Translations under genes and position numbers: made by a program
Shown: positions 1 to 64,000 of the stretch, in pieces
Numbering within the stretch: position 1 is the stretch's first letter
Layout of the letters: each line of letters begins with the position of its first letter
The notes under the pieces: generated by a model
Seen by the model: the letters and a program-made list of their open reading frames with translations, nothing else
Databases searched by the model: none
What the model was told of the DNA's origin: nothing
Assembly (NCBI RefSeq): GCF_026013645.1
Contig: NZ_CP110224.1
Span: 2,914,001-2,978,000 of the forward strand
Length of the DNA: 64,000 nucleotides
Source of the DNA: Virgibacillus natechei
Lineage (GTDB): Bacteria > Bacillota > Bacilli > Bacillales > Amphibacillaceae
Direction: 5' to 3'

Positions 1-600
1 CAGGTAATTCAAATATTTATTTACAGATACGCGTGATATACCAGTTTCAGCTGCTAGGTCACCCGCAGAAAACCTGTGTTTCTCCCACTTGGCAATTTGT
101 TTTGCAATTCGGGAAAAGGTTAATGCGGTAAAACCTTTCGGAAGGTCAAATGATCTTAATTCAGGACGTTCGCTTTTCAAAAGAAATGCATCCAACGCTT
201 CCTGTGGCACCTCACTGTCTGCTTTCATCAGGTCAAACCTTTGCTTATACTGCAACAGTGCCTTCTGAAATCGCTCGAAATCAAACGGTTTAATTAAATA
301 ATCAACCGCACCATAATGCAAAGCACGCGTGATCGATGTATGATCATTAGCAGCTGTTATAACAATCACATCAACATTCCATCCGCTTTCCCGCAAATTC
401 ACAAGCATATCAAGCCCATTCTTATCTGCCATATAGACATCCAGTAAAATAAGATCCACATCATGATTGGCTAAAAAATCCCAGCCTGATGGAATGTCCT
501 GAATCACCTCCAGGACCGTGAATCCGTCCACCCTTTCCAGGTAAACCCGGTTAAACTTAGCCACCATCGGGTCATCTTCCATAATTAATACATGTATCAT
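1..600 (-). CDS. Response regulator, citrate/malate (CitB/DctR/MalR) type, 3' part cut by window edge
   Basis: The frame is open for 200 codons from an ATG at 598-600 to the window edge, so the C-terminus is missing. The N-terminal receiver domain shows the acidic pair in MEDDP, the phosphoacceptor Asp in LILLDVYM, a T in VIVITAAND and the KPF lysine. After residue ~150 a winged/HTH-like DNA-binding segment begins (FSAGDLAAETGISRVSVNKY). This matches regulators paired with DcuS/CitS/MalK-type sensors of C4-dicarboxylates or citrate. The start overlaps the stop of the upstream kinase gene (ATGA), so the two are translationally coupled. The target transporter genes are not visible here, so the exact ligand is unknown. 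Confidence 0.88.
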   Translation of the reverse strand, partial: MIHVLIMEDDPMVAKFNRVYLERVDGFTVLEVIQDIPSGWDFLANHDVDLILLDVYMADKNGLDMLVNLRESGWNVDVIVITAANDHTSITRALHYGAVDYLIKPFDFERFQKALLQYKQRFDLMKADSEVPQEALDAFLLKSERPELRSFDLPKGFTALTFSRIAKQIAKWEKHRFSAGDLAAETGISRVSVNKYLNYL

Positions 601-2204
601 ACGTCTTCACCTTCATAAGGAATGACGAGATCAAAAACCGTACCTTCACCCTTTTCAGATGAAAGTTCTAGTGTTCCTCCCCATTCATCCAATTTTTGTT
701 TTGCCAAAAATAAACCGTAACCGCGATGATCACCCTTTGTGGATTTCCCTTTTTCAAAAACAGTTTCCATTTCAGACGGAGCTAACCCAGGCCCATTATC
801 TTGAATAGAAACATACATCTGTTTATTTATGTAGTTAATCGTAATCATCACATATTTATTCGTTTGATTGGCCATCGCTTCATTCGCATTTTCTAGTATG
901 TTACCAATTACGGTTGTGATAACATCCATTTTTTCCTTTTTAATCAATAAAGGTAAGGCCTTTTCCCCATTCAATTCGATTGTCACATTATTTTCTCTGA
1001 GTTGACTCAGTTTGTTTAAAATATACCCAGCCAGGACGGGATCTTTTACAAGGCGTGAAACGGGTTCCGTCGCTTGTTGATGGTCTGGGGTAATTGTCTT
1101 AATATAGGTTTGCAACTCCTCATACGATTCAGTCTCAATCATAGCGGATAGGACATGCAACTGATTCATGAATTCATGCGTCTGTCCACGGAGGGTTTCC
1201 GCATAGGTCTTCGCATTGGTTAATTGTGCTGCCAATGAGGTAAGTTCCGACTTATCTCGAAATGTTGCAATAGCGCCCACCATTTGATCATTTAATTCAA
1301 CTGGCCTTTTATTCACGACAATATCAATACCATGAAGCCGTTGTTCCTGATCGTATTCTATTTTCTCATTAAGCAGTACCTCTCTTAAACGAGAAGGCGG
1401 CAAGTACGCATCCACCTGTTGACCGGTGGGATCTCCCGCTAAGCCAGCCCGTTGAAAAATCTCTAGAGCAGCGTGATTAGCGACCACAATTTCTTCTTTT
1501 TCGTTAACCGCAATAATTCCTTCCCTTACAGACGCTAGCATGGCTCCTCTCTCCTGTAGCAGATGAGCAATTTCTCTTGGTTCAAGGCCATGCATCGTAC
1601 GTTTAACCCTGCGTGCCAGAAAAACTGCACCAATTACACCAATCACGAGTCCGGCACCCGTCCCTAAATAGATCATACGCTGATTGGTGATAACGGCACC
1701 TTCTACCTCATCTAGCAAAATACCTACAGATACCACGCCCACCTGCTCTTCTCGGTCCCATATCGGCACAAATGCACGCAGCGATTCACCCAGTGTCCCT
1801 TCTGCTACAGACGTATAGTGTTCCCCTTGAAACGCTCTGTCTTCATCATCCCCTACAAAGTATTCCCCAATCCGTTCCTCGACTGGATGCGACTGCCGCA
1901 AACGTTCGCTGTCCATAACGACAATGTATGCAACATTCGTATCCTCCTGCACCGATTTCGTATAGGCTTGGATCTCGGCTGTATGCATCTCATCCGTCAA
2001 CCCTTCAATAACCAATGGTGACCGGCTAACACTATGGGCAATATCCATCGTCTTTTCTGCCTGACTTTCACGCACCGTTTCGGCTGTTTCACCTGCTATT
2101 AGAATGCCCGTCACTGCCAATGCTATAATTAAAACCACACCAATTAGCAATGTAATCCACGTTTGAAGTCTGACCGTTTTTCTGTTTTCAAAAAAATGTC
2201 TCAT
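597..2204 (-). CDS. Sensor histidine kinase, DcuS/CitS/MalK/DctS family
   Basis: A 535-residue membrane sensor, the usual length for Bacillus DctS/MalK. Residues ~15-35 form TM1, ~40-175 an extracytoplasmic Cache-like sensor domain and ~178-198 TM2. A PAS domain follows (~215-325, with GIIAVNEKEEIVVANHAA), then the SpoB-like dimerisation/phosphoacceptor helix with the His in GQTHEFMNQLHV, then an HATPase domain (N box NILENANEAM, G boxes DNGPGL and GYGLFLAKQ). By family it phosphorylates the downstream overlapping response regulator in response to a di- or tricarboxylate. The ligand cannot be assigned from sequence alone. It starts with ATG preceded by GGAG. Confidence 0.93.
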   Translation of the reverse strand: MRHFFENRKTVRLQTWITLLIGVVLIIALAVTGILIAGETAETVRESQAEKTMDIAHSVSRSPLVIEGLTDEMHTAEIQAYTKSVQEDTNVAYIVVMDSERLRQSHPVEERIGEYFVGDDEDRAFQGEHYTSVAEGTLGESLRAFVPIWDREEQVGVVSVGILLDEVEGAVITNQRMIYLGTGAGLVIGVIGAVFLARRVKRTMHGLEPREIAHLLQERGAMLASVREGIIAVNEKEEIVVANHAALEIFQRAGLAGDPTGQQVDAYLPPSRLREVLLNEKIEYDQEQRLHGIDIVVNKRPVELNDQMVGAIATFRDKSELTSLAAQLTNAKTYAETLRGQTHEFMNQLHVLSAMIETESYEELQTYIKTITPDHQQATEPVSRLVKDPVLAGYILNKLSQLRENNVTIELNGEKALPLLIKKEKMDVITTVIGNILENANEAMANQTNKYVMITINYINKQMYVSIQDNGPGLAPSEMETVFEKGKSTKGDHRGYGLFLAKQKLDEWGGTLELSSEKGEGTVFDLVIPYEGEDV

Positions 2205-2324
2205 TAGACGCTGCTCCTCCGAGTTTTTCCTTCATTCTACTCGGACAAGCTTATCAAGAATCCCCCCGCCAAACAACTCTCGTTTATTATTGGGCAGGTT
2301 TTTAAAACTTCGCAGTTGATAGCA

Positions 2325-2400
2325 CGTCCTGTGCATCGAAGGCTGAGGCCGCGCCCGCGGAAAGCATCCGCCCGGAGCGATCCCGAACGACGTTTATAGC
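2325..2400. repeat. GC-rich dispersed-type element between divergent genes
   Basis: This short GC-rich block (GCGCCCGCGGAAAGC followed by CCGCCCGGAGCG) stands out from its AT-rich surroundings. It resembles the GCCCGCGGAAAGCG-type intergenic repeats that I associate with Bacillaceae genomes. No second close copy was found in this window, so its identity as a repeat rests on recollection of the family. The rest of 2205-2586 is AT-rich promoter-like DNA without a gene. Confidence 0.35.
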
Positions 2401-2586
2401 AAATACTTATAGAAACAGTCGTCTTTTATAGATTTTGTGTCAAAAACAAACAATCTTTTAAAAAACCACTCTTCTACACTATATCCAGAAAGACTTCCTA
2501 GACTAACCGATCATAATTCCAAGCGTGACAGATAAACGTATTATACGCTATTATAATAGGTAGAATGTAAGTGGAGGTGTGCAGAA

Positions 2587-3807
2587 GTGGATCCATTAGA
2601 TATCATGCTAGACTCAGAAAAAGTCATACCCTATTATCAGCCCATCATAAGTGCTGACACACAATTAGTCTCTGGCTATGAAGTAAGGGCACATTTTTTA
2701 GAAAATGAAAGGAACGCACAACAGCTCGATTGGTTTTTTGAGGACACCTCTATACCTCATGATTTTCACCTTGAACTGAATAATTGGATCCATGCTAAAG
2801 CGGTTAAAGCCTTTTTGATGACAGATCAATCGACGAATTTATTTCTACATTATGATGCCAGGCTGCTACTCAACGATAATGCTGACACATTACTAGCGCT
2901 TTTGTATGCTTATAAAGAACAAGGGCTAGATTTCACAAGAATTATCATCGAACTCAAAGAACCCTTCATTAAAAATCAATTAGATGATTTCCGCCCATTA
3001 TTTTCCTACATTAAAACGTTGGGAATTCGAATAGCCTTGGACGACGTTGGGAAAAAGAATGGAAACCTTGATCATTTAGCTATTTTGAAACCGAATATTG
3101 TGAAAGTCGATGCAGGGTTTTTGAAAGATGACTTATTACCGCATTTGCATCGCGACGTACATCACTCTCTCACCATGCTGTCACGTACAATAGGAGCAGC
3201 TTTACTATTTAAGAATATTTCATCCTATAACCAATTGAATTACGCATGGCGAAATGGCGGACGATATTATCAAGGCGCTTATATAAAACGGATTGGACCC
3301 GATTTCGTCGAGCCTGATGGTGCGAAAGAGAAAATCAAAACAGATTTTCAACACTTCATTACATTTGAACGTAAGAAAATGACAGCCCAAATGGAATTAA
3401 CCAATTTGATCAACAAACAATTCACGACAACACTAAGCACCATCACATCGAGCGACCCTTATGACGACATCATCCTTGCTGCCGCCCACGCTTGCGATCG
3501 CTTCGTCTTCCGGGTATATATATGTAATGAAGAAGGAATTCAATTATCTTCCAATGCGGATAAAAATAAAGATGGGGAATGGGAGCTTACGCACGAAAGC
3601 AGGCAAAAAAACTGGAGCTGGCGGCCCTATTTCTTTGAAAATATTGTTCGAATGAATATCGAGAAAAAAGGAATCTTATCCGATTTATATACAGATATAG
3701 AAAAGGACGAGCAAATAAAAACATTTTCTTACCCAATTACAGACACGCTATATATTTTTCTAGATGTACCATTTGATTACCTGTATGAACAAGAAGGACT
3801 GTTGTGA
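2587..3807 (+). CDS. ykuI: YkuI-like protein with degenerate EAL domain and C-terminal PAS-like domain
   Basis: 406 residues, almost the length of B. subtilis YkuI (407). Residues ~10-245 form an EAL fold in which the signature is EVRAH rather than EALxR. The metal-site segments DDVG and VKVDAGFL are kept, but the position that normally reads EGVE is FKNI. The C-terminal part (~265-406) corresponds to the YkuI_C PAS-like domain. YkuI binds cyclic di-GMP but has no clear phosphodiesterase activity; the altered motifs here suggest the same, a c-di-GMP receptor rather than an enzyme. The start is GTG with GGAGG about 10 nt upstream. The gene stands alone, diverging from the two-component pair. 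Confidence 0.88.
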   Translation: MDPLDIMLDSEKVIPYYQPIISADTQLVSGYEVRAHFLENERNAQQLDWFFEDTSIPHDFHLELNNWIHAKAVKAFLMTDQSTNLFLHYDARLLLNDNADTLLALLYAYKEQGLDFTRIIIELKEPFIKNQLDDFRPLFSYIKTLGIRIALDDVGKKNGNLDHLAILKPNIVKVDAGFLKDDLLPHLHRDVHHSLTMLSRTIGAALLFKNISSYNQLNYAWRNGGRYYQGAYIKRIGPDFVEPDGAKEKIKTDFQHFITFERKKMTAQMELTNLINKQFTTTLSTITSSDPYDDIILAAAHACDRFVFRVYICNEEGIQLSSNADKNKDGEWELTHESRQKNWSWRPYFFENIVRMNIEKKGILSDLYTDIEKDEQIKTFSYPITDTLYIFLDVPFDYLYEQEGLL

Positions 3808-4127
3808 TGGTGAAGCGGATGTGCTCGTTTTCGGGGACAATATTTGTTAATTAGGGAACCGATCGATTGTTTACAGCTAGCAATCTATTAGGTGAATGAG
3901 CGGTCACTTGCTTGCATGAGGACGGCAATCGACTGAATCTGATAGCCAGTGCAGCAAGGCTGGCACTCCCATTATGCACCGTTCACAGGAAGTTAGCTAA
4001 TGCTATATATCCTGCTAACGCATATGTAAGGATGCATTTTTTGTAAGCAATCAACGGATAACGCAAGCGCTAATATTTTGTGTTTTGAAAATTGAACTTA
4101 CAACGAAAATAATGTATCCTAAATAGA
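3808..4127. other. 320-bp intergenic stretch, nothing recognised
   Basis: No ORF with a ribosome binding site, no strong terminator hairpin and no known regulatory RNA was recognised. The last ~80 bases are AT-rich and probably hold the promoter of the YkvI-like gene. Confidence 0.5.
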
Positions 4128-4178
4128 TTGGCTAATACTATTATATATCCTATTACGACAAAATTATCGGAGGACATC

Positions 4179-5239
4179 ATGAGGAAAGTCTTACAAATTG
4201 GGAGCGCTTTTATCGGAATCATTGTGGGTGCGGGATTTGCATCTGGACAAGAGATCTTGCAATATTTTACTAGTTTTGGTTATATCGGAATTTTAGGAGG
4301 TATCGTCGCTACAGCATTGTTCGCCTATATCGGCATGATTTTGGCCAAACTCGGTAGCAGATTGCAAGCTACATCACATAGGGGCGCAATATATAAAATC
4401 AGTGGTCGCTTTCTTGGCACCATCATTGATTATATCATTATTTTCACACTGTTCGGTGTAGGTGTAGTCATGCTTGCAGGTGGCGGTTCGATCTTGAATC
4501 AGCAGTTTGGATTACCGGCATTTGTCGGCAGCATGATCATGACGATTCTTGTACTACTTACGGTCATGCTGAATGTCAGTCGGGTCGTTAAAGTTATTGG
4601 AAGCATCACCCCTTTTCTGATTCTAGCAGTTATTATTCTATCCATCTACAACCTTGTCACAGTGGATGCGTCATTTGCATCACTTGATTCTGTTGCGAGA
4701 GAACATCCCTCAGCAACACCGAACTGGTTTCTTTCAGCGATTAATTACGTGTCATTTAATATCGCAGTTGGGGTATCCATGACACTTGTCATGGGAGGGA
4801 ATGAAAAGAACGAAAAAACCGCTGCATGGGGAGGACTTATTGGAGGTCTGGGAATTGGTATATTGATACTTATAAGTCACCTCACCATCTTTTCTCAAGT
4901 TGACGTGGCTGGAACCTATGAAATGCCAATGTTAAGTATAGCGGATAGTCTTCTCCCAGGTACGGGACTTCTTTACTCATTATTCTATTTGGTATGATAT
5001 TCAATACTGCTACAAGCATGTTCTACTCATTCGGGGCACGCTTTACCAAAATAGAAACTACCAAATTCAAGGTATTCTCGCTTTTTGCAGGGATAATAGG
5101 ATTTGCATTAAGCTTCGTCGGTTTTACAGAGCTTGTTGCTTTGTTCTATCCACTTATTGGCTATCTCGGACTCGTACTAATCGGCGTACTGATTTATACA
5201 TCCTTCAGAATGCCAGCTAAAACGAAGGAAAGAGATTAG
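4179..5239 (+). pseudogene. ykvI: YkvI-family membrane protein, disrupted by a -1 frameshift
   Basis: Two overlapping frames together encode one ~343-residue multi-TM protein. The first runs from the ATG at 4179 to a TGA at 4995-4997. The second continues in the -1 frame from about 4994 to 5239. The N-terminus (QIGSAFIGIIVGAGFASGQE) and about ten hydrophobic helices match the YkvI membrane-protein family, transporter-like and of unknown substrate. GGAGG at 4169-4173 selects ATG 4179, not the upstream in-frame ATG at 4128. Loss of one G in TTTGGTATG explains the break. The coding sense is well kept on both sides, so this is a recent mutation or a sequence error. Confidence 0.85.
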
Positions 5240-5242
5240 GGA

Positions 5243-5272
5243 GGTGCCTGTCACTTCCCGGTTTTTGTCGAA
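5243..5272 (-). repeat. Short (30-bp) copy 1 of the GGCACC/TTCGAC repeat family
   Basis: It reads GGTGCCTGTCACTTCCCGG then TTTTTGTCGAA on the plus strand. It starts three bases after the stop of the YkvI-like gene. At 5285-5303 a partial inverted partner (GGGAGTGACAGGCAGGCAC) could pair with it as a long hairpin. Confidence 0.95.
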
Positions 5273-5418
5273 TGATTTTCTCAAGGGAGTGACAGGCAGG
5301 CACTGTTACGCGTTTATCTTATCCTTAATAGATTGGAGCTTCGGTTTTGTTTTATAGACAGCGGATCCTGGTGAGCACATAACATACTCGGTAGGAACAG
5401 CTGAACGAACACGGAACG

Positions 5419-5456
5419 AAAGCGCGACCCCATTGTAATCAGGAATCGCGCTCTCC
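5419..5456 (-). terminator. Hairpin downstream of YfmJ-like gene
   Basis: AGCGCGA (5421-5427) pairs with TCGCGCT (5446-5452). Read on the minus strand the hairpin lies just past the stop of the oxidoreductase, but the T-run is short (CTTTCG). It is a possible weak terminator. Confidence 0.4.
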
Positions 5457-5460
5457 ACCA

Positions 5461-6465
5461 TTATTCAATCTCAGATACTTTCACAATTGCTTTTCCTAAG
5501 TTTGCGCCTTGGAAGAGGTCAAGAAAGGCCTCAATTGTTTGATCGAATCCTTCTGTTACGGTTTCTTCATATTGTATTTTCCCTTCCTGATACCATCCTG
5601 CTAGCGCTTGTGAGCCTTCTTTGAACCCGGAGGCATAATCCCCAACGGTGAATCCTTGCATCAATGCACTCGTTTTAATCAAGTAGCCTTGAACACGCAG
5701 TCCCTTATCCGCTTCTTTATTATTATAAGCCGAAATCGCTCCGCACACAGGGATACGTGCGAATTTATTTAGTAGTGGCAGTACGGCCTCCCCGATTTCA
5801 CCACCAACATTTTCAAAGTACACATCAATTCCATCTGGGCATGTATTACGAAGTGCAGTTCCCACGTCCTCTGTTTTATAATTTATTGCTGCATCAAATC
5901 CGAGCTCCTTTTTAAGGTAAGCAATTTTTTCATCCGAACCTGCAATCCCAACGACGTGAGCACCTTTTACCTTGGCGATTTGCCCGACAACTGAACCAAC
6001 AGCACCTGCTGCGCCTGATACAACAACTGTTTCCCCTTCTTGCGGCTTCCCGATATCCAAGAGTCCAAAATAAGCGGTTAGCCCTGTCATGCCTAATACA
6101 CTTAAGTAGGCAGAAGCTGGCGCGAGCTTCGTATCAATTTTACGAATTTCAGATTCTTTTGCCACTGAATATTCCTGCCAGCCGAGTGAGCCTGTAACGA
6201 CATCATTTTTCTCAAACTTCGGCGATTTTGATTGGACAACTTGACCAACCACACCACTGGTAATGACGGAGTCCAGCTCGAATGGTGCAACATAAGATTT
6301 CGCATCATTCATTCTCCCTCTAAGGTAAGGATCAACCGAGATATAGGTTGTCTTAACAAGTACTTCCCCTTCCTCCGGCTCACCAACCGGTACATGAGCA
6401 AATTCGAAATCCTCTTTTGATGGTGTACCAACTGGCCTTCTCACAAGTTTAATTTGTTTTTGCAT
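5461..6465 (-). CDS. yfmJ: NADP-dependent medium-chain oxidoreductase, YfmJ/CurA-like
   Basis: About 334 residues; zinc-free MDR family related to leukotriene B4 12-hydroxydehydrogenase, 2-alkenal reductase and CurA. The N-terminus has the QIKLVRRPVGTPSKEDFE pattern of the family. A Rossmann nucleotide site (VSGAAGAVGSVVGQIAK) lies near residue 150. By family it reduces C=C bonds of enals or enones with NADPH; the physiological substrate is unknown. The ATG at 6474 is too close to the Shine-Dalgarno GGGAGAGG, so the in-frame ATG at 6463-6465, with ~9-nt spacing, is the better start. It is monocistronic and bracketed by two copies of the 30-bp repeat. Confidence 0.9.
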   Translation of the reverse strand: MQKQIKLVRRPVGTPSKEDFEFAHVPVGEPEEGEVLVKTTYISVDPYLRGRMNDAKSYVAPFELDSVITSGVVGQVVQSKSPKFEKNDVVTGSLGWQEYSVAKESEIRKIDTKLAPASAYLSVLGMTGLTAYFGLLDIGKPQEGETVVVSGAAGAVGSVVGQIAKVKGAHVVGIAGSDEKIAYLKKELGFDAAINYKTEDVGTALRNTCPDGIDVYFENVGGEIGEAVLPLLNKFARIPVCGAISAYNNKEADKGLRVQGYLIKTSALMQGFTVGDYASGFKEGSQALAGWYQEGKIQYEETVTEGFDQTIEAFLDLFQGANLGKAIVKVSEIE

Positions 6466-6502
6466 ACGAATCATCCTCTCCCCTGGGAAGGTGCCTTGGG
6501 AA

Positions 6503-6532
6503 GGTGCCTGTCACTTCCCGAATTTTGTCGAC
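6503..6532 (-). repeat. Short (30-bp) copy 2 of the GGCACC/TTCGAC family, with duplicated outer edge
   Basis: It reads GGTGCCTGTCACTTCCCG then AATTTTGTCGAC; the terminal box is TGTCGAC, not TGTCGAA. Directly outside, TGGGAAGGTGCCT occurs twice in tandem (6484-6496 and 6497-6509), duplicating the GGTGCC edge. Confidence 0.93.
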
Positions 6533-6599
6533 GAATCAGGCCCCTAAAATTTATTTTTTAAGAAAACTGAGCATTTGTTAAAGGGATTCTTATGAAAGC

Positions 6600-6778
6600 G
6601 TTCTGTGCTTTCTTAGGCAGCTAATTCTTACTGCATAAGTGCGGGCTTTGTCTATCGCCATTAAAAGATTGGCGATAAGCCAAGTTTTCTAAAAACCCTT
6701 ATGCTTTGGAGTGCAAGCCTTGAGACAATGCCTTAGTTGCGCTTATGCGAATAGGAAATTTTTATACTTTTCTATTTT
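6600..6778. repeat. Composite of hairpin-type dispersed repeats (TTGGCGATAAGCCAA / TGCCTTAGTTGC family)
   Basis: This 180-bp intergenic block holds a hairpin TTGGCGATAAGCCAA at ~6670. It also holds a copy of TGCCTTAGTTGCGCTTATGC (6729-6748) followed by a stem AATAGGAAA/TTTTCTATT, and an inverted copy of CTTACTGCATAAGTGC (~6628-6643). The same modules recur at 20671-20730 and at 26362-26441, where one interrupts a gene. The hairpin end overlaps the stop codon of the acetyltransferase gene. Confidence 0.75.
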
Positions 6779-7221
6779 TCCATGAAAACGAAAACCGTGT
6801 CTTCAAAATCGAGCTTCTCTGTTTTATATCTTTTATAACCAAGTTTTTCATACAAAGCGATATTTTTTGTTGAAAGGCTTCCAGTGAATAGTCTATAGAT
6901 TACATCAGTGAAATATGTTTCGATTTCCTCCATTAAAATTCTCGCAATACCTCGGTTTTGATAATCTGGATGTACCATGAGTCTGTTCACATGACATTCC
7001 CCATTCTCTTCATAGGCTCTAACGGAACCAACAACTTTTCCATCTTCAACATATTTTAGTACCACATTTTTTTCAAATGACGCCATGGTTGATGTAATTT
7101 CCTCTTTTAATGGCATAATTTCATAATCATTGTATATTGCCGCTTCACTGAGAAAAGCGCGCTTTTGTAAATCTAATATGTCACTTGCATCTTCCTGCCT
7201 AGCTCGTTCAACCGTTGCCAA
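6772..7221 (-). CDS. GNAT-family N-acetyltransferase
   Basis: 149 residues if started at TTG 7219-7221 (reading ATVERARQEDASDILDLQKR), which follows GAGAGGAAGA. An in-frame ORF extends to 7344, but its extra residues look non-coding and lack a ribosome binding site. The acetyl-CoA loop appears as HPDYQNRGIARILMEEI and the C-terminal GNAT strand as IALYEKLGYKRYKTEK. The substrate is unknown. The last bases lie inside a hairpin repeat, so the tail (TVFVFMEK) may have been modified by that insertion. Confidence 0.82.
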   Translation of the reverse strand: MATVERARQEDASDILDLQKRAFLSEAAIYNDYEIMPLKEEITSTMASFEKNVVLKYVEDGKVVGSVRAYEENGECHVNRLMVHPDYQNRGIARILMEEIETYFTDVIYRLFTGSLSTKNIALYEKLGYKRYKTEKLDFEDTVFVFMEK

Positions 7222-7415
7222 TAACCATCTTCCTCTCCAGTGTGTATTTACGCTTCCTTTCATTCTACACGTATTAGGAAATGGGATGCAATTTTGGTGG
7301 TTGGGAACAATAAGGCGACATGTGTTACTTACCCAGTAGAACACCTTTTAGAGTCTAGAGGCATACAGTTCGCTAGCCCGATTCGTTCTGTATGTGCCGA
7401 GTGATTTTCGTTCGA

Positions 7416-7455
7416 TTCGACACAATATGACATAAACCGGGAAGTGACAGGCACC
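7416..7455 (+). repeat. Long (40-bp) copy 3 of the GGCACC/TTCGAC family
   Basis: TTCGACACAATATGACATAA is followed by ACCGGGAAGTGACAGGCACC. It ends 22 bp before the DUF389 gene start, so its transcript leader would contain the repeat. Confidence 0.93.
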
Positions 7456-7477
7456 AAAAGCGAGAGAGGGATGCAGT

Positions 7478-8467
7478 ATGGCTTTACAGTTGCTTGAAAT
7501 TTATGCCCAAAAGCAGTTATTTGATATCGAAAGTATTCAGCGTGAATTTTCTGTTGTCTCCTATTGGATTGCTGATGAAACAGAAGAAAAGAGGCATACG
7601 CGAATTCTTGTAGAGACCAGTGATTCAGAAGAAATTCTTAATTATTTTGAAGAGCTAATTGGTGATGCGGACGCTTATCAGGTCATGTTATTGCCTGTAA
7701 AAACATACCTTCCTCGAGAGGAGGATGAAGAAGAGAACGATGAAAGCAAAGAAAAGGAACTGCAACGAGCTAGCAGGCATGAATTATATACAGCGGTTGA
7801 GGAGTCAAGTAAGATGAGTATCAGTTATATGTGGTTTATCTTTTTTTCCGCCGTTGTTGCTACGGGTGGAATTATAAAGAACAGTCCTGCCATCGTTATT
7901 GGAGCAATGGTGATTGCCCCTATTATTGGGCCAGTAACTGCTGTTTCATTCGCTTCTATTCTCGGGGATTTCAAGTTAATACGCAAAGCTACATATACAT
8001 CTTTATTTGGTATCGGACTTCCTATATTTGTTGCTGCTTTATTTGGATTTTTCTTCAATCCGCCTATTTACAGTGATGAATTTCTCGCACGTACAGACGT
8101 TCAAATTATCGATGTTATTGTGGCGCTCGCTGCTGGTGCTGCTGGGGCACTTTCCTTTGTTAAACGGAATGAAGGAGCACTTGTGGGGGTAATGGTTTCG
8201 GTCGCTTTACTACCACCAGCTGTCGTATTTGGTATGACGCTTGGTGCAGGTGATTGGGAAGCAGCGATCGTCCCATTTATTCTAACACTGGTTAATGTTA
8301 ATTCAATCCTCCTCTCTGCTGTCGTCGTTTTTTGGTTAAGTGGCATTAAACCAGTAAACTGGCAAGAATTACAACAGGCTGATAGCTCGCGTAAGTATTC
8401 GCTCTTGTTTATTTCCATCATATGTATTGTACTTATCACGGCGATCATTTTTATAAACTTCGTTTGA
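7478..8467 (+). CDS. DUF389 / TIGR00341-family membrane protein
   Basis: 329 residues. The N-terminal ~110 residues are soluble and acidic, ending in a charged linker (EEDEEENDESKEKE). They are followed by six or so TM segments with the family signatures GGIIKNSPAIVIGAMVIAPI and GDFKLIRKA and a glycine/alanine-rich helix ALAAGAAGALSF. The function of the family is unknown; conserved glycine/proline helices suggest a transporter or channel. ATG 7478 is preceded by GAGAGAGGG at proper distance. It is a single gene between two 40-bp repeat copies. Confidence 0.9.
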   Translation: MALQLLEIYAQKQLFDIESIQREFSVVSYWIADETEEKRHTRILVETSDSEEILNYFEELIGDADAYQVMLLPVKTYLPREEDEEENDESKEKELQRASRHELYTAVEESSKMSISYMWFIFFSAVVATGGIIKNSPAIVIGAMVIAPIIGPVTAVSFASILGDFKLIRKATYTSLFGIGLPIFVAALFGFFFNPPIYSDEFLARTDVQIIDVIVALAAGAAGALSFVKRNEGALVGVMVSVALLPPAVVFGMTLGAGDWEAAIVPFILTLVNVNSILLSAVVVFWLSGIKPVNWQELQQADSSRKYSLLFISIICIVLITAIIFINFV

Positions 8468-8503
8468 TGTATTGTAAGGGTTAGGAGTCCTCCCCCTCTT
8501 CAG

Positions 8504-8543
8504 TTCGACAAAAAGTGATAAAAAGCGGGAAGTGACAGGCACC
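8504..8543 (+). repeat. Long (40-bp) copy 4 of the GGCACC/TTCGAC family
   Basis: TTCGACAAAAAGTGATAAAA is followed by AGCGGGAAGTGACAGGCACC. It lies between the DUF389 gene and the following hypothetical gene, about 35 bp upstream of that gene's ribosome binding site. Confidence 0.93.
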
Positions 8544-8590
8544 CCAAACAACGATATAATGGATGTTAAGAAAGTATAGGGGAGTGGAAT

Positions 8591-9016
8591 GTGATGACCG
8601 AAGTGAACTTTGATTTTTTTACAAATTTGACCAATAGTGCCGATATTTCAGAAAGAGAACGATATAAGCCTTTAGTAGATATCATTAATACGTATATCGG
8701 AATAGAAAACATAGAAATATTTTACCCGAAATTTTTATTTGTTAATGATAGGAAATTAATGATTTTCGTTTTCCAACAAGAACAGGTTAGTGTCATAAAA
8801 GAAGTAGAAGATACTACTATTTCTTTAACCACCTTTAAATATAACAATTTAAAGGTAAGTGAAATTTATTATACTGGAGCCGAAGAGCCCGTAACATTAA
8901 AACTTGATTTCAACACTGGCGAATTCTTTCGACTAAACAACCAAACAGATACAAACAATACATGGACGGATCATTTTAAAAATAAAATTACAGCTATTTA
9001 TAAATTAATAACATAA
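8591..9016 (+). CDS. Hypothetical cytoplasmic protein
   Basis: 141 residues, AT-rich, no signal peptide or TM segment. The start is GTG-ATG in tandem after AGGGGAG, so either codon could serve. The sequence alternates short beta-like stretches (LMIFVFQQEQVSVI, KVSEIYYTGAE) and ends with an amphipathic helix. I do not recognise the family. The ORF has normal coding character and ends six bases before a 30-bp repeat copy. Confidence 0.7.
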   Translation: MMTEVNFDFFTNLTNSADISERERYKPLVDIINTYIGIENIEIFYPKFLFVNDRKLMIFVFQQEQVSVIKEVEDTTISLTTFKYNNLKVSEIYYTGAEEPVTLKLDFNTGEFFRLNNQTDTNNTWTDHFKNKITAIYKLIT

Positions 9017-9021
9017 GGGTC

Positions 9022-9072
9022 GGTGCCTGTCACTTCCCGGTTTTTGTCGAAACCAAGAAGTGACAGGTGCAC
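9022..9072 (-). repeat. Short (30-bp) copy 5 of the GGCACC/TTCGAC family plus inverted half, downstream of the RAYT gene
   Basis: The repeat proper is 9022-9051 (GGTGCCTGTCACTTCCCGG then TTTTTGTCGAA). An inverted half GAAGTGACAGGTGCAC follows at 9057-9072, so the pair can fold into a ~14-bp stem, like a REP doublet (BIME). It lies 54 bp past the 3' end of the RAYT gene. Confidence 0.94.
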
Positions 9073-9125
9073 GGGCTGAATCCACCCTGTTTTATGGCCA
9101 ATTGTATCTCCGGTAAAAACAGTTG

Positions 9126-9689
9126 TTAATCAGTGTCCCTTTTCTCCTCGACAAACTCCCGATATTGCCACTGCTTCTCCTTTACACTTCCCGAAAAGCA
9201 ATCCAGAACAGTGCCCACCTCTAACAAGTAATTATCCTTGGAATTCAAGTAAAACTGGTAGCTACTCCAGGCGTAACTTTCTGGTCTTGGCACCATACCC
9301 GCTTCCATAGGGTTAAGATGAATATAACGGCTCACTTCCAACATGTCTTCTTGAGAATAAATGATTTTGGCAAAAAATCGCTTCTCAAACACATGCCCTG
9401 TTATGCCATTTTTCGTATTATAATAATCAGCATATCGTTTGTTTAGGAGCGACATCACTTTAGAAATGGGTTGGTTCTGGGAACGAATTTGTAGGTGAAA
9501 GTGGTTAGTCATTAAGCAATAGGAAGCAAGTTCAAATGGAATTTTCTCATTGATTGACGCTAGCATTTGAAGAAAGATAGTATAATCATACTCGTCTTTG
9601 AAAAGGAATTCACGCCGATTACCGCGGCTAATAACATGGTAAAACGAATCAGGAACCCAAATACGTTTCTTTCTAGGCAATAGCATCAC
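9126..9689 (-). CDS. REP-associated tyrosine transposase (RAYT), Y1-transposase family
   Basis: 187 residues. The N-terminal SFYHVISRGNRREFLFKDE is diagnostic of the IS200-like Y1 domain. The HUH metal motif is HFH in YCLMTNHFHLQIR, and the candidate catalytic tyrosine is in EVSRYIHLNPMEAG. RAYTs bind, cleave and are thought to disseminate REP hairpins flanking their own gene. This one is flanked by copies 5 (9022-9072) and 6 (9865-9894) of the local repeat, and most other copies cluster within 9 kb. It starts at ATG 9687-9689; the region just upstream (GGGGGTGATGCT) gives the ribosome binding site. It looks intact. Confidence 0.93.
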   Translation of the reverse strand: MMLLPRKKRIWVPDSFYHVISRGNRREFLFKDEYDYTIFLQMLASINEKIPFELASYCLMTNHFHLQIRSQNQPISKVMSLLNKRYADYYNTKNGITGHVFEKRFFAKIIYSQEDMLEVSRYIHLNPMEAGMVPRPESYAWSSYQFYLNSKDNYLLEVGTVLDCFSGSVKEKQWQYREFVEEKRDTD

Positions 9690-9864
9690 CCCCTTTTTTG
9701 TGTTTTGTATTCTTGTAACTAGAAGATCAATCTCAGATTATATCGTTCACGGCAGAAAATCAAGATCGTATATTGCCATTTTACATTCACAAAATCCTCG
9801 CAACTAGAGGGGAAACGGAATTTTGTCTCCTATTTTGAAACAAAAATGAAAGAATCCGAGGGGG

Positions 9865-9894
9865 AGTGCCTGTCACTTCCCGTTTTTTGTCGAA
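9865..9894 (-). repeat. Short (30-bp) copy 6 of the GGCACC/TTCGAC family, upstream of the RAYT gene
   Basis: It reads AGTGCCTGTCACTTCCCGT then TTTTTGTCGAA. It lies 176 bp 5' of the RAYT start codon, completing the flanking pair around that gene. Confidence 0.93.
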
Positions 9895-10001
9895 TATATA
9901 CGTTTTAGGTTTAGTAGGTAAATAGTCTTAATCCGAGCACAAACTTGACTACATATGGTAATATTATGGTGTTCATTATATATTTCATAGGAGGAATTTT
10001 T

Positions 10002-10532
10002 TTGAAAAAACTAGTGTTTATCATGATAAGTTTCCTATTTATTTTAACTGCATGTGGTGAAGATAATGCTGTAGAAGTCACACTTCCAGCTTCGTTCATG
10101 GAAGCAGAAGAAATAGATATCGATTCGTTAACTGCTGATAGTGAAGAATCTGGAATTGAAGATGTAACCGAAAATAGCGATGGATCGGTTTCGTATGAAA
10201 TGTCGGGATCCAAGCATGAGGAAATGATGACGGAGATTGAAAGCGAAGTCAACAACTCTATTGAAGAGATCGCGGACAACGAAGAATATGCTTCCATTCA
10301 AGATATAACTTCCAGCAACTCATTTTCTGAGTTTACCATGCTCGTAGATCAAGAGACATTCGAAAATAGTTTTGACGGATTTGCAGCAATGGCCCTTGGT
10401 GTCAGTGGTATGTTCTACCAATTATTTGATGGCACAGATGCAGATGACTATGCCGTGACCATCTCTATAGAAAATGCTGACACTGGTGAAGTTTTTGATA
10501 CGCTCCATTATCCAGAAGACCTAGACGGCTAA
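10002..10532 (+). CDS. Small acidic lipoprotein of unknown function
   Basis: 176 residues from TTG 10002, chosen because AGGAGG at 9989-9994 precedes it; an in-frame ATG at 9945 would put the signal sequence internally. The signal peptide KKLVFIMISFLFILTAC ends in a lipobox (LTAC), so the mature protein is lipid-anchored at Cys18. The rest is strongly acidic (EAEEIDIDSLTADSEESG) with no recognised domain. Acidity fits surface proteins of halotolerant Bacillaceae. Confidence 0.8.
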   Translation: MKKLVFIMISFLFILTACGEDNAVEVTLPASFMEAEEIDIDSLTADSEESGIEDVTENSDGSVSYEMSGSKHEEMMTEIESEVNNSIEEIADNEEYASIQDITSSNSFSEFTMLVDQETFENSFDGFAAMALGVSGMFYQLFDGTDADDYAVTISIENADTGEVFDTLHYPEDLDG

Positions 10533-10541
10533 ATTGCAGAA

Positions 10542-11192
10542 CAAAAGCGCAAGCGCCCGTTTAGCAACGTACAAACTGCGCTCAGCGCTGCGAGTGGTTC
10601 AACGTTGCCACGCAAAGTGGCGGTTTTAGTTGAACTTCCACTGCCACAATGAGATTAGATGAACTTGACTTATCTCCAATAATGGAGAAAGTCAAAGTGA
10701 ATCTTATGCTTGGAAAGCGAAAAGGAAACATGCCCCATCATAGGGGTATGCCGACGCCTGAGCGCAAGCCCGGTTTTAGTCGGCCTTCCTTAAAACAAGT
10801 GAGTCGATGTTGACTTTCACCACAGGGCATAAGTGCGACTAAGCATCTGGCAGAGCCAATCGGCAAGTCTTCTTTTCACCCACAGGGCATAAGTGCGACT
10901 TTACTTCTGCCTACGCCTCCGGCTTGGCAATCAGTAAGTCTTCTTTTCACCCACAGGGTATAAGTGCGACTTTACTTCTGCCTACGCCTCCGGCTTGGCA
11001 ATCAGTAAGTCTTCTTTTCACCCACAGGGTATAAGTGCGACTTTACTTCTGCCTACGCCTCCGGCTTGGCAATCAGTAAGTCTTCTTTATCGTAGTGGAG
11101 GTGTGTGAAGTTTGATAGTTGCTGGGCGCTGGAGCTGGACGTGGCTATTCCAGTGTATAAGTTATCCACAGCTTTTAAATTCTATAGTTTCC
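10542..11192. repeat. Large dispersed intergenic repeat, copy A (expanded)
   Basis: The block starts AAAAGCGCAAGCGCCCG and ends in GGGCGCTGGAGCTGGACGTGG followed by TTATCCACAGC and ATTCTATAGTTTCC. A second, shorter copy lies at 22523-22855 with long identical stretches (for example GATTAGATGAACTTGACTT and AAGTGAATCTTATGCTTGG). Copy A carries an extra ~65-bp segment and a tandem amplification. It is interrupted by the IS4-family element, after which 12742-12753 resumes the sequence. The AAGCGCAAGCGCC/GGCGCTGGAGC ends are typical of a Bacillaceae intergenic element. No coding capacity was seen. Confidence 0.85.
10881..11093. repeat. Tandem array, three copies of a 71-bp unit
   Basis: Units begin at CACAGGG(C/T)ATAAGTGCGAC at positions 10881, 10952 and 11023, exactly 71 bp apart and nearly identical. 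A diverged 60-bp relative starts at 10821. Copy B at 22.5 kb has only one (short-type) unit, so the array is a local expansion. Confidence 0.93.
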
Positions 11193-12741
11193 CACTAGCG
11201 TTGCATAAACTTTTCATACAAAAGTCAAGCGATTTATTTAGTTGAAAATTAAGAGTAATGGTAATTTTCACTTTAAAAATGCATAAAAAAACCTTATAAT
11301 TAGGGTATGGTAGTCCTGTCCAAATCCCTAATTATAAGGAGCAACCATGGACAATAATACCATAAAAACTGTATTCAAGGAATACATTCATCCATTAGAT
11401 TCAAAAGTAATTCAAAAAATGATTGACCACGTCGGGCTTGATAAGTATGTCAAAAAGTTCGATGTACTGGCATATACGAAAACTTTTATCTATGCACAAC
11501 TAAAAGAACTAGATAATCTTCAGCGAGTAAGTGACACGATTAAACGTCAGAAAACAGTTCAAAGATTAGTGGGCATAGAAAGTATTAATAAATCACAACT
11601 TTCCCGAAAAAATAGGGAGATCCCACACGAAATGTTTGAGGTAATCCTCCATCATTTAATTCAAAAACTGCATCATACACTTGGACCGAGAATGGTAAGC
11701 AAAGAACTTGGAAAGCTTCATCTGATTGATTCATCAACCATTTCAATGTGTCTGAGTCAATATGAGTGGGCAGATTTTCGAGATACAAAAGCTGGGGTGA
11801 AGATGCATACCTCCATTTCCTTTTGCGATGATCTTTCTTACCCAAATAAAGTTATTCTTACACCGGCAAGACCTGCAGATGAAACACAGCTGGATGCATT
11901 GATTGTGCCGGATAAAAACGTGCTTCATGTATGGGATCGAGGCTATTTCAACTTTGATAAATTTGACGATTACTCGAAAAATAATATTCGTTTTGCTACA
12001 CGCATTAAAAAGAATACGGTGGTACATGTAATCGAAGAATTACCCGTTGACAGTTCTTCTCCAATCACCCGTCATGCCATCGTGAAAATGGGAAACATGA
12101 AAAAACCAGTTCAATTAGTAGAAACACGAGACAGTGAAGGAAATCAAATTAGAATTGTGTGTAATGATGCGAAACTGAGTGCACAGGAAATCAGTGATAT
12201 TTATCGTAATCGCTGGCAAATTGAACTTTTTTTCAAATGGGTAAAGCAACATCTCATTATCAAAAAGTTGTATGGAAAAAGTGAAAATGCCGTATATAAC
12301 CAACTATACTTAGCTATGATTGTGTTCTGCTTAACGCTTTTGATGAAAAACAAAATAGGCTATAAAGGTACACTTATGCAAATGCTTCACTGGATTAGTG
12401 ATTGCTGGTCTAAATCAATGACAACTTTTATTTCCAACGTATTCAAGGCACCTGAACGCACATCCAGTGGAAGACGACGGCAAGAGCACGAAAAAATCTT
12501 TGAAGAAACCTTAGCACAATACGAATCTGGAGATGTTTTGCACTTAGATGATCAACTATATGATCCAATTATTTAATGAATAGTATATAAAATTCAGAAA
12601 ATGGATGAAGGGCTACCTTTAGCGCCTATTGTCTTTTTTTCATAAATAAAACAAAGTATATATCAGAAAATTGAGATATCCGTTATTGGGCCTGAAATTT
12701 AATAGTTGACTTTTTCAAAACTTTTTTATGCAACGCTAGTG
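11193..12741 (+). mobile_element. Complete IS4-family insertion sequence (1549 bp)
   Basis: The terminal inverted repeats are CACTAGCGTTGCATAAA at 11193-11209 and its reverse complement ending at 12741. The 9-bp direct target repeat ATAGTTTCC occurs at 11184-11192 and 12742-12750. A single transposase gene fills the element. The uninterrupted target sequence (TATAGTTTCCTATG) is present in repeat copy B near 22843-22856, which independently confirms the borders. It appears intact and recent. Confidence 0.95.
11347..12576 (+). CDS. IS4-family DDE transposase
   Basis: 409 residues starting at ATG 11347 after AAGGAGCAACC. The DDE residues lie in LHLIDSSTISM, VWDRGYFNFDKF and the YREK block YRNRWQIELFFKWVKQHL (Y-2-R-3-E-6-K spacing intact), which defines the IS4 family. 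It resembles the IS4Bsu1-type group of Bacillaceae. The C-terminal tail is basic then acidic, as in relatives. It has no frameshift or internal stop and should be active. Confidence 0.95.
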   Translation: MDNNTIKTVFKEYIHPLDSKVIQKMIDHVGLDKYVKKFDVLAYTKTFIYAQLKELDNLQRVSDTIKRQKTVQRLVGIESINKSQLSRKNREIPHEMFEVILHHLIQKLHHTLGPRMVSKELGKLHLIDSSTISMCLSQYEWADFRDTKAGVKMHTSISFCDDLSYPNKVILTPARPADETQLDALIVPDKNVLHVWDRGYFNFDKFDDYSKNNIRFATRIKKNTVVHVIEELPVDSSSPITRHAIVKMGNMKKPVQLVETRDSEGNQIRIVCNDAKLSAQEISDIYRNRWQIELFFKWVKQHLIIKKLYGKSENAVYNQLYLAMIVFCLTLLMKNKIGYKGTLMQMLHWISDCWSKSMTTFISNVFKAPERTSSGRRRQEHEKIFEETLAQYESGDVLHLDDQLYDPII

Positions 12742-12870
12742 ATAGTTTCCTATACAACAACGAAAAGTTACCCATACGGATGACTTTTCGTTTTGTTTTT
12801 TTGGGGGACCCTAAGAATTGAACGGAACCTTTGTATGTGACAGTACCACGAAAACAAGGAGGCAATAACA

Positions 12871-13485
12871 ATGGATGTTTGGTATGTGAGTTTTGGGTCA
12901 AACATTTTCCAAGAGCGATTTTTGTGCTATATAAATGGGGATCGGCCACATGGGTCCACTAAGAAAGAGACAGGTTGCGAGGATAAGACTCCTCCAAAGG
13001 CTAGTGAAAAAGTCGAGCTTGCTTATCCCCTCTATTTCTCGAAGGAACGAAGCAAATGGGGAGAAGGCGGCGTTGCTTTCATCGGTCACGAAACGATGAA
13101 CAACACCATGACGATTGGCAGAAAGTATTTAATTACAGATGAACAGTTTATCGAAGTCGTCGCACAGGAAAATAACCAATATGACCTGGATATTGATCTG
13201 CATGACGTGATCGAAAAAGGACACAAAAGCGTCAACTCAGGTTGGTACGGCCGATTAGTATATTTAGGTGATAAAGATGGCTATCCCATGTTTACATTCA
13301 CAAGCAATCAACCTATAGATGACACGACGTTCACCAAACCATCTGCAGCATATTTATCAACCATTACAAGTGGATTGCTGGAGCTCGGACTAAGCAAAGA
13401 TGGCATTGTCGAGTATTTTCTTAATAAAAATGGAATAGAAGAAAATTTTACGAAGGAAGCATTAACGCATTACCTATTTTCATAG
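12871..13485 (+). CDS. Gamma-glutamylcyclotransferase-like fold protein
   Basis: 204 residues starting at ATG 12871 after GGAGG. The opening DVWYVSFGSNIFQERFLCYI resembles the YGSN signature of GGCT/AIG2-like proteins, here FGSN. In related Bacillus genomes such proteins are often mislabelled histone deacetylase. Acidic and aromatic residues that could bind substrate (WGEGGVAFIGHE) follow. No signal peptide is seen, so it is cytoplasmic. The true substrate is unknown. It stands alone next to the IS element and was not damaged by it. Confidence 0.6.
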   Translation: MDVWYVSFGSNIFQERFLCYINGDRPHGSTKKETGCEDKTPPKASEKVELAYPLYFSKERSKWGEGGVAFIGHETMNNTMTIGRKYLITDEQFIEVVAQENNQYDLDIDLHDVIEKGHKSVNSGWYGRLVYLGDKDGYPMFTFTSNQPIDDTTFTKPSAAYLSTITSGLLELGLSKDGIVEYFLNKNGIEENFTKEALTHYLFS

Positions 13486-13513
13486 AAAAGCGCAGTGGCT
13501 GACTTCCACTACG

Positions 13514-13553
13514 TTCGACAAAATGCGCTAAAAACCGGGAAGTGACAGGCACC
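13514..13553 (+). repeat. Long (40-bp) copy 7 of the GGCACC/TTCGAC family, overlapping a stop codon
   Basis: TTCGACAAAATGCGCTAAAA is followed by ACCGGGAAGTGACAGGCACC. The minus-strand VanZ gene terminates inside it: its last seven residues (CLSLPGF) and TAG stop are repeat sequence. Confidence 0.95.
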
Positions 13554-13992
13554 TACCTACCCGAGCTACTAGCCAATACACGCCAATTCCTACAGCGGTT
13601 CCGGCGGTATCGATGAGCACGTCTCTTACTTCCCCGCTTCTTCCGGGGATAAATAGCTGGTGCACTTCGTCTGAGATAGCATAGAGTACACCTATCAAAA
13701 GCGCCGTTATCATGCACCTATATCCACGCATACCGCTTCTCCTTAAGGCGTTCATGACAAGTATCCCAAGTACCAAATAGGCAAAGAAATGTGCATTTTT
13801 CCTCACGAAATGGTTAAGGTTACTTAAATCTAGATTTAAATTCGGAGCCATGCTCTCAACTGTTGTGATGATCGTGTTTGTTATTCCTGTACTCAGTTCG
13901 TTCGACTGGGTTGCTGGTTGATGGGAAAAGTAAAACAGTAACCCCATCCAAAGACCAACAGCAGCCCAGGAAATCGTTTTTTTAAATGGCAT
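13528..13992 (-). CDS. VanZ-family membrane protein
   Basis: 154 residues with four TM segments. The conserved VanZ features are seen in NHFVRKNAHFFAYLVLGIL, SDEVHQLFIPGRSGEVRDVLIDTAG and the first TM (WAAVGLWMGLLFYFSHQPA). VanZ-like proteins can confer teicoplanin tolerance, but most chromosomal members have unknown roles. The final residues are supplied by a dispersed repeat (13514-13553), so the native C-terminus was replaced or extended. It starts at ATG 13992 after GAAAGGAACT. Confidence 0.9.
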   Translation of the reverse strand: MPFKKTISWAAVGLWMGLLFYFSHQPATQSNELSTGITNTIITTVESMAPNLNLDLSNLNHFVRKNAHFFAYLVLGILVMNALRRSGMRGYRCMITALLIGVLYAISDEVHQLFIPGRSGEVRDVLIDTAGTAVGIGVYWLVARVGRCLSLPGF

Positions 13993-14011
13993 TATATGTA
14001 GTTCCTTTCTC

Positions 14012-14051
14012 GGTGCCTGTCACTTCCCGAGTTTTGTTATATTTTGTCGAA
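14012..14051 (-). repeat. Long (40-bp) copy 8 of the GGCACC/TTCGAC family
   Basis: GGTGCCTGTCACTTCCCGAG then TTTTGTTATATTTTGTCGAA. It sits between the divergent VanZ and N-hydroxylase genes, about 20 bp 5' of the VanZ start codon. Confidence 0.93.
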
Positions 14052-14158
14052 TGTATTCCAACTCTTAGTATAAAGGGTACGCTGTACAGGCGCCACATAT
14101 TTTTCTCATAAAACGGGTATAGTAAGAAAAACCAATATTACAGAGGGAAGTGGAATAG

Positions 14159-15472
14159 ATGTCGAGAGAATTATACGATATTATTGGAATTGGTATAGGG
14201 CCTTATAACCTCGGATTAGCGGCTCTTCTTGAGAAAACACCTGAACTTGATGGTGTCTTTTTCGATAAAACTTCGAAGTTTGAATGGCACCCGGGAATGT
14301 TAATGGAGCGAATGAATTTGACAACCCCTTTTATAGGAGATCTTGTTACGTTTGCTGATCCAACTAGCAAGTTCACTTATCTCAACTATTTACACGAACA
14401 TAATCGCCTTTACCAGTTCTATTTCTTCAGCAAGTTTGAAGTCCCCCGTCTGGAATATAACGATTACTTACAATGGGGCGTAGGTCAATTAAAACCGTTG
14501 CACTTCGGTTATGAAGTAGTAGACGTTATCGACCATAAAACAGCAAAGCAGCCTCATTATGAGGTGATCGTGGAAGACACTTCGACCAAAACTCGAACCG
14601 CTTACTTCACAAAAAATATAGTGATGGGGACTGGTAGTGAACCGATGATATTGGACGCGATGGAAGACCAGCCACAGGAAGATGTATTACATACGAGTCG
14701 ATACATGTACGAAAAAGATAACTTGATTCAGTCTCCTCATATTACGGTAGTGGGCTCTGGGCAGAGTGCCATAGAAGTTTTCCTAGATTTGCTGAAGGAA
14801 CAGGAAAATAAAGAATTTCAACTAACGTTATTCACACGCTCAAGCGGACTGTTTCAGTTGGAAGATGCCAAATTGGGCCAGGAAATGTTTTCGCCTGATT
14901 TTGTGGATTATTTCCATTCGCTTGATTTTCAGCAGCGCAATGACACCTTGGAAACGTTAGGAACACTGAGAAAAGGAATTAATCCAGATACATTAAAGGA
15001 ATTATACGATACGCTTTATCATAAATCGATCGGGAAAAAGAAAGCGCCAGTGACGATCCAGCCAAATACAGAAGTAAAGGATATAAGTAAAAATAAGGAC
15101 ACGTATAGCTTGCAATGTCACCAGTGGCAAAAAGAAAATACATTTGATTATGAAACGAATAAAGTTATCTTAGCAACAGGTTATAAACCACATATTCCTA
15201 CATGGTTCTATGATCGTTTTGAAGAGGAAGTGGAATGGGAAGACGACAAGCGTTATAAAGTTACCAGGGATCATCAACTCATATTCAACGATCAACGAAA
15301 TCACCATTTCTTTACCTTAACAAATTTGGAGCATTCTCATGGTACAGAAGCCACAAATTTAGGTTTATCCGTTCAAAGAAACGTGCAAATCATCAACTTG
15401 CTTGCCGGACGAGAAGTATATCAAAACAAACGAAACACCATCTTTCAGCAGTTTGAAATGGAAAAAGATTGA
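14159..15472 (+). CDS. L-lysine/L-ornithine N-hydroxylase (IucD/SidA/PvdA family)
   Basis: 437 residues. The FAD site is IIGIGIGPYNLGLAALLEK at the N-terminus, FEWHPGMLME is a family signature, and the NADPH site ITVVGSGQSAIEVFLDL is near residue 200. The C-terminal ATGYKPHIP and LEHSHGTEATNLGLSVQRN are also typical. By family it forms N-hydroxy-lysine or -ornithine for hydroxamate siderophores in the cytoplasm. No siderophore synthetase lies nearby in the window, so the product pathway is unknown. It starts at ATG 14159 after AGAGGGAAGTGG. A terminator and then a repeat follow. Confidence 0.92.
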   Translation: MSRELYDIIGIGIGPYNLGLAALLEKTPELDGVFFDKTSKFEWHPGMLMERMNLTTPFIGDLVTFADPTSKFTYLNYLHEHNRLYQFYFFSKFEVPRLEYNDYLQWGVGQLKPLHFGYEVVDVIDHKTAKQPHYEVIVEDTSTKTRTAYFTKNIVMGTGSEPMILDAMEDQPQEDVLHTSRYMYEKDNLIQSPHITVVGSGQSAIEVFLDLLKEQENKEFQLTLFTRSSGLFQLEDAKLGQEMFSPDFVDYFHSLDFQQRNDTLETLGTLRKGINPDTLKELYDTLYHKSIGKKKAPVTIQPNTEVKDISKNKDTYSLQCHQWQKENTFDYETNKVILATGYKPHIPTWFYDRFEEEVEWEDDKRYKVTRDHQLIFNDQRNHHFFTLTNLEHSHGTEATNLGLSVQRNVQIINLLAGREVYQNKRNTIFQQFEMEKD

Positions 15473-15538
15473 GGGCGCTCGAAGCTGAATTACAGGAACC
15501 TTAATCGAATTTAGCATAAATAAGTGAAACGCAATAAA

Positions 15539-15588
15539 AAGCTGCTAGATCGAATCATGTTAAAAAAACACATTAGATCTAACAGCTT
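15539..15588 (+). terminator. Hairpin after the N-hydroxylase gene
   Basis: AAGCTGCTAGATC (15539-15551) pairs with GATCTAACAGCTT (15576-15588) with one internal mismatch and a long A-rich loop; TCTATAATATAAT follows. It is a probable intrinsic terminator. Confidence 0.7.
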
Positions 15589-15599
15589 CTATAATATAA

Positions 15600-15629
15600 T
15601 TCGACAAAACCCGGGAAGTGACAGGCACT
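15600..15629 (+). repeat. Short (30-bp) copy 9 of the GGCACC/TTCGAC family
   Basis: TTCGACAAAA followed by CCCGGGAAGTGACAGGCACT. Its GGCAC edge is tandemly duplicated just outside (see 15622-15675). Confidence 0.93.
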
Positions 15630-15675
15630 TCTAGCTAACAGGCACTTCTAGCTAACAACAGGCTCTCCTAGCTAA
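15622..15675. repeat. Triplicated 17-bp edge of repeat copy 9
   Basis: CAGGCACTTCTAGCTAA occurs at 15622-15638 and 15639-15655. A variant CAGGCTCTCCTAGCTAA is at 15659-15675 and overlaps the stop codon of the small membrane protein gene. Confidence 0.92.
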
Positions 15676-15881
15676 TCCTTTTTCTGGAAAATTGGTATAT
15701 TTTTTATGAGAAAGAGCAGGATTGCGGCAACTCCTAAAAACACAGTAAGGTCTAAAAAAATGTTATTCTCTATGTTTAATAGGTAGAAGATGAGCCGATT
15801 CATTATACTGCTAAATAAAAGCAGTGTAAGCCCATAGATAAAATAACCCATTAAATTAATGTTGCGAATTGCATTTCCCAT
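15672..15881 (-). CDS. Small two-helix membrane protein, possible immunity partner
   Basis: 69 residues with two clear TM helices (GYFIYGLTLLLFSSIM and LTVFLGVAAILLFLI) and a lysine-rich end. It follows the secreted-peptide gene by 43 bp on the same strand with its own GAGGTG site, so the two are probably co-transcribed. I do not recognise the family. Small membrane proteins encoded directly behind secreted peptide toxins are often immunity proteins; that role is inference from position and topology only. The stop codon lies in a triplicated repeat edge. Confidence 0.6.
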   Translation of the reverse strand: MGNAIRNINLMGYFIYGLTLLLFSSIMNRLIFYLLNIENNIFLDLTVFLGVAAILLFLIKNIPIFQKKD

Positions 15882-15924
15882 GTTACATACACACCTCGAT
15901 TTAAATGGTTTTCTCTATATTGTA

Positions 15925-16398
15925 TTAACCCCAAATATCACATGCTACTTGGGTAGCAGAATTATAGTACTTGTAATTATCACATAACCAGTTTACACCA
16001 TAATCCAACAATCCTTCAATCAGCCATCCAGCAACTGCACCAGCCAAGAATGCTGCAACAACAGCAGGCCATGCTTGCGTGGTGAGATCTCCTTGCTTCA
16101 CATCATAAAGCAATCCTTGTTGGTTCATCGTTAGTTTCTCGAAATTTTGTTGAAGTTGCGCAATCGTTTCGCTAGCAACTCCATCTTTTATCGCACGATC
16201 TTTATCGAAAAAATAGATTCCTTCCGCCTTATCCTTTTCAACGTATTCAATTAATTGCATAGCGGCATTTTTTTCCTCTTCAGCTGCATCTTGCGCATTT
16301 GCAGCTGATACAGCAGGGGTAACAAGAAGAATTAGCATGGACATGATTAACAATAAAGTAACAGGTTTTACAAGTTTACTTTCCATCATACTTTCCAT
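15925..16398 (-). CDS. Secreted peptide precursor, possible SdpC-like bacteriocin/toxin
   Basis: 157 residues. A signal peptide (KPVTLLLIMSMLILLVTP then AVSAANA) is followed by an acidic/charged pro-region (~35-105). A compact hydrophobic C-terminal segment (AWPAVVAAFLAGAVAGWLIE) comes next, and a tail with two cysteines 14 residues apart (WLC...VACDIWG) ends the protein. This order (signal, hydrophilic pro-part, hydrophobic Cys-pair peptide) recalls SdpC-type toxins and halocin-like precursors, but no direct sequence match is claimed. ATG 16398 has AAGGGGATG upstream. It could instead be an ordinary secreted protein. Confidence 0.6.
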   Translation of the reverse strand: MESMMESKLVKPVTLLLIMSMLILLVTPAVSAANAQDAAEEEKNAAMQLIEYVEKDKAEGIYFFDKDRAIKDGVASETIAQLQQNFEKLTMNQQGLLYDVKQGDLTTQAWPAVVAAFLAGAVAGWLIEGLLDYGVNWLCDNYKYYNSATQVACDIWG

Positions 16399-16973
16399 CT
16401 GAACATCCCCTTTTTGTTTTTATAATCTGCTACAGTAGACTATATCACTTTAACCCCCTTCGTAGACTTTATTTAGCAAAAACAGGAAAAAATTCCTATT
16501 AACTAAAATGGCACTCCTGTAGCTTGATCACGTCAGCGACAGTTCCTTTACATTTTGAATTATTTTACGCTTTTATTTTTCAATCAAGCCTTTCGACGGG
16601 ATGAAAAATCATCACTAGCTATTCCTCCTTATTAGTCATGGTGCTTTCTGCATACGTATACCTAAAAACGACAACACCCATGAAATGAAGCAACCTTGAC
16701 TTCATTATTATCTTCTTTAGACGATCAGGCGTCTGCAAAATAAAATGATTATGGATCTAAGCTTTCTCTATAACAAAATTATTCTAGTGAAACTTAGTTT
16801 TTCCTCTTCATTTACACATCAATTTACTAGTTATTTGATTAAAAATGATATTTTTACATGATTACATACAGGAAAATTCAATCTTAAAGCTTAAGAATGG
16901 AGATTCATACAATTGCACCGCCTATTAAAACGTGGTATATTTTATTAATATCTATTGAAGGAAGGAGGCTATA
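16399..16973. other. 575-bp intergenic stretch without a recognised gene
   Basis: AT-rich divergent promoter region between the secreted precursor and the coiled-coil gene. AGTCTAC occurs twice on the minus strand, ahead of the precursor gene. No RNA motif or ORF with a ribosome binding site was recognised. Confidence 0.5.
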
Positions 16974-17249
16974 ATGATGAGCGACCAACTACTTCAGCAA
17001 CTTGTGGATGAAATAAAAGACATTAAAGTTAGCATGGCTACAAAACACGACCTCGAGTCCTTTGCTACAAAAGATTACATTGACCAAGTAGAAACGAGGC
17101 TAAGCGAAAAAATCGACCGTAACTCTAATCAAATAGTTCGAAATACGGAGCACTTAAATGACCTATCTGAAAGCAGAAAGCGTCATGATAAAATTTTGGA
17201 GATCCTTTCTTTACGCTCTATTGAACAGGAAGGCGCGCTTAAAAGTTAG
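16974..17249 (+). CDS. Short coiled-coil protein
   Basis: 91 residues starting at tandem ATGs after GGAAGGAGG. Nearly the whole chain is charged heptad helix (ELVDEIKDIKVSMATKHDLE, ETRLSEKIDRNSNQI), interrupted by two KH/KD-x-L elements like those of DUF1640-type or phage-tether coiled coils. No TM or signal peptide. The function is unknown. It is monocistronic and followed by a strong terminator. Confidence 0.7.
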   Translation: MMSDQLLQQLVDEIKDIKVSMATKHDLESFATKDYIDQVETRLSEKIDRNSNQIVRNTEHLNDLSESRKRHDKILEILSLRSIEQEGALKS

Positions 17250-17384
17250 GACATGTTTTCTATGAAACCTTTTTGATTGTATATCCTCCATTCATTTAAA
17301 AGAGTCATTTCACCATTCTAAACAACTTAGACAATCCCATCATTAGACTTATTAATCTACCAATTAAAACCACATAAATGTCAA

Positions 17385-17418
17385 AAGGAGCCCTTTTTAA
17401 ATAAAGGGCTCCTTCTTT
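17385..17418 (+). terminator. Strong intrinsic terminator
   Basis: AAGGAGCCCTTT pairs perfectly with AAAGGGCTCCTT (12-bp stem, 6-nt loop), followed by CTTTAC. It is about 140 bp past the coiled-coil gene. Confidence 0.8.
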
Positions 17419-17428
17419 ACTTAGGCCA

Positions 17429-17468
17429 GGCGCCTGTCACTTCCCGATTTTTAGCCCATTTTATCGAA
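17429..17468 (-). repeat. Long (40-bp) copy 10, diverged at the box
   Basis: GGCGCCTGTCACTTCCCGAT then TTTTAGCCCATTTTATCGAA. The terminal box is TATCGAA, so the Spo0A-like TGTCGAA is lost in this copy. Confidence 0.88.
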
Positions 17469-17661
17469 AATATGATGAGCCACAGGTCTGACTCAATCCA
17501 TATGTACATTAATCGGATAGTACAACTTCCTCTAATTGATTTTACTCGACAGGAATACGTAATTCCCAAACGCGATTCCAGGTAAATCGGCGATTATACA
17601 ATTAGTAGCATAATACAACCCCTCTATTACATACGTTTGGTTAAGAAAGGACTGAAGGCCA

Positions 17662-18006
17662 ATGAGTGCTGCGTTCCAAGAGTTGCATCCCATACATTAT
17701 ATATATATTAACTTAGGTAGCATAGAACCATTACTCAAAGACTCAGAACCCCCTAAAAAGCAGTTACAGCATGATAAAATGAAAGGTGGAAACAATGCCT
17801 TAACTCTACCGGAAGTCGTATTTGATGAAGTAACAGGCAAATATCTAGTTGTCGGTGGGTATACATCATTTTACACATACCACACTACGTATCATGCTAA
17901 TACACTCATCCCTTGCAAGATTTCCTATTCATTAACCGAAAATGAAAGGTACCTCGTCACGATCGATTGGTTAATAGAAAATAATGCACATGATTTATAT
18001 ACCTGA
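17662..18006 (+). CDS. Hypothetical protein upstream of GMC oxidoreductase cluster
   Basis: 114 residues starting at ATG 17662 after GAAAGGACTGAAGG. A central LPEVVFDEVTGKYLVVGGYT faintly recalls the start of ParB/Srx-like domains (a hydrophobic target, then VVxGG), but catalytic residues cannot be confirmed. It is on the same strand as the three genes behind it, with a 30-bp repeat between. I do not recognise the family and see no signal peptide. Confidence 0.55.
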   Translation: MSAAFQELHPIHYIYINLGSIEPLLKDSEPPKKQLQHDKMKGGNNALTLPEVVFDEVTGKYLVVGGYTSFYTYHTTYHANTLIPCKISYSLTENERYLVTIDWLIENNAHDLYT

Positions 18007-18010
18007 CTGA

Positions 18011-18040
18011 TTCGACAAAAAACGGGAAGTGACAGGCACC
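18011..18040 (+). repeat. Short (30-bp) copy 11, with duplicated edge leading into a ribosome binding site
   Basis: TTCGACAAAA followed by AACGGGAAGTGACAGGCACC. The edge CAGGCACCCAAAAAGGA is present twice (18033-18049 and 18051-18067), and the second copy runs directly into the AGGAGGTGA site of the next gene. Confidence 0.94.
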
Positions 18041-18072
18041 CAAAAAGGAACAGGCACCCAAAAAGGAGGTGA

Positions 18073-18705
18073 ATGATTATTACTCAATCTCAAGCGTATA
18101 TAGAGGCAACTTTCCAGGCTCTTACGGATGCTATACTCCCATCCACGCCGCAATACGGTTATGAGTATCCGTACAGCGCTTCGGATATGGGGGTTTATCA
18201 ATTTGTTATTTATGCGTTGGATCACTACATTTCGGTTCAGCGACAACTATATCACACCATTATACCTCTCGCTTATCCTACAGCAATGATGTTAGATACC
18301 GCAGCAATACAGCTCGTGAATACACATCAAGTCCAAGCCTCTCCGCAAAGTTTTTTTCCAGGGGGACGAATGTTTTCTTGTCTTTCGCGGCAAGACCGAA
18401 TTCGAGTGTTAGCTACACTAGAAAATCTAAACCTCGACCTTTATTTGTTGCCATCCCCTTATCAAAATAATGGCGGATTGATCAAACATATGACAGATGC
18501 ACTGAACCGCTTTTCCATGCTAGGTTATTATTCCGAGTGGCCAGCGTATGGCTCTACACGTTTACTTCCACCAGAGAATCGACGACTCGAATTTTTCCCT
18601 TTAAATTGGCAGCTGATTGGTTATCCTGGTGTTTCATTGGGTTACCGTGATTTCCGTGGTTTTTTATTAAGCTATAAACAGGTAAAAGCTGCTGAAGCAA
18701 ATTAG
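18073..18705 (+). CDS. Gluconate 2-dehydrogenase subunit-3-like small subunit
   Basis: 210 residues starting at ATG 18073 with AAGGAGGTGA. The early segment FQALTDAILPSTP and the helical body match the pattern of the small (gamma) subunit family that accompanies GMC flavoprotein dehydrogenases. It is followed at once by two GMC genes on the same strand. In characterised complexes the small subunit helps export and mature the flavoprotein through a Tat signal, but no twin-arginine signal is visible here. The subunit role is inferred mainly from context. Confidence 0.6.
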   Translation: MIITQSQAYIEATFQALTDAILPSTPQYGYEYPYSASDMGVYQFVIYALDHYISVQRQLYHTIIPLAYPTAMMLDTAAIQLVNTHQVQASPQSFFPGGRMFSCLSRQDRIRVLATLENLNLDLYLLPSPYQNNGGLIKHMTDALNRFSMLGYYSEWPAYGSTRLLPPENRRLEFFPLNWQLIGYPGVSLGYRDFRGFLLSYKQVKAAEAN

Positions 18706-18716
18706 CTTTACTGTTT

Positions 18717-18866
18717 TAGCGGTTGTTCAAAAAGTCGGGCAAAAATGACACATCGAGCTTTCGACGCACAATTTTTTCGGTGGGGCGAGCATTCACGCGC
18801 AGCCCCAGGAAGGCTGCGACCCCATGCCGCCCCAGTTCTTTTTATCCTTCTTTTTGAACGTGCACT
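18717..18866. repeat. Inverted-repeat-bounded intergenic element
   Basis: GTTCAAAAAG near 18723 is inverted as CTTTTTGAAC near 18857, enclosing a GC-rich core (CATCGAGCTTTCGACGCA, GGCGAGCATTCACG). The design resembles the GGTTGTTCAAAAAGTC-type dispersed elements of Bacillaceae. It separates the small-subunit gene from the first GMC gene. Confidence 0.6.
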
Positions 18867-18963
18867 TTAAGGAAAATAGTATAAGAAAAATCAAAAGCTT
18901 TCGCCACTAATTCTCGGCGATGAGCCAAGAATTTTAAAAAACAGGCAGAAATGAGGATGAATA

Positions 18964-20670
18964 ATGCAGATAGATTCTGATGTGATTGTTATTGGAGCTG
19001 GTGGAGGCGGCCCCGTTATTGCCAAAGAGCTTGGAGAATTAGGAATCGATGTATTGGTGCTTGAAGCTGGTCCTTGGTATGGAAATAAAAAATGGCCTGA
19101 ACCGAATAAAAACCGTGGAGAGGCAAAAGAAAGTTCCAACCCCAACGATTTGGATGGTGCCCTCTATCGCAAACAGCTGACAAGACTTGAAGATGATATG
19201 AATGATTTAGTTACTGGTAAGTTCCGTTGGGGATCGGCTGACCGCAGACGCACACCTTGGTATCGCAACATCCCTGATCCCGCATTACTTTGGCAAAGTG
19301 CTGGCATCGGGGGGTCTACCATTCATTACTATGCCAACTCACTAAGGGCATTTCCCCATGCGATTGATAACGAGTGGCCGATTCGTTATAAGGAACTCGT
19401 CCCCTATTATGAAAAAGTGGAAAAAACATTACCAGTTGAATTTGCGCCAACAACATCGAAAGAAGCACTTTTTTATTACGGGGCCGAAAAGGCAGGATTT
19501 AGCCTTAATAAAACATTAGATGCAACGAGCCCTGGGTACCGTCCACAACCGAATGCAATTTTGCCACCGAATGAACATCTTATGGATCCAGCGTATTCTT
19601 TAGAAGAATTAAGTCATATGGAGGGTTGTACATTAAGTGGTCATTGCGGGCAAGGATGTCCATATGGGCCAACGCTTGAAAAAATGGCGAAACGCTCAAC
19701 CAATGTCAGTTATGTTCCCCTGGCAATGAAGACAGGTAATGTGACGTTTAGGCCAAATACATTTGTCACGAAGGTAGTAACAGAGCATGGTGACAAGCGA
19801 GGTCAGCGCGCGGCAGGAGTCCAAATACGGGATACATGGACAGGTGAAACCGAAGAATTGCGCGCGAAAGTTATCGTGATGGCGGCAGGCTGTATTGAAA
19901 CACCACGCCTTTGGTTGAACTCTGTATTACCTCATAATGACTGGGTAGGGCGCGGTATGACCACCCATTATATGGATACGGTAACAGGAACTTTTGATGA
20001 GCAAACATTAATGGAGATTTTAGGTAGCCCATCCGTTAATCCATTTGTTGGGCATACTTCAGGCGCACGGCTTGATTATCCCGGACTCGGTATGATTGAA
20101 AATCTTGGAGAAAGCCCGGGTCTGTCCGCTATGCAACTTTTCGGCTTCAGTCAATATGGCTATAACAGCCTTCGCGGGTCTGATTCAAGTTTATGGGAGC
20201 AACGCGGAAGACTCGTTGGTTCCGAACTGGAAGAAGCCATGGACGGCTACAGAAAATCACTCACACTTTTAATCGTCACCGATGACGAGGTAGATTATCA
20301 AAACAGAGTCGAGCTCGATTCCAATATTAAAGATGAACATGGACCGGTTCCGTTCGTACATTATACACCAACTGAAAAATCAATAAAGAGGAGAGAGGAA
20401 TTAGTAAAAGTCGCCACAAATATGTTACGGCAATCAGGTGCGAATGAAATCCACCGAAGTGACCTGCCACCAAATTATTACATCCACATACACAGCACGA
20501 TGCGGATGGGCTTTGTCGTTGACTCGTCTTGCGAAGCTTATCAGGTGGAAGGACTCTACATTGCCGACAATAGTGCTGATTATAATGGCCTTGGGGGACC
20601 TAACCCAACCTTGACGACACAAGCGCTCGCCACAAGGACTGCAGAACATTTAGCCAATAAATATTTTTAG
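18964..20670 (+). CDS. GMC oxidoreductase with three-Cys Fe-S motif (copy 1)
   Basis: 568 residues. The N-terminal FAD site is DVIVIGAGGGGPVIAKEL. The GMC signature SAGIGGSTIHYYANS follows, and the C-terminal active-site region is IHIHSTMRMGFV with GGPNPTLTTQALATR. Residues 222-232 read CTLSGHCGQGC (C-x5-C-x3-C), the spacing of the 3Fe-4S cysteines in the alpha subunit of FAD-dependent glucose dehydrogenase. This places it with gluconate/glucose/sorbitol-type dehydrogenases that pass electrons onward, rather than with oxygen-using oxidases. The sugar or polyol substrate is unknown. The paralogue follows at 20804. Confidence 0.88.
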   Translation: MQIDSDVIVIGAGGGGPVIAKELGELGIDVLVLEAGPWYGNKKWPEPNKNRGEAKESSNPNDLDGALYRKQLTRLEDDMNDLVTGKFRWGSADRRRTPWYRNIPDPALLWQSAGIGGSTIHYYANSLRAFPHAIDNEWPIRYKELVPYYEKVEKTLPVEFAPTTSKEALFYYGAEKAGFSLNKTLDATSPGYRPQPNAILPPNEHLMDPAYSLEELSHMEGCTLSGHCGQGCPYGPTLEKMAKRSTNVSYVPLAMKTGNVTFRPNTFVTKVVTEHGDKRGQRAAGVQIRDTWTGETEELRAKVIVMAAGCIETPRLWLNSVLPHNDWVGRGMTTHYMDTVTGTFDEQTLMEILGSPSVNPFVGHTSGARLDYPGLGMIENLGESPGLSAMQLFGFSQYGYNSLRGSDSSLWEQRGRLVGSELEEAMDGYRKSLTLLIVTDDEVDYQNRVELDSNIKDEHGPVPFVHYTPTEKSIKRREELVKVATNMLRQSGANEIHRSDLPPNYYIHIHSTMRMGFVVDSSCEAYQVEGLYIADNSADYNGLGGPNPTLTTQALATRTAEHLANKYF

Positions 20671-20730
20671 CAGATAAGGAAGTTTTCCTATTCTGCAACT
20701 AAGGCTTGGTGATAAACCACGTTTTGTAAA
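20671..20730. repeat. Hairpin-type dispersed repeat between the two GMC genes
   Basis: In reverse orientation it carries CCTTAGTTGCAGAATAGGAA, then TTGGTGATAAACCA and GTTTTGTAAAAA, the same modules as at 6.6-6.8 kb and in the insertion at 26.4 kb. Confidence 0.65.
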
Positions 20731-20803
20731 AATAATTGTACGTAGGGGAACCGTGCACTCACCGATTCCTGATCGACAAATTTTATTAAAAGGAGGAATA
20801 TGA

Positions 20804-22510
20804 ATGTCTTCAGATGCAGACGTCATAATCATCGGAGCTGGCGCTGGAGGTGCGGTTGCTGCTAAGGAGTTAGGTGAATATGGACTCAACGTTCTTGTTC
20901 TTGAAGCTGGTCCTTGGTATGGGAATAAACAGTGGGAAGAGCCGAACCAGCAGCGTGGGCCAGTCAGTAGTTCACGTGCATCTGACTTAGATGTTAACCT
21001 CTTACGGAGGCAATATAATAGATATGAAAAATCCATGAACGATTTTCTTACTGGCCGTTTCCGCTGGGGTTCTGCGGATCGCCGCCAGTCCGTGTGGCAT
21101 CGAGATATCCCTGAAAACGGGATGGCTTGGCAAGCTTCAGGTGTAGGTGGGTCAACACAACATTACTGGGCAAACTCACCCCGAGCCTTTGCTTCGGCAG
21201 TTGAAAAATGGCCCATTTCTTACCAGGAATTAGTTCCTTATTACGAAAAGGTAGAGGCGACACTGCCCGTTCAATTTGCCCCTACCACTTCAAAAGAGGA
21301 ATTGTTTTACTACGGATCCAAAAAGGCGGGATGGTCCTTCATTGATACCTTAAATCCTACTTCTCCCGGTTACCGTCCACAACCCAATGCCATCTTACCT
21401 CCTAACGAACACTTGATGGACCCTTCTGTTAGCATGGAGCAATTATCACACATGGAAGGATGTACACTAGCCGGTCATTGCATCAATGGTTGTCCATACG
21501 GATCATCAGTGGACAAAGTGGCCAAACGTGCGACTAATGTCAGCTATGTCCCTCTAGCTCTCAAAACGGGAAATGTAGAAATTCGTCCCAACACATTTAC
21601 GACGAAAATTTTAACCGACAATGATCCAGTGGAAGGGGTCAGGGCTTGTGGCGTGCAGTTCAGAGATACATGGACAGGAGAAATAGGAGAATTGTACGGA
21701 AAAACCATTGTCATGGCAGGAGGAAGTATCGAAAACCCAAGACTTTGGCTTAATTCAGATTTACCTCATAACGAATGGGTCGGGCGTGGGTTAACGAATA
21801 ATTATTGGGATTGGGTTACTGGTGTTTTTGACGAAAAGGACCTCGTAAGTATATTAGGCCATCCTAACGTAAATCCATTTGTCGGCCATACATCAGCTGC
21901 CAGGTTGGATTATCCAGGACTGGGAGCAATCCAACCATCCGGAATCAGCCCTGGTTTATTTTCTGGTTTAGCCTTTGGTTTCAGTCAAAGTGACTATACT
22001 ACTGGGCAAAATCCATCTCCTGAAACACCCTGGGATTTACAGGGAAAAGTTGTAGGGAATGAATTAAAAGAATGGATGGACCATTACCGAAACATGTTAA
22101 GTTTCTTAATCCTAACGGATGATCAACCAGATAAAAGGAATGGTGTAACCGTTGATCCTTTCATTAAAGATGAGCATGGGCCAGTTCCTGTCATTCAGTA
22201 CACGCCTAGCAAGCAAGATACGAAGAAGCGAAATGAGTTAGTCAAAATCACAACAGATATTTTACGTAAAGCTGGAGCGAAGAAGGTTCACCGCTCGGAT
22301 TGGCCTGCTAACTTCTTTGCCCATATCCTAACCACCATGCGAATGGGCTTTGTTGTAGACACGAATTGTGAAGCGTACCAAGTAAAACGGCTTTTCATCG
22401 CTGACTCTAGTGTCGAGCCGGGTAGCGCTGGAGGAGTGAACCCTACGTTGACTGCTCAAGCGTTAGCGACACGAACAGCAGAAAAATTGGTGAATAAATA
22501 CTTTAGTTGA
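20804..22510 (+). CDS. GMC oxidoreductase with three-Cys Fe-S motif (copy 2)
   Basis: 568 residues, the same length as the preceding paralogue and alignable along its whole length. FAD site DVIIIGAGAGGAVAAKEL, GMC signature ASGVGGSTQHYWANS, Cys motif CTLAGHCINGC with identical spacing, and C-terminal AHILTTMRMGFVVDT plus GGVNPTLTAQALATR. The pair arose by tandem duplication long enough ago for substantial divergence. It starts at ATG 20804 after AAAGGAGGAAT, so it has its own good translation signal. The substrate is unknown; the two copies may differ in specificity or form a heteromer. Confidence 0.88.
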   Translation: MSSDADVIIIGAGAGGAVAAKELGEYGLNVLVLEAGPWYGNKQWEEPNQQRGPVSSSRASDLDVNLLRRQYNRYEKSMNDFLTGRFRWGSADRRQSVWHRDIPENGMAWQASGVGGSTQHYWANSPRAFASAVEKWPISYQELVPYYEKVEATLPVQFAPTTSKEELFYYGSKKAGWSFIDTLNPTSPGYRPQPNAILPPNEHLMDPSVSMEQLSHMEGCTLAGHCINGCPYGSSVDKVAKRATNVSYVPLALKTGNVEIRPNTFTTKILTDNDPVEGVRACGVQFRDTWTGEIGELYGKTIVMAGGSIENPRLWLNSDLPHNEWVGRGLTNNYWDWVTGVFDEKDLVSILGHPNVNPFVGHTSAARLDYPGLGAIQPSGISPGLFSGLAFGFSQSDYTTGQNPSPETPWDLQGKVVGNELKEWMDHYRNMLSFLILTDDQPDKRNGVTVDPFIKDEHGPVPVIQYTPSKQDTKKRNELVKITTDILRKAGAKKVHRSDWPANFFAHILTTMRMGFVVDTNCEAYQVKRLFIADSSVEPGSAGGVNPTLTAQALATRTAEKLVNKYFS

Positions 22511-22522
22511 AGCTGGTGAAAG

Positions 22523-22855
22523 CAAAAGCGCAAGCGCCCGTTTAGCAATGTACAAACTGGAGCACTCCGCAATGAGATTAGATGAACTTGACTTATCGCC
22601 AGTAGTGGCGAAAGTCAAAGTGAATCTTATGCTTGGAAAGCGAAAAGGAAACACGACAAACGAAGTGAGTCGATGTTGACTTTCACCACAAGGGTATAAG
22701 TGCGACTAAGCCTCTGGCAGAGCCAATCGGCAAGTCTTCTTTATCGTAGTGGAGGGGTGTGAAGTTTGATAGTTGCTGGGCGCTGGAGCTGGACGTGGAT
22801 ATTCTGGTAACCAAGTTATTCACAGCATTTAAATTCTATAGTTTCCTATGCAGAA
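22523..22855. repeat. Large dispersed intergenic repeat, copy B (unexpanded)
   Basis: Shares its ends and most of its body with 10542-11192: AAAAGCGCAAGCGCCCG at the left; GGGCGCTGGAGCTGGACGTGG, TTATTCACAGC and ATTCTATAGTTTCC at the right. It lacks the 71-bp expansion and the IS4 element, so it represents the ancestral form. Confidence 0.85.
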
Positions 22856-22859
22856 ACAA

Positions 22860-22890
22860 ACGATCCCCTCACCATTCGTGAGGAGATCGT
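22860..22890 (-). terminator. Terminator-like hairpin for the symporter gene
   Basis: ACGATCCCCTCAC pairs with GTGAGGAGATCGT with one mismatch. On the minus strand TTTGTTTC follows, making it a plausible terminator for the symporter gene that ends at 22944. Confidence 0.65.
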
Positions 22891-22904
22891 TGCGGTATAC
22901 CTGA

Positions 22905-22934
22905 TTCGACAAAAACCGGGAAGTGACAGGCACC
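22905..22934 (+). repeat. Short (30-bp) copy 12 of the GGCACC/TTCGAC family
   Basis: TTCGACAAAA followed by ACCGGGAAGTGACAGGCACC, a consensus copy. It lies between the 3' end of the symporter gene and its terminator hairpin. Confidence 0.95.
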
Positions 22935-22943
22935 TAATTCATT

Positions 22944-24089
22944 CTATTTTTTATTCATCATCTTATCAACGATTAAAGCAATCGCTCCATCTCCGGTTAC
23001 GTTTGCAGCTGTACCTAAGCTATCCTGGGCCATATACAAGCCGATCATTAAGCCTAAAGCTGTTTCATCGAAGCCAAGCATGGTCGTTAATAAACCTAAT
23101 GCAGCGATGACCGCACCACCAGGGACACCAGGTGCAGCAATCATAATGATTCCTAGCGTTATAATAAATGGTAACATCATCCCGAACGTAGGCATTGATA
23201 AGTCATTTGAGAGTACCATGACAGCTACTGAACAAAGGACAAGTGTAATCGTGCTTCCAGATAAATGAATCGTTGCAGACAAAGGAACCGCAGAATCTGC
23301 TACCCCGTCACTGACATCATTCTTTTTCGATTGTCTAACGGTAACTGGAATCGTCGCAGCACTTGACATCGTCCCGAGGCCTGTAAAGTAAGCTGGCAAC
23401 ATCGTTTTTAAAGCTGAAAAAGGATTTCTGCCGATGAAAGCACCTGCAGCTGTAAACAAGATCGTTATCCATACCCAATGAACCGCTACAGCTAAGACCA
23501 ATACGAGTCCAAATGCCCTTAACGTATCTAAGACTGTTCCGTCAGCAGCAAGTTCTGCGAATATACTTCCAATATAAAATGGCAAAATGGGAATGATAAT
23601 CTTCCATATCATTCTTTCTATAATCTCTTTTCCTTCGTCGAAAAAGGACTTTAATGTGGGGCTGTTCAGTCTTGTGATACCAATACCAAATACAAATGCG
23701 GCTACTAATGCTGTCATGACACCTGTAATCGGGTCAATGGTAAATTCAAAAAAAGGCTCAAACCCTGCTGCTTCCTCTGCAGCACCACCACTTTGGCCAG
23801 CTAGCATTGGTATAAAGATAAGAGCAACAATAAACGCTAAAATACCCGCAAGTATGGTTGAAGAGTAAGCAATAAGAGAAGTTAAACCAAGCATTTTTCC
23901 TGATTGCTTTCCAAAACTGGCAATACCACTAACAATAAAAAAGATAATAATAAGTGGAATCGTGAACTCGAGAAATTGTCCAAAAATCTCTTTAAACGTA
24001 ACGATAATTCTAGTTATAAATTCAGGTACAATCAAACCAACGACAATCCCGATCACAATCCCAAGAGCCAACTTCATAATTAATCTCAT
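22944..24089 (-). CDS. Dicarboxylate/amino acid:cation symporter (DAACS family)
   Basis: 381 residues with about eight TM segments. The family re-entrant loops are visible as TGLGTMSSAATIPVTVRQS and, later, the second loop region GVPGGAVIAALGLLTTML. The cation-site helix reads ATIHLSGSTITLVLCSVAV. DAACS proteins import glutamate, aspartate, serine or C4-dicarboxylates with Na+ or H+; the exact substrate cannot be fixed. The length is slightly below GltP. It starts at ATG 24089 after GGGGGATT. The gene is alone, with a GC-rich 21-bp-periodic array upstream of its promoter. Confidence 0.88.
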   Translation of the reverse strand: MRLIMKLALGIVIGIVVGLIVPEFITRIIVTFKEIFGQFLEFTIPLIIIFFIVSGIASFGKQSGKMLGLTSLIAYSSTILAGILAFIVALIFIPMLAGQSGGAAEEAAGFEPFFEFTIDPITGVMTALVAAFVFGIGITRLNSPTLKSFFDEGKEIIERMIWKIIIPILPFYIGSIFAELAADGTVLDTLRAFGLVLVLAVAVHWVWITILFTAAGAFIGRNPFSALKTMLPAYFTGLGTMSSAATIPVTVRQSKKNDVSDGVADSAVPLSATIHLSGSTITLVLCSVAVMVLSNDLSMPTFGMMLPFIITLGIIMIAAPGVPGGAVIAALGLLTTMLGFDETALGLMIGLYMAQDSLGTAANVTGDGAIALIVDKMMNKK

Positions 24090-24204
24090 TTTTAATCCCC
24101 CTCCCCCTCTATAATATACAATATGACTTTATCACACGGGCTAGTCCAAAACAAGGGAATTTTTCTACTCATTGGATTATACAGATAACTTTTAATTGTA
24201 GGTA

Positions 24205-24646
24205 CTCCCGACACGTTGCCTCAATTCGGTTGGTCGAGTGTGAACGCGCTGTCCGAGGATGTGCCGAATTGAGCCTAAGTCGCTCGAATGAGGCAATCTC
24301 CCGCTCGCTCGAGCACCAGCACTCCTAAGTCGAGCGAGAGGATGGCCAGGTCGAGCGCCACCTCTATGAGTTCGAGCACCAGACTTCAAAATTGTCACTA
24401 CCGCTCGAGTGGGGCACCTACTCGCTCGAGTAGAAGCTTTCGCCGCTCGAGTGAGGCAATCTCCCGCTCGCTCGAGCACCAGCACTCCTAAGTCGAGCAA
24501 GAGGATGGCCAGGTCGAGCGCCACCTCTATGAGTTCGAGCACCAACTTCAAAATTGTCACTACCGCTTGAGTGGGGCACCCACTCGTTCGAGTAGAAGCT
24601 TCCGCCGCTCGAGTGAGGCAATCTCCCGCTCGCTCGAGCACCATTT
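24205..24646. repeat. GC-rich 21-bp-periodic TCGAG array nested in ~162-bp tandem repeats
   Basis: Two near-identical higher-order units start at GAGGCAATCTC (24290, 24453) and a partial third at 24615 (163 and 162 bp apart). Within each unit, TCGAG recurs mostly every 21 bp (for example TCGAGCGAGAGGATGGCCAG, TCGAGCGCCACCTCTATGAG), with one 33-bp and one 25-bp step. ORFs on either strand are low-complexity by-products without ribosome binding sites. Composition is far more GC-rich than the flanks. Confidence 0.9.
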
Positions 24647-24821
24647 TGCGATATACTGTTTAAATTCTTGATCATATCGTCTACTTATTGAGGACACGCT
24701 CCAGTTCATTAATGATTTTATTTACTACATTCTCTCTATTGCCTGTCCACTTTTAAGTCTAATTCTAGGCTCTCCCTGATTTGGCCACAAAACCCCACAA
24801 CTACAAAAAATGCTTGAAAAT

Positions 24822-24858
24822 AAAAAGGAAAGCCCCATCAATGAGAGCTTCCCTTTTT
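24822..24858 (-). terminator. Terminator behind a GH1 relic
   Basis: AAAAAGGAAAGC and GAGCTTCCCTTTTT form a stem; on the minus strand it ends in TTCCTTTTTATTTTC. It follows the relic of a glycosidase gene and has outlived it. Confidence 0.6.
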
Positions 24859-24868
24859 AATAGATTTA

Positions 24869-24967
24869 TTATAGATTTTCACCATTATTTCCGATCACGT
24901 TTTTGTACCAGTAGAAGGCGTCTTTGCGACTTTTAGCTAATGTACCATTCCCCTCGTCACCTTTTTC
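24869..24967 (-). pseudogene. Relic of a family-1 glycosidase (6-phospho-beta-glucosidase) C-terminus
   Basis: Reading the minus strand from ~24967 gives about 32 codons ending SRKDAFYWYKNVIGNNGENL and TAA. The pattern (K/R)KSFYWYKKVI-x-NGE is the usual last turn of GH1 6-phospho-beta-glucosidases such as BglA/BglH. No catalytic part remains upstream (24968-25166 contains nothing recognisable), so this is a deletion remnant. Confidence 0.65.
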
Positions 24968-25235
24968 TTCCTATCTGTAAAAAAAGACCTTTCCCCTTTC
25001 GCATGGTAAAATAAAAGTAGAGGAACTTATGGTTCAACTAAAAATTATAAAATAATGGATGAATAATCGCATGTTATATGTGAAAATAAGAAGATATAGA
25101 ATTCGTACCATTTGCACCGTGTGCCCAAAAGTGTGAATGGGATGATGCCGTTGGAATAGCTGCAACTTGTTCGAATGGATAAGGCGATGTATTACTTTAG
25201 ACATACTGAAAAACTGCCAAAAAAGAGGTGCTTAC

Positions 25236-25745
25236 ATGACATACAATAAAGAAGCATATTACGGACACATCAATACCCGCGGCTGGTCGCTCTATATAGC
25301 AGCAACGGACAAGGGACTTTGCTTTGTCGGTTCGCAAAATGAGGATCTTGATGAGATGAAGGATTGGTTTGCGAAAAAAAGACCCAAAGCAACACTGGTT
25401 GAAGATTGGGATAAAGTAGCAACCTACGAGAAAGAATTAGTGGAATACTTTAATGGCGAGCGCCAATCCTTTGATTTACCGGTAGACTTCATAGGCACAA
25501 ATTTTCAGGAAGCAATTTGGACAGAGCTGCAAAACATCCCATACGGTGAAAAGCGCACCTACACAGATATAGCTAAAAACATCGATAGGCCCAGCTCGGT
25601 GCGTGCTGTTGGGACGGCGATCGGTGCAAATCCTGTGATGATCGTTGTACCATGCCACCGGGTTGTTGGGAAAAATGGAAAAATGACAGGTTTTCGCGGC
25701 GGCATTCCCATGAAAGAAAGCTTACTGGGACTGGAAAGTAGTTGA
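25236..25745 (+). CDS. ogt: Methylated-DNA--protein-cysteine methyltransferase (Ogt/AGT)
   Basis: 169 residues from ATG 25236 (AAAGAGGTG upstream); an in-frame ORF reaching back to 25167 lacks a start signal. The active-site motif IVVPCHRVVG and the preceding helix-turn-helix with arginine finger (PSSVRAVGTAIGANPV) are intact, as is FQEAIWTELQNIPYGE. It directly reverses O6-alkylguanine and O4-alkylthymine by suicide transfer to the PCHR cysteine. The N-terminal domain is short, as in Gram-positive Ogt. It is not next to a recognisable ada or alkA gene. Confidence 0.95.
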   Translation: MTYNKEAYYGHINTRGWSLYIAATDKGLCFVGSQNEDLDEMKDWFAKKRPKATLVEDWDKVATYEKELVEYFNGERQSFDLPVDFIGTNFQEAIWTELQNIPYGEKRTYTDIAKNIDRPSSVRAVGTAIGANPVMIVVPCHRVVGKNGKMTGFRGGIPMKESLLGLESS

Positions 25746-25974
25746 TGGATAGAACACGCTAAAATTAGCGCAGGTTACGACACATCCCAGTACGAGGAAA
25801 ATATCAATGAGCAGCCAGATCCAAAGAAAAATCAGAGGTATCCAATCAATTAATAGCCAGGTAGTTCCCCCCATCCGAATAGACCAAACATATCGACTAT
25901 TTTAAAAAATATGTTGACTTTTCCAAAAAATAAATAGAAACTGAGATTAGATTAATGATGGGGTGGATGAACGG

Positions 25975-26798
25975 ATGGATCTGATTCTTACATATCAATG
26001 GGAAATATTTGTTGCAGCAGAAGTGTTATCACTGATTGCACTTCTGCTCTTCGGCGTCGTTCGTTATTTATTAGGCAAACAAAGGCAGAGTTTACTTTTT
26101 CTTCTTGCTTTTCTCGTACTATTGATGCTTGAGGCATTGCTGGCAATCTTGATTTACTGGGAAACTGGGGAAATTTCAACCTTCCAGATTATCATCACCA
26201 TTTTTGTGATTTATGCATGTACGTTTGGCATAGTTGATTTCATGAAATTGGATCGCTGGATGCGAAAGAAAATTGGTGCTTGGCGTGGTGTGGATCTTTT
26301 AACAGAGAAAGACCATCGTGTCATAAAAAGGAATAAGGATCCAAAGTTTATGGTTAGAAAACTTGGCATTTACCAAGCCTTTCGGTTAATGCCTTAGTTG
26401 CACTTATGCAGTAAGAAAGTTTTTATACTTTCTTACTGCCGAAAAAATACCGCTGGAGCGCTATGGTGCACTTCATTGTATTTGTTGGCTTGCAGGCCAT
26501 TTTTTGGGTGTACGGGACGGATAGCTTGGATGAAATGCTCGTATATGTAACAGATCTCTCATGGATCGAGGCGGGGACTGCAGCCGAATCGCCATACGCA
26601 AATGAAACGATTTACGGTATTTCCATGGTGTGGGGAATCGTTTTTATCGTTGATTTTATCAGAAACAGGCGAGAAAACTCCCTCTTCAAGCGTGCGAAGG
26701 GCATAGCCCAATGGAAAGGGGGAGATGAATCACCTTCGGACGAGGGTTGGCTTTTGCCATCCAAATTGTCCGAAAAACACATCGAACAAACGTTTTAA
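25975..26798 (+). pseudogene. Membrane-protein gene interrupted by an 83-bp repeat insertion
   Basis: The first part (25975-26361, with TM helices LSLIALLLFGVVRYLLG, FLLAFLVLLMLEALLAILIY and a segment ending IGAWRGVDLLTEKDHRVI) is joined in the ancestral frame to 26445-26798 (KYRWSAMVHFIVFVGLQ onward). Removing 83 bp (26362-26444) restores one continuous protein of ~246 residues. As it stands, translation runs into the repeat and stops after eleven foreign residues. The family is unknown to me, perhaps YmcC-like. GGGGTGGA precedes ATG 25975; a GTG at 25963 is also in frame. Confidence 0.8.
26362..26444. repeat. Inserted hairpin repeat inside a coding sequence
   Basis: The insert begins with hairpin CTTGGCATTTACCAAG and continues with TGCCTTAGTTGCACTTATGC. 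It ends with a perfect 11-bp stem CAGTAAGAAAG/CTTTCTTACTG and GCCG. It is flanked by A-runs (AGAAAA and AAAAAA), consistent with a short A-rich target duplication. The same modules are found at 6600-6778 and 20671-20730. Confidence 0.85.
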
Positions 26799-26843
26799 TA
26801 TGCTCTTTCATTTGATACAATGGACATGAGGAGGTGAAAGTCA

Positions 26844-28016
26844 ATGAAAGTAAAAAAAGCGTTTAATTTCCGCATCTATCCAAATAAAAACCAAGTAACT
26901 TTAATAAATAAGACGATTGGCTGCGCTCGTTTTGTCTATAACTATTTTGCAGGAAAACAAAAAGAGAAAGACGCTTACTGGTATATTGTGAATGAAATGG
27001 TGCAAAACGGGCAACTCCTTCAAAATAATTGGAAGGGAGCGTTTTTCAATAAAAACGCGTCTATCAAAGCGGTTCGGAAATTAAAGAAAAACTATCCATT
27101 TCTAAAAGAAGTTGATAGTATTGCACTTCAAAAATCAGTTGAAAACGTGAATGATTCCTATGCTCGTTATTACAAGAAACAGAACAGTGAACCTCGTTTT
27201 AAATCAAAGAAGAATCCTGTTCAATCGTATACAACGAAATATGTAAATGAAAATATTGCAGTTTTGGATAAACATATTAAACTGCCAAAGCTAGGGAACG
27301 TTCGTTTTGCCAAAAGTCGTGAAGTGGAAGGTCGCCTTATGAATGTAACTGTCAGACGTAAGCCTTCAGGTAAATACTTTGTTTCGATATTAGTCGAGAC
27401 CGAAGTCGGGCACCATGAAAAGACAAGTTCATCCGTAGGAATCGATGTAGGATTAAAAGATTTTGCAACACTTTCAAATGGAACAGTATATGAAAACCCC
27501 AAATTTTTCCGCACATTAGAAGAGAAGCTGGCAACATCTCAGGTGATTCTGTCAAGGCGACAAATCGGCTCAGCTAATTGGAATAAACAAAGAAGAAAAG
27601 TGGCTCTACTTCACGAAAAAATCGCTAATGCAAGAAAAGATATGTTAGATAAGATTTCAACCGAGATAGTCAAAAACCACGACATCATCGGGATTGAAGA
27701 TTTGTCTATAAAAAATATGTTAAAAAATCACAATCTTGCAAAATCTATTAGCGAAGTGTCATGGTCACAATTCAGAACCATGCTTGAATATAAAGCTAAT
27801 TGGTACGGTAAACGGGTAGTTGCTGTTGCTAAAAACTTTCCATCAAGTCAACTATGTTCAAATTGTGGTCACAAAAACAAAGACGTTAAAAATCTCGCTT
27901 TGCGTGAATGGACTTGTGAAATATGTAAATGCCATCACCAAAGAGATATTAATGCAAGTATCAATCTTCGTAATGAAGCATTACGATTAACCGCAGGAAC
28001 TGCGGGGATAGCCTAA
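26844..28016 (+). CDS. tnpB: TnpB, RNA-guided nuclease of IS200/IS605 type (no TnpA)
   Basis: 390 residues starting at ATG 26844 after GAGGAGGTGAAAG. The split RuvC catalytic residues are in [12 protein letters not shown] (D), IIGIEDLSI (E) and [12 protein letters not shown] (D), and the zinc ribbon is CSNCGH...CEICKC. The N-terminal [19 protein letters not shown] is typical. TnpB is an omega-RNA-guided DNA endonuclease that maintains its element. No Y1 tnpA accompanies it, so it is a solitary IS1341-type unit needing a helper in trans. It sits immediately behind the interrupted membrane-protein gene. All catalytic residues are present. Confidence 0.95.
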
Positions 28017-28100
28017 TTCATAACTGATCGATAGGTTGGTGTTCTTAGGAATCCCCCACTTCAAGCAACCCATAAGGGTGGTAAGAGGGGGTAGTTCAAT
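27975..28100 (+). ncRNA. Putative omega-RNA / right end of the TnpB element
   Basis: The 3' end of tnpB and the next ~85 bases contain hairpins CCGCAGGAACTGCGG and CCCCC...ACCCATAAGGGT...GGGGG, ending GGGGGTAGTTCA at 28087-28098. This arrangement (right-end hairpins overlapping the tnpB 3' end) is the usual position of omega-RNA scaffolds; the guide would be the bases just 3' of ~28100. Confidence 0.6.
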
Positions 28101-28150
28101 TATTCATGGTCGTATACCTTATTTCCATCTAATTCGGGGGGATAAATTTT

Positions 28151-29854
28151 ATGAAACAGACGAAGCTATTGTTCGCCATTATTTCTTTTATTATTATTTT
28201 AACAAGCTGCTCGGAAGACAAGACAGAGGAAACAACTGAATCAGAATCAGAAGCAGAAACGGAAACGAACGAGGAACAGCAAGCACAATCAGAAGTGGAA
28301 GCGGTTGATGCAACGGCTATCCAGCTCAGTCAATACGCATCTGAGATCGATTTCTCTCTAGATAAACCTGCCCATGATGGGATTGAGGCAGAAACAACAC
28401 TAGATATCGAAGGAAGTTTGGGGCAGTTTGGAGAATTAAATAAGGATCACCTTTGGGTGGTGCTAACAGCCAAAGAAGCAATTGAAGACCTCGATACAGA
28501 TGAATTCCATTATTTTATTCCACTTGATGAGGATGCATTTTCGCACGGCTTAAACTTACATCATGGCGAGGGGGAGTACGAGGTATCGGTCAGAGCTCCA
28601 AGTAATGATCCAAATGAAGAAGACCGTTATTATGATGTTGCGAGTTTTGCCGTCGTTAATCAGGATAAGGACATCCAACGAGAAATAGAATATACGGAAT
28701 ATGGCGTGGCCAACGATATCCAGTTAACAAGCCCAACACTGGGGCTAGAGGAACATGATGCGAGCGTGTCTATAGAAGGAACGGTCCCAGATGATTATGC
28801 GGGAGAAAGGGTGCTTGTACAGGTGGATAAGGACAATGAAAACAGGCAAATCACGCTTCCTGTTGAAGATAATGCTTTTTCCGGAGATGTGCCTCTATTT
28901 TTTGGAGAAGGAGTCCATTCCATTCGTGTTCAGGGATATAATGAGGAAGATGAATTATTTTATGATTCTGCCTCATTCTACGCAGACAATCAAACAGCTA
29001 TGGCGTTTGCGGAAATGGAAACATTCACCTCCTATACGGAACGTGGAGTGACGCTTCATGAACCAACATGGCAGCAAGAAGCGGTTCAACATGACTTAGC
29101 ATACAGTATTTCCGGGGAAATTAATCCAGATCTTACCGGTGCGGAGGACATCACGCATGTGATCGTGACCGTGAATAAACCAGAGGAAGATGTAGAATCT
29201 GGATACCTTATTCCAGTTGAAAATTACCAGTTTGATGGTGAGGCCTTTTTCCGCTTTGGTCCCGGCGATTATGAAGTGATCGTCAATGTACCCGAATTGG
29301 AGCAGCATGATCAATCCATGTTTTATTTCGAAGGGGTGGCAAAAGTAAATCATCAGGTGGAGGATATTTCCGATGAGCGCGCGTTACTGCCTGCAAGAGG
29401 CATTGAATCTGATCATCCGGCCATTATTCAACAAGCAGAAGAGATTACCGCGGGGCTTGAGAATGATCGGGATAAGGCCAAAGCAGTCTATGAATTCGTG
29501 GCAAAACATGTAGCTTATGACGTGCCCAAAGCAGAGAACGACATGTTTAATCTAGGTGACAGCGCGCTCACGACACTGGAATCCGGGGTCGGCATCTGTC
29601 AGGATTATGCGTTTCTCGCAACCGCATTGCTAAGAGCACTCGGCATGGAGGCTAATTTTATCGAAGGTTTTGCCGGTGAGCGTCATGCATGGGTCGAAGT
29701 GATGGCGGATGGTGACTGGCTCGTAATGGATCCAACATGGGGTGCAGGCTACGTTCAAGACGGAGAATTTCACGCGCAGTATAATGAAGATTACTTTGAC
29801 CCTGAGCAAGCTTTTTTTGAAGAGACGCATCAGCGGGACGGGATTATGTATTGA
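28151..29854 (+). CDS. Lipoprotein with C-terminal transglutaminase-like domain
   Basis: 567 residues. The signal peptide MKQTKLLFAIISFIIILTSC carries lipobox LTSC, and a Glu/Ser-rich spacer follows (~22-55). Three or four repeated beta domains follow (each with a pattern like FHYFIPLDEDAFSHGLNLHHGEGEY). A transglutaminase-core domain is near residues 440-560, with Cys (GVGICQDYAFLATALL), His (GERHAWVEVM) and Asp (LVMDPTWGAG). It is anchored outside the membrane; the triad is complete, so peptidase or transglutaminase activity on the envelope is possible. The ribosome binding site is GGGGGGATAAATTTT, then ATG 28151. Confidence 0.85.
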   Translation: MKQTKLLFAIISFIIILTSCSEDKTEETTESESEAETETNEEQQAQSEVEAVDATAIQLSQYASEIDFSLDKPAHDGIEAETTLDIEGSLGQFGELNKDHLWVVLTAKEAIEDLDTDEFHYFIPLDEDAFSHGLNLHHGEGEYEVSVRAPSNDPNEEDRYYDVASFAVVNQDKDIQREIEYTEYGVANDIQLTSPTLGLEEHDASVSIEGTVPDDYAGERVLVQVDKDNENRQITLPVEDNAFSGDVPLFFGEGVHSIRVQGYNEEDELFYDSASFYADNQTAMAFAEMETFTSYTERGVTLHEPTWQQEAVQHDLAYSISGEINPDLTGAEDITHVIVTVNKPEEDVESGYLIPVENYQFDGEAFFRFGPGDYEVIVNVPELEQHDQSMFYFEGVAKVNHQVEDISDERALLPARGIESDHPAIIQQAEEITAGLENDRDKAKAVYEFVAKHVAYDVPKAENDMFNLGDSALTTLESGVGICQDYAFLATALLRALGMEANFIEGFAGERHAWVEVMADGDWLVMDPTWGAGYVQDGEFHAQYNEDYFDPEQAFFEETHQRDGIMY

Positions 29855-29878
29855 GGGAAATTGTAAGCGAATAAAATG

Positions 29879-29925
29879 AATCGAGTAGTTTGAGGTCACT
29901 AACCCCCTACTACTCGATTTTTATA
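29879..29925 (+). terminator. Terminator after the transglutaminase lipoprotein
   Basis: AATCGAGTAG (29879-29888) pairs perfectly with CTACTCGATT (29910-29919), followed by TTTATATT. Confidence 0.8.
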
Positions 29926-29986
29926 TTAATAATTATCTATTGCTTATTCCATCCATAACAATGTTTTGTACTTGATTACCAAGAAA

Positions 29987-30811
29987 TCAAGTGCTCTTTT
30001 TCAAAAACTGATCAACAATGCCATTGAACTTATCACCATATTCCCAGAACATCATATGTCCGCCTAGTACTTCTATTTTTGTCCCTGGATAAACGCTCTT
30101 TATATAGGATGCTGCCGTTTCCGCCCAATGCTCAGCAACTATAGTTAATGTGGGTACTGATTGACTTGCTGACGTTGCAATTTCTCGATAATCGGCAAAC
30201 ATACCTGATGCAAAAAGATTCCCGGCAATGTAGTATGGCGTTTTTAAAGATTGGTCTACCAGCCAGTTTAATTCATCCGCTTGCAATTCCCGTTGTACCA
30301 TAACTTGTGTACTATAATCAGTGAAAAACTCCCGTTGCCCCTCAGGACTTCGCAAATACGTATTGTAAATGGCCGCGATCTCATCAAGATCCCCTTCGAC
30401 CCAATCTCCCTCATTGACAGATAATGATTTCGGGGGCATATCAATCAAAACTAATGATTTGATATCGGTAATCCCATGTTGTTTGATGTACTCCCAAATG
30501 GTAAAACAGCCAAAGGACCAGCCAACCAGTGTTACATTTTTCAGATTTAATGTTTGTACCACACTGGCCAAATCCTCCCCATGTGTCACATAATCATTAC
30601 CATACGGTGTAACGGTTGACCTCCCATGACTTCGTGGATCAATCACAATAACGCGATTCTCTTTTGAAAAATACGCTACTTGTTTATCGAAAACTTCCGT
30701 TGTAAATGTAAATCCTGGGATAAAGATGATTGGATCGCCTGTGCCAATGTCCTGGATGAATAGTTCAATACCAGGGGTAACTTCGATATATTTACCGCCT
30801 TTACTTGACAT
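29987..30811 (-). CDS. Alpha/beta hydrolase
   Basis: 274 residues. Nucleophile elbow LVGWSFGCFTIWEY (Ser in GWSFG), oxyanion region IFIPGFTFTTE, acid in TIVAEHW and catalytic His in VLGGHMMFWEYGDKF. The sequence resembles haloperoxidase- or esterase-type monomeric hydrolases. The substrate is unknown. AAGGAGCTGATACT precedes ATG 30811. It is a single gene without signal peptide. Confidence 0.88.
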   Translation of the reverse strand: MSSKGGKYIEVTPGIELFIQDIGTGDPIIFIPGFTFTTEVFDKQVAYFSKENRVIVIDPRSHGRSTVTPYGNDYVTHGEDLASVVQTLNLKNVTLVGWSFGCFTIWEYIKQHGITDIKSLVLIDMPPKSLSVNEGDWVEGDLDEIAAIYNTYLRSPEGQREFFTDYSTQVMVQRELQADELNWLVDQSLKTPYYIAGNLFASGMFADYREIATSASQSVPTLTIVAEHWAETAASYIKSVYPGTKIEVLGGHMMFWEYGDKFNGIVDQFLKKST

Positions 30812-31189
30812 AGTATCAGCTCCTTAGGGAAAATGTTTATTCATTTATATTTAAAAGTAAATAAAGAACTTGGCTCTAAAATAAAAACCTGCTTCTTGTA
30901 CCTCATTATCTCATATACCCCTAAAGATTGTAAGAAAAATTATTGAAATTTATTGAAATTTGACTTATTTTGAAGTCAAACTATATGTAGGTTACAGCAG
31001 TTAATTTATACATAGTCCGATTTTTAGTAGGCTCAGCAATAACATACAATATAAAACTACTACGAACACATAAAATGTTCATGAATAGTGTCGCACTATA
31101 TAGAGGAAAAAATGCCTAAAGCAACACTAGTTAATGACAACAGCCATGCAAAGTCCCTAATGTACTATCTAAATGGTGACCTGGTACAC
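30812..31189. other. 378-bp intergenic stretch, nothing recognised
   Basis: AT-rich DNA between the 5' end of the hydrolase gene and the 3' end of the tctA-like gene. No ORF, hairpin terminator with a T-run, or known RNA motif was identified. Confidence 0.5.
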
Positions 31190-32542
31190 CTAACTTAAAA
31201 GCCCGAGAAGCCAAGGTGCAGCGTAGAGAACCATGAACATGACGCCGTAATTTACACCGTTTTTATGCAGTAAACCAGATACGATTGCGATCAAGATGAC
31301 GCCAAAGATGTTGATCAGTCCTGCATCCATGAAGGCAAGCATAACGACAAGTCCAGCAAAAAGCCCAATCAACGCTTCATGAGGGACGAGTTTGAATACA
31401 AATGCAGAAATCTGACCAGCATATTTAATCATTACAAAATAGGTAATAAATAAGGCAATGCTTGCACCGAGAATAGTGGCGGTCATTATTTCACCGATAG
31501 AAAGCATATGATGGATATTATGCTCCGGTGTGAATACAGGTGGAGCATTAAACAATCCGGCTGCAGGTCCGATTGCCGTCGGTGACAAAGGTAACCCAAT
31601 TGCAATTAAAGGAATGAGCGTTCCAGAAATATAAGCTGCATTTGTTAATCCATCCATTGTTGAAATTGCTCTCGATGCTCTTTGCACAGGATCTTTAATA
31701 TGTCTTGTTAAAAATTCCCCTAAAAACACGCTCATACCTACTGGCGTAAGAAAGAAGGTAACAGAACCTAAGAAACTACCAAGTGCAGCGGAACCTGATT
31801 CTTTTTTTGTTAAAACCTTAAATGGATTTGGAATTCCTTTTTCTTTCTTGGATGCTTTTAAACGAATTTCCTTATTTCCCAGTCTCGGAGTGTTTTGGCG
31901 ATTCTCTTTATTTAAAAGTTTAAATAGCGTAAATGCAATGGGTCCGATTGTTATTCCTAAAAAGAAAGAAACAAAAACCGTCTCATCTGCCGGGATCACA
32001 TCTAATCCCCAGTATAGATGTCTGAGACCTTGAATCAGCAATGCAAACGGTACAATCATAGCAAGTGATAGAATTTTGTTCTTGGTCAGTAATGCTAAGA
32101 AGACCGCTCCAAAGAAAAAAATAAGTCCAGCATACTCACTAATTGTATCCGCATATGGAAGAATTAAATTAGCGATCAGAAAACTAGCAGGTATGGCAAT
32201 TAATGTCCCAATTACAGATCCGGACGACATCTTTTTAATACTGACATCTGGCATTCCATGCGCTTTCAATACCATGGCATGCTCAACCATTGGCGCAGCC
32301 ATCACACCGCCTGGTATACCGGCAACAGCAACCGGAATGGAATCAGTTAGTTTTTTTGCGACAATAGCAGAAATAAAGAAAGCCAAAATAACGTATGGTG
32401 ACAGCCCTAAAAGCGCAAGTGCGATGGTGACTGGCGCTAGTACTGCGGTCTCATCGGTTCCTGGAGCGACTCCAATAATGGTGTAAACGACTGCCCCGCC
32501 AATGCTTGCGAGAATCATTTGTAAAATAATCATCATATCCAT
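31190..32542 (-). CDS. TctA-type tripartite carboxylate transporter large permease
   Basis: 450 residues with about ten TM helices. The family motif region GVAPGTDETAVLAPVTIALALL is near the N-terminus and VAVAGIPGGVMAAPMVEHAM is in the first half. These match TctA/DUF112 permeases, which import tri- or dicarboxylates, usually with TctB and a periplasmic TctC. Only a short 78-residue membrane partner is present here, and no binding protein. The start lies 3 bp after the partner's stop, so they form an operon. Proximity to a decayed HMG-CoA reductase gene hints at mevalonate-like substrates, but this is inference. Confidence 0.85.
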   Translation of the reverse strand: MDMMIILQMILASIGGAVVYTIIGVAPGTDETAVLAPVTIALALLGLSPYVILAFFISAIVAKKLTDSIPVAVAGIPGGVMAAPMVEHAMVLKAHGMPDVSIKKMSSGSVIGTLIAIPASFLIANLILPYADTISEYAGLIFFFGAVFLALLTKNKILSLAMIVPFALLIQGLRHLYWGLDVIPADETVFVSFFLGITIGPIAFTLFKLLNKENRQNTPRLGNKEIRLKASKKEKGIPNPFKVLTKKESGSAALGSFLGSVTFFLTPVGMSVFLGEFLTRHIKDPVQRASRAISTMDGLTNAAYISGTLIPLIAIGLPLSPTAIGPAAGLFNAPPVFTPEHNIHHMLSIGEIMTATILGASIALFITYFVMIKYAGQISAFVFKLVPHEALIGLFAGLVVMLAFMDAGLINIFGVILIAIVSGLLHKNGVNYGVMFMVLYAAPWLLGLLS

Positions 32543-32545
32543 GGT

Positions 32546-32782
32546 TTATTCATCCCCGTCCATTTTTGAAATCGTCCGTTTTGGTTTAATAATAATACTG
32601 CTACTAATAAATCCGACCACCCCACCTATTAACCCTATAATTAACGGCTGCGGAGCGTCGCCTGGGGCCAAAATATACCCTCCAAGTGCAAAAGAGATAC
32701 AAAGTGCCATTGCAATCCCAAGATCTTTAAGTTTCACATTGTCTCCCCAAATTTCAACGTAATTTTTGTTTTCTTCGCCCAA
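32546..32782 (-). CDS. Small two-TM membrane protein, probable partner of TctA-type permease
   Basis: 78 residues starting at TTG 32782 (GGAGG seven bases upstream). Two TM helices (LGIAMALCISFALGGYILA and LIIGLIGGVVGFISSSIII) are followed by a charged tail. It directly precedes the permease gene with a 3-bp gap. It is far shorter than typical four-TM TctB proteins, so it could be a reduced TctB-like subunit. I do not recognise a named family. Confidence 0.7.
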   Translation of the reverse strand: MGEENKNYVEIWGDNVKLKDLGIAMALCISFALGGYILAPGDAPQPLIIGLIGGVVGFISSSIIIKPKRTISKMDGDE

Positions 32783-32899
32783 AGTACCACCTCCAGTTTT
32801 TCATTTTTCCTAATTTGACGGACAGTTGACACAATACATCCTATCATATGACCATTTGCACGCGCTCGTTCTATGCATACCAAGGATAAAGTTCATCGC

Positions 32900-33471
32900 T
32901 TAGCGTCTTAGCGAATAATTATGCTGAGTGACTTCTACAAAATGTTTTATATCATCAAAGCGGAATCTCTCCTCTTTAGCGGCAAGTTCCATTACCTTAT
33001 CAATCTGCTCGTCTCTTGCGCCGGCCATGTATGCCATGTTTCTGGCATGTAATCTCATATGTCCTTTTTGAATACCCTCACCAGCCAATGCTTTGATGCC
33101 TGCGAAGTTCTGAGCTAAGCCTGTTGATGCAATAATTCCTGCTAGGCGTTCCGCTGTCTCCACTTGTAAAATTTTAGTTGCCAATTTAGCAACAGGTGTG
33201 ATTGTGTGGCACCACCAATTATACCGACAGCCATTGGAATTTCAATGGTTCCAATAAGCGCATTGTTTTCTCCACATTCCCATTGTGTTAAGCTACGGTA
33301 GCTTCCGGTGATAGAAGCATAGGCATGGGCACCTGCTTCTATCGCTCTCGTATCATTTCCAGTTGCAAGCACAACGGCAGAAATCCCGTTCATAACCCCA
33401 TTATTATGCGTCGCGGCCCGATATGAATCTGCAACTGTAAATTCAAAATAACATCCCCTGTTTAAACACAA
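32900..33471 (-). pseudogene. mvaA: Decayed class II HMG-CoA reductase (C-terminal half, frameshifted)
   Basis: Two frames encode consecutive parts of one protein. The first gives [20 protein letters not shown]...[10 protein letters not shown]; the second gives [20 protein letters not shown]...KGHMRLHARNMAY. These are the class II HMG-CoA reductase motifs. One C missing around 33195 (CACCTGTT for CACCCTGTT) breaks the frame, and the N-terminal ~half is absent. No start signal exists. Class II enzymes often serve mevalonate degradation. The neighbouring carboxylate permease and BCCT carrier may once have belonged with it. Confidence 0.85.
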
Positions 33472-33636
33472 TTGACGAACCTATCCCATGATGCCTTTGC
33501 TTTTAAATTAAATAGTTGGATTCACATTCATTTCAAAAATTATTGGTGTTCTTATATATTTTACATTTCCCCTTAACTCAGGCCACACGTATAAACTTGC
33601 TAGTGGACCAATCAGGCAAAAGCTACTATGTAAAAT

Positions 33637-33672
33637 AAGGTGCAGCGCAATCATTACTAGCGCTACACCTTA
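33637..33672 (-). terminator. Terminator of the BCCT gene
   Basis: AAGGTGCAGCGC pairs with GCGCTACACCTT (one wobble). On the minus strand TTATTTTACA follows, 36 bp past the BCCT stop codon. Confidence 0.75.
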
Positions 33673-33707
33673 AGTGCCTAATTATTTTCCAAACTACTTC
33701 TTCATTT

Positions 33708-35255
33708 CTATTTCTTATTATTTTCTGGAATAATAGACTGTTCCCTAGCAAGCGCCTTACTTACTCGCGGAGCGGTCCAAAATGTCGTTAACATTAACAA
33801 GGATACCGGAACTGCTGTAACAACAATAAAGGATTGCAGGGATTCAACACTATCTTCCCCGATCGTTAGAAGGACAGTCGCTACAAGCCCCATAATTAAC
33901 ACCCAGAATACACGCAAGGCTTTAGATGGATTGCCATTCCCCGTAATCGCCATTGAAATTGTCAGGGACATGGAATCAGTTGTTGTAAGAACGAAAACAA
34001 TGGTTGCCAACAGGAATAGAAACCCTAAAATTGTTCCAAACGGCAACTGTTCCGCAATGGCGATCATTGCTGCTGGCGGACCATCACTGCTTAGTGCATC
34101 GGAAATAGAACCTGGGTTTTTAAGCTCATTGAAAATCCCAGCCCCTCCAACTACTGTAAACCAGAATGTCGCTACAACAGGTGCAATGACCGCAACCGTC
34201 GTAACAAGCTCTCGAATCGTACGACCGCGAGAAATACGACTCACAAACATAGCCATCATCGGCCCATAACCAATGAACCAGGCAAAGAAGAATACAGTCC
34301 ATGCTCCAAGCCAAGCTTCATCACTACGGTAGGTGCTCATTGAAAAGAAATTCTGTACATACAACCCAAATGATTCTAAATACGAATCAAAAATAAACAA
34401 ACCTGGGCCAAGTATAAGAACAGCCACCATCAATAATAGCGCCAAGATAACATTATAGGTACTTAACAGCTTAATACCTTTATGAATTCCAGTAGCCGCA
34501 GAAATTGCAGCTGCTATGACAATTACAGCAATGATGGTGCATTGAATCAATACATTATTAGGTATTCCTAATAATGCACTCATCCCATAACCGGCCTGTA
34601 AACCAAGAAATCCGATTGGACCGATTGTACCAGCTGCAACCGATATAATGGAAAATGTATCCACAAATGTACCGAGTGCACTTCTTTTTGCAATCTTATC
34701 CCCAAAAATCGGATAAAGTAATGACCGCGGCTTCAAAGGTGCACCACGATGATAATGGGAATACATTAACACGATGGTACCAAGCGTTCCAAGAAGCGCC
34801 CATGAAAGAAAGCCCCAATCAACAAAACTTGTCGCAAGTGCGGGCGCAACTGCTTCCATCGTACCTGCCTCTATACCAGGAAAATGCGGTGGTACCGTCA
34901 AAAAGTGACTCAATGGTTCGGCCGCAGCCCAAAACACACCACCCGCTGCCAGTAATGTGCACATAATGATGGAAAGCCATTGAAAATAGCCAAGCTCTGG
35001 TTTATCCAGTTTCCCCAAACGGATCTTTCCAAATTTGGAAAACCCCAGAAACAATGCTATTAAAAAAGTACCCATCACCAAGAACTGATAAATCGAACCA
35101 AAATATTTTACCGAAAAGCCAAATAAATAATCTACCATAAGTGTAACCAAATCCTGGTTGATCAATGCGAAGATTACAAAGGCCAACAATGCACCCCCAC
35201 TGAGAAACAGAACGGGCTTATCAATTGATTGATCATTCTTGCTTAATTTCTTCAA
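33708..35255 (-). CDS. BCCT-family betaine/choline/carnitine transporter
   Basis: 515 residues with twelve TM helices. The BCCT signatures are GVFWAAAEPLSHFL, the tryptophan-rich WTVFFFAWFIGYGPMMAMFV, RISRGRTIRE and the VLTTTDSMSLTIS helix. The family imports quaternary amines or related zwitterions, usually coupled to Na+, for osmoprotection or catabolism. It starts at TTG 35255 after AGGAGG. The leader contains a long hairpin followed by T7 just before the ribosome binding site, suggesting attenuation control. The precise substrate is not determinable from sequence. Confidence 0.92.
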   Translation of the reverse strand: MKKLSKNDQSIDKPVLFLSGGALLAFVIFALINQDLVTLMVDYLFGFSVKYFGSIYQFLVMGTFLIALFLGFSKFGKIRLGKLDKPELGYFQWLSIIMCTLLAAGGVFWAAAEPLSHFLTVPPHFPGIEAGTMEAVAPALATSFVDWGFLSWALLGTLGTIVLMYSHYHRGAPLKPRSLLYPIFGDKIAKRSALGTFVDTFSIISVAAGTIGPIGFLGLQAGYGMSALLGIPNNVLIQCTIIAVIVIAAAISAATGIHKGIKLLSTYNVILALLLMVAVLILGPGLFIFDSYLESFGLYVQNFFSMSTYRSDEAWLGAWTVFFFAWFIGYGPMMAMFVSRISRGRTIRELVTTVAVIAPVVATFWFTVVGGAGIFNELKNPGSISDALSSDGPPAAMIAIAEQLPFGTILGFLFLLATIVFVLTTTDSMSLTISMAITGNGNPSKALRVFWVLIMGLVATVLLTIGEDSVESLQSFIVVTAVPVSLLMLTTFWTAPRVSKALAREQSIIPENNKK

Positions 35256-35273
35256 AATCGTTCCTCCTATAAC

Positions 35274-35340
35274 ACAAAAAAACTCACATACTCATGCACT
35301 AACCGCCGGTATCTTTACAGCGATCATTCGTATGTGAGAA
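35274..35340 (-). promoter_or_regulatory. Structured leader with terminator-like hairpin before the BCCT gene
   Basis: On the minus strand CTCACATAC (35330-35338) pairs with GTATGTGAG (35283-35291), directly followed by TTTTTTTG and then the AGGAGG of the BCCT gene. The enclosed ~38 nt contain CGCTGTAAAGATACCGGCGG, which could itself fold. The layout is that of a small riboswitch or attenuator; class unknown. Confidence 0.6.
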
Positions 35341-35628
35341 TTAAAAAGCATTTTAAATTTGCATACAGCGTAATAGATTACATCTTTTGAAAGGATGTGT
35401 CAAGGGGTGAAAGATACGTTATCCTGCAGTATATCTGATACTCATTCTGGAGATTGGAAGTTAGCCCCTGCTTTGATGATGGCTTAAGTTTATCGCAGTT
35501 TAACGGGCAGTAATCCAATGTAAAAAATACCCACTTGGAACACCAATGAGCATTTTTTAAAAAATGTTTGAAATAGTATATATTACAAATTGGAGCATGA
35601 ATAACACCCCACATTTACGAATTAGGGA

Positions 35629-35853
35629 TTAATCCACGTGTGTACAACAGCAATCATCCCCTAAGATTGTATTAACCTTCACGGAGCCAGCTAGCATTAT
35701 ACACAAAAAAGTTTGTTCCCTGCCTATAGATAGCGACCTGGCAGGCACATCAGAACCAACAATGTAAACACCTGATAATAATTCGACTACTCCCACTTCT
35801 TTCTGGGCAATTCCATTTTCTATTTTTCCTAACGCAGCTTGATTGGTCTCCAT
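35629..35853 (-). CDS. Possible small hypothetical protein
   Basis: 74 residues (METNQAALGKIENGIAQKEV...), starting at ATG with only a weak AATGGGAA upstream. No recognised family, TM segment or signal peptide; the C-terminus has an odd GDDCCCTHVD. It may be a real small gene or a fragment of an older one. Around it, 35341-35628 holds nothing recognised. Confidence 0.3.
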   Translation of the reverse strand: METNQAALGKIENGIAQKEVGVVELLSGVYIVGSDVPARSLSIGREQTFLCIMLAGSVKVNTILGDDCCCTHVD

Positions 35854-35931
35854 TTCCCATTTTCAATTAGTAGAAATTTTACTCATCCAGTAATTTTCCA
35901 GGCACCTTTCAAAAACGGCACCCCCTCTATA

Positions 35932-36273
35932 TTATTCTGTACGCTCATACTCATGAACCCAAACCTTCATATCGGGTTCCCATGTCATACCAGGATGGAT
36001 GGATAATATAGCCTGCTTATATGCTTCAACATTTTCGTACCCTTCCTGCATGGCATCTTGATCTGTCACTTCTCCAAGCATTTGTGCATACACATTTTTC
36101 ACAACGATTTTTACCCCTTTAAGCGTCATCACCTCATCAATATCTGCGTAACGGCCATTTCGGCGGGTTGCTGTTTTTTCCCCATTAATTACTTTTTCAA
36201 CATCCGCATCAACGGTCACAAGTTTTTCAATCGTACACGTTTTTGGTGGAAGTGTGTTATTCTGATCAGTCAC
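35932..36273 (-). CDS. ASCH-domain protein
   Basis: 113 residues. CTIEKLVTVDADVEKVINGEKTATRR is the ASCH entry motif (a ligand-binding lysine/arginine pair after GEKTATRR). The remainder (KIVVKNVYAQMLGEVTDQDA, GYENVEAYKQAILSIHPGMT) follows the ASCH beta-barrel. The fold is PUA-related and binds RNA or nucleobases; some members are amidohydrolases of acetylcytidine. ATG 36273 has AGAGGAGAGA upstream. It is a single gene. Confidence 0.85.
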   Translation of the reverse strand: MTDQNNTLPPKTCTIEKLVTVDADVEKVINGEKTATRRNGRYADIDEVMTLKGVKIVVKNVYAQMLGEVTDQDAMQEGYENVEAYKQAILSIHPGMTWEPDMKVWVHEYERTE

Positions 36274-36374
36274 GTAAGTCTCTCCTCTCTGTTTGTGGTA
36301 CTATATTCAGTATAAAGGCTGGTCATTTACAATGCTATTATAGTCAATTATTTTACCCATATTAACACATACCA

Positions 36375-36404
36375 TTCGACAAAAACCGGGAAGTGACAGG
36401 CACC
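36375..36404 (+). repeat. Short (30-bp) copy 13 of the GGCACC/TTCGAC family
   Basis: TTCGACAAAA followed by ACCGGGAAGTGACAGGCACC, a consensus copy. Only 8 bp separate it from the GGAGG of the MenC-like gene, so it lies in the immediate leader. Confidence 0.95.
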
Positions 36405-36425
36405 TAAAAAGTGGAGGTTTTGAAT

Positions 36426-37541
36426 TTGGCGATTTCAATTAAACAGATAAAATTACGTAAATTAAATATGCGGTTACTAAATCCATTTAGAACAAGTTTT
36501 GGCACAATGCAAGATAAAGAATTTTATATAACAGAAGCGATTGATACACATGGGAATAGCGGATTTGGTGAATCAGTTGCCTTTACTAGTCCTTGGTATA
36601 CCGAAGAAACGGTACAAACCAACGTACATGTCATGGAAGATTTTTTAATAAAAATTCTGCAGGAAAATAAAATAAACCATCCGGATGACGTGTCCAAGCT
36701 CTTTGAACCAATTAAACGAAACAATATGGCGAAAGCAGCTTTAGAGGGGGCTGTTTGGGATCTGTATGCTAAGGGTAAAAACATCCCTTTGGCAACGGCA
36801 CTCGGTGGAGAGAAAAAAGAAATAGATGTCGGTATCAGCATTGGTATTCAGCCAAAGGTAAAAGACCTTTTAAACGTGATTGATGACTATGTTCATGCAG
36901 GCTATAAGCGTATTAAAATAAAGATTAAACCAGGCTGGGATGTGGATGTTTTACGTGCGGTTCGCGAACAGTTTCCAGATACGCCAATCATGGCAGATGC
37001 GAATTCAGCGTATACCTTAGCAGATATCGAGCATTTGCAACAACTGGATGACCTGAACTTGACCATGATTGAGCAACCTTTGGCACATGATGATATTGTT
37101 GACCATGCCAAGCTTCAAGCTGTCATGAAGACACCGATCTGTCTGGATGAAAGCATTCACTCTCTGGATGATACACGAAAAGCGATCCAGCTAGGAAGCT
37201 GTCAAATTATTAATATAAAAATTGGACGTGTTGGTGGACTTACCGAGGCGAAACGCATTCATGATTACTGCCTGCAGCATGGCGTTGACGTCTGGTGTGG
37301 TGGTATGCTTGAAGCTGGTGTTGGACGCGCACATAATATTGCATTAACAACATTGTCTGGGTTTACGTTACCAGGTGACACGGCAGGTTCCTCGAGATAC
37401 TGGGAAAAAGATATTATTACACCTGAGGCCACCGTGGAAAATGGATTAATTAAAGTGCCAAATAAGCCTGGGATTGGTTATGAAATGGATGAAGAAGCTT
37501 TAGAAGCATTTACTGTTTCCGAAAAGGTGTTTGATTTTTAG
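36426..37541 (+). CDS. menC: o-Succinylbenzoate synthase / N-succinylamino-acid racemase (MenC-like enolase superfamily)
   Basis: 371 residues from TTG 36426. The SD GTGGAGG (36411-36417) rules out the GTG at 36411 and gives 8-nt spacing to this TTG. Muconate-lactonizing subgroup motifs: KIKIKPGWD (the KxK base), MADANSAY (metal Asp), IEQP (Glu), LDESIHS and [14 protein letters not shown]. The low-GC MenC/NSAR branch catalyses syn-dehydration to o-succinylbenzoate for menaquinone and often racemises N-acylamino acids. No other men genes are adjacent, so a racemase or promiscuous role is as likely. A strong terminator follows. Confidence 0.85.
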
Positions 37542-37634
37542 GTTAGGAGCAAAATACTTCTTTTTTACGAAAATTTCAGGAAATGAATGAAAAAAAGGAA
37601 TAAGGATGAAGGACAGTTTTCCAACATGACGTAT

Positions 37635-37678
37635 AAAGAGTCGTTCGTTCCATTAGAAAACGAACGACTCTTTAATTT
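37635..37678 (+). terminator. Strong terminator after the MenC-like gene
   Basis: AAAGAGTCGTTCGTT (37635-37649) pairs perfectly with AACGAACGACTCTTT (37659-37673); TTTAATTTAA follows. Confidence 0.88.
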
Positions 37679-37837
37679 AAGTATCTAATGGAATGAAGTA
37701 TATATCCTCTAGAGAATTTTCCCTTAAAAGAAAAGCATCTTAAGCCATATAATCGATAGAGAAAGAAATTACATTATGGGTCACCACTAAAATATATGGT
37801 TGATATTAGTGAATAAATAGGCTAATAAGACTAGCTA

Positions 37838-37965
37838 GCGGAGGAAAAACACGGAGACTCCTGTGGGAAAGCGCAGTGCAGACCTGAGCAGGAAAAAAGT
37901 GAACTTCTTTTTTTCGAGGTGGCTGAGCTCAAGCCCACGGAAAGCCTAGTGTTTTTCCGCAGCGG
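37838..37965. repeat. Inverted-repeat-bounded dispersed-type element
   Basis: GCGGAGGAAAAACAC (37838-37852) is inverted as GTGTTTTTCCGC (~37949-37960). The inside has GACTCCTGTGGGAAAGCGC and AAGCCCACGGAAAGC. This is the layout of a widespread Bacillaceae intergenic element and is non-coding. The rest of 37966-38211 shows no gene. Confidence 0.65.
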
Positions 37966-38211
37966 CACTATAATTCATCATTACACCTAGTTTGTCAACC
38001 ATAGATTTTGGTGAAGAGCCTATATTATTGATGTTTTTTTGTTGCACAGAACCAAGTAATACAAGCTGTTCATACAGACAAAGCAAATGATTATGAGGAT
38101 AACATACCCCATCCATACTATTCTTACATGAAAGCAGATGTTTAATGGAAGAGATCAATATTCTTTAGGCAGAAATGTTTTAATGAAATCCCCTTTCTTT
38201 AATAAGGGTAG

Positions 38212-39192
38212 CTATTTCATAAAGTTGCTCGATAAAGAAACTTCCTCCAGAGATGGCAAAGCTGTCAATGAACCAACCTTTGTGCAGACTTGTGCTCCGA
38301 CAACATTTGCAAAATACACAGCCTCCTGCAGAAAATCAAAATCGCCATGTAAATCGCCATGATCTCCCTTTAACCTTTTTGAAAATTGATAAAGCACAGC
38401 CCCAATAAAGGCATCACCTGCTCCTGTTGAATCAATGGATTTCACAGATTTACTTGGGACAAGCTTCTCCTTCTTACCATTAGATATGACAGATCCCTTT
38501 TTGCCCAGTGTGACGGAAACGATACCAGCTCCTAGCTGATGAAGTGCATCAATTCCCTTATACGTATCCTGTTCAGTAGTGATGATTTCTAATTCCTCTA
38601 CGCTCACTTTGACAAAATCAGCATAGGAAATGGCTTGCTTTGAACGCTCGATAAATCCATCTTCATTCCCTTTCCACAAATGTCCCCGGTAATTTGGATC
38701 GAAGGAAACAAATTTCTTCTTGTCCTTTGCCTGACGCATTATTTCAAAATACGCTTCCTTCAACGCACCATCCAGAAGTGCTGTTGCTGAGCCAAAATGA
38801 AGCACCTCGGAATGAAGCAGTCCATCAACAGGCAATTCTTCCAACTGAAGATTTCTATCAGCTCCACGATTAAATTGGAAATCCCGCTCTCCATCTGCTT
38901 CTAGGGATACAAAAGCCATCGTTGTCGGCAAGCTTTCATCTCTTAATACGAAGGATGTGTCTACATCATATTGCTTGAGTGTTTCGATCAAAAACGTCCC
39001 AAAAGCATCATTCCCGACCTTCCCCACCATGGAAGAAGCCCCTCCTAGCTTGGCGATTGCTGTAGCTACATTTGCTGGCGCACCCCCAGCCATCCTCTTA
39101 AAATTTTCTCCATCCTTTAAGGCAACATCTACGTCCGTACAGAACATATCGATCAATAATTCACCAACGCAGCATACATTTACTTCACTCAT
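38212..39192 (-). CDS. scrK: PfkB-family fructokinase of the sucrose operon
   Basis: 326 residues from ATG 39192 (GGAGG eight bases upstream; the TTG at 39207 is part of the SD context). PfkB motifs: GGAPANVATAIAKLGG near the N-terminus, FDPNYRGHLW, and the C-terminal ATP/catalytic signature SIDSTGAGDAFIGAVLYQF. It phosphorylates the fructose released by the upstream sucrose-6-phosphate hydrolase. It is the last gene of the scr operon, 57 bp after the EIIA gene. The sugar specificity is inferred from operon context. Confidence 0.9.
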   Translation of the reverse strand: MSEVNVCCVGELLIDMFCTDVDVALKDGENFKRMAGGAPANVATAIAKLGGASSMVGKVGNDAFGTFLIETLKQYDVDTSFVLRDESLPTTMAFVSLEADGERDFQFNRGADRNLQLEELPVDGLLHSEVLHFGSATALLDGALKEAYFEIMRQAKDKKKFVSFDPNYRGHLWKGNEDGFIERSKQAISYADFVKVSVEELEIITTEQDTYKGIDALHQLGAGIVSVTLGKKGSVISNGKKEKLVPSKSVKSIDSTGAGDAFIGAVLYQFSKRLKGDHGDLHGDFDFLQEAVYFANVVGAQVCTKVGSLTALPSLEEVSLSSNFMK

Positions 39193-39264
39193 TATTTCGC
39201 CCTCCAAGTTTTTTTAAAATTACAAAGGAAAGCCTGTCACCCTAACAAGCTTTCCCACACCCAT

Positions 39265-39759
39265 CTATTTCTTTACAATAACTATTTCATCCTGTCCGGC
39301 AGTAACTTCTTTTTTGTCTTCGACGGAGATTTCACTCATATCATCCGTATTTGTGACAATTATTGGGGTAACCGTGTCTTTCGCTTTTTCCCCAATCACC
39401 TGAAGATCAAAGGTAATCAGCTTATCGCCCTGTTTGATGCGGTCACCTTCACCGACATGTGCGGTGAAGCCTTCCCCCTCCAGGCTTACGGTCTCCAGTC
39501 CAATGTGTATCATGATTTCCGCACCATTATCAGCCATGATTCCAACTGCATGCTTTGTCGGAAATACTTGCACGATCTTGCCATCAATCGGTGCAACAAC
39601 TTCCCCGTTTGACGGTTTCACTGCCACACCATCACCCATCATTTTTTGTGAAAAAACCGGATCAGGCACATCTTCCAATGCCACTAACACTCCACTTACT
39701 GGAGCAACTAGTGAAATATCTGTTACTTCTTCTTTTTTCTTGAAAAGTTTTCCAAACAT
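39265..39759 (-). CDS. PTS EIIA component, glucose/sucrose family
   Basis: 164 residues. The phospho-His site is MIHIGLETVSLEGEGF and the first conserved region is EDVPDPVFSQKMMGDGVAVKP. The EIIA(Glc)-type domain stands free because the operon's EIIBC protein lacks it. It passes phosphate from HPr to the sucrose EIIBC. TTGGAGTTGAGATA precedes ATG 39759. It lies between hydrolase and fructokinase genes in the sucrose operon. Confidence 0.93.
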   Translation of the reverse strand: MFGKLFKKKEEVTDISLVAPVSGVLVALEDVPDPVFSQKMMGDGVAVKPSNGEVVAPIDGKIVQVFPTKHAVGIMADNGAEIMIHIGLETVSLEGEGFTAHVGEGDRIKQGDKLITFDLQVIGEKAKDTVTPIIVTNTDDMSEISVEDKKEVTAGQDEIVIVKK

Positions 39760-39783
39760 TATCTCAACTCCAATTTAAGTAAA

Positions 39784-41232
39784 TTAATCGTCAATTCCTT
39801 TTCCTAAATTCCATTTCGCTACATCCAACTGAACCGTTCCATTGTAAGCAGAAAATGTAATTCCCTCAGCTTCCGGATGATCGAACACCCTTGATGTAAA
39901 AACTTCTTCACCACCATTAACAAAAATTTCAACGGAGGAAGTATCTTTAAAGATACGAATAGCTGCTACATGTTCCAGCTGACAATGCCTACGTTCGACT
40001 TCCTCTGTTCCATCAAGACTTGCTCTTTCAAACGTGAATACTTTTGTCTTTGTATCATAGACGATTCTGCTTGCCTCACCGATCCCGACAGTAAAACGAT
40101 CCGCATTTAAATCGTTTACGGTTAATTCCAATTCAAATACATTCCCGTAAATTTCAGGTAGCTCCATGTTGTCTTCAATTGTTACATCTTCAAACCGGAT
40201 CTCATCCGAACGCAGACTGTAAAGTTCTCCTACAGGTCGCTGCAATAATTTATCGTTCTTCCATTCCAGCTCTCTCGGAATCGTTAATGCATGAATCCAC
40301 TCATGCTTTACGGTTGGCTGGATTACAGTTTCTTCAGCGTTTCCCATCCAACCAATTAAGATTCTTCGACCTATTTCATCTTCCATCGTTTGGGGTGCAT
40401 AGAAGTCAAACCCACGATCCAGTTCCACAAACGAATCATGATTGAAACTAATGGCCTCATAATCAACCGAACCGGCAAAATACCCTGATTGATAGATATT
40501 ATTAAACACATATCCATTGGCCGAAAGACCTTGTGGGCAAACAACTAAAATATCCTTCCCATCTAACGTAAATAAGTCCGGGCATTCCCACATATATCCA
40601 AACGCTTCAAGACTAGCATCACCGCTTTCAATTAACGGACCTTGGAAATGCCATGTCTCCAGATCAGAAGAAGTATATACAACTACCGCTCCCTGGATTT
40701 TTTCTGTTTGGGCTCCAATTACCATGTACCACTTATCCGTTTCATAAAACACTTTCGGATCACGGAAATGTGCAGTATACCCTTCTGGGACATGAATCAC
40801 AGGTCCTTTTTTCTCAAAATGGATGCCATCATCTGATATGGCCAAACATTGATAGGACTTTCGATGTCCCTCTTCATCTTTTACATTCCCTGTATAGAAA
40901 ACATACAATCTATCATTAAAGACAACCGCACTGCCTGAATAACAGCCATTCTTGTCATACCACATGTCAGGAGCGAGTGCGACAGGAGCTTCCTTCCAAG
41001 AAATGAGATCATCTGAGATATAATGTCCCCAGAATTTGGCCCCATGTTCTGGCTCAAAGGGATTCCACTGGTAGAAAACGTGGTACTGCCCCTTGTAAAA
41101 CACAAAACCATTGGGGTCATTCAACAGTCCAACAGGTGGCATAATATGATAACGCAGACGATAGGGATCACTTGCTACTACTTCCTTATATTCATCGATT
41201 CTGTCGTAAACATTCTTAAATTTTTCCAACAT
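39784..41232 (-). CDS. scrB: Sucrose-6-phosphate hydrolase (GH32)
   Basis: 482 residues from ATG 41232; the in-frame TTG at 41256 overlaps the SD (TAGGAG), so the shorter form is chosen. GH32 signatures: nucleophile region GLLNDPNGFVFYKGQYHVFYQ, FRDPKVF, and acid/base WECPDLFTL, with a C-terminal beta-sandwich. It cleaves sucrose-6-phosphate into glucose-6-phosphate and fructose in the cytoplasm. It follows the EIIBC gene by 26 bp. Confidence 0.95.
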   Translation of the reverse strand: MLEKFKNVYDRIDEYKEVVASDPYRLRYHIMPPVGLLNDPNGFVFYKGQYHVFYQWNPFEPEHGAKFWGHYISDDLISWKEAPVALAPDMWYDKNGCYSGSAVVFNDRLYVFYTGNVKDEEGHRKSYQCLAISDDGIHFEKKGPVIHVPEGYTAHFRDPKVFYETDKWYMVIGAQTEKIQGAVVVYTSSDLETWHFQGPLIESGDASLEAFGYMWECPDLFTLDGKDILVVCPQGLSANGYVFNNIYQSGYFAGSVDYEAISFNHDSFVELDRGFDFYAPQTMEDEIGRRILIGWMGNAEETVIQPTVKHEWIHALTIPRELEWKNDKLLQRPVGELYSLRSDEIRFEDVTIEDNMELPEIYGNVFELELTVNDLNADRFTVGIGEASRIVYDTKTKVFTFERASLDGTEEVERRHCQLEHVAAIRIFKDTSSVEIFVNGGEEVFTSRVFDHPEAEGITFSAYNGTVQLDVAKWNLGKGIDD

Positions 41233-41258
41233 ATACGAACTCCTATATGAAGACAAGC

Positions 41259-42674
41259 TTAGGTAAGCCCATCATGTTTATTTTTTTCTTTCAATTGCTT
41301 ATCTGAAAAACCAAACAGCCATGTCAGCGCAAATGCAACACCAATCGCAATCACGTTAACGAGCAGGTATTGAAGAATTTGTCCATCCAGGTATAACAGT
41401 GTTCCAGGAATAACGGTAATCGCCATACCTGTACCTTTTAATCCCATAATAGAAGCCGCAAAACCACCTACTGCACCACCAATCAGCCCCATGAAAAATG
41501 GTCTGACATATCTAAGGTTCACACCGAAAATCGCCGGTTCTGTAATCCCCAGAAATGCGGATATGGCAGACGGAAAAGACAATGCTTTCAGTTTTTTCGA
41601 TTTCGTTTTCATTGCAACTGCAAGCGTTGCCCCACCCTGTGCAGCGGTAGATGCGGTAACAATAGCATTGAATGGGTTATTCCCAAAGCTTTCAAGTAAT
41701 TGAATTTCCAATAAGTTGAAAATATGATGAACACCAGTGATTACAATAAGTTGATGGAAAAAGCCAATCAACAGACCTGCCAGGCCAAACGGCAGCTCCA
41801 ATACAGAAACAGTTCCGACTAAAATATAATCTTCTACCACATGGAAAATCGGTCCAATTACAAATAGTGCTGCAGTAATCATAATAAGCAATGTCAGAAA
41901 TGGTGTCACAATTAAATCTAATGATTCCGGTACTCGTTTGCGAATCTGTTTTTCGAGTTTAGCCCCGATAATACCGGCAATAAATGCTGGCAATACGGAT
42001 CCTTGGTAACCGACAACCGGGATAAATCCGAAGAATACCAGCGGATCGGCACCTTCCGCCACGCCCCATGCATTTGGCAAGACTGGACTAACAAGCATCA
42101 ATCCGAGTACAACACCAATAATCGGTGTTCCACCAAACACACGAAATGTTGACCATGCAACCAATGCTGGTAGGAACACAAACGCTGTATCTGTTAATAT
42201 TTCCGTGAATAACAGGAAGTTATCGGAAATATCAGCTGGCGTCAGACCAAACAAAGCGAGTACCTGTTCCTGCATCACCAGACCACGTAGACCCATGAAC
42301 AACCCTGTCGCAACAAGTACAGGAATGATTGGAACAAAGACATCACCTAATGTGCGAATCGAACGTTGCAACCTGTTCCCCTTTTTCGTGGTATCTTCTT
42401 TCTGCTCTTCCTTTGAAACACTGTTTACTTCGAGTTTCTCAACTTCTTCATATACCCGATTAACTGTCCCGGTCCCAAAAATAACCTGATATTGACCAGA
42501 ATTAAAAAAAGCACCTTTTACTTTATCGAGGTCTTCTACCTTATCTTTATTAATTTTTTCTTCATCATTTACAATAAATCTCAAACGCGTGGCACAATGT
42601 GTCACAGAAGAGATATTGTCCTTACCACCAATAGCTTCAATCAGATCCTTTGCAACCTTCTTGTTTTCGGACAT
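41259..42674 (-). CDS. scrA: PTS sucrose-specific EIIBC
   Basis: 471 residues. The EIIB domain has the phospho-Cys in SSVTHCATRLRFIVND (residues ~1-85). The EIIC domain spans ~105-460 with about ten TM helices and the motif ITGVHHIFNLLEIQLLE plus AFLGITEPAIFGVNLRYVRP. It has no EIIA domain, which is encoded separately downstream. It imports and phosphorylates sucrose. GGGAGTGAAGTAAC precedes ATG 42674. Two operator-like palindromes lie 33 and 79 bp upstream of the start, where a LacI-type repressor would act. Trehalose specificity is possible but unlikely next to a GH32 gene. Confidence 0.92.
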   Translation of the reverse strand: MSENKKVAKDLIEAIGGKDNISSVTHCATRLRFIVNDEEKINKDKVEDLDKVKGAFFNSGQYQVIFGTGTVNRVYEEVEKLEVNSVSKEEQKEDTTKKGNRLQRSIRTLGDVFVPIIPVLVATGLFMGLRGLVMQEQVLALFGLTPADISDNFLLFTEILTDTAFVFLPALVAWSTFRVFGGTPIIGVVLGLMLVSPVLPNAWGVAEGADPLVFFGFIPVVGYQGSVLPAFIAGIIGAKLEKQIRKRVPESLDLIVTPFLTLLIMITAALFVIGPIFHVVEDYILVGTVSVLELPFGLAGLLIGFFHQLIVITGVHHIFNLLEIQLLESFGNNPFNAIVTASTAAQGGATLAVAMKTKSKKLKALSFPSAISAFLGITEPAIFGVNLRYVRPFFMGLIGGAVGGFAASIMGLKGTGMAITVIPGTLLYLDGQILQYLLVNVIAIGVAFALTWLFGFSDKQLKEKNKHDGLT

Positions 42675-42706
42675 GTTACTTCACTCCCTGCCTTTTCTGT
42701 ATGATT

Positions 42707-42722
42707 GTGGTATCGATCCCAT
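42707..42722. promoter_or_regulatory. ScrR operator 1
   Basis: GTGGTATCGATCCCAT, a LacI-type palindrome centred on ATCGAT, between the scrA start and its probable promoter. Confidence 0.75.
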
Positions 42723-42752
42723 ATTGTTTAAAAAATAATTTCTAATTCAGAA

Positions 42753-42768
42753 ATGGAATCGATCCCAT
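42753..42768. promoter_or_regulatory. ScrR operator 2
   Basis: ATGGAATCGATCCCAT, the same consensus RTGGNATCGATNCCAY, 46 bp centre-to-centre from operator 1; suited to repressor looping or roadblock at the scrA promoter. Confidence 0.75.
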
Positions 42769-42819
42769 ATTAGATAAAATGTTTATAAACCGATACATAT
42801 TGGATGAAAAAGATGCGAT

Positions 42820-42835
42820 GTGGTATCGATTCCAC
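42820..42835. promoter_or_regulatory. ScrR operator 3, directly behind scrR
   Basis: GTGGTATCGATTCCAC, the most symmetric of the three. It lies only 5 bp downstream of the scrR stop codon and 67 bp (centre-to-centre) from operator 2, about six helical turns. Confidence 0.72.
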
Positions 42836-42840
42836 ATTCA

Positions 42841-43827
42841 TCATACACTATTTCGGATGATGAGTCTATAATCCAGAATTATTTTTTCCTGTATTTTTTG
42901 TGAATAAATACGTGCTAAAATTTGTTTCGCAGCCTCTGTACCAGCCTTTTCATTTTGGTAATCAATAGTTGTTAGCGGTGGATCAATATATTGCGACATT
43001 TCGGATGCACCTATTCCGGCGATCGCCATAGCCTCTGGAATTTGGATACCTTGCTTTTTCAAATAACTCATCGCCCCAATTGCCAACCTGTCCGTTACGG
43101 CAATGGTCGCTGTAGGTTGGTGCTGGGAATCCGTGATAATCCGCTCCATCGACGCATGTCCCGAATCAATATCGAAAATCCCCTGCTGGATCCAATCTTT
43201 TTCAACCGGTAGAAGACGTGACTCCATCTCATCAAAAAATCCCTTCTTACGCAGGTAACCTACTGCATGATCGGTTTCATTCACACCAATAAAAGCAATT
43301 TTTACATGCCCTTTGCTTATGAGAAAGGAAGTTAATTCTCTGGCCGCATGATAATCGTCATAGCTGACACACATCGCTTCTTCCGACTCCTGACCAACGA
43401 TCACAACCGGGATATCTACTTGCTTTATTTTTTTAATTAATTTCGGTTCCGTATTTGTCGCAATCAGAATAATTCCGTCCACCTGCCGCATTTTCAGCAA
43501 ATCCAAATACTCCAATTCCTTATCCTTATCCAAGTTCGTATTGGTAAGCAAAATCTGGTAACCATGCTTTTCCAATTCCTTCCCCAATCCGGTTACAATC
43601 CTGCTTGGAGTCTCTGTTTGAATCGTCGGCAAAATCACCCCGATGACCTTTGTCTTCTTCGTTCGGAGAGATTTCGCATATTCACTGGGAACATACCCTG
43701 TTTCCTCAATGACCTTCTCCACCCGTTCCCTTGCATCTTCACTGACATAACCAGAATTATTTAACACCCTGGAAACCGTTGAACGGGATACATTCGCCAT
43801 TTGAGCTATATCTTTTATCGTTACCAA
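42841..43827 (-). CDS. scrR: LacI-family repressor of the sucrose operon
   Basis: 328 residues from TTG 43827 (GGAGG eight bases upstream); the ATG at 43833 is too close to the SD. The N-terminal HTH reads TIKDIAQMANVSRSTVSRVL, the hinge helix EYAKSLRTKKTKVIGVILP, and the periplasmic-binding-protein-like effector domain fills the rest. It lies upstream of and parallel to scrA, with three matching palindromes between and behind. It should repress scr genes in the absence of sucrose or fructose signals. The effector is inferred. Confidence 0.93.
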   Translation of the reverse strand: MVTIKDIAQMANVSRSTVSRVLNNSGYVSEDARERVEKVIEETGYVPSEYAKSLRTKKTKVIGVILPTIQTETPSRIVTGLGKELEKHGYQILLTNTNLDKDKELEYLDLLKMRQVDGIILIATNTEPKLIKKIKQVDIPVVIVGQESEEAMCVSYDDYHAARELTSFLISKGHVKIAFIGVNETDHAVGYLRKKGFFDEMESRLLPVEKDWIQQGIFDIDSGHASMERIITDSQHQPTATIAVTDRLAIGAMSYLKKQGIQIPEAMAIAGIGASEMSQYIDPPLTTIDYQNEKAGTEAAKQILARIYSQKIQEKIILDYRLIIRNSV

Positions 43828-43893
43828 CGCCATCTCCTCCAAACTAATAATCTATATCTACAGTATAGAGGAAATTGGACGGTGTTTCATGCA

Positions 43894-43913
43894 GGAAGCA
43901 TTTCCATGCTTCC
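43894..43913. repeat. GGAAGCAT hairpin, member of a short dispersed hairpin set
   Basis: GGAAGCAT-TTCC-ATGCTTCC followed by GTTTTT. Similar hairpins occur at 44535-44554 and 63662-63690. Here it could also act as a terminator ahead of the preQ1 leader. Confidence 0.6.
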
Positions 43914-43953
43914 GTTTTTCGCAAATCTATTTTATACCAGTTTCTATGCTTCA

Positions 43954-43989
43954 CGTGGTTCGAGAGCATCCCACGAAAAAAAACTAAGG
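43954..43989 (+). ncRNA. preQ1 class I riboswitch
   Basis: CGTGGTTCGAGAGCATCCC, ACG, then AAAAAAACTAAGG. The P1 stem (CGTGG/CCCACG), the loop bases and the A-rich tail with ACTAAGG fit the preQ1-I consensus. The tail merges with the SD of queT (AAGGAGAGG), so it would control translation. The downstream gene is a preQ1 transporter candidate, which agrees. Confidence 0.9.
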
Positions 43990-44001
43990 AGAGGTTTAAA
44001 A

Positions 44002-44487
44002 ATGAAAGCACACACTTTAGTGATAAACGGTTTGTTAGCGGCATTATATATCGCTGTTTCGGTAGTTATTCAACCTTTTGGATTTACGAATGTTCAGTTT
44101 CGTATTTCCGAGATGTTTAACCACCTCATTGTTTTTAATAAGAAATACTTTTTCGGGATTGTTTTAGGTGTATTTTTAACCAATTTACTACTTTCACCAT
44201 TAGGTATTTATGATCTTATATTTGGGGTTGCGCACTCGACTATTTCATTATCCATTATCATATTACTGGCACGTTTTATTAAAAATATTTGGATCTTACT
44301 GATTGCCAATACACTGGTGTTTTCATTCAATATGTTTATCATTGCAATTGAACTCAATCTAGCATTGGCATTGCCATTTCTATTCACGTGGTTGACAACA
44401 GCTGCCGGAGAACTGGTTGTCATGGCTCTTGGAATACCCATTATGTATGCATTAAACAAGCGGGTACATTTTGATAAACTTATCTAA
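44002..44487 (+). CDS. queT: QueT-family queuosine-precursor transporter
   Basis: 161 residues from ATG 44002; a longer in-frame ORF from 43801 runs through the riboswitch and is not the gene. Five to six TM helices, with GLLAALYIAVSVVIQPFGF and NVQFRISEMFNHLIVF characteristic of QueT. The family imports preQ1 or related precursors, probably with an ECF module. The preQ1-I riboswitch directly upstream supports the assignment. It is a single gene. Confidence 0.95.
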   Translation: MKAHTLVINGLLAALYIAVSVVIQPFGFTNVQFRISEMFNHLIVFNKKYFFGIVLGVFLTNLLLSPLGIYDLIFGVAHSTISLSIIILLARFIKNIWILLIANTLVFSFNMFIIAIELNLALALPFLFTWLTTAAGELVVMALGIPIMYALNKRVHFDKLI

Positions 44488-44534
44488 TTTTAAGAACATG
44501 AGGACGCGTCTTTTGCTTGCCCGCTTAGCCCTTG

Positions 44535-44554
44535 GGAAGCATCCCCGTGCTTCC
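44535..44554. repeat. GGAAGCAT hairpin copy 2
   Basis: GGAAGCAT-CCCC-GTGCTTCC, one stem mismatch, 48 bp behind queT. Confidence 0.55.
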
Positions 44555-44563
44555 GTACACAAA

Positions 44564-44597
44564 AGTCCTAATTTCTCTTTAGCGAGAAATTAGGACT
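44564..44597. terminator. Hairpin between the convergent queT and MFS genes
   Basis: AGTCCTAATTTCTC pairs perfectly with GAGAAATTAGGACT (14-bp stem, 6-nt loop). On the minus strand TTTTGTG follows; it may serve both genes. At 44625-44645 GGGGACAAGGAACCTGTCCCC forms another short palindrome. Confidence 0.65.
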
Positions 44598-44661
44598 AAG
44601 TCATTTCACAAACGAAACCTCTGGGGACAAGGAACCTGTCCCCTCGTCCCAATTGGCAGTA

Positions 44662-44691
44662 TTCGACAAAAACCGGGAAGTGACAGGCACC
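44662..44691 (+). repeat. Short (30-bp) copy 14 of the GGCACC/TTCGAC family
   Basis: TTCGACAAAA followed by ACCGGGAAGTGACAGGCACC, a consensus copy, 8 bp beyond the 3' end of the MFS gene. Confidence 0.95.
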
Positions 44692-44698
44692 CCCCTCT

Positions 44699-46078
44699 CT
44701 ATTCTTGCTCATCCTTAAGCATAAGTGACAGTAATCCGCCAATTAGGGAAATCACGCTCATGACAATAAATGCATATTTCATTCCCCAAAATGTAGCTAC
44801 CTCATAGGGTTGGTCCATCTGATTAGTCGTAATGCTGATAATAGTCGTCAGCAGAATAACGCCAAAAGCCAAGCCGAACTGTCGAACCGTATTTCCGATT
44901 GCCGAGGCATGAGAGATTTCGGATGTTTGTAAACTATTAAATCCTAATGTAACAAGCGGCATCATGGTTAATCCAATCCCCATCATAAATATGCAAAAAT
45001 AAAACATGATGAGATAGGGTGAGCCATCCGCTCCCAAAATACTGAACAACATACTGGATAACAATATCAACAAGAATCCGAATATAATAATGCGCCGTCC
45101 CCCGTATTTATCAAATAAATTACCAGCAACTAACGACATAACAGAAAGTATGATCGTCCCAGGTACTAATACAAAGCCCGATAGAAATGCACTTGTCCCT
45201 AATACCTCCTGAGAAAACATGGGAAGTATGGTTTCCATCGACAATAACAACATAGCAACAACAAAAACAAGGATCGTTGATATAGCAAACATCTTTTTCC
45301 TAAAAACAAACAAATTAAGTAGAGGTGGATCTATTGTCAGTTGCCTTCTCACAAAAAAGGCGAGCATGACAATACCTAATACAATCGTTGTGATGACACT
45401 CCAATGTGAAAACCCTAAAACGCTGATATTGCTCATTCCAAATATTAAACTAGAAAAACCAATACCTGCGAGAATGATAGAAAACAGATCCAACTTAGAT
45501 TCACGCTGCTCCGTGACATTTCTCATGAAACCATGAGCAAGGACAAGTATGGCGAGCGATAAGAAAAGCATGATCCAAAAAAGCGCCCTCCAGTTATAGA
45601 TATCAATAATAATTCCGGATAGAGAAGGGGCTGAGGCCGGGGCAACATTCACAACTAAACCTAATAACCCCAATGCAAACCCTCTTTTTTCAAATGGAAA
45701 GACGCCCAGTAAAATCGTTTGAACCAGCGGGACCATTATCCCTGCACCTACTGCCTGAATGACTCTTGATATAATTAATACAATAAAATTAGGCGCAAGA
45801 AGAGCGATAACCGTTCCAATAACAAAAAAAACCAGTGAAAAAATCACCAGAAACCGAGCGGAATATGTATCCGATAAATACCCTGTCATCGGAATGAACA
45901 CAACAGTCGTTAATAAAAATGCGGTTGTTAACCACTGTACCTGCGTCGCATTAATCGAAAACTCCTGCATAAGGGTAGGATAAGCTGTAATTAACAAAAA
46001 CTGACTAAACGTAAACAAAAAAGTAGTAGCTAACACAATGACAATGATTGTTTTATTTGATGATTCATTATAAGCCAT
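44699..46078 (-). CDS. MFS multidrug exporter, DHA2 (EmrB/LmrB) type, 14 TM
   Basis: 459 residues from ATG 46078 (AAGGA nine bases upstream; GGAGGG further 5'). The in-frame extension to 46207 is unlikely. Motif A-like GYLSDTYSARFLVIFSLVFF and motif C-like region ALGLLGLVVNVAPASAPSLSGIIIDIYNWRALFW are DHA2 hallmarks, and fourteen TM helices fit. It would export drugs or metabolites by proton antiport. No regulator gene is adjacent. Confidence 0.9.
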   Translation of the reverse strand: MAYNESSNKTIIVIVLATTFLFTFSQFLLITAYPTLMQEFSINATQVQWLTTAFLLTTVVFIPMTGYLSDTYSARFLVIFSLVFFVIGTVIALLAPNFIVLIISRVIQAVGAGIMVPLVQTILLGVFPFEKRGFALGLLGLVVNVAPASAPSLSGIIIDIYNWRALFWIMLFLSLAILVLAHGFMRNVTEQRESKLDLFSIILAGIGFSSLIFGMSNISVLGFSHWSVITTIVLGIVMLAFFVRRQLTIDPPLLNLFVFRKKMFAISTILVFVVAMLLLSMETILPMFSQEVLGTSAFLSGFVLVPGTIILSVMSLVAGNLFDKYGGRRIIIFGFLLILLSSMLFSILGADGSPYLIMFYFCIFMMGIGLTMMPLVTLGFNSLQTSEISHASAIGNTVRQFGLAFGVILLTTIISITTNQMDQPYEVATFWGMKYAFIVMSVISLIGGLLSLMLKDEQE

Positions 46079-46374
46079 TAGATTTTCCTTCCCTCCTAAA
46101 AGGATGACATAACCCCCGAGAAATATTACCTGTAAGGCGAAGAACATCGTCTGCATATCCGTGAGCATCACACGAAAGCCTATAGAAAAAGGAAGCAAGA
46201 AAACCATCCACCCTCGAGAAGGTTACACATCATTTTACACCTATCAGCTATCATAACAATCTTCTTACCCTTTTGTAAGAGTTATTATTCATGGAAAGAA
46301 GGTAAAAGGTATCTACTCACGCTGGATTGGATGATGAACCTCTGTCGTTCATCGTCTTAAAATAGTGAAAATGC

Positions 46375-46644
46375 CCGCGAGCGCGGGATAAACATGGAAG
46401 AGCGCGGAACGAATGCCCGTGACCGCGGGATCAACATGCGGGAGCGCAGGACGAATGGCTGCGTACGCGGGATGAACAGGCGGGTGCACGGGGCAAATGA
46501 CTGCGAGCGCGGGATGAACAGGCGGGAGCGCGGTACGAATGACTGCGTGCGCGGGATAAACAGCGGGAGCGCAGTACGAATGACTGCGAACGCGGGATGA
46601 GCAGGCGGGAGCGCGGTACGAATGACTGCGAGCACGGGATGAGA
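46375..46644. repeat. GC-rich array of thirteen ~21-bp units (GAGCGCGG core)
   Basis: Units such as CGCGAGCGCGGGATAAACAT and CGGGAGCGCGGTACGAATGA recur every 21 bp (one unit 20). Two types alternate (…GATGAACAGG / …TACGAATGAC), giving a 42-bp higher-order period. The block is about two-thirds GC in AT-rich flanks. Both strands show open heptapeptide-repeat frames merely because 21 is divisible by 3; neither has a ribosome binding site. Confidence 0.92.
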
Positions 46645-46676
46645 GGAACAGAATGGGTTGTTTGGAGCAGGTGAAA

Positions 46677-46713
46677 GGAACGGACCCAATACTTTTTGGT
46701 CCGTTCCCTTTTG
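46677..46713 (+). terminator. Hairpin next to the 21-bp array
   Basis: GGAACGGACC pairs perfectly with GGTCCGTTCC, then CTTTTGATTTT. No plus-strand gene lies directly upstream except the repeat array, so a transcript crossing the array would end here. Confidence 0.7.
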
Positions 46714-46891
46714 ATTTTGCGCCTTCTTAAATTCATACAAAAATGGCTCCAACCAAATATGGAACCACTTTTTTTGCTTTAGATTTCATTGTAAGACAAA
46801 TTCATAACGTCTCTATATTAAAAAATGCACACTTACATAAAGGGTGTACACCTGATGTACATGTAGACCCTTTACATCACAATATTTATAT

Positions 46892-47209
46892 TTAGTTAAC
46901 AGTTTTATCCTTGTACATGATTTTCACTTTTTCAATTACTTCTCTTTCCAGCAGTGCTGTTTTCGTTTCTAATCTCTTGCCTATAATAAATAGATCAATA
47001 AGTGTCCATAATCCAAAACCACCTAATGTTAAAGTCATTCCAATTGCATAGCCAATATCGCCTAAGTAATATCTGTGTCCACCGATTCCACCTGTAAAAA
47101 ACCATAATACATACATAATTGCTTTATTCTTTCCTCTTCTTTCAACTTCTGCATCAACCATGGATAGTTGTTCTGCATTCAAATCTCTCTTTAAAACCAA
47201 ATTGTCCAA
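46892..47209 (-). CDS. TM2-domain membrane protein
   Basis: 105 residues starting at TTG 47209 with GGAGG upstream. The TM2 signature is clear: AIMYVLWFFTGGIGGHRYYL, then GDIGYAIGMTLTLGGFGLWTLIDLFII. Charged segments flank the two helices on the cytoplasmic side. The function of bacterial TM2 proteins is unknown. It is monocistronic. Confidence 0.9.
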   Translation of the reverse strand: MDNLVLKRDLNAEQLSMVDAEVERRGKNKAIMYVLWFFTGGIGGHRYYLGDIGYAIGMTLTLGGFGLWTLIDLFIIGKRLETKTALLEREVIEKVKIMYKDKTVN

Positions 47210-47858
47210 TACTATTACCTCCTAATTAGATTCAGTTAGTTAATTTCTTTGATAAAACTTAATGTAGATCTACTATGAATACTTTTCCGATATAGGTAGA
47301 CCCGATATAAATTCTACAGTCCCCCCCTCCCCTGAGCAAGTATGCCTATATCAAATGTATAAAACAACCATAAAGATTCGGATATAGTGATTATATCGAA
47401 AATAAGCTGCACAATAATATGTATACCTAGCTATTGTCATTCTTTTATTTTATCATTGAATTCATCTGCCGTTATTTCCGTATAAACGTTCAATAAGTCA
47501 CCTCCACTCCACTATATTTAAAACCCATTTTACTTCCAATTTTATAAGTAAATAGTACCATAATATAGATAGTAATGAAAGACTATTTTGAAAAGGAAGG
47601 TTTTGAGCAATGAACAAGATGACGTGCTCAAGGTACCTTTATAGCCTATTTATCCGCAACTCCTTCAAACACTGCCTCACGAAAAATGCCATAGATTAGG
47701 ATTCTTGAGTTGTATGAGCATCTCCCTTTACCTTCGAGGCGCTTCTCGTTCTGTGTTTCTACATATCGTTTTACTTCGTAACCTGTACAAATTCACATAA
47801 TAGAGGAACGTTCTACGCTAAAGGCGCGGAACAATACAACTGCTCATCGCAAATAGAA
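47210..47858. other. ~650-bp intergenic stretch without a recognised gene
   Basis: AT-rich DNA between the TM2 gene and the terminator of the monooxygenase operon. Short open frames (for example near 47607) lack family resemblance. No riboswitch was recognised. Confidence 0.5.
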
Positions 47859-47880
47859 GAAGGCAGTACCCACTGCCTTC
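47859..47880 (-). terminator. Terminator of the monooxygenase operon
   Basis: GAAGGCAGT-ACCC-ACTGCCTTC perfect hairpin; on the minus strand TTCTATTT follows, 13 bp past the stop codon. Confidence 0.82.
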
Positions 47881-47893
47881 CTCTAATTAGCTA

Positions 47894-49270
47894 TTAAACA
47901 AACTGGTTTTCTTTCGTAAAATAGTGACGATACTGGGCTGCTGGATGACGTTCATTGACTTTATCCCTTCCAAATAATCTGGAACGAAGCGTCCGAGCTG
48001 TATTATCATGCGCTTTTACTAAACCGCGCTCCCTCAAGACAGGTATCACTTTATCAATAAATTCCGTATACGAACTCGGAATAAAAGCATTCATTACATT
48101 AATACCTGAAACCCCAGCATCTAACCATTTGGCTAACTCGTCGGCAATTTGCTCCGGTGTTCCAACGATACGAGTATTTTTCGTGTGATGCGCTGCTAAA
48201 TCTGCCAGCGTCGGCGTTCTATCCGGAATTCCCTGTGCTACCCACTTGAACATACTTCGAACCCCTTCTGTCTCTATATCTTCAAGCGGTGTATCTAGAT
48301 CCCACTCACCAAAGTCGATTCCCATACCGCCTCCCATATGCGCAATCATCATCTTTAAATCCGTCACTTCCTCCAATTGCCTACTCTTCTCCCATGCTTC
48401 TTCCTCCGTATCCCCGATGACAAAGGAAAGCCCTTGGAAAAATTGAATATCTTCTTTGGCGCGACCGTTTCTTGCTACGATATCCGTCATTTCATTAATT
48501 AATGCTTTCGCAACTTCAGGATTTGGTGTTGCAATAAAAACTGCTTCGGCATGTTTTGCTGCAAATTCTTTTCCTCTTGTAGAAGCACCTGCTTGAAAAA
48601 GCAGTGGTGTACGTTGCGGAGAAGGAGATACGAGATGAGGTCCTTCTACGCGATAATGCTTGCCTTCATGATGAATTTTATGCACATGTTCTGGATCGGA
48701 GTAAATTCCAGTTTCCCGGTCTTTTTTTAGTGCTTCATCGTCCCATGAACCTTCCCATAATTTATATAACACATCTACATATTCATCCACGGTATCATAC
48801 CGTTCATCGTGAGAAACGAGTCCATCGTGACCTAGATTTTTAAATCCATTATCTGAAGAGCCCGTAACAATATTCCAGGCAATCCGCCCTTTGGAAATCT
48901 GATCTAACGTTGATAGTTGTCTGGCAAAGCTGAAAGGTGGCTGTTGGTAATTATTTGCTGTGACAGCAAGGCCAAGCCGATTGGTATTCGCTGCTAATGC
49001 GGATGCTAATACTACCGGATCATTACTTGGAATTTGTAACCCGTTTCGAACGTGGAAATCCCATCCACCCTCATAGTCACCATACAAGCCAATCACATCT
49101 GCCAAAAAGAGAGCATCAAACCCCCCTTCTTCTAACTTTTTTGCAAGGGAAACCCATAACTCCAATTGGCCAAAATCCCTTTGCTGTCCCTCAGGTTGTT
49201 TCCATGTACCATGAGTAATATGTGAAGCTGTATTCATAACAAATGCTGTTAATGACAATGTATTTCCCAT
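47894..49270 (-). CDS. FMN-dependent monooxygenase, NtaA/SnaA/DszA (luciferase-like) family
   Basis: 458 residues. Family signatures: SLTAFVMNTASHITHGTWKQ at the N-terminus, ARQLSTLDQISKGRIAWNIVTGS and LLFQAGASTRGKEFAAKHAE. It uses FMNH2 from a partner reductase to oxygenate or cleave organosulfur or amine substrates. It is second in an operon behind an acyl-CoA-dehydrogenase-like gene, under an S-box leader, which strongly suggests organosulfur scavenging (for example sulfones or sulfonates). ATG 49270 has AAGGGAGCG upstream. The substrate is not determinable. Confidence 0.9.
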   Translation of the reverse strand: MGNTLSLTAFVMNTASHITHGTWKQPEGQQRDFGQLELWVSLAKKLEEGGFDALFLADVIGLYGDYEGGWDFHVRNGLQIPSNDPVVLASALAANTNRLGLAVTANNYQQPPFSFARQLSTLDQISKGRIAWNIVTGSSDNGFKNLGHDGLVSHDERYDTVDEYVDVLYKLWEGSWDDEALKKDRETGIYSDPEHVHKIHHEGKHYRVEGPHLVSPSPQRTPLLFQAGASTRGKEFAAKHAEAVFIATPNPEVAKALINEMTDIVARNGRAKEDIQFFQGLSFVIGDTEEEAWEKSRQLEEVTDLKMMIAHMGGGMGIDFGEWDLDTPLEDIETEGVRSMFKWVAQGIPDRTPTLADLAAHHTKNTRIVGTPEQIADELAKWLDAGVSGINVMNAFIPSSYTEFIDKVIPVLRERGLVKAHDNTARTLRSRLFGRDKVNERHPAAQYRHYFTKENQFV

Positions 49271-49337
49271 ATTGATTACGCTCCCTTTTCAAATAATTTT
49301 TCTTCGCATATCCCTTGTATTCCTTCTAGAAAAAGAA

Positions 49338-50546
49338 TTAAAAATAGGCTGAATCAGGTAATAACTCATTGTTGATATAATAATCCCCTATGGCCCTTGC
49401 TTTATATAGCGTTGGATTATGAGAAGCTAGTGTACGAATATTACGCCAATGACGATCTAAGTTAGCAGATTGTATCGTGGCAGAAGCACCACCAACTTCA
49501 AATAGTAAAGTTGCCGCTTTAAATGCCAATTCCTCAATCGCTACTTTTACTTGAGATCCCCTTAAGGCTGCGTTATGTTCTGCAGCACTATCCGGATATT
49601 CACTTGCATCATCTACACTTTTTGCTGCCGCTAGTACCATTGCTTCCGCCGCAAAAGCAAAGCTTGATAATTGACCAACGACTTGCTGTAGCTGAACATC
49701 CTGCTTCAAATCATTGGTATTGCCGTGAAAAAAAGAACGTTTTCTTTTATGGATTAAATCCGTTGCATCGGTGACAATGTTTCTTACTATACCCGCAATA
49801 ATCGCTTGCAGGTAAAGATGCGGCACAGGAGCATATTGCCCTTTTTTCTGGCGATCCGTAAAGGTTTCATTTGCCTCAACCACGACATTTTCGAAAATGG
49901 TTGTTCCGCTGCCTGTCATTTTTTGACCAATTCCATCCCAATCATCCAGTACGGTTACCCCTTCTCTAGAAACTGGTACAATTAATAAAGTTGGTGAACC
50001 ATGAAGCATGGCTTTAACTTCTGTATAATCTGAATAATAGGTACCGGTTGTGAAGATTTTTTCCCCATTTAATAAGTAGTGATCTCCTTCTTTGGTAAGC
50101 TTCGTATCATATTCGTAACCTCCAGCTTGATGTTTCGAGTTTTCCGTATATGCGTTGCCTATAATTGCACCATTACCTACCGCTTCTACTATTTTCTTTC
50201 GAAGCGGTGTCTCCGGCGATTGTAATAAACTTTCTACCGTCATGAAATGCGCACGGATAATATGCGCGACATCTGGGTCAGCTTCCGCAATTCTAATCAC
50301 TGCCGTAAATAAATCTACAAAGGATGACCCAGCCCCTCCAGCGTTTTTCGGCAATCGAATGGCACCGAGGCGAAATTCTTTTATTAATTGGACGCCTTTA
50401 AAAGGATGTTGTCTCCCTTCCTCGTTGCTCCTCTTTTTAAAATCAGCCGCAATATCACTTATTAGTTGATCAAAGGCTTTCGAATGAATATCCGGAACAG
50501 TTACATTTTCTTCCTTTTCTCCTGTCACTACCGATGAATTACTCAT
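49338..50546 (-). CDS. Acyl-CoA dehydrogenase-like flavin monooxygenase (DszC/SfnB type)
   Basis: 402 residues from ATG 50546 (AAAGGAGGATTACAA upstream); the ORF track of the frame reaches 50603 without a site. Acyl-CoA dehydrogenase fold with flavin segment GNAYTENSKHQAGGYEY and LNGEKIFTTGTYYSD, and C-terminal FEVGGASATIQSANLDRHWRN. In the DszC/SfnB subfamily such enzymes oxygenate sulfur compounds with FMNH2. It is first in the S-box operon, followed by the NtaA-like gene after 67 bp. Co-control by SAM supports a role in sulfur acquisition. Confidence 0.87.
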   Translation of the reverse strand: MSNSSVVTGEKEENVTVPDIHSKAFDQLISDIAADFKKRSNEEGRQHPFKGVQLIKEFRLGAIRLPKNAGGAGSSFVDLFTAVIRIAEADPDVAHIIRAHFMTVESLLQSPETPLRKKIVEAVGNGAIIGNAYTENSKHQAGGYEYDTKLTKEGDHYLLNGEKIFTTGTYYSDYTEVKAMLHGSPTLLIVPVSREGVTVLDDWDGIGQKMTGSGTTIFENVVVEANETFTDRQKKGQYAPVPHLYLQAIIAGIVRNIVTDATDLIHKRKRSFFHGNTNDLKQDVQLQQVVGQLSSFAFAAEAMVLAAAKSVDDASEYPDSAAEHNAALRGSQVKVAIEELAFKAATLLFEVGGASATIQSANLDRHWRNIRTLASHNPTLYKARAIGDYYINNELLPDSAYF

Positions 50547-50780
50547 TTGTAATCCTCCTTTATATCTTATTGAAAAAAGTATCTGGCCTTTCGCAGCGTA
50601 CATGATGTTAAAACCATCTACACTAGCTTTATTGATCCATTGCCCCTCGTATCAGCTACTTTTTCCGGTTACCCAACTGCAACACGACAACACCACCGAC
50701 GCCAGCTCATTTAGCGACCGCTTCAATGGTTCTTTGCTTGTTTGGCGCTTTAGCTTATAGTCATCAATGAAATAGTAGCT

Positions 50781-50823
50781 CCAATAAGAAAACCCCCTTT
50801 TCTAATAGCTTGAGAAAAGAGGG
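50781..50823 (-). terminator. S-box-controlled intrinsic terminator
   Basis: On the minus strand CCCTCTTTTCT pairs with AGAAAAGGGGG, followed by TTTTCTTATT. It lies right behind the S-box aptamer, as expected for transcription attenuation by SAM. Confidence 0.85.
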
Positions 50824-50842
50824 TTGCATGTTCTACTCCGCT

Positions 50843-50952
50843 CTTATTTCTCAAGAAAATAAATTTTCTTGCTGGATGTAGCACCTTTCTGACAAAGTCA
50901 GAGGTTGCTGAAGCGTCAACGGGCCAATTCCCTCGACTTCTCTGAATAAGAA
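50843..50952 (-). ncRNA. SAM-I (S-box) riboswitch upstream of the monooxygenase operon
   Basis: Minus-strand conserved parts in order: CAGAGAAGTCGAGGGAA, TTGGCCCGTTGACGC, TTCAGCAACCTCTGACT, AAGGTGCTACATCCAGCAAG, then a closing strand GAGAAATAAG. These match the SAM-I consensus. Confidence 0.95.
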
Positions 50953-50977
50953 TATTTAAAATATTTAATTGTGTTTC

Positions 50978-51006
50978 ATTATAGGTTCAACGATTTTCAT
51001 TGTCAA
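50978..51006 (-). promoter_or_regulatory. Sigma-A promoter of the S-box/monooxygenase operon
   Basis: On the minus strand TTGACA (51006-51001), 17-bp spacer, TATAAT (50983-50978), a full consensus promoter ~27 bp before the aptamer. Confidence 0.88.
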
Positions 51007-51315
51007 CACCTTTTTTCTAGTAAGTTGATTTGTTTAGTCGGGATAATTGATGTAAATGATGATCGGAGTAGGTTTTATAAACAACAAGAAGTCCTGTAGA
51101 AATTTCTAACCACAGGACTGCTTTGCAAAAGGAAGCACGAGAACCCTCGCACTATGGCTCCAATTATGAGCTTCTTCAATATTTACCCGCAATCTCCTCA
51201 TGATGCAATATTTAACAATTAACCCATCTATTCTTATCTGATTTCTTGACCCTAATCACTAATTAATTTACACTAAGTATCGTAAAGTAATTATAAGGAA
51301 AGGGGCAATAAAAAC

Positions 51316-51720
51316 ATGACAAAAAGTGAAATTGGTCAAGCTATTTTACGGGTCGTTTTTGGTTTTATTTTCTTCGCGCACGGCCTGGATAAATTTCAAG
51401 GGGGGATAGCTAATACGGCAGGATTCTTTGATAGTCTTGGCGTTCCTGGATTCCTTGCTTATGTGGTTGCGGTTATCGAACTACTCGGCGGGATCGCCAT
51501 GATTCTTGGAATTGGTACACGAATCGTTGCCGGATTATTTACAGTTATTATGCTGGGAGCGATTTTATTTGCAAATTTACCTGGTGGACTGTTAGGAAAC
51601 GAAGAATTACCAGGATTTGAACTTGACCTTATTCTACTATCCATATCGATTTATTTCCTATTGAGTGATCGGTTTTCTCTAGCATTGGATAACAAATTAT
51701 CCCGTTCAATAGAAAATTAA
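51316..51720 (+). CDS. DoxX-family membrane protein
   Basis: 134 residues with four TM helices. DoxX signatures are AILRVVFGFIFFAHGLDKFQ, GVPGFLAYVVAVIELLGGIAMILGIGTR and a C-terminal LILLSISIYFLLSDRFSL. DoxX relatives act in thiosulfate/quinone or thiol-redox chemistry in some organisms. Its place between two S-box systems is suggestive, but it has its own ribosome binding site (GGAAAGGGG), no S-box and its own terminator. Confidence 0.9.
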   Translation: MTKSEIGQAILRVVFGFIFFAHGLDKFQGGIANTAGFFDSLGVPGFLAYVVAVIELLGGIAMILGIGTRIVAGLFTVIMLGAILFANLPGGLLGNEELPGFELDLILLSISIYFLLSDRFSLALDNKLSRSIEN

Positions 51721-51728
51721 ATGATTAA

Positions 51729-51763
51729 GGGAACAAATGATTTTATCGTTTGTTCCCTTTTTA
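51729..51763 (+). terminator. Terminator of the DoxX gene
   Basis: GGGAACAAA pairs with TTTGTTCCC (loop TGATTTTATCG), followed by TTTTTAT. Confidence 0.88.
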
Positions 51764-51820
51764 TTGTGTGCCTGTTATGGGTACAGACTTTAAGATGCAC
51801 CCATGACAGGCACACAATAA
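51761..51820. repeat. Long inverted repeat with GTGCCTGT-type arms
   Basis: 22-bp arms TTATTGTGTGCCTGTTATGG (51761 on) and CCATGACAGGCACACAATAA (to 51820) pair with one G-T mismatch around a 16-nt loop. The arm core GTGCCTGT is shared with the 30/40-bp family, but the rest differs. Confidence 0.9.
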
Positions 51821-51977
51821 AGTCCCAGTTAAACAAAGAACTTAATAAATACGTATTATTCCCCCCGTAGATCCTTGTCCAGACGCGACTTTAGGAGGAA
51901 TGACTTCCCGAATAGCAGTGGAACGATGTAATCCTGCTCATTCTAAATTTATTTTTACCTATATTCTGAAAAGTGTG

Positions 51978-52006
51978 TTGACAATACCAATTATTAGTAT
52001 TAACAT
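51978..52006 (+). promoter_or_regulatory. Sigma-A promoter of the metQNI operon
   Basis: TTGACA (51978-51983), 17-bp spacer, TAACAT (52001-52006), about 20 bp before the second S-box. Confidence 0.75.
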
Positions 52007-52024
52007 GAGTAACAACTTAATAAT

Positions 52025-52130
52025 TCTTATCCAGAGAAGTCGAGGGTTCTGGCCCAATGACACTTCAGCAACCATTGACGAAAGTCGAAAAGGTGCTAAT
52101 TCCAGCAAAATTATTTTTGGGAGATAAGAG
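52025..52130 (+). ncRNA. SAM-I (S-box) riboswitch upstream of metQNI
   Basis: Conserved segments in order: CCAGAGAAGTCGAGGGTTC, TGGCCCAATGACACTTCAG, CAACC, AAGGTGCTAATTCCAGCAAA, closing strand GAGATAAGAG. The sequence tracks the other S-box at 50.9 kb and the SAM-I consensus. Confidence 0.95.
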
Positions 52131-52146
52131 TGGAGCCGTGTATTCA

Positions 52147-52180
52147 CCCCTCTTTTCTCTTATGGAAAAGGGGGTTTTTT
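52147..52180 (+). terminator. S-box-controlled terminator before metQNI
   Basis: CCCCTCTTTTC pairs with GAAAAGGGGG, followed by TTTTTT; directly downstream of the aptamer. Confidence 0.88.
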
Positions 52181-52414
52181 AGGTTCAGATTTGAATGAGT
52201 TATCACATACACCTAGACATACATAAACCTAAAACCAAGTAATCAGATCTATTTAATACTTTTAAAAAATCACTTATAACTATGTCTGGGTTGAAAGTAG
52301 TTTGAACAGGGCTTGGAATAAGAAAGGATTGTACCCATGAAAAGTAGTAAATCTATACAAATTCTAACTATCTATCTTGGTATCGTTTAATGAGGAAGAG
52401 GCAAATGCACTTAG

Positions 52415-52519
52415 GATCATTTTCACCATGTCGCCCCTAAATTGCAAAACCGTGGTCTTTTCCGAACAGACTATGAAGGAAATACACTCAGGGGCCACCT
52501 CGACTTAGATTATCCAAAC
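52415..52519 (+). pseudogene. Relic of an NtaA-type FMN monooxygenase C-terminus
   Basis: An in-frame stretch reads [20 protein letters not shown] then [15 protein letters not shown]. The pattern VxPxLQxRGLFRTxYEGxTLRxHL is the usual C-terminus of NtaA/SnaA/DszA monooxygenases. A stop codon precedes it in frame and no start exists. It lies between the S-box terminator and metQ. Confidence 0.75.
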
Positions 52520-52621
52520 GTTGCATTAAGACAAATGTTTAAATGCAACTATAAGAGAATGTGAGATAACCAATTCCACTCACTAAAAAATATCAAAAGG
52601 GAAACGTAAAGGAGTGTAAAA

Positions 52622-53455
52622 ATGAACAAAAAGTTATTAATGATAGTTATATTACTTATCCTTTCATTCATTACTGGCTGCGCGAGTTCAGAAGCATCCG
52701 GAAACAAGGAAGAACAAACAATAAAAATTGGCGTTACTGGAGGCGTTCCAGAGGCGGTTACCAATATTGTGAAAGATGAAGCTAAAAAAGAAGGGATTAA
52801 TCTGGAAGTTATAACCTTTAACGATTGGATTACACCAAATCGCTCTCTTGATAATGAAGAAATAGATTTGAATATGTTCCAAACAAAGCAATTTTTAGGA
52901 CAATATGTAAAAGACCATACAGCACCTTTCGTAGCATTAGGCTCAACTTATTATAGTTCGTTTGGTATTCACTCTGAAAAGCATAAACATGTCGATGAAA
53001 TTCCAGATGATGCTACATTAGGGATAGTAAATGACCCTATAAATCAATGGCGATCTTTGCTGCTCTATGAAGAAGCTGGATTAATTAAGGTAAAGCGTAC
53101 TGATGGTTTATTAACATTACAGGATATTGAAGCAAATCCCAAGAACCTCACATTTAAGGAAATAGAGGGTCCCTTAATGGTACGTACCCTTAGTAGCATT
53201 GATGCAGGTCTAGTAAGTAATTCATATGTCATTGATCAAGGCCTGGATCCAACGGAAGAAGCTATCTATTTAGAGAGTGGGAATGAGTTTCCAATGGTCG
53301 TAGCTGCAAAAGAAAAAGATAAGGACAATCCAGATTATAAAAGAATAACAGAATTATACCATTCCGATGCAGTAAAACAATTTATTGAAGAAAGGTACAA
53401 GGATGCCATTACCCTAACTGATGATCCATTTCAACTTGATGAGGAGGGGATGTAA
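52622..53455 (+). CDS. metQ: Methionine ABC transporter substrate-binding lipoprotein (MetQ/NlpA family)
   Basis: 277 residues. Signal peptide KKLLMIVILLILSFITGC with lipobox ITGC. The NlpA/MetQ pattern follows: IKIGVTGGVPEAVTNIVKDE, EVITFNDWITPNRSLDNEEI, DLNMFQTKQFL. It binds methionine (possibly D-Met or methionine sulfoxide) outside the membrane. Strong SD AAAGGAG. It is first gene of the S-box operon and its stop abuts the metN start (TAAATG). The S-box makes methionine the best substrate guess. Confidence 0.93.
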   Translation: MNKKLLMIVILLILSFITGCASSEASGNKEEQTIKIGVTGGVPEAVTNIVKDEAKKEGINLEVITFNDWITPNRSLDNEEIDLNMFQTKQFLGQYVKDHTAPFVALGSTYYSSFGIHSEKHKHVDEIPDDATLGIVNDPINQWRSLLLYEEAGLIKVKRTDGLLTLQDIEANPKNLTFKEIEGPLMVRTLSSIDAGLVSNSYVIDQGLDPTEEAIYLESGNEFPMVVAAKEKDKDNPDYKRITELYHSDAVKQFIEERYKDAITLTDDPFQLDEEGM

Positions 53456-54511
53456 ATGATTGAGTTAAAAAATATAAACAAGAGCTTTGGAGTTGGAAAA
53501 ACAGAAATTGAAGCAGTAAAAAATATAAATATTCATGTAGGAAAAGGGGAAATTTTTGGAGTGATTGGCTTTAGTGGAGCAGGAAAAAGCACGTTGCTCC
53601 GGATGGTCAACCTTCTTGAAAAGCCAACTAGTGGCGAGGTAAATATTAATGGTAAAAATCTTTTAAGATTAAATGAAAAGGAATTGGGAAACACGAGGAA
53701 AAAGATTGGTATCATCTTTCAACAGTTTAACCTACTTTCTTCTTATAATGTGTTTGATAACGTAGCCGAAATTCTTCGTATGAATCGCGTGCCGAAGAAG
53801 GAAATACAACAAAAAGTGGAAGAGTTACTTGCTCTTGTCGGATTAGATGATAAATCAAAGCAATACCCTGCCCAATTATCTGGTGGACAAAAACAACGAG
53901 TTGGTATCGCTCGAGCTTTAGCGATGGACCCGGAAATCCTATTATGTGATGAAGCAACTTCTGCTTTGGATCCGCAAACGACTGATTCGATTCTAGAATT
54001 GTTATTAAGTATTAATAAAAAGCTAGGTTTAACTATCGTTCTTATAACACATGAAATGGAGGTCATCAAAAAAACGTGTGATCGTGTGGCTGTTATGGAT
54101 AAAGGGGAAGTGATTGAGCAAGGATCTGTTCTTGATATTTTTAGCCATCCTCAACAAGTAACCACGAAAAACTTTTTGCGGAATCTGTATGACGATACGA
54201 TCACTGAAGAAATGATGGAGAATTTACAGGGATTTGGTCATTCCTATATTTTACGTTTAGCTTTCCGAGGCGATTCAGCTTTAGATCCTGTCCTTCATGT
54301 CATTTCATCTAAGTATTCAGTCGTCACAAATATTGTACATGGTTCAATTAATTATTTAAAAGGGATTCCATTAGGGATTTTAATGGTTCATATTTCTGGG
54401 GATTATGACCAGATGAAGCAAGCAATAACTTATTTAAACGACACGGTATACCATGCCGAAGTAAGTTTGGAAATTAATCAAAATCAAAAACGTGAGGGGG
54501 TATTACAATGA
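53456..54511 (+). CDS. metN: Methionine ABC transporter ATPase
   Basis: 351 residues. Walker A GFSGAGKSTLLRMVN, Q-loop FQQFNLL, ABC signature LSGGQKQRVGIARALA, Walker B ILLCDEATSALD and H-loop ITHEM. A C-terminal NIL/ACT-like regulatory domain (~residues 265-345) is present, as in MetN, where methionine binding inhibits transport. The start follows the metQ stop without a gap, with SD GAGGAGGGG inside metQ. It overlaps metI by 4 bp. Confidence 0.96.
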   Translation: MIELKNINKSFGVGKTEIEAVKNINIHVGKGEIFGVIGFSGAGKSTLLRMVNLLEKPTSGEVNINGKNLLRLNEKELGNTRKKIGIIFQQFNLLSSYNVFDNVAEILRMNRVPKKEIQQKVEELLALVGLDDKSKQYPAQLSGGQKQRVGIARALAMDPEILLCDEATSALDPQTTDSILELLLSINKKLGLTIVLITHEMEVIKKTCDRVAVMDKGEVIEQGSVLDIFSHPQQVTTKNFLRNLYDDTITEEMMENLQGFGHSYILRLAFRGDSALDPVLHVISSKYSVVTNIVHGSINYLKGIPLGILMVHISGDYDQMKQAITYLNDTVYHAEVSLEINQNQKREGVLQ

Positions 54512-55173
54512 TGAATCGATCGGATGAACTGATCACGTTATTTTCGTTGTCTTTATATGAAACAACCCTAATGGTAATCATTCCACTTGTTATTGCAACA
54601 ATTATTGGTATACCGTTAGGCGTTCTACTTGTCATAACAAGGCCTAATCACCTTAGTCCAAACAAATGGTTGTTTCATATTTTAAATACAATTATTAATA
54701 TCATTCGGTCGGTTCCATTTATTATCCTAATGCTAGCTATTATTCCATTTACCGAATTGATTGTAGGCACATCCATCGGAATTCAGGGAGCAATTGTCCC
54801 TCTTATTGTTTACATCGCTCCATATATTGCTAGACTTATTGAAACAACGCTACTTGAAGTAGATCATGGTATTATTGAAGCTTATCGGGGGATGGGCGCT
54901 TCCCGTACACAAATTGTCACTCGTATAATCATAAGAGAAGCACGACCTGGAATTTTACTTTGTATGACAATTGCCCTCATTGGTTTAATTGGTGCTACAG
55001 CCATGGCAGGGGTAATTGGAGCAGGAGGACTCGGTGACCTAGCTCTTAGGTATGGCTATCAACAATGGGATTTACCCGTCATGTTCGGTACAGTTATCAT
55101 TTTAATTGTACTCGTTCAAATTGTTCAAACCCTTGGAAATTATGCTGCAAAGAAAATGAAGAAAACGGCATAA
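54508..55173 (+). CDS. metI: Methionine ABC transporter permease
   Basis: 221 residues with five TM helices. The EAA-type cytoplasmic loop reads EAYRGMGASRTQIVTRIII, and AGVIGAGGLGDLALRYGYQQ is the MetI-like end. It forms the membrane channel with MetN. It overlaps metN by ATGA and so is translationally coupled. The last gene of the operon. Confidence 0.95.
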   Translation: MMNRSDELITLFSLSLYETTLMVIIPLVIATIIGIPLGVLLVITRPNHLSPNKWLFHILNTIINIIRSVPFIILMLAIIPFTELIVGTSIGIQGAIVPLIVYIAPYIARLIETTLLEVDHGIIEAYRGMGASRTQIVTRIIIREARPGILLCMTIALIGLIGATAMAGVIGAGGLGDLALRYGYQQWDLPVMFGTVIILIVLVQIVQTLGNYAAKKMKKTA

Positions 55174-55314
55174 TTAAAACTTCATTCAGTGGGAGTGAAT
55201 GCAGCTTTGTATGTACAGCCGGTTAAAGCAAAAGGGGTATACGATAAGTAGAAAATCATATCCTAAAAAAACCGAATGGTATTCAGTTTAAGGGCGCAGA
55301 TCATATTGTACGTA

Positions 55315-55359
55315 GGAATCACTCTAATGCTTGGCTAGGCCATAGAGTGGTTCCTTTTT
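55315..55359 (+). terminator. Terminator of metQNI
   Basis: GGAATCACTCTA pairs with TAGAGTGGTTCC (one G-T), followed by TTTTTG; about 140 bp past metI. Confidence 0.85.
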
Positions 55360-55381
55360 GTACGTTTATATCTTTTAAGTG

Positions 55382-55520
55382 CTAAACAAAGGCTGGCTTC
55401 AGCGATTTCCTCAGCCTGTCCAGCGCAACATATGCGGTATTATTTGGTTGAGGGCGGAACCCGCTTACAGAAGAAATATTAACAATAGACCCACCACCAC
55501 CTTGCTCAATCAGGATAAGG
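55382..55520 (-). pseudogene. Relic of a short-chain dehydrogenase
   Basis: The minus-strand frame reads LIEQGGGGSIVNISSVSGFR then PQPNNTAYVALDRLRKSL and a TAG. The GGSIVNISS segment is the SDR strand carrying the catalytic serine, and TAYVA stands where YxxSK should follow. The Rossmann half upstream and the YxxxK region are gone, so it is a fragment. Confidence 0.6.
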
Positions 55521-55548
55521 TACCTGCTCTGCGTCCTCGGTCTAAACC

Positions 55549-56772
55549 TTACTCCTCTGTCAATTTCTTCGCTGCTTCATATAATACCGTAGCACCACGG
55601 GCTAAATCTTCTGTACTTGTGAATTCGTCTGGGGAATGGCTGATCCCATCTTTACTTGGCACCAAAATTAGTCCCACATCCGTAACATCGGACAGGACCA
55701 TTGCATCGTGGCCAGCCCCACTTTTCATCGTAGAATGAGGAACATCCAAATCATCACTTACTTCTGCAAGCAAGGAACGAATAGCTGGATTTAAGGCTTT
55801 TGGCTCGATATATAATGATTGTTCTACGGACGTTTGAATACCATTTCCATTATAGGAAGCGACTAATTCTTTCACCTTATTAACCACGTTCAAGACCTTT
55901 TCCGCCTTACCCGAACGAATATCTACTGTGAAGTAAACGTTATCTGGTATAACATTCGCACCATTTGGCGAAACTTGAACGCGACCGACCGTTGTAACCG
56001 TACCATCGCCTTCATCGATTGCAAATTGCGGAAGCTTCGAAATGATAGTGGTAGCCGTAATCAATGCATCTGAGCGGCGATCCATTGGCGTTGTTCCTGC
56101 ATGACCAGCGATCCCTTTTATTGTGACTTCCAATTGGGTCAATCCCACAATCGATTGTACAACCCCAATTGGTACGTTACTTTCTTCTAAAAGAGGCCCT
56201 TGTTCAATGTGCATTTCCAAAAATGCCTTCATTGTCGAAGGATCACGGTAGACAGGTTTGGAAGCATCCAATCCAGCATTCGACATTGCTTCGGTTACAG
56301 AAATGCCATCACGATCCTTTTGATTTTTAAAATCCGCTTCATCAATCGAACCGACAATTCCTCTAGACCCCATAAGGCCACTGAAACGAGAACTTTCTTC
56401 TTCAATCATCGCAATGATTTCCAGTGGATATTTCGGTGTTATGTTATTTTCCTTAAATAATGCCGCTACTTCCAGACCTACAACAACACCGGCCGTCCCA
56501 TCATAAGCCCCACCATTTGGCACACTATCAAAGTGGGATCCAACAATAACACTTGGCCCATCTTTTAAGGTTCCTTCTAATTTTCCAAAGATATTTCCTA
56601 TCCCATCTTCTCGAACAAATAGACCATATTCTTCCATTTGTTCTTTTATATACTCGCGAGCTTGTAAATCTTCTTTGCTATACGTAAGCCTTGTCACGCC
56701 GTTTCCAGGTGTCGCTGTAAATGCACGAAGATCTTGAATATGGTTTTCGATACGCTTTTTGCTCATTGACAT
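55549..56772 (-). CDS. M20-family N-carbamoyl-L-amino-acid hydrolase / allantoate amidohydrolase
   Basis: 407 residues. Zinc-site motifs: VGSHFDSVPNGGAYDGTAGV (His and Asp), MIEEESSRFSGLMGSRGIVG (Glu pair), LEMHIEQGP (His) and the C-terminal MKSGAGHDAM. This is the hydantoinase/carbamoylase branch, which frees amino acids from N-carbamoyl derivatives or degrades allantoate/ureidoglycolate. It follows the membrane transporter gene by 47 bp in one operon, so transporter and enzyme may share a substrate pathway. SD GGAGG is ten bases before ATG 56772. Confidence 0.9.
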   Translation of the reverse strand: MSMSKKRIENHIQDLRAFTATPGNGVTRLTYSKEDLQAREYIKEQMEEYGLFVREDGIGNIFGKLEGTLKDGPSVIVGSHFDSVPNGGAYDGTAGVVVGLEVAALFKENNITPKYPLEIIAMIEEESSRFSGLMGSRGIVGSIDEADFKNQKDRDGISVTEAMSNAGLDASKPVYRDPSTMKAFLEMHIEQGPLLEESNVPIGVVQSIVGLTQLEVTIKGIAGHAGTTPMDRRSDALITATTIISKLPQFAIDEGDGTVTTVGRVQVSPNGANVIPDNVYFTVDIRSGKAEKVLNVVNKVKELVASYNGNGIQTSVEQSLYIEPKALNPAIRSLLAEVSDDLDVPHSTMKSGAGHDAMVLSDVTDVGLILVPSKDGISHSPDEFTSTEDLARGATVLYEAAKKLTEE

Positions 56773-56819
56773 TCTATTCTAACCTCCATTTAAATTTTGT
56801 TTTTTCTCTAAAGACCACC

Positions 56820-58013
56820 TTACAAGAACTCAACAAGCACCCCTGCTAGGACAACCGAAACAATTGTTACAGTGACGAATCCACCGACCAACATTGGTGG
56901 CAACATATGGCTGGTCAGGATTTCCCTTTCTTCCTCATCATCAGATAATGAATGAATGACTTCATTGGTAATAATATAGTCAGCTGGGAATCCGTACAAG
57001 GCTGTTAACGATACTGCAAATGCCATTTCCTTACTTACTTTTAGTATTTTTCCGGCAATAAATGAAAAAACATACATACCAGCTACACCAAGTACAATGC
57101 TTCCGATGAGAATAAAGATGATATCCATCATCATACTTGGTGTTGCATTTTTTAGCCCATCAAGAATATACAACATCAGTACAAGCATAGCTAAACCGAA
57201 ACCATTTGCTTTTTGTAATACTTGCTTTTCTAGAAAACCAACATGTGCTGCAACAACCCCAAATATCAAACAGAGTACAAGTGGACTGATGGATACAACA
57301 GGTTCCAATAGAGTTGATACAAGATAGGCTAAATAACTAACAACTGCCAACCGAAAGAATTTAAAGTAACTAGTATTGTATTTTCCCGGTAAATTTTTGA
57401 AAAGCTTTAGCTCTGTTTCTTCTGGCTCTACCGTTTCTGCAGTTGCTGCCATTTCCTTCTTAGCTAAATTCCCATTACGATATAACCCAAGAAGTCGCTT
57501 CCCTTCTTTCTTTAACATTAATGATGTTAACGGATAGCCTGCAAAACCTTGCATCACGTACACAACAATAGCAAACACGGACAAGCTCACAAGCCCTGCA
57601 TCTGCTGCACCTTCTGACATAATTAATGCAGAAACCAACCCACCAACCAATGGCGGAATTGCTACAATTACCGTTTCAATTCCAAACAATAGTGTTCCAA
57701 TACTTAATAGAATAACGATAGCACCTAATATTCCAGAAAGTGCAATAACGACCGTTTTCCATTGCTGTTTCAATTCATCTAAAGACAGCAATGTTCCCAT
57801 ATTCGTGATTAATAAATACATCATCATTGTCGCTACAACGGGCGGTACCCCTGCAGTAGCAACGATTTCTGTGGGGAAGAACGTCCAGTAACCCAATAGA
57901 AATAGAATCGCCGCAATAAAGATGGATGGCACCCAAGCTTTCGTCCTTACAGCGATAAAATCTCCTATAAATAGAATAAAAACAATAATAACTAATGCTA
58001 GCATTTGTGACAT
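56820..58013 (-). CDS. Integral membrane protein, probable transporter, operon with amidohydrolase
   Basis: 397 residues with about ten to twelve TM helices and a charged cytoplasmic linker in the middle (residues ~175-205). The halves look like inverted repeats, as in GltS-like or bile-acid-type carriers. Segments IPPLVGGLVSALIMSEGAAD and ALYGFPADYIITNEVIHSLS could hold substrate or ion sites. I do not recognise a named family with certainty. Coupling with an M20 amidohydrolase suggests uptake of its substrate. Confidence 0.7.
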   Translation of the reverse strand: MSQMLALVIIVFILFIGDFIAVRTKAWVPSIFIAAILFLLGYWTFFPTEIVATAGVPPVVATMMMYLLITNMGTLLSLDELKQQWKTVVIALSGILGAIVILLSIGTLLFGIETVIVAIPPLVGGLVSALIMSEGAADAGLVSLSVFAIVVYVMQGFAGYPLTSLMLKKEGKRLLGLYRNGNLAKKEMAATAETVEPEETELKLFKNLPGKYNTSYFKFFRLAVVSYLAYLVSTLLEPVVSISPLVLCLIFGVVAAHVGFLEKQVLQKANGFGLAMLVLMLYILDGLKNATPSMMMDIIFILIGSIVLGVAGMYVFSFIAGKILKVSKEMAFAVSLTALYGFPADYIITNEVIHSLSDDEEEREILTSHMLPPMLVGGFVTVTIVSVVLAGVLVEFL

Positions 58014-58386
58014 ATGATCCCCACCATTTCCCTCTCTAATTAATACAACATATTATAGCAACTAAGCTCTTTAATTGAAAGAACATTTTCATTCTATTAA
58101 ATTAAATGTAATTTTAATTATTGTATTATTCGTTTCACTTGAAAAAGGGGGATTTATACGTTTGTTATCTCCTCGTTCGACAATGTAATGCGTTGCTACT
58201 AGCAGTTCCTGGATGCACTTGGGAGAATCGTTTTTAAAAGGGAATTACAGTTCTGTTTATTGGAACAAAAAACACCTACCAGTCTCGGTAAGTGCATGTA
58301 CTTGGGTTTGCAGTTTAATTTTCCATTCTAGCTTTTTGATATTTGTTCTTCTTCATCTAAAATGCATTGATCTCTCCCCAGATAGT
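58014..58386. other. 373-bp intergenic stretch, promoter of transporter operon
   Basis: Very AT-rich DNA beyond the transporter start (58020-58140), consistent with a promoter. No RNA motif was recognised. A 60-codon plus-strand frame at 58213-58395 has no ribosome binding site and no family likeness. Confidence 0.5.
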
Positions 58387-59238
58387 TTACCCTGAATAAC
58401 CATTCACAAAAAACGCTATTGTTTCGACTTCCATTTCGTTTAATTCCCTTCTCAAATACTTGGACAGTTCTGCAGCTATCGACTTGTAGTCCCCGTTATA
58501 TTTTTCTGTAAAGTAACCTATCTTTTTTAACAATTGGAGAAAAGCTTGGAATTCCGACTTGTTTAACGGTTCGTTGTGATGAGACAGGAAAACAATTTCC
58601 GCATCGTATTCTTCCATTCGCTCAATAAGTTTGAGCGTTATGTCAATCGTATAATTCCATTTGTCAGCGTAAAGATTTGCATACAGACAATCTCCCAGAA
58701 AAAGTACTTTCTCCTCTGGAATATAGATGATACTAGAATCATTTGAGTGATCGCCACCTACATGTTCGATGACACAGGTAAGTCCGCCTAAATTCAACTT
58801 CATTCGCGTTTCAAATTGGATATCCGGATCTAGCAAGGTAATATCCCGATCATTTCCCAACTCCTTCTTGATGGCATCTGCACAAAACGGAATTTCTAAG
58901 CCTGCTTTCACACGTTGATCTAGCGGGCCATCTTCCCATGACAATTCCTGTAATTGTTTAATTCCGTTATACGTCATCTTGTTGGAAATAATTGGAATTT
59001 TCATTTCACTCATGCCAAATACATGATCCCAGTGCCAATGCGTCAACACGAGCCAGTTCCCCTTAACAGACCGCTCCTCCAGTTGATCAAGAAACAATTT
59101 TGCATGACTGGAAGAATTTCCAGCATCAATGAGTACTGTTTTTTCGTCACCTACAACCGCCCCCAGAATAGGACGATCCGTTTCCTGGTATGGTGGTAAA
59201 TAATATATCCGGTTAGAAATTTGTTTTAATTACTGCAT
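58387..59238 (-). pseudogene. Metallo-beta-lactamase-fold hydrolase with stop at codon 3
   Basis: The frame encodes a complete MBL fold: ISNRIYYLPPYQETDRPILG and TVLIDAGNSSSHAKLFLDQL, then the metal motif LTHWHWDHVFG (HxHxDH), GGDHSNDSS and FLGDCLYANLY. The natural start appears to be ATG 59236-59238 (AGGGG seven bases upstream), but codon 3 is TAA, where CAA would restore the ORF. Starting at TTG 59097 instead would lose the first ~47 residues including core strands. It is thus probably silenced by one C-to-T change, or weakly translated from a non-standard start. Confidence 0.7.
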
Positions 59239-59508
59239 ACCTATTCCCCTGACTAGATTTATTTTAAGGCTGAACCCATATTAAAAATATGTTTATCTAA
59301 AGACTTCCTCCATAAGACTATTATAATTCGTCGTTGATTTATTTAAAATCCCTTAAGGATATCAAAATTTTATTGGCCATATCCTTCTTGAAGGGGCGTA
59401 TTGATTGTTTTATAAAATGCTTTTGATATAGAAGTACTAGCTTCAATAGTAACAAAATAATCAAGACCTGCGTTATTTCCCTTCACATTATCTCCTACCA
59501 AACCCTCA

Positions 59509-59548
59509 TTCGACAAAAATCACCAAATACCGGGAAGTGACAGGCACC
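59509..59548 (+). repeat. Long (40-bp) copy 15 of the GGCACC/TTCGAC family
   Basis: TTCGACAAAAATCACCAAAT followed by ACCGGGAAGTGACAGGCACC, 118 bp upstream of the amidase gene. The remainder of 59239-59665 is AT-rich without a gene. Confidence 0.93.
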
Positions 59549-59665
59549 TCCAGATATGACAAACATGGATTTGTTGAGAATTGGAGATGTTTGTCCAAAT
59601 CAATTTCGGTTTGTTTCATATCATATTAACGTATTAGAGATTTAATAGATATGGAGGAAACATGA

Positions 59666-60466
59666 ATGAAACTTTATCTAGATCCTGGACACGGTGGTTC
59701 AGACCCAGGAGCACAAGGCAATGGAATCAATGAAAAGGATATCGTTTTAGATATTGCGCGTCACTTACGGGATATTCTATCTAGTGATTATAAAAATGTT
59801 GACGTGATGATGAGTCGTTCAAATGATAGAACGAAAGGCCTGCAGGAGCGAACGAATGAGGCTAACTCATGGGGTGCAGATTATTATTTGTCCATTCATT
59901 GTAATGCCTTTAATGGCTCTGCCCAAGGATATGAAGATTATATTCACAGCAGCCTATCTGATTCTTCTCAGACCGCAGCTTATCAGGATATAATGCATGA
60001 TGAAATTACCAACGTAAATGAATTAAGGAACCGTGGCCAGAAAAAAGCAAATTTCCATGTATTACGGGAAACAGCGATGTCAGCACTTTTAACAGAGAAT
60101 GGCTTTATTGATAACGAGCATGATGCAGCATTGTTAAAAAGCCCATCATGGCGCCGGGAAGTTGCTCAAGGTCATGTGAATGGCTTAGCAAGAGCATTTA
60201 ATCTGGAGCGCAAACAAGATGACCCCAGCACTATTTTTAGGATCATCGCCGGTTCTTTTGAGGCAAGAGCCAACGCAAATGAACGCGTAGCTTTCCTGAG
60301 CTCAGAGGGTATCGACGCTTTTGTTGATTCCATTACTATTTCCGGTAAGCTATGGCATCGAGTGCAGGCAGGTGCCTTCTCAACTCGTGAAAACGCTGAA
60401 AATCACCTGAATACAGTTAAAAATGCTGGAATAGAAGACGCTTATATTGTAAGTGAAAGCAGTTAA
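59666..60466 (+). CDS. cwlC: N-acetylmuramoyl-L-alanine amidase with SPOR domain, CwlC-like
   Basis: 266 residues. Amidase_3 domain (1-~180): KLYLDPGHGGSDPGAQGNGI (zinc His), the second ligand Glu in GINEKDIVLDIA, YLSIHCNAFNG (His) and ALLTENGFIDN (Glu). SPOR repeat domain (~190-266): FRIIAGSFEARANANERVAF and HRVQAGAFSTRENAENHL. It has no signal peptide, like B. subtilis CwlC (255 residues), which acts from inside the mother cell to lyse it at the end of sporulation. GGAGG eight bases before ATG 59666. A prophage origin is possible but no phage genes are near. Confidence 0.9.
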   Translation: MKLYLDPGHGGSDPGAQGNGINEKDIVLDIARHLRDILSSDYKNVDVMMSRSNDRTKGLQERTNEANSWGADYYLSIHCNAFNGSAQGYEDYIHSSLSDSSQTAAYQDIMHDEITNVNELRNRGQKKANFHVLRETAMSALLTENGFIDNEHDAALLKSPSWRREVAQGHVNGLARAFNLERKQDDPSTIFRIIAGSFEARANANERVAFLSSEGIDAFVDSITISGKLWHRVQAGAFSTRENAENHLNTVKNAGIEDAYIVSESS

Positions 60467-60580
60467 TAGGTGACAGTCCTTGCCTGAATGTTGTTATTGG
60501 GAAGAAGGCGACTGAGTGCGTAAGAAGTTTGAAATAGTAACTTCGGGAACAGTTACAGTGAATCCTTCCTGGACATCTAT

Positions 60581-60613
60581 ACGTGGCCTATTTTTAGGTC
60601 ACGTTATTTTTAC
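60581..60613 (+). terminator. Terminator behind the amidase gene
   Basis: ACGTGGCCTA pairs with TAGGTCACGT (one wobble), then TATTTTTAC. Confidence 0.78.
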
Positions 60614-61084
60614 TTTAGGGTTGGTTAGACTGGTCATCAATAAGCAAAAGCAAGTGCAAGCTATTAAAGCCATTGCTGTGCTATGATAATTTCCCCATCA
60701 TGCTTTTAAAATCTTTAGTCATAGAACTGGGCAATGGAGGTAATTTAAACTGTGTATTTTATGTACCAGCAACCTTTAACTGTATTCTTTTTAGGTCAAA
60801 AACATCTATCCTCTTATTTGGTATGTCGAGGCTCAATCCCTTCAACCGCAGTTTACGGCTCACTAGCTAACTGTTTACACTTAAAGATAAAATTTACCCT
60901 CTATCCTCCAAAAATCGCTACGAGTGAGCGGCTAACTCTCGCTCAACGAAAACCCCACCCGCTATATGTTACGACCTAAGCTTGGTCGCTCTGACAGGCA
61001 ACCCCTGGATCATTGACTATTCTGTTAAAAAATGGTACTTTATACCCTGGCAATAATTATCATAAAAGAAAGGTGGGAACTACG
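60614..61084. other. ~470-bp intergenic stretch without a convincing gene
   Basis: Contains two overlapping plus-strand frames (60673-60870 and 60752-60979) lacking ribosome binding sites and family resemblance. They may be remnants. The last ~60 bp hold the promoter and the SD (AAAGGTGGG) of the lipoprotein genes. Confidence 0.45.
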
Positions 61085-61753
61085 ATGAGTAGGAATAAGG
61101 TATTACTTTTAGGTCTTATGACTTTATTACTTTTATTAACAGCTTGCGGTAATATGACGTTAGAGCTTGATAATGACGGATCGGGCCAAGTTCATATGGA
61201 AATTCCTAACACTGGAATGATTTCAGCAGGAGAAATTGAAAATGGATTAGAAAGACAGTTTAGTGATGAGGAATCTGTGGGAGATTTATCTATTAATGAA
61301 AATGAAGAGATGATTGAAGCCAGTTTTCAATTTGAGGATGTTAGCAGTGTAGATTCTAATGCTTATCTGATTCCAGTAGCTGACTATGTTATTTCGGATG
61401 ATTCTCGTTTAGAATCGCTTGAAATGATTGAGGAAGATGTCGAATTCAATGAAGATAGCTCAGGAATTTTAGTAAGAATCCCGGGTGGTTTGAATGACTT
61501 TAATCAAGCAAGGGTACTCTTGCCGGGAGATGTCGCTGCACATTCTGAAGGTGTTAAAATCATAGAAGAAGACACGATTGAGGTGTCCTCCAGTGGTGAT
61601 GTTTATGTTGTTTATGATCCCAATGCAGGTATAGGAGCATTAGCATGGGGATTAATTATTATCATCCCTGTTTCTGGTGCTATTTTCTACTATATGCGTA
61701 AGAAAAATAGTGAGAGTTCTAAGGTAGAGGAAGAAGGTGCTACTCATGCGTAA
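61085..61753 (+). CDS. Lipoprotein with C-terminal membrane anchor
   Basis: 222 residues from ATG 61085 (AAAGGTGGGAACTACG upstream); the in-frame ORF from 61013 is not supported. Signal peptide KVLLLGLMTLLLLLTAC with lipobox LTAC. The beta-rich acidic ectodomain starts with MTLELDNDGSGQVHMEIPNT. A second TM is at GIGALAWGLIIIIPVSGAIF, followed by a short charged cytoplasmic tail. The family is unknown; the opening resembles DUF-type lipoproteins with a (D/N)xDGSG repeat start. It overlaps the next lipoprotein gene by 8 bp. Confidence 0.8.
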   Translation: MSRNKVLLLGLMTLLLLLTACGNMTLELDNDGSGQVHMEIPNTGMISAGEIENGLERQFSDEESVGDLSINENEEMIEASFQFEDVSSVDSNAYLIPVADYVISDDSRLESLEMIEEDVEFNEDSSGILVRIPGGLNDFNQARVLLPGDVAAHSEGVKIIEEDTIEVSSSGDVYVVYDPNAGIGALAWGLIIIIPVSGAIFYYMRKKNSESSKVEEEGATHA

Positions 61754-63554
61754 AATGGTTTTTATTGCGATGTTCAGTAGTTTGTTGCTGATTACGGCTT
61801 GTTCATCATCAGATGGGGATTTCCGTGAACATATCGAGAATGCGAATGACATGATGAATGAAATGGAATATGAAGATGCAATCAGTATTTTGTCTAATGT
61901 AGAAGAGAATGTGTTACCAGGCGATACATATGAAGCTGGTCGGATGGATTTAGTTGAAGGGTTAAAAAGTGAAGCACAATATATGTCCGATCATATTGTT
62001 GAGTTAGAAGAAAGATACGAAGCATCCATGTCTGTTTTTGAAGAAACACAGGCAAGTGACAGTCAAAATGTTGAGTTATATAGTGAAGCTATTAACACAT
62101 TAGATCAAACGATTGAAAGCTTTAATGATATGACTCAGTTAGACATGTATCAGGAGCTCACTGCTGCCAGAGAAGAGATAATTAGTGAAATCGAGGATGG
62201 TTGGCTACCTTCACTAGAAGAAGGTATAGATGGCAGCTTAGAATCACAAGACTTCGCTGGTGCTGAAAATCAGTTAAACGATATGCAAAGCTTACATCAA
62301 ACATTCCCAGATCAAGTGACAGAAAATGTCCTGACTCAATATGAGGAGAAAGTAACAGAAGAACAAGAGGCCTTTGTTTATGTTCCTGAACAAGCATATC
62401 AGTGGAATGAGATTATTACTGAAAATGATGAGGGTTCAATTGAAATTGAAGGAATTAGGGATACGGGTGATTCGATTGAGGTCATCATTTCCTTTCAAGG
62501 TTACTATCATACGCTAAGTGATGACATCGCTTTATCTCTGGACGTTATCCTTTCTAATGGAGATACTTTAACTGGATCTGGTCATAATCCAAGGTTATTA
62601 GAAGATAAAACGGTGAAAACATATAGTTATTCGCACTCTGATGACTATCAAATAGACGATATAGTCCGTTTCAATGCTGAACTTCCTTTTGTACAAGAGG
62701 ACGCAATTCAGGTAGATTTTGATGGCGTAGATGAAACGGAAATGTACGAAATTCCAGGGGTGGAGTCGATTAAAGAATTGCATCGACCAGAATGGACCAT
62801 TGAAACTGATGAATTCGAAGTGGTAATCGACAGGTTCAATGTAGATGATTACGATATTGAAATTAGTGGATTGGTTAAAACTACTGAAGACGTTGTCGTT
62901 AATGACCTTTCGACAGCTTATTTACCATTTACTAAAGAAAGAAGCACTCTAGGCCGTGGTATATTTGGTTCTACACAAGAATCTGAACTATATGAGGGAA
63001 CAGATAAAGAGTTTGAATTAAACTATTCTTTTGATCAACCTATAACAGAATATCACGATTATATTGATTTGCATCTATATAATCAAGATGTTTTAGTTGA
63101 CCTTAAGAACGGTGAAATTTTCGATAAATCTGAACCAACATTTATAGAAGATCTAAATAAAAATACGAATACAACGATTGGCTATGATGGATCCGATCAA
63201 AAAGAATTAATTAACCAATCCGGAGATCGAGCAGCAGTTGATTCTATTATTCTAACAACTTCTAGAACTTCTAACATCTATCACTTATCCGAACGATTTG
63301 ATAAATTTACTACAACGGCACACGTTCATCAAGATCATAGTGGCCTGGATTACGGGACTACTGAGTTAACTATTTATGCTTTGGAAGGCGATGAGGAAGA
63401 AGAATTATATTCAACAACAATTGAAGAAGATCATGAAGCGACTGATATTGAAGTCGATGTCAGTGATGTGGTTGAGATAAAAATTGAAACTAGTCAGAAT
63501 CGCGGTTCTGAAGGTAGGCAACAAATTATTTTAGAAGAACCTATGGTAGAGTAA
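61746..63554 (+). CDS. Large lipoprotein with helical N-terminal and NPCBM-like C-terminal domain
   Basis: 602 residues from ATG 61746 (AGGAAGAAGG upstream, inside the previous gene). Lipobox LITAC. Residues ~25-215 are acidic helical repeats (NDMMNEMEYEDAISILSNVE), perhaps TPR-like, and the middle is beta-rich with paired segments. The C-terminal ~100 residues (YDGSDQKELINQSGDRAA; GLDYGTTELTIYAL; IEVDVSDVVEIKIETS) follow the NPCBM carbohydrate-binding pattern. Translationally coupled to the upstream lipoprotein gene. The two may form a surface complex; function unknown. Confidence 0.8.
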   Translation: MRKMVFIAMFSSLLLITACSSSDGDFREHIENANDMMNEMEYEDAISILSNVEENVLPGDTYEAGRMDLVEGLKSEAQYMSDHIVELEERYEASMSVFEETQASDSQNVELYSEAINTLDQTIESFNDMTQLDMYQELTAAREEIISEIEDGWLPSLEEGIDGSLESQDFAGAENQLNDMQSLHQTFPDQVTENVLTQYEEKVTEEQEAFVYVPEQAYQWNEIITENDEGSIEIEGIRDTGDSIEVIISFQGYYHTLSDDIALSLDVILSNGDTLTGSGHNPRLLEDKTVKTYSYSHSDDYQIDDIVRFNAELPFVQEDAIQVDFDGVDETEMYEIPGVESIKELHRPEWTIETDEFEVVIDRFNVDDYDIEISGLVKTTEDVVVNDLSTAYLPFTKERSTLGRGIFGSTQESELYEGTDKEFELNYSFDQPITEYHDYIDLHLYNQDVLVDLKNGEIFDKSEPTFIEDLNKNTNTTIGYDGSDQKELINQSGDRAAVDSIILTTSRTSNIYHLSERFDKFTTTAHVHQDHSGLDYGTTELTIYALEGDEEEELYSTTIEEDHEATDIEVDVSDVVEIKIETSQNRGSEGRQQIILEEPMVE

Positions 63555-63568
63555 AAGCTAATGAAGTT

Positions 63569-63608
63569 AAAACCGCTGAAATAGTTAAGCTATTTCAGCG
63601 GTTTTTTT
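63569..63608 (+). terminator. Strong terminator of the lipoprotein operon
   Basis: AAAACCGCTGAAATAG pairs perfectly with CTATTTCAGCGGTTTT, followed by more T residues; 15 bp past the stop. Confidence 0.93.
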
Positions 63609-63661
63609 GCTCGTATAATATTAGATGTAGAATTACCTTCTGAAGCAACGAGATCTAATCA

Positions 63662-63690
63662 GGAAGCATGAGAACCGTTCCCATGCTTCC
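63662..63690. repeat. GGAAGCATG hairpin, dispersed set copy 3
   Basis: GGAAGCATG-AGAACCGTTCC-CATGCTTCC. It resembles GAAGCACGAGAACCGTCCCC-type hairpins and the copies at 43894 and 44535; AGGAAGCACGAGAACC at ~51130 is a half-copy. It may serve as terminator for the minus-strand gene beside it. Confidence 0.6.
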
Positions 63691-63695
63691 TCTCC

Positions 63696-64000
63696 CTATT
63701 TATCCTCATTCGTTGTATATGCTAACTCTTTATTTTCTTGAGTTAGTTCAGATAACTTCTCCTTACCTGCAGCTACTTCGTTAATGGCATAAATAGATTG
63801 TATTGCGTTTCCATCTTTATTAGAGGCTGATGATGCGATTAATTCTCTTTCATCCAGGAATTCTCTCATTTGATCAACCAAATGATTCTTCAACTCATCT
63901 GCCTTGTTCATGCTAAGAATATACCGCGGACGGTCTAGCGTATTAACACCTGAACGAGCTTGTGTACTTGTTACAATCTCTGTAACGAGAAACCAGGAAC
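63696..64000 (-). CDS. Unknown protein, 5' end beyond the window
   Basis: The frame stays open from the stop at 63696 to the right edge (about 101 codons). It reads SWFLVTEIVTSTQARSGVNT, then LDRPRYILSMNKADELKNHL, and ends in a Lys/Glu-rich helix (GKEKLSELTQENKELA). The internal ATG at 63911 lacks a ribosome binding site, so the gene starts outside. I do not recognise the family; the C-terminal ~70 residues look helical and soluble. Confidence 0.65.
   Translation of the reverse strand, partial: SWFLVTEIVTSTQARSGVNTLDRPRYILSMNKADELKNHLVDQMREFLDERELIASSASNKDGNAIQSIYAINEVAAGKEKLSELTQENKELAYTTNEDK

Follow-up and report, generated by a model that had tools for sequence, protein, structure and literature searches.

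The short dispersed repeats of the window (64,000 nucleotides of the Virgibacillus natechei contig NZ_CP110224.1) are REP-like elements. They most probably (a likelihood of roughly 0.7) form the ends of a mobile element of REP/RAYT type from Bacillaceae-like bacteria, in which an array of 10-bp boxes stands beside a core, with mobilisation by a RAYT transposase and a putative host protein that would bind the boxes as duplex DNA. Each element end consists of one, two or three tandem boxes (TTCG-ACA-AAA), followed by the core GACAGGCACC.

A search for CGGGAAGTGACAGGCACC with up to three mismatches gives 15 matches in the window, each with 0-1 mismatch (shuffle mean 0.01). The sequence-only reading had described 15 copies, nine of 30 bp and six of 40 bp with nothing intermediate, 11 of them between 5 and 18 kb. 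The mismatch search and the printed copies bear out all 15 positions, the printed copies give the same counts of lengths, and 11 of the 15 do lie within 5-18.1 kb. On the minus strand, 30-bp copies are found at 5243-5272, where part of an inverted core lies some 16 bp upstream of the box, and at 6503-6532, where the box reads GTCGACA and a 3' echo (AGGCACC) follows. Two more flank a RAYT gene: the minus-strand copy at 9022-9051 is directly downstream of it, where its right end would sit, with an imperfect inverted arm (CAAGAAGTGACAGGTGCA) beyond the copy at 9054 on the plus strand, and the copy at 9865-9894 is upstream, on the minus strand like the gene, with a CACT end. Plus-strand copies of this length are located at 15600-15629, followed by tandem 3' echoes (ACAGGCACT and TCTAGCTA), 18011-18040 (one 3' echo), 22905-22934, 36375-36404 and 44662-44691, the last adjoining another repeat type, GGGGACAAGGAACCTGTCCCC. 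The 40-bp form occurs on the plus strand at 7416-7455 (second box TATGACATAA), 8504-8543, 13514-13553, which overlaps the 3' end of a minus-strand VanZ-like ORF (13528-13992), and 59509-59548, and on the minus strand at 14012-14051 and 17429-17468. The copy at 17429 carries TTCGATA and GGCGCC and is absent from the 50 genome-wide pattern matches described below.

In the complete genome (3.87 Mb) there are 49 core places at no more than one mismatch, and 46 of these have CGACA at one of two positions, with three lacking it there. The pattern CGACA-N{0,30}-GTGACAGGCAC has 50 matches, 34 short and 16 long, and the reversed pattern used as a control has none. The gap is 11 or 21 in 50/50, meaning that the genome-wide plot of spacer lengths proposed in the sequence-only reading comes out sharp. 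Exactly two lengths is therefore correct for this genome, but relatives have a third form of 20 bp, in which the box directly abuts the core: across the order (397 genomes), the gap is 1, 11 or 21, corresponding to the 20-, 30- and 40-bp forms, in 149 of 150 among the matches listed. The spacers themselves are diverse, with 14 distinct ones among the 34 short copies of this genome and 15 among its 16 long ones, and 67 among 155 short and 85 among 86 long copies of relatives, the two lengths being fixed here by the grouping of copies. Off-phase gaps in relatives number only five. The extra step of the long form, earlier given as N6-AAAA, is indeed one 10-bp step, but the pattern is a degenerate second copy of TTCGACAAAA; this is clear in relatives, where the long-form consensus is TTCGACAAAA-TTCGACAAAA-TTCGGGAAGT-GACAGGCACC. 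The core-proximal box is TTCGGGAAGT or TTCGACAAGT. It is worth adding that 44 of 298 cores in relatives, chance hits in other phyla included, have no CGACA within 50 bp upstream, which counts against the REP/RAYT reading. Copies in Mesobacillus and Salirhabdus combine the same core with different upstream sequence, and those from unrelated phyla, among the matches listed in a broad genome scan, have no boxes. The exact 18-mer is also present in two viral contigs.

The core by itself would make a poor hairpin. Its predicted stem has only 3 bp, GTG/CAC, the next pair being an A.C mismatch in 223 of 304 copies, and no extension of the hairpin was seen in the 304. The part of the earlier argument that sets aside a simple hairpin is thereby half right, but an inverted partner core (at most two mismatches) is found within 150 bp upstream in 38 of 298 elements, and one relative (L078) has near-perfect palindromes. 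Single elements predominate.

Genome-wide, 45 of the 50 copies are intergenic, two are at gene edges and three are more than half inside ORFs, based on a crude ORF call that places 70.5% of random positions in ORFs. The description of the copies as strictly intergenic or at gene edges was thus nearly right. No clear promoter or terminator preference is apparent among the 50: 28 point at the 5' end of a gene and 22 at a 3' end, and 24 fall in tandem gaps, 16 in convergent and 10 in divergent ones, against about 29, 10 and 11 predicted from gap lengths, a mild excess in convergent gaps. The nearest neighbour is closer than 5 kb for 33 of the 50 (uniform mean 5.9). Near copies resemble each other more than far ones do (p=0.0001 for long, p=0.0096 for short copies); unlike sequence, length class shows no clustering by genome position, being the same in 49 of 90 near pairs (p=0.56). 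Clustered pairs have 15 to about 80 bp of left flank in common and no comparable homology on the right, where the element ends sharply at CACC. With the origin assumed next to dnaA (at 1069) and the terminus opposite to it, 37 of 50 copies are oriented against the replication fork, counts that are not independent because the copies cluster. Empty sites were another check put forward in the sequence-only reading. For the copies at 18011 and 22905 there are two syntenic same-genus regions without a recognisable copy (for the latter, in two genomes), but they are too diverged to define a junction. In a closer pair (G069/G084, aligned blocks mostly 90-96% alike), five aligned places show no clean empty site. 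Five copies are common to both genomes of one pair, so recent movement was not seen.

The RAYT gene, a TnpA-REP-like HUH Y1 transposase gene on the minus strand at 9126-9689, sits inside the 5-18 kb cluster of copies and is recognised by profile and structure matches of its 187-aa product (P0001). The protein has an NHFH motif at residues 62-65, and in Pfam only Y1_Tnp is over the cut-off (PF01797, 51.6 bits). The sole NCBIfam match, NF047646 (REP-associated tyrosine transposase), scores 73.1 bits and thus falls below the cut-off of 80, which counts against the REP/RAYT reading. An AF2 model (pLDDT 89) has its best PDB match in 4er8, which according to its title is bound to a REP hairpin, and predicts a plain Y1 fold of the 4er8 kind, its C-terminal helices being short. 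No extra DNA-binding domain and no HTH appear in the Pfam search or in the model.

Repeat and gene are associated in several ways. In this genome, 11 of the 49 cores (at most one mismatch) lie within 9 kb of the RAYT; in two relatives the figures are 12 of 23 matches within about 21 kb (G107) and 11 of 20 within about 19 kb (G012). When 30 RAYT loci are examined, 29 from relatives plus the own locus, 24 have at least one core-like match (at most two mismatches) that overlaps the ORF or lies no more than 700 bp away; no core was found at the other six, which counts against the association. Outward-facing inverted ends are present at eight of the 29 related loci (L060, L065, L071, L073-L076, L087). 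At the own RAYT, no inverted left end turned up in the 700 bp searched, likewise a point against the REP/RAYT reading, and the two nearest copies are in direct orientation. Among 156 family genomes, 40 have a RAYT homologue at E<=1e-50, and 28 of these reach five or more matches, versus 4 of the 116 without one (Fisher p=2e-17, related genomes not being independent); the 12 of 40 with a close homologue and fewer than five matches count against. The copy number of the repeat family reaches over a hundred.

What the sequences show directly is the array of boxes, its phase, the link with the RAYT, the clustering and a sharp right end. In the mechanism that we infer, the RAYT would cleave and ligate single-stranded DNA at the sharp CACC end, copying the element end together with variable amounts of left-hand flank, and new copies would often land some kilobases from its own gene. 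RAYT-type enzymes are single-strand enzymes. The boxes, one helical turn apart, would make up a duplex-binding array, and its binder would probably be a host protein, because the modelled transposase has no extra DNA-binding domain. A protein bound to the array could recruit or time the transposase, and changes in box number would come from whole 10-bp units being added or dropped. Since the outermost box usually matches the standard site of Spo0A, the master regulator of sporulation, something may well bind the repeats as double-stranded DNA.

How much the spacing says about such a binder depends on how the steps are interpreted. Few other lengths occur despite the many different spacer sequences, which suggests a length constraint on the repeat. 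Orthologous copies, with 22 tried in two genome pairs, seven spanning alignments counted and 15 without alignment left out, have 29 substitutions and no indel from box to core, and their flanks have 210 substitutions and 16 indels; about two box-core indels would be expected, and seven orthologous pairs are too few as proof. Helical phasing, as put forward by the sequence-only reading, fits the sharp gaps of 1, 11 and 21, but the step is one unit of a tandem array, so 10-bp steps are expected even if there is no need for phase. Pseudomonas REPINs are reported to have perfectly conserved distances (PMC3116915), so fixed spacing by itself is no sign of a bridging protein, and a row of boxes with one monomer each fits as well as the putative bridging protein. 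It is unlikely, if far from absurd, that the steps come down to 10-nt tandem units being gained and lost and to amplification, with no phase constraint and no duplex binder. Apart from the unit step and the REPIN distances, the subfamily sequence that clustered copies have in common speaks for it; the number of distinct spacers in the two grouped lengths, the low number of off-phase gaps in relatives (five) and the intact box-core distance of the orthologues speak against. That the copies are host regulatory sites such as operators, spread by ordinary duplication and not by a mobile element, is very improbable: they are mostly intergenic and the array resembles an operator, but they have no preference for gene starts, their gap types are as given above, and their distribution follows that of the RAYT gene, with a sharp end at CACC.

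There are also other candidates for what reads the boxes. The RAYT itself might do so in place of a host protein, on single strand or duplex, which is possible though on balance doubtful: repeat abundance tracks its close homologues, several families of the order have the boxed form and the 20-bp form has its box right next to the core, but P0001 is predicted to be a plain Y1 fold with only Y1_Tnp in Pfam, and its solved relative 4er8 is bound to a hairpin. Judging from motif likeness, the boxes could be one or two tandem Spo0A boxes that couple mobility or an effect on neighbouring genes to starvation, which we consider improbable. PMC3485338 gives the 0A core as TGTCGAA, contacted at G2, C4 and G5 and flanked by A/T. 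Of 49 own cores, 41 have an exact TTCGACA box, on the other strand TGTCGAA, at the 11 or 21 position; among 301 copies preselected for in-phase CGACA, 241 have exactly this sequence as the distal box, a count that tests the two T only. The long-form consensus of relatives would provide two Spo0A-like boxes in tandem, 10 bp apart, a spacing that reportedly suits the Spo0A dimer (abrB co-crystal). Spo0A_C is present in 58 of 58 repeat-bearing genomes of the family sample, but since 153 of 156 family genomes have it, co-occurrence is uninformative. Against the idea, CGACA is retained in the second box of 20 of 86 long forms from relatives and of none of the 16 own ones, with loss of contact positions, the core-proximal box mostly has GGG, and there are the same-core copies of Mesobacillus and Salirhabdus. 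Another 13 perfect TTTTTGTCGAA sites exist in the genome, six of them near-identical copies of one context and three resembling variant repeats, and none is tied to a sporulation gene (neighbour genes not identified). The 7-mer match was moreover spotted post hoc, which carries a look-elsewhere cost. Quite improbable, and read from the same motif, is that the element recruited Spo0A as a helper: its ends would be Spo0A-box arrays in helical phase with the cut end of the transposase, starvation, replication state or entry into the spore would set the time of copying, and each insertion would be a portable Spo0A site. Were Spo0A the partner, the sporulation switch would have a mobile element connected to it.

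Under the preferred REP/RAYT reading, a spacing of one turn that persists across many genera points to a partner that binds duplex DNA and is missing from RAYT models, and the natural series of one, two and three boxes (20, 30 and 40 bp) allows this putative partner to be tested directly. The clustering near the transposase gene and the one sharp end are clues to how REPs spread. A literature search, with most subscription papers outside its reach, found no description of this repeat family, and the accessible parts of PMC3116915, PMC3733652, PMC6006769 and PMC8266576 contain no 10-bp box array beside a core.

With the Spo0A boxes of Bacilli and Clostridia the repeats would share the TGTCGAA core, the A/T flanks and, in the family consensus, the tandem 10-bp arrangement, but the second box is degenerate and the proximal box is TCCCGAA. 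IS200/IS605 elements have the same Y1 HUH fold, and members target the lagging-strand template (PMC6006769), for which the orientation bias seen here would be expected; in contrast to them, the transposase is nearest the REP type (4er8), the short copies are gene-less, and inverted ends occur in several relatives. TIRYTs and TIRtrons (PMC3733652) have a RAYT-like transposase and flanking terminal inverted repeats that are dispersed as singles or dimers, as in part seen here, where eight of the 29 related loci but not the own one have inverted ends. A C-terminal HTH characterises subclass 2.1, to which 20 of the 26 described TIRYTs belong, and GGGGWSAS is common to many TIRs (PMC6006769 and PMC3733652); P0001 is without the former and the element consensus without the latter. 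In canonical REPs a good hairpin stands on a GT[AG]G foot (PMC6006769); the consensus here has no such foot and only a weak 3-bp stem, which counts against the REP/RAYT reading. Classes 2.6 and 3 of PMC6006769 are also without GT[AG]G. Head-to-head doublets, the prevailing form in REPINs, are in the minority here. Like REP/RAYT systems, REPtrons and REPINs, the repeats are short, mostly extragenic and present in many copies, accompany a Y1 HUH transposase gene and include some head-to-head inverted pairs and composite neighbours; what sets them apart from these systems, besides the missing foot, the weak stem and the prevalence of singles, is that they cluster round the RAYT gene and carry a 10-bp box array beside the core.

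The 18-mer CGGGAAGTGACAGGCACC has 15 matches in the window (2914001-2978000 in a genome made up of one contig of 3,867,590 bases), all with at most one mismatch in a search that allowed three; the mean for shuffled sequence is 0.01. Their alignment gives nine copies of 30 bp and six of 40 bp, the two lengths that the sequence-only reading had given. One of them (13514-13553) covers the 3' terminus of a VanZ-like ORF (13528-13992, minus strand) and thus contains its stop codon. Genome-wide, GGGAAGTGACAGGCACC gives 60 matches with up to three mismatches, 49 of them with no more than one (reversed control 5). That reading had also called for a plot of spacer lengths, and the pattern CGACA-N{0,30}-GTGACAGGCAC bears it out: among 50 matches in the own genome, the gap between CGACA and core is 11 bases (34) or 21 bases (16), with no other length (reversed control 0). 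Without conditioning on the box, CGACA is found at gap 11 or 21 in 46 of the 49 cores that have one mismatch or none, the exceptions being those at genome positions 1457480, 2721255 and 2931429.

The same pattern is present in 58 of 156 genomes of a family sample (reversed control 0), and in 98 of 397 genomes of an order sample that includes the own genome and others of its family; here two control matches are seen among the matches listed. The 150 order-sample matches listed (up to 10 per genome, four nested box pairs being counted twice) have gaps of 1 (14), 11 (112), 21 (23) and 24 (1). In 298 distinct cores from relatives, CGACA lies at gap 1 (10), 11 (177) or 21 (86), with single cases at five further gaps; it is absent for 44, which include chance hits in other phyla. 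There are therefore 20-, 30- and 40-bp forms, and no peak at gap 31 appears in the 45-50 bases examined for the relatives' cores.

The long-form consensus of the relatives is TTCGACAAAA TTCGACAAAA TTCGGGAAGT GACAGGCACC (the commonest base being written at weakly conserved positions), at locus L087 three CGACA boxes follow one another every 10 bp, and the 20-bp form is TTCGACAAGT GACAGGCACC. The element thus consists of one to three 10-bp boxes and a fixed end. The extra step of the long form had been described as N6-AAAA; the 10-bp addition stands, but by the relatives' consensus N6-AAAA is a degenerate box and not a pattern of its own. At loci L117, L169 and L188 (Mesobacillus harenae) and L178 (Salirhabdus) the core is the same, with GTGAAACAAGATTA upstream in place of TTCGACA boxes and, in some copies, a second GTGAAACA-like stretch further upstream.

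Helical phasing, as the sequence-only reading proposed it, is partly supported, the spacing going in 10-bp steps, and its protein bridging both halves is hypothetical; a 10-bp tandem unit yields such steps by itself. Distinct spacers number 14 in 34 short and 15 in 16 long own copies; for the relatives the figures are 67 of 155 and 85 of 86. That so few other lengths occur across so many different spacer sequences speaks for a length constraint. In seven orthologous pairs with a spanning alignment (15 further copies gave none), the stretch from box to core has 29 substitutions and no indels, with three gaps at the CACC end, and the flanks have 210 substitutions and 16 indels in 1,355 aligned positions. 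This agrees with a length constraint, in numbers too small to decide.

The product of the gene at 9126-9689 (minus strand) is a Y1 HUH transposase (PF01797). Its sole NCBIfam hit is the REP-associated tyrosine transposase (RAYT), at 73.1 bits under a cut-off of 80, and its AF2 model (pLDDT 89), which has no added domain, is nearest to 4er8, in which a REP-associated tyrosine transposase sits on a REP hairpin. Element copies at 9022 and 9865 flank the gene. A homologue at E<=1e-20 is present in 158 of 295 genomes. At 24 of 30 RAYT loci (29 from relatives and the own) a core-like match overlaps the ORF of the gene or lies no more than 700 bp away, two of these (L083, L084) being weak and without boxes; at six there is none in that range. 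Eight relatives' loci have an inverted element pair, boxes toward the gene and CACC outward. Among the 156 family genomes, 40 have a homologue at E<=1e-50, and 28 of these carry at least five element matches, as against 4 of the 116 others. Given the flanking copies, the inverted pairs and an abundance that tracks the homologue, the repeats are probably the ends of a RAYT element. ACCTGTCCC repeats lie on both sides of another Y1 transposase locus, L034.

Copies cluster: of 49 own copies, 11 are no more than 9 kb from the transposase gene, and 33 of 50 have a neighbour within 5 kb (5.9 expected). In two relatives chosen for complete listings showing clusters, 12 of 23 matches lie within about 21 kb of the RAYT gene (G107) and 11 of 20 within about 19 kb (G012); in G084, also completely listed, copies are less clustered. 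Nearby own copies resemble each other more than distant ones. Some elements are directly followed by a tandem copy of their AGGCACC end with some flank bases, a 3' echo (window 15630-15660 and 18041-18060; genome 2740486 and 3301399). Within 60 bp downstream, AGGCAC or CAGGCA occurs in the same orientation at 35 of 298 elements (6 being a whole further core), mostly 5-13 bases from CAC, and in the opposite orientation at one (reversed string 0); upstream the counts are 11 and 23. Such echoes may be the trace of slippage, or of more than one cut, at the CACC end. In anchored left-flank alignment, 11 of 1,225 own pairs score at least 11, where the random 99% point is 6 and the random maximum 9; the best share 15 to about 80 bases, and two of the 11 (1466229/2973511 and 2958664/3013329) are non-neighbours and also weak. 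On the right, five pairs reach 11-13 across long stretches and are read as noise or 3' echoes. Since flank sharing is thus on the left, CACC is the defined end of the element. With dnaA at 1069 and the terminus assumed opposite, 37 of 50 own copies run against the replication fork (p=0.0009, uncorrected for clustering), which suits a single-strand mechanism linked to replication. Five aligned copies are common to both members of a genome pair whose aligned blocks are mostly 90-96% alike, so movement in that pair is slow or past.

Helical spacing in several families, with a transposase that has no added domain, suggests a duplex-binding partner for the boxes. Spo0A would be one candidate: 41 of 49 own cores have an exact TTCGACA box in phase, its other strand, TGTCGAA, is the Spo0A box as given in PMC3485338, and among 301 copies selected for CGACA, 241 have TTCGACA as the distal box. 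However, CGACA is retained in the second box of 0 of 16 own and 20 of 86 related long forms, and almost every genome of the sample has Spo0A; its binding here is improbable. At L294, L298 and L299, TTTTTGTCGAA sites adjoin variant or inverted cores (e.g. GTGACAGGCACGCCCCGGTTTTTGTCGAA), possibly rearranged relatives of the element; six near-identical own-genome contexts with TTTTTGTCGAA (L288-L291, L293, L296) are perhaps rRNA operons.

Other repeats lie nearby. A second dispersed repeat, in part of 71-bp tandem units, occupies 10542-11192 and 22523-22846, and a same-genus genome (G001) has 13 or more matches to one piece of it (about 10650-10865). Another type, GGGGACAAGGAACCTGTCCC, adjoins element copies at 44625-44660 and in the flank at genome 3013340. 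The window also has tandem arrays of about 162 bp (24272-24643) and about 42 bp (46354-46642), SAM riboswitches at 50841-50952 (minus) and 52024-52130 (plus), and a PreQ1 riboswitch at 43949-43993 (plus).

The element is real, widespread and non-random, probably of the REP/RAYT type and unusual for its box array. At genome 3301378-3304976 and 3363121-3366243, clustered copies have composite neighbours: upstream of them lies an additional inverted repeat, GCCTGTCCCTCGCT...AGCGATGAGGGACAGGC, or a pair of cores set tail to tail, and these resemble mosaic REP elements. As ends of a RAYT element, the repeats would be arranged like those of the REPtrons and TIRtrons outlined in PMC3733652.
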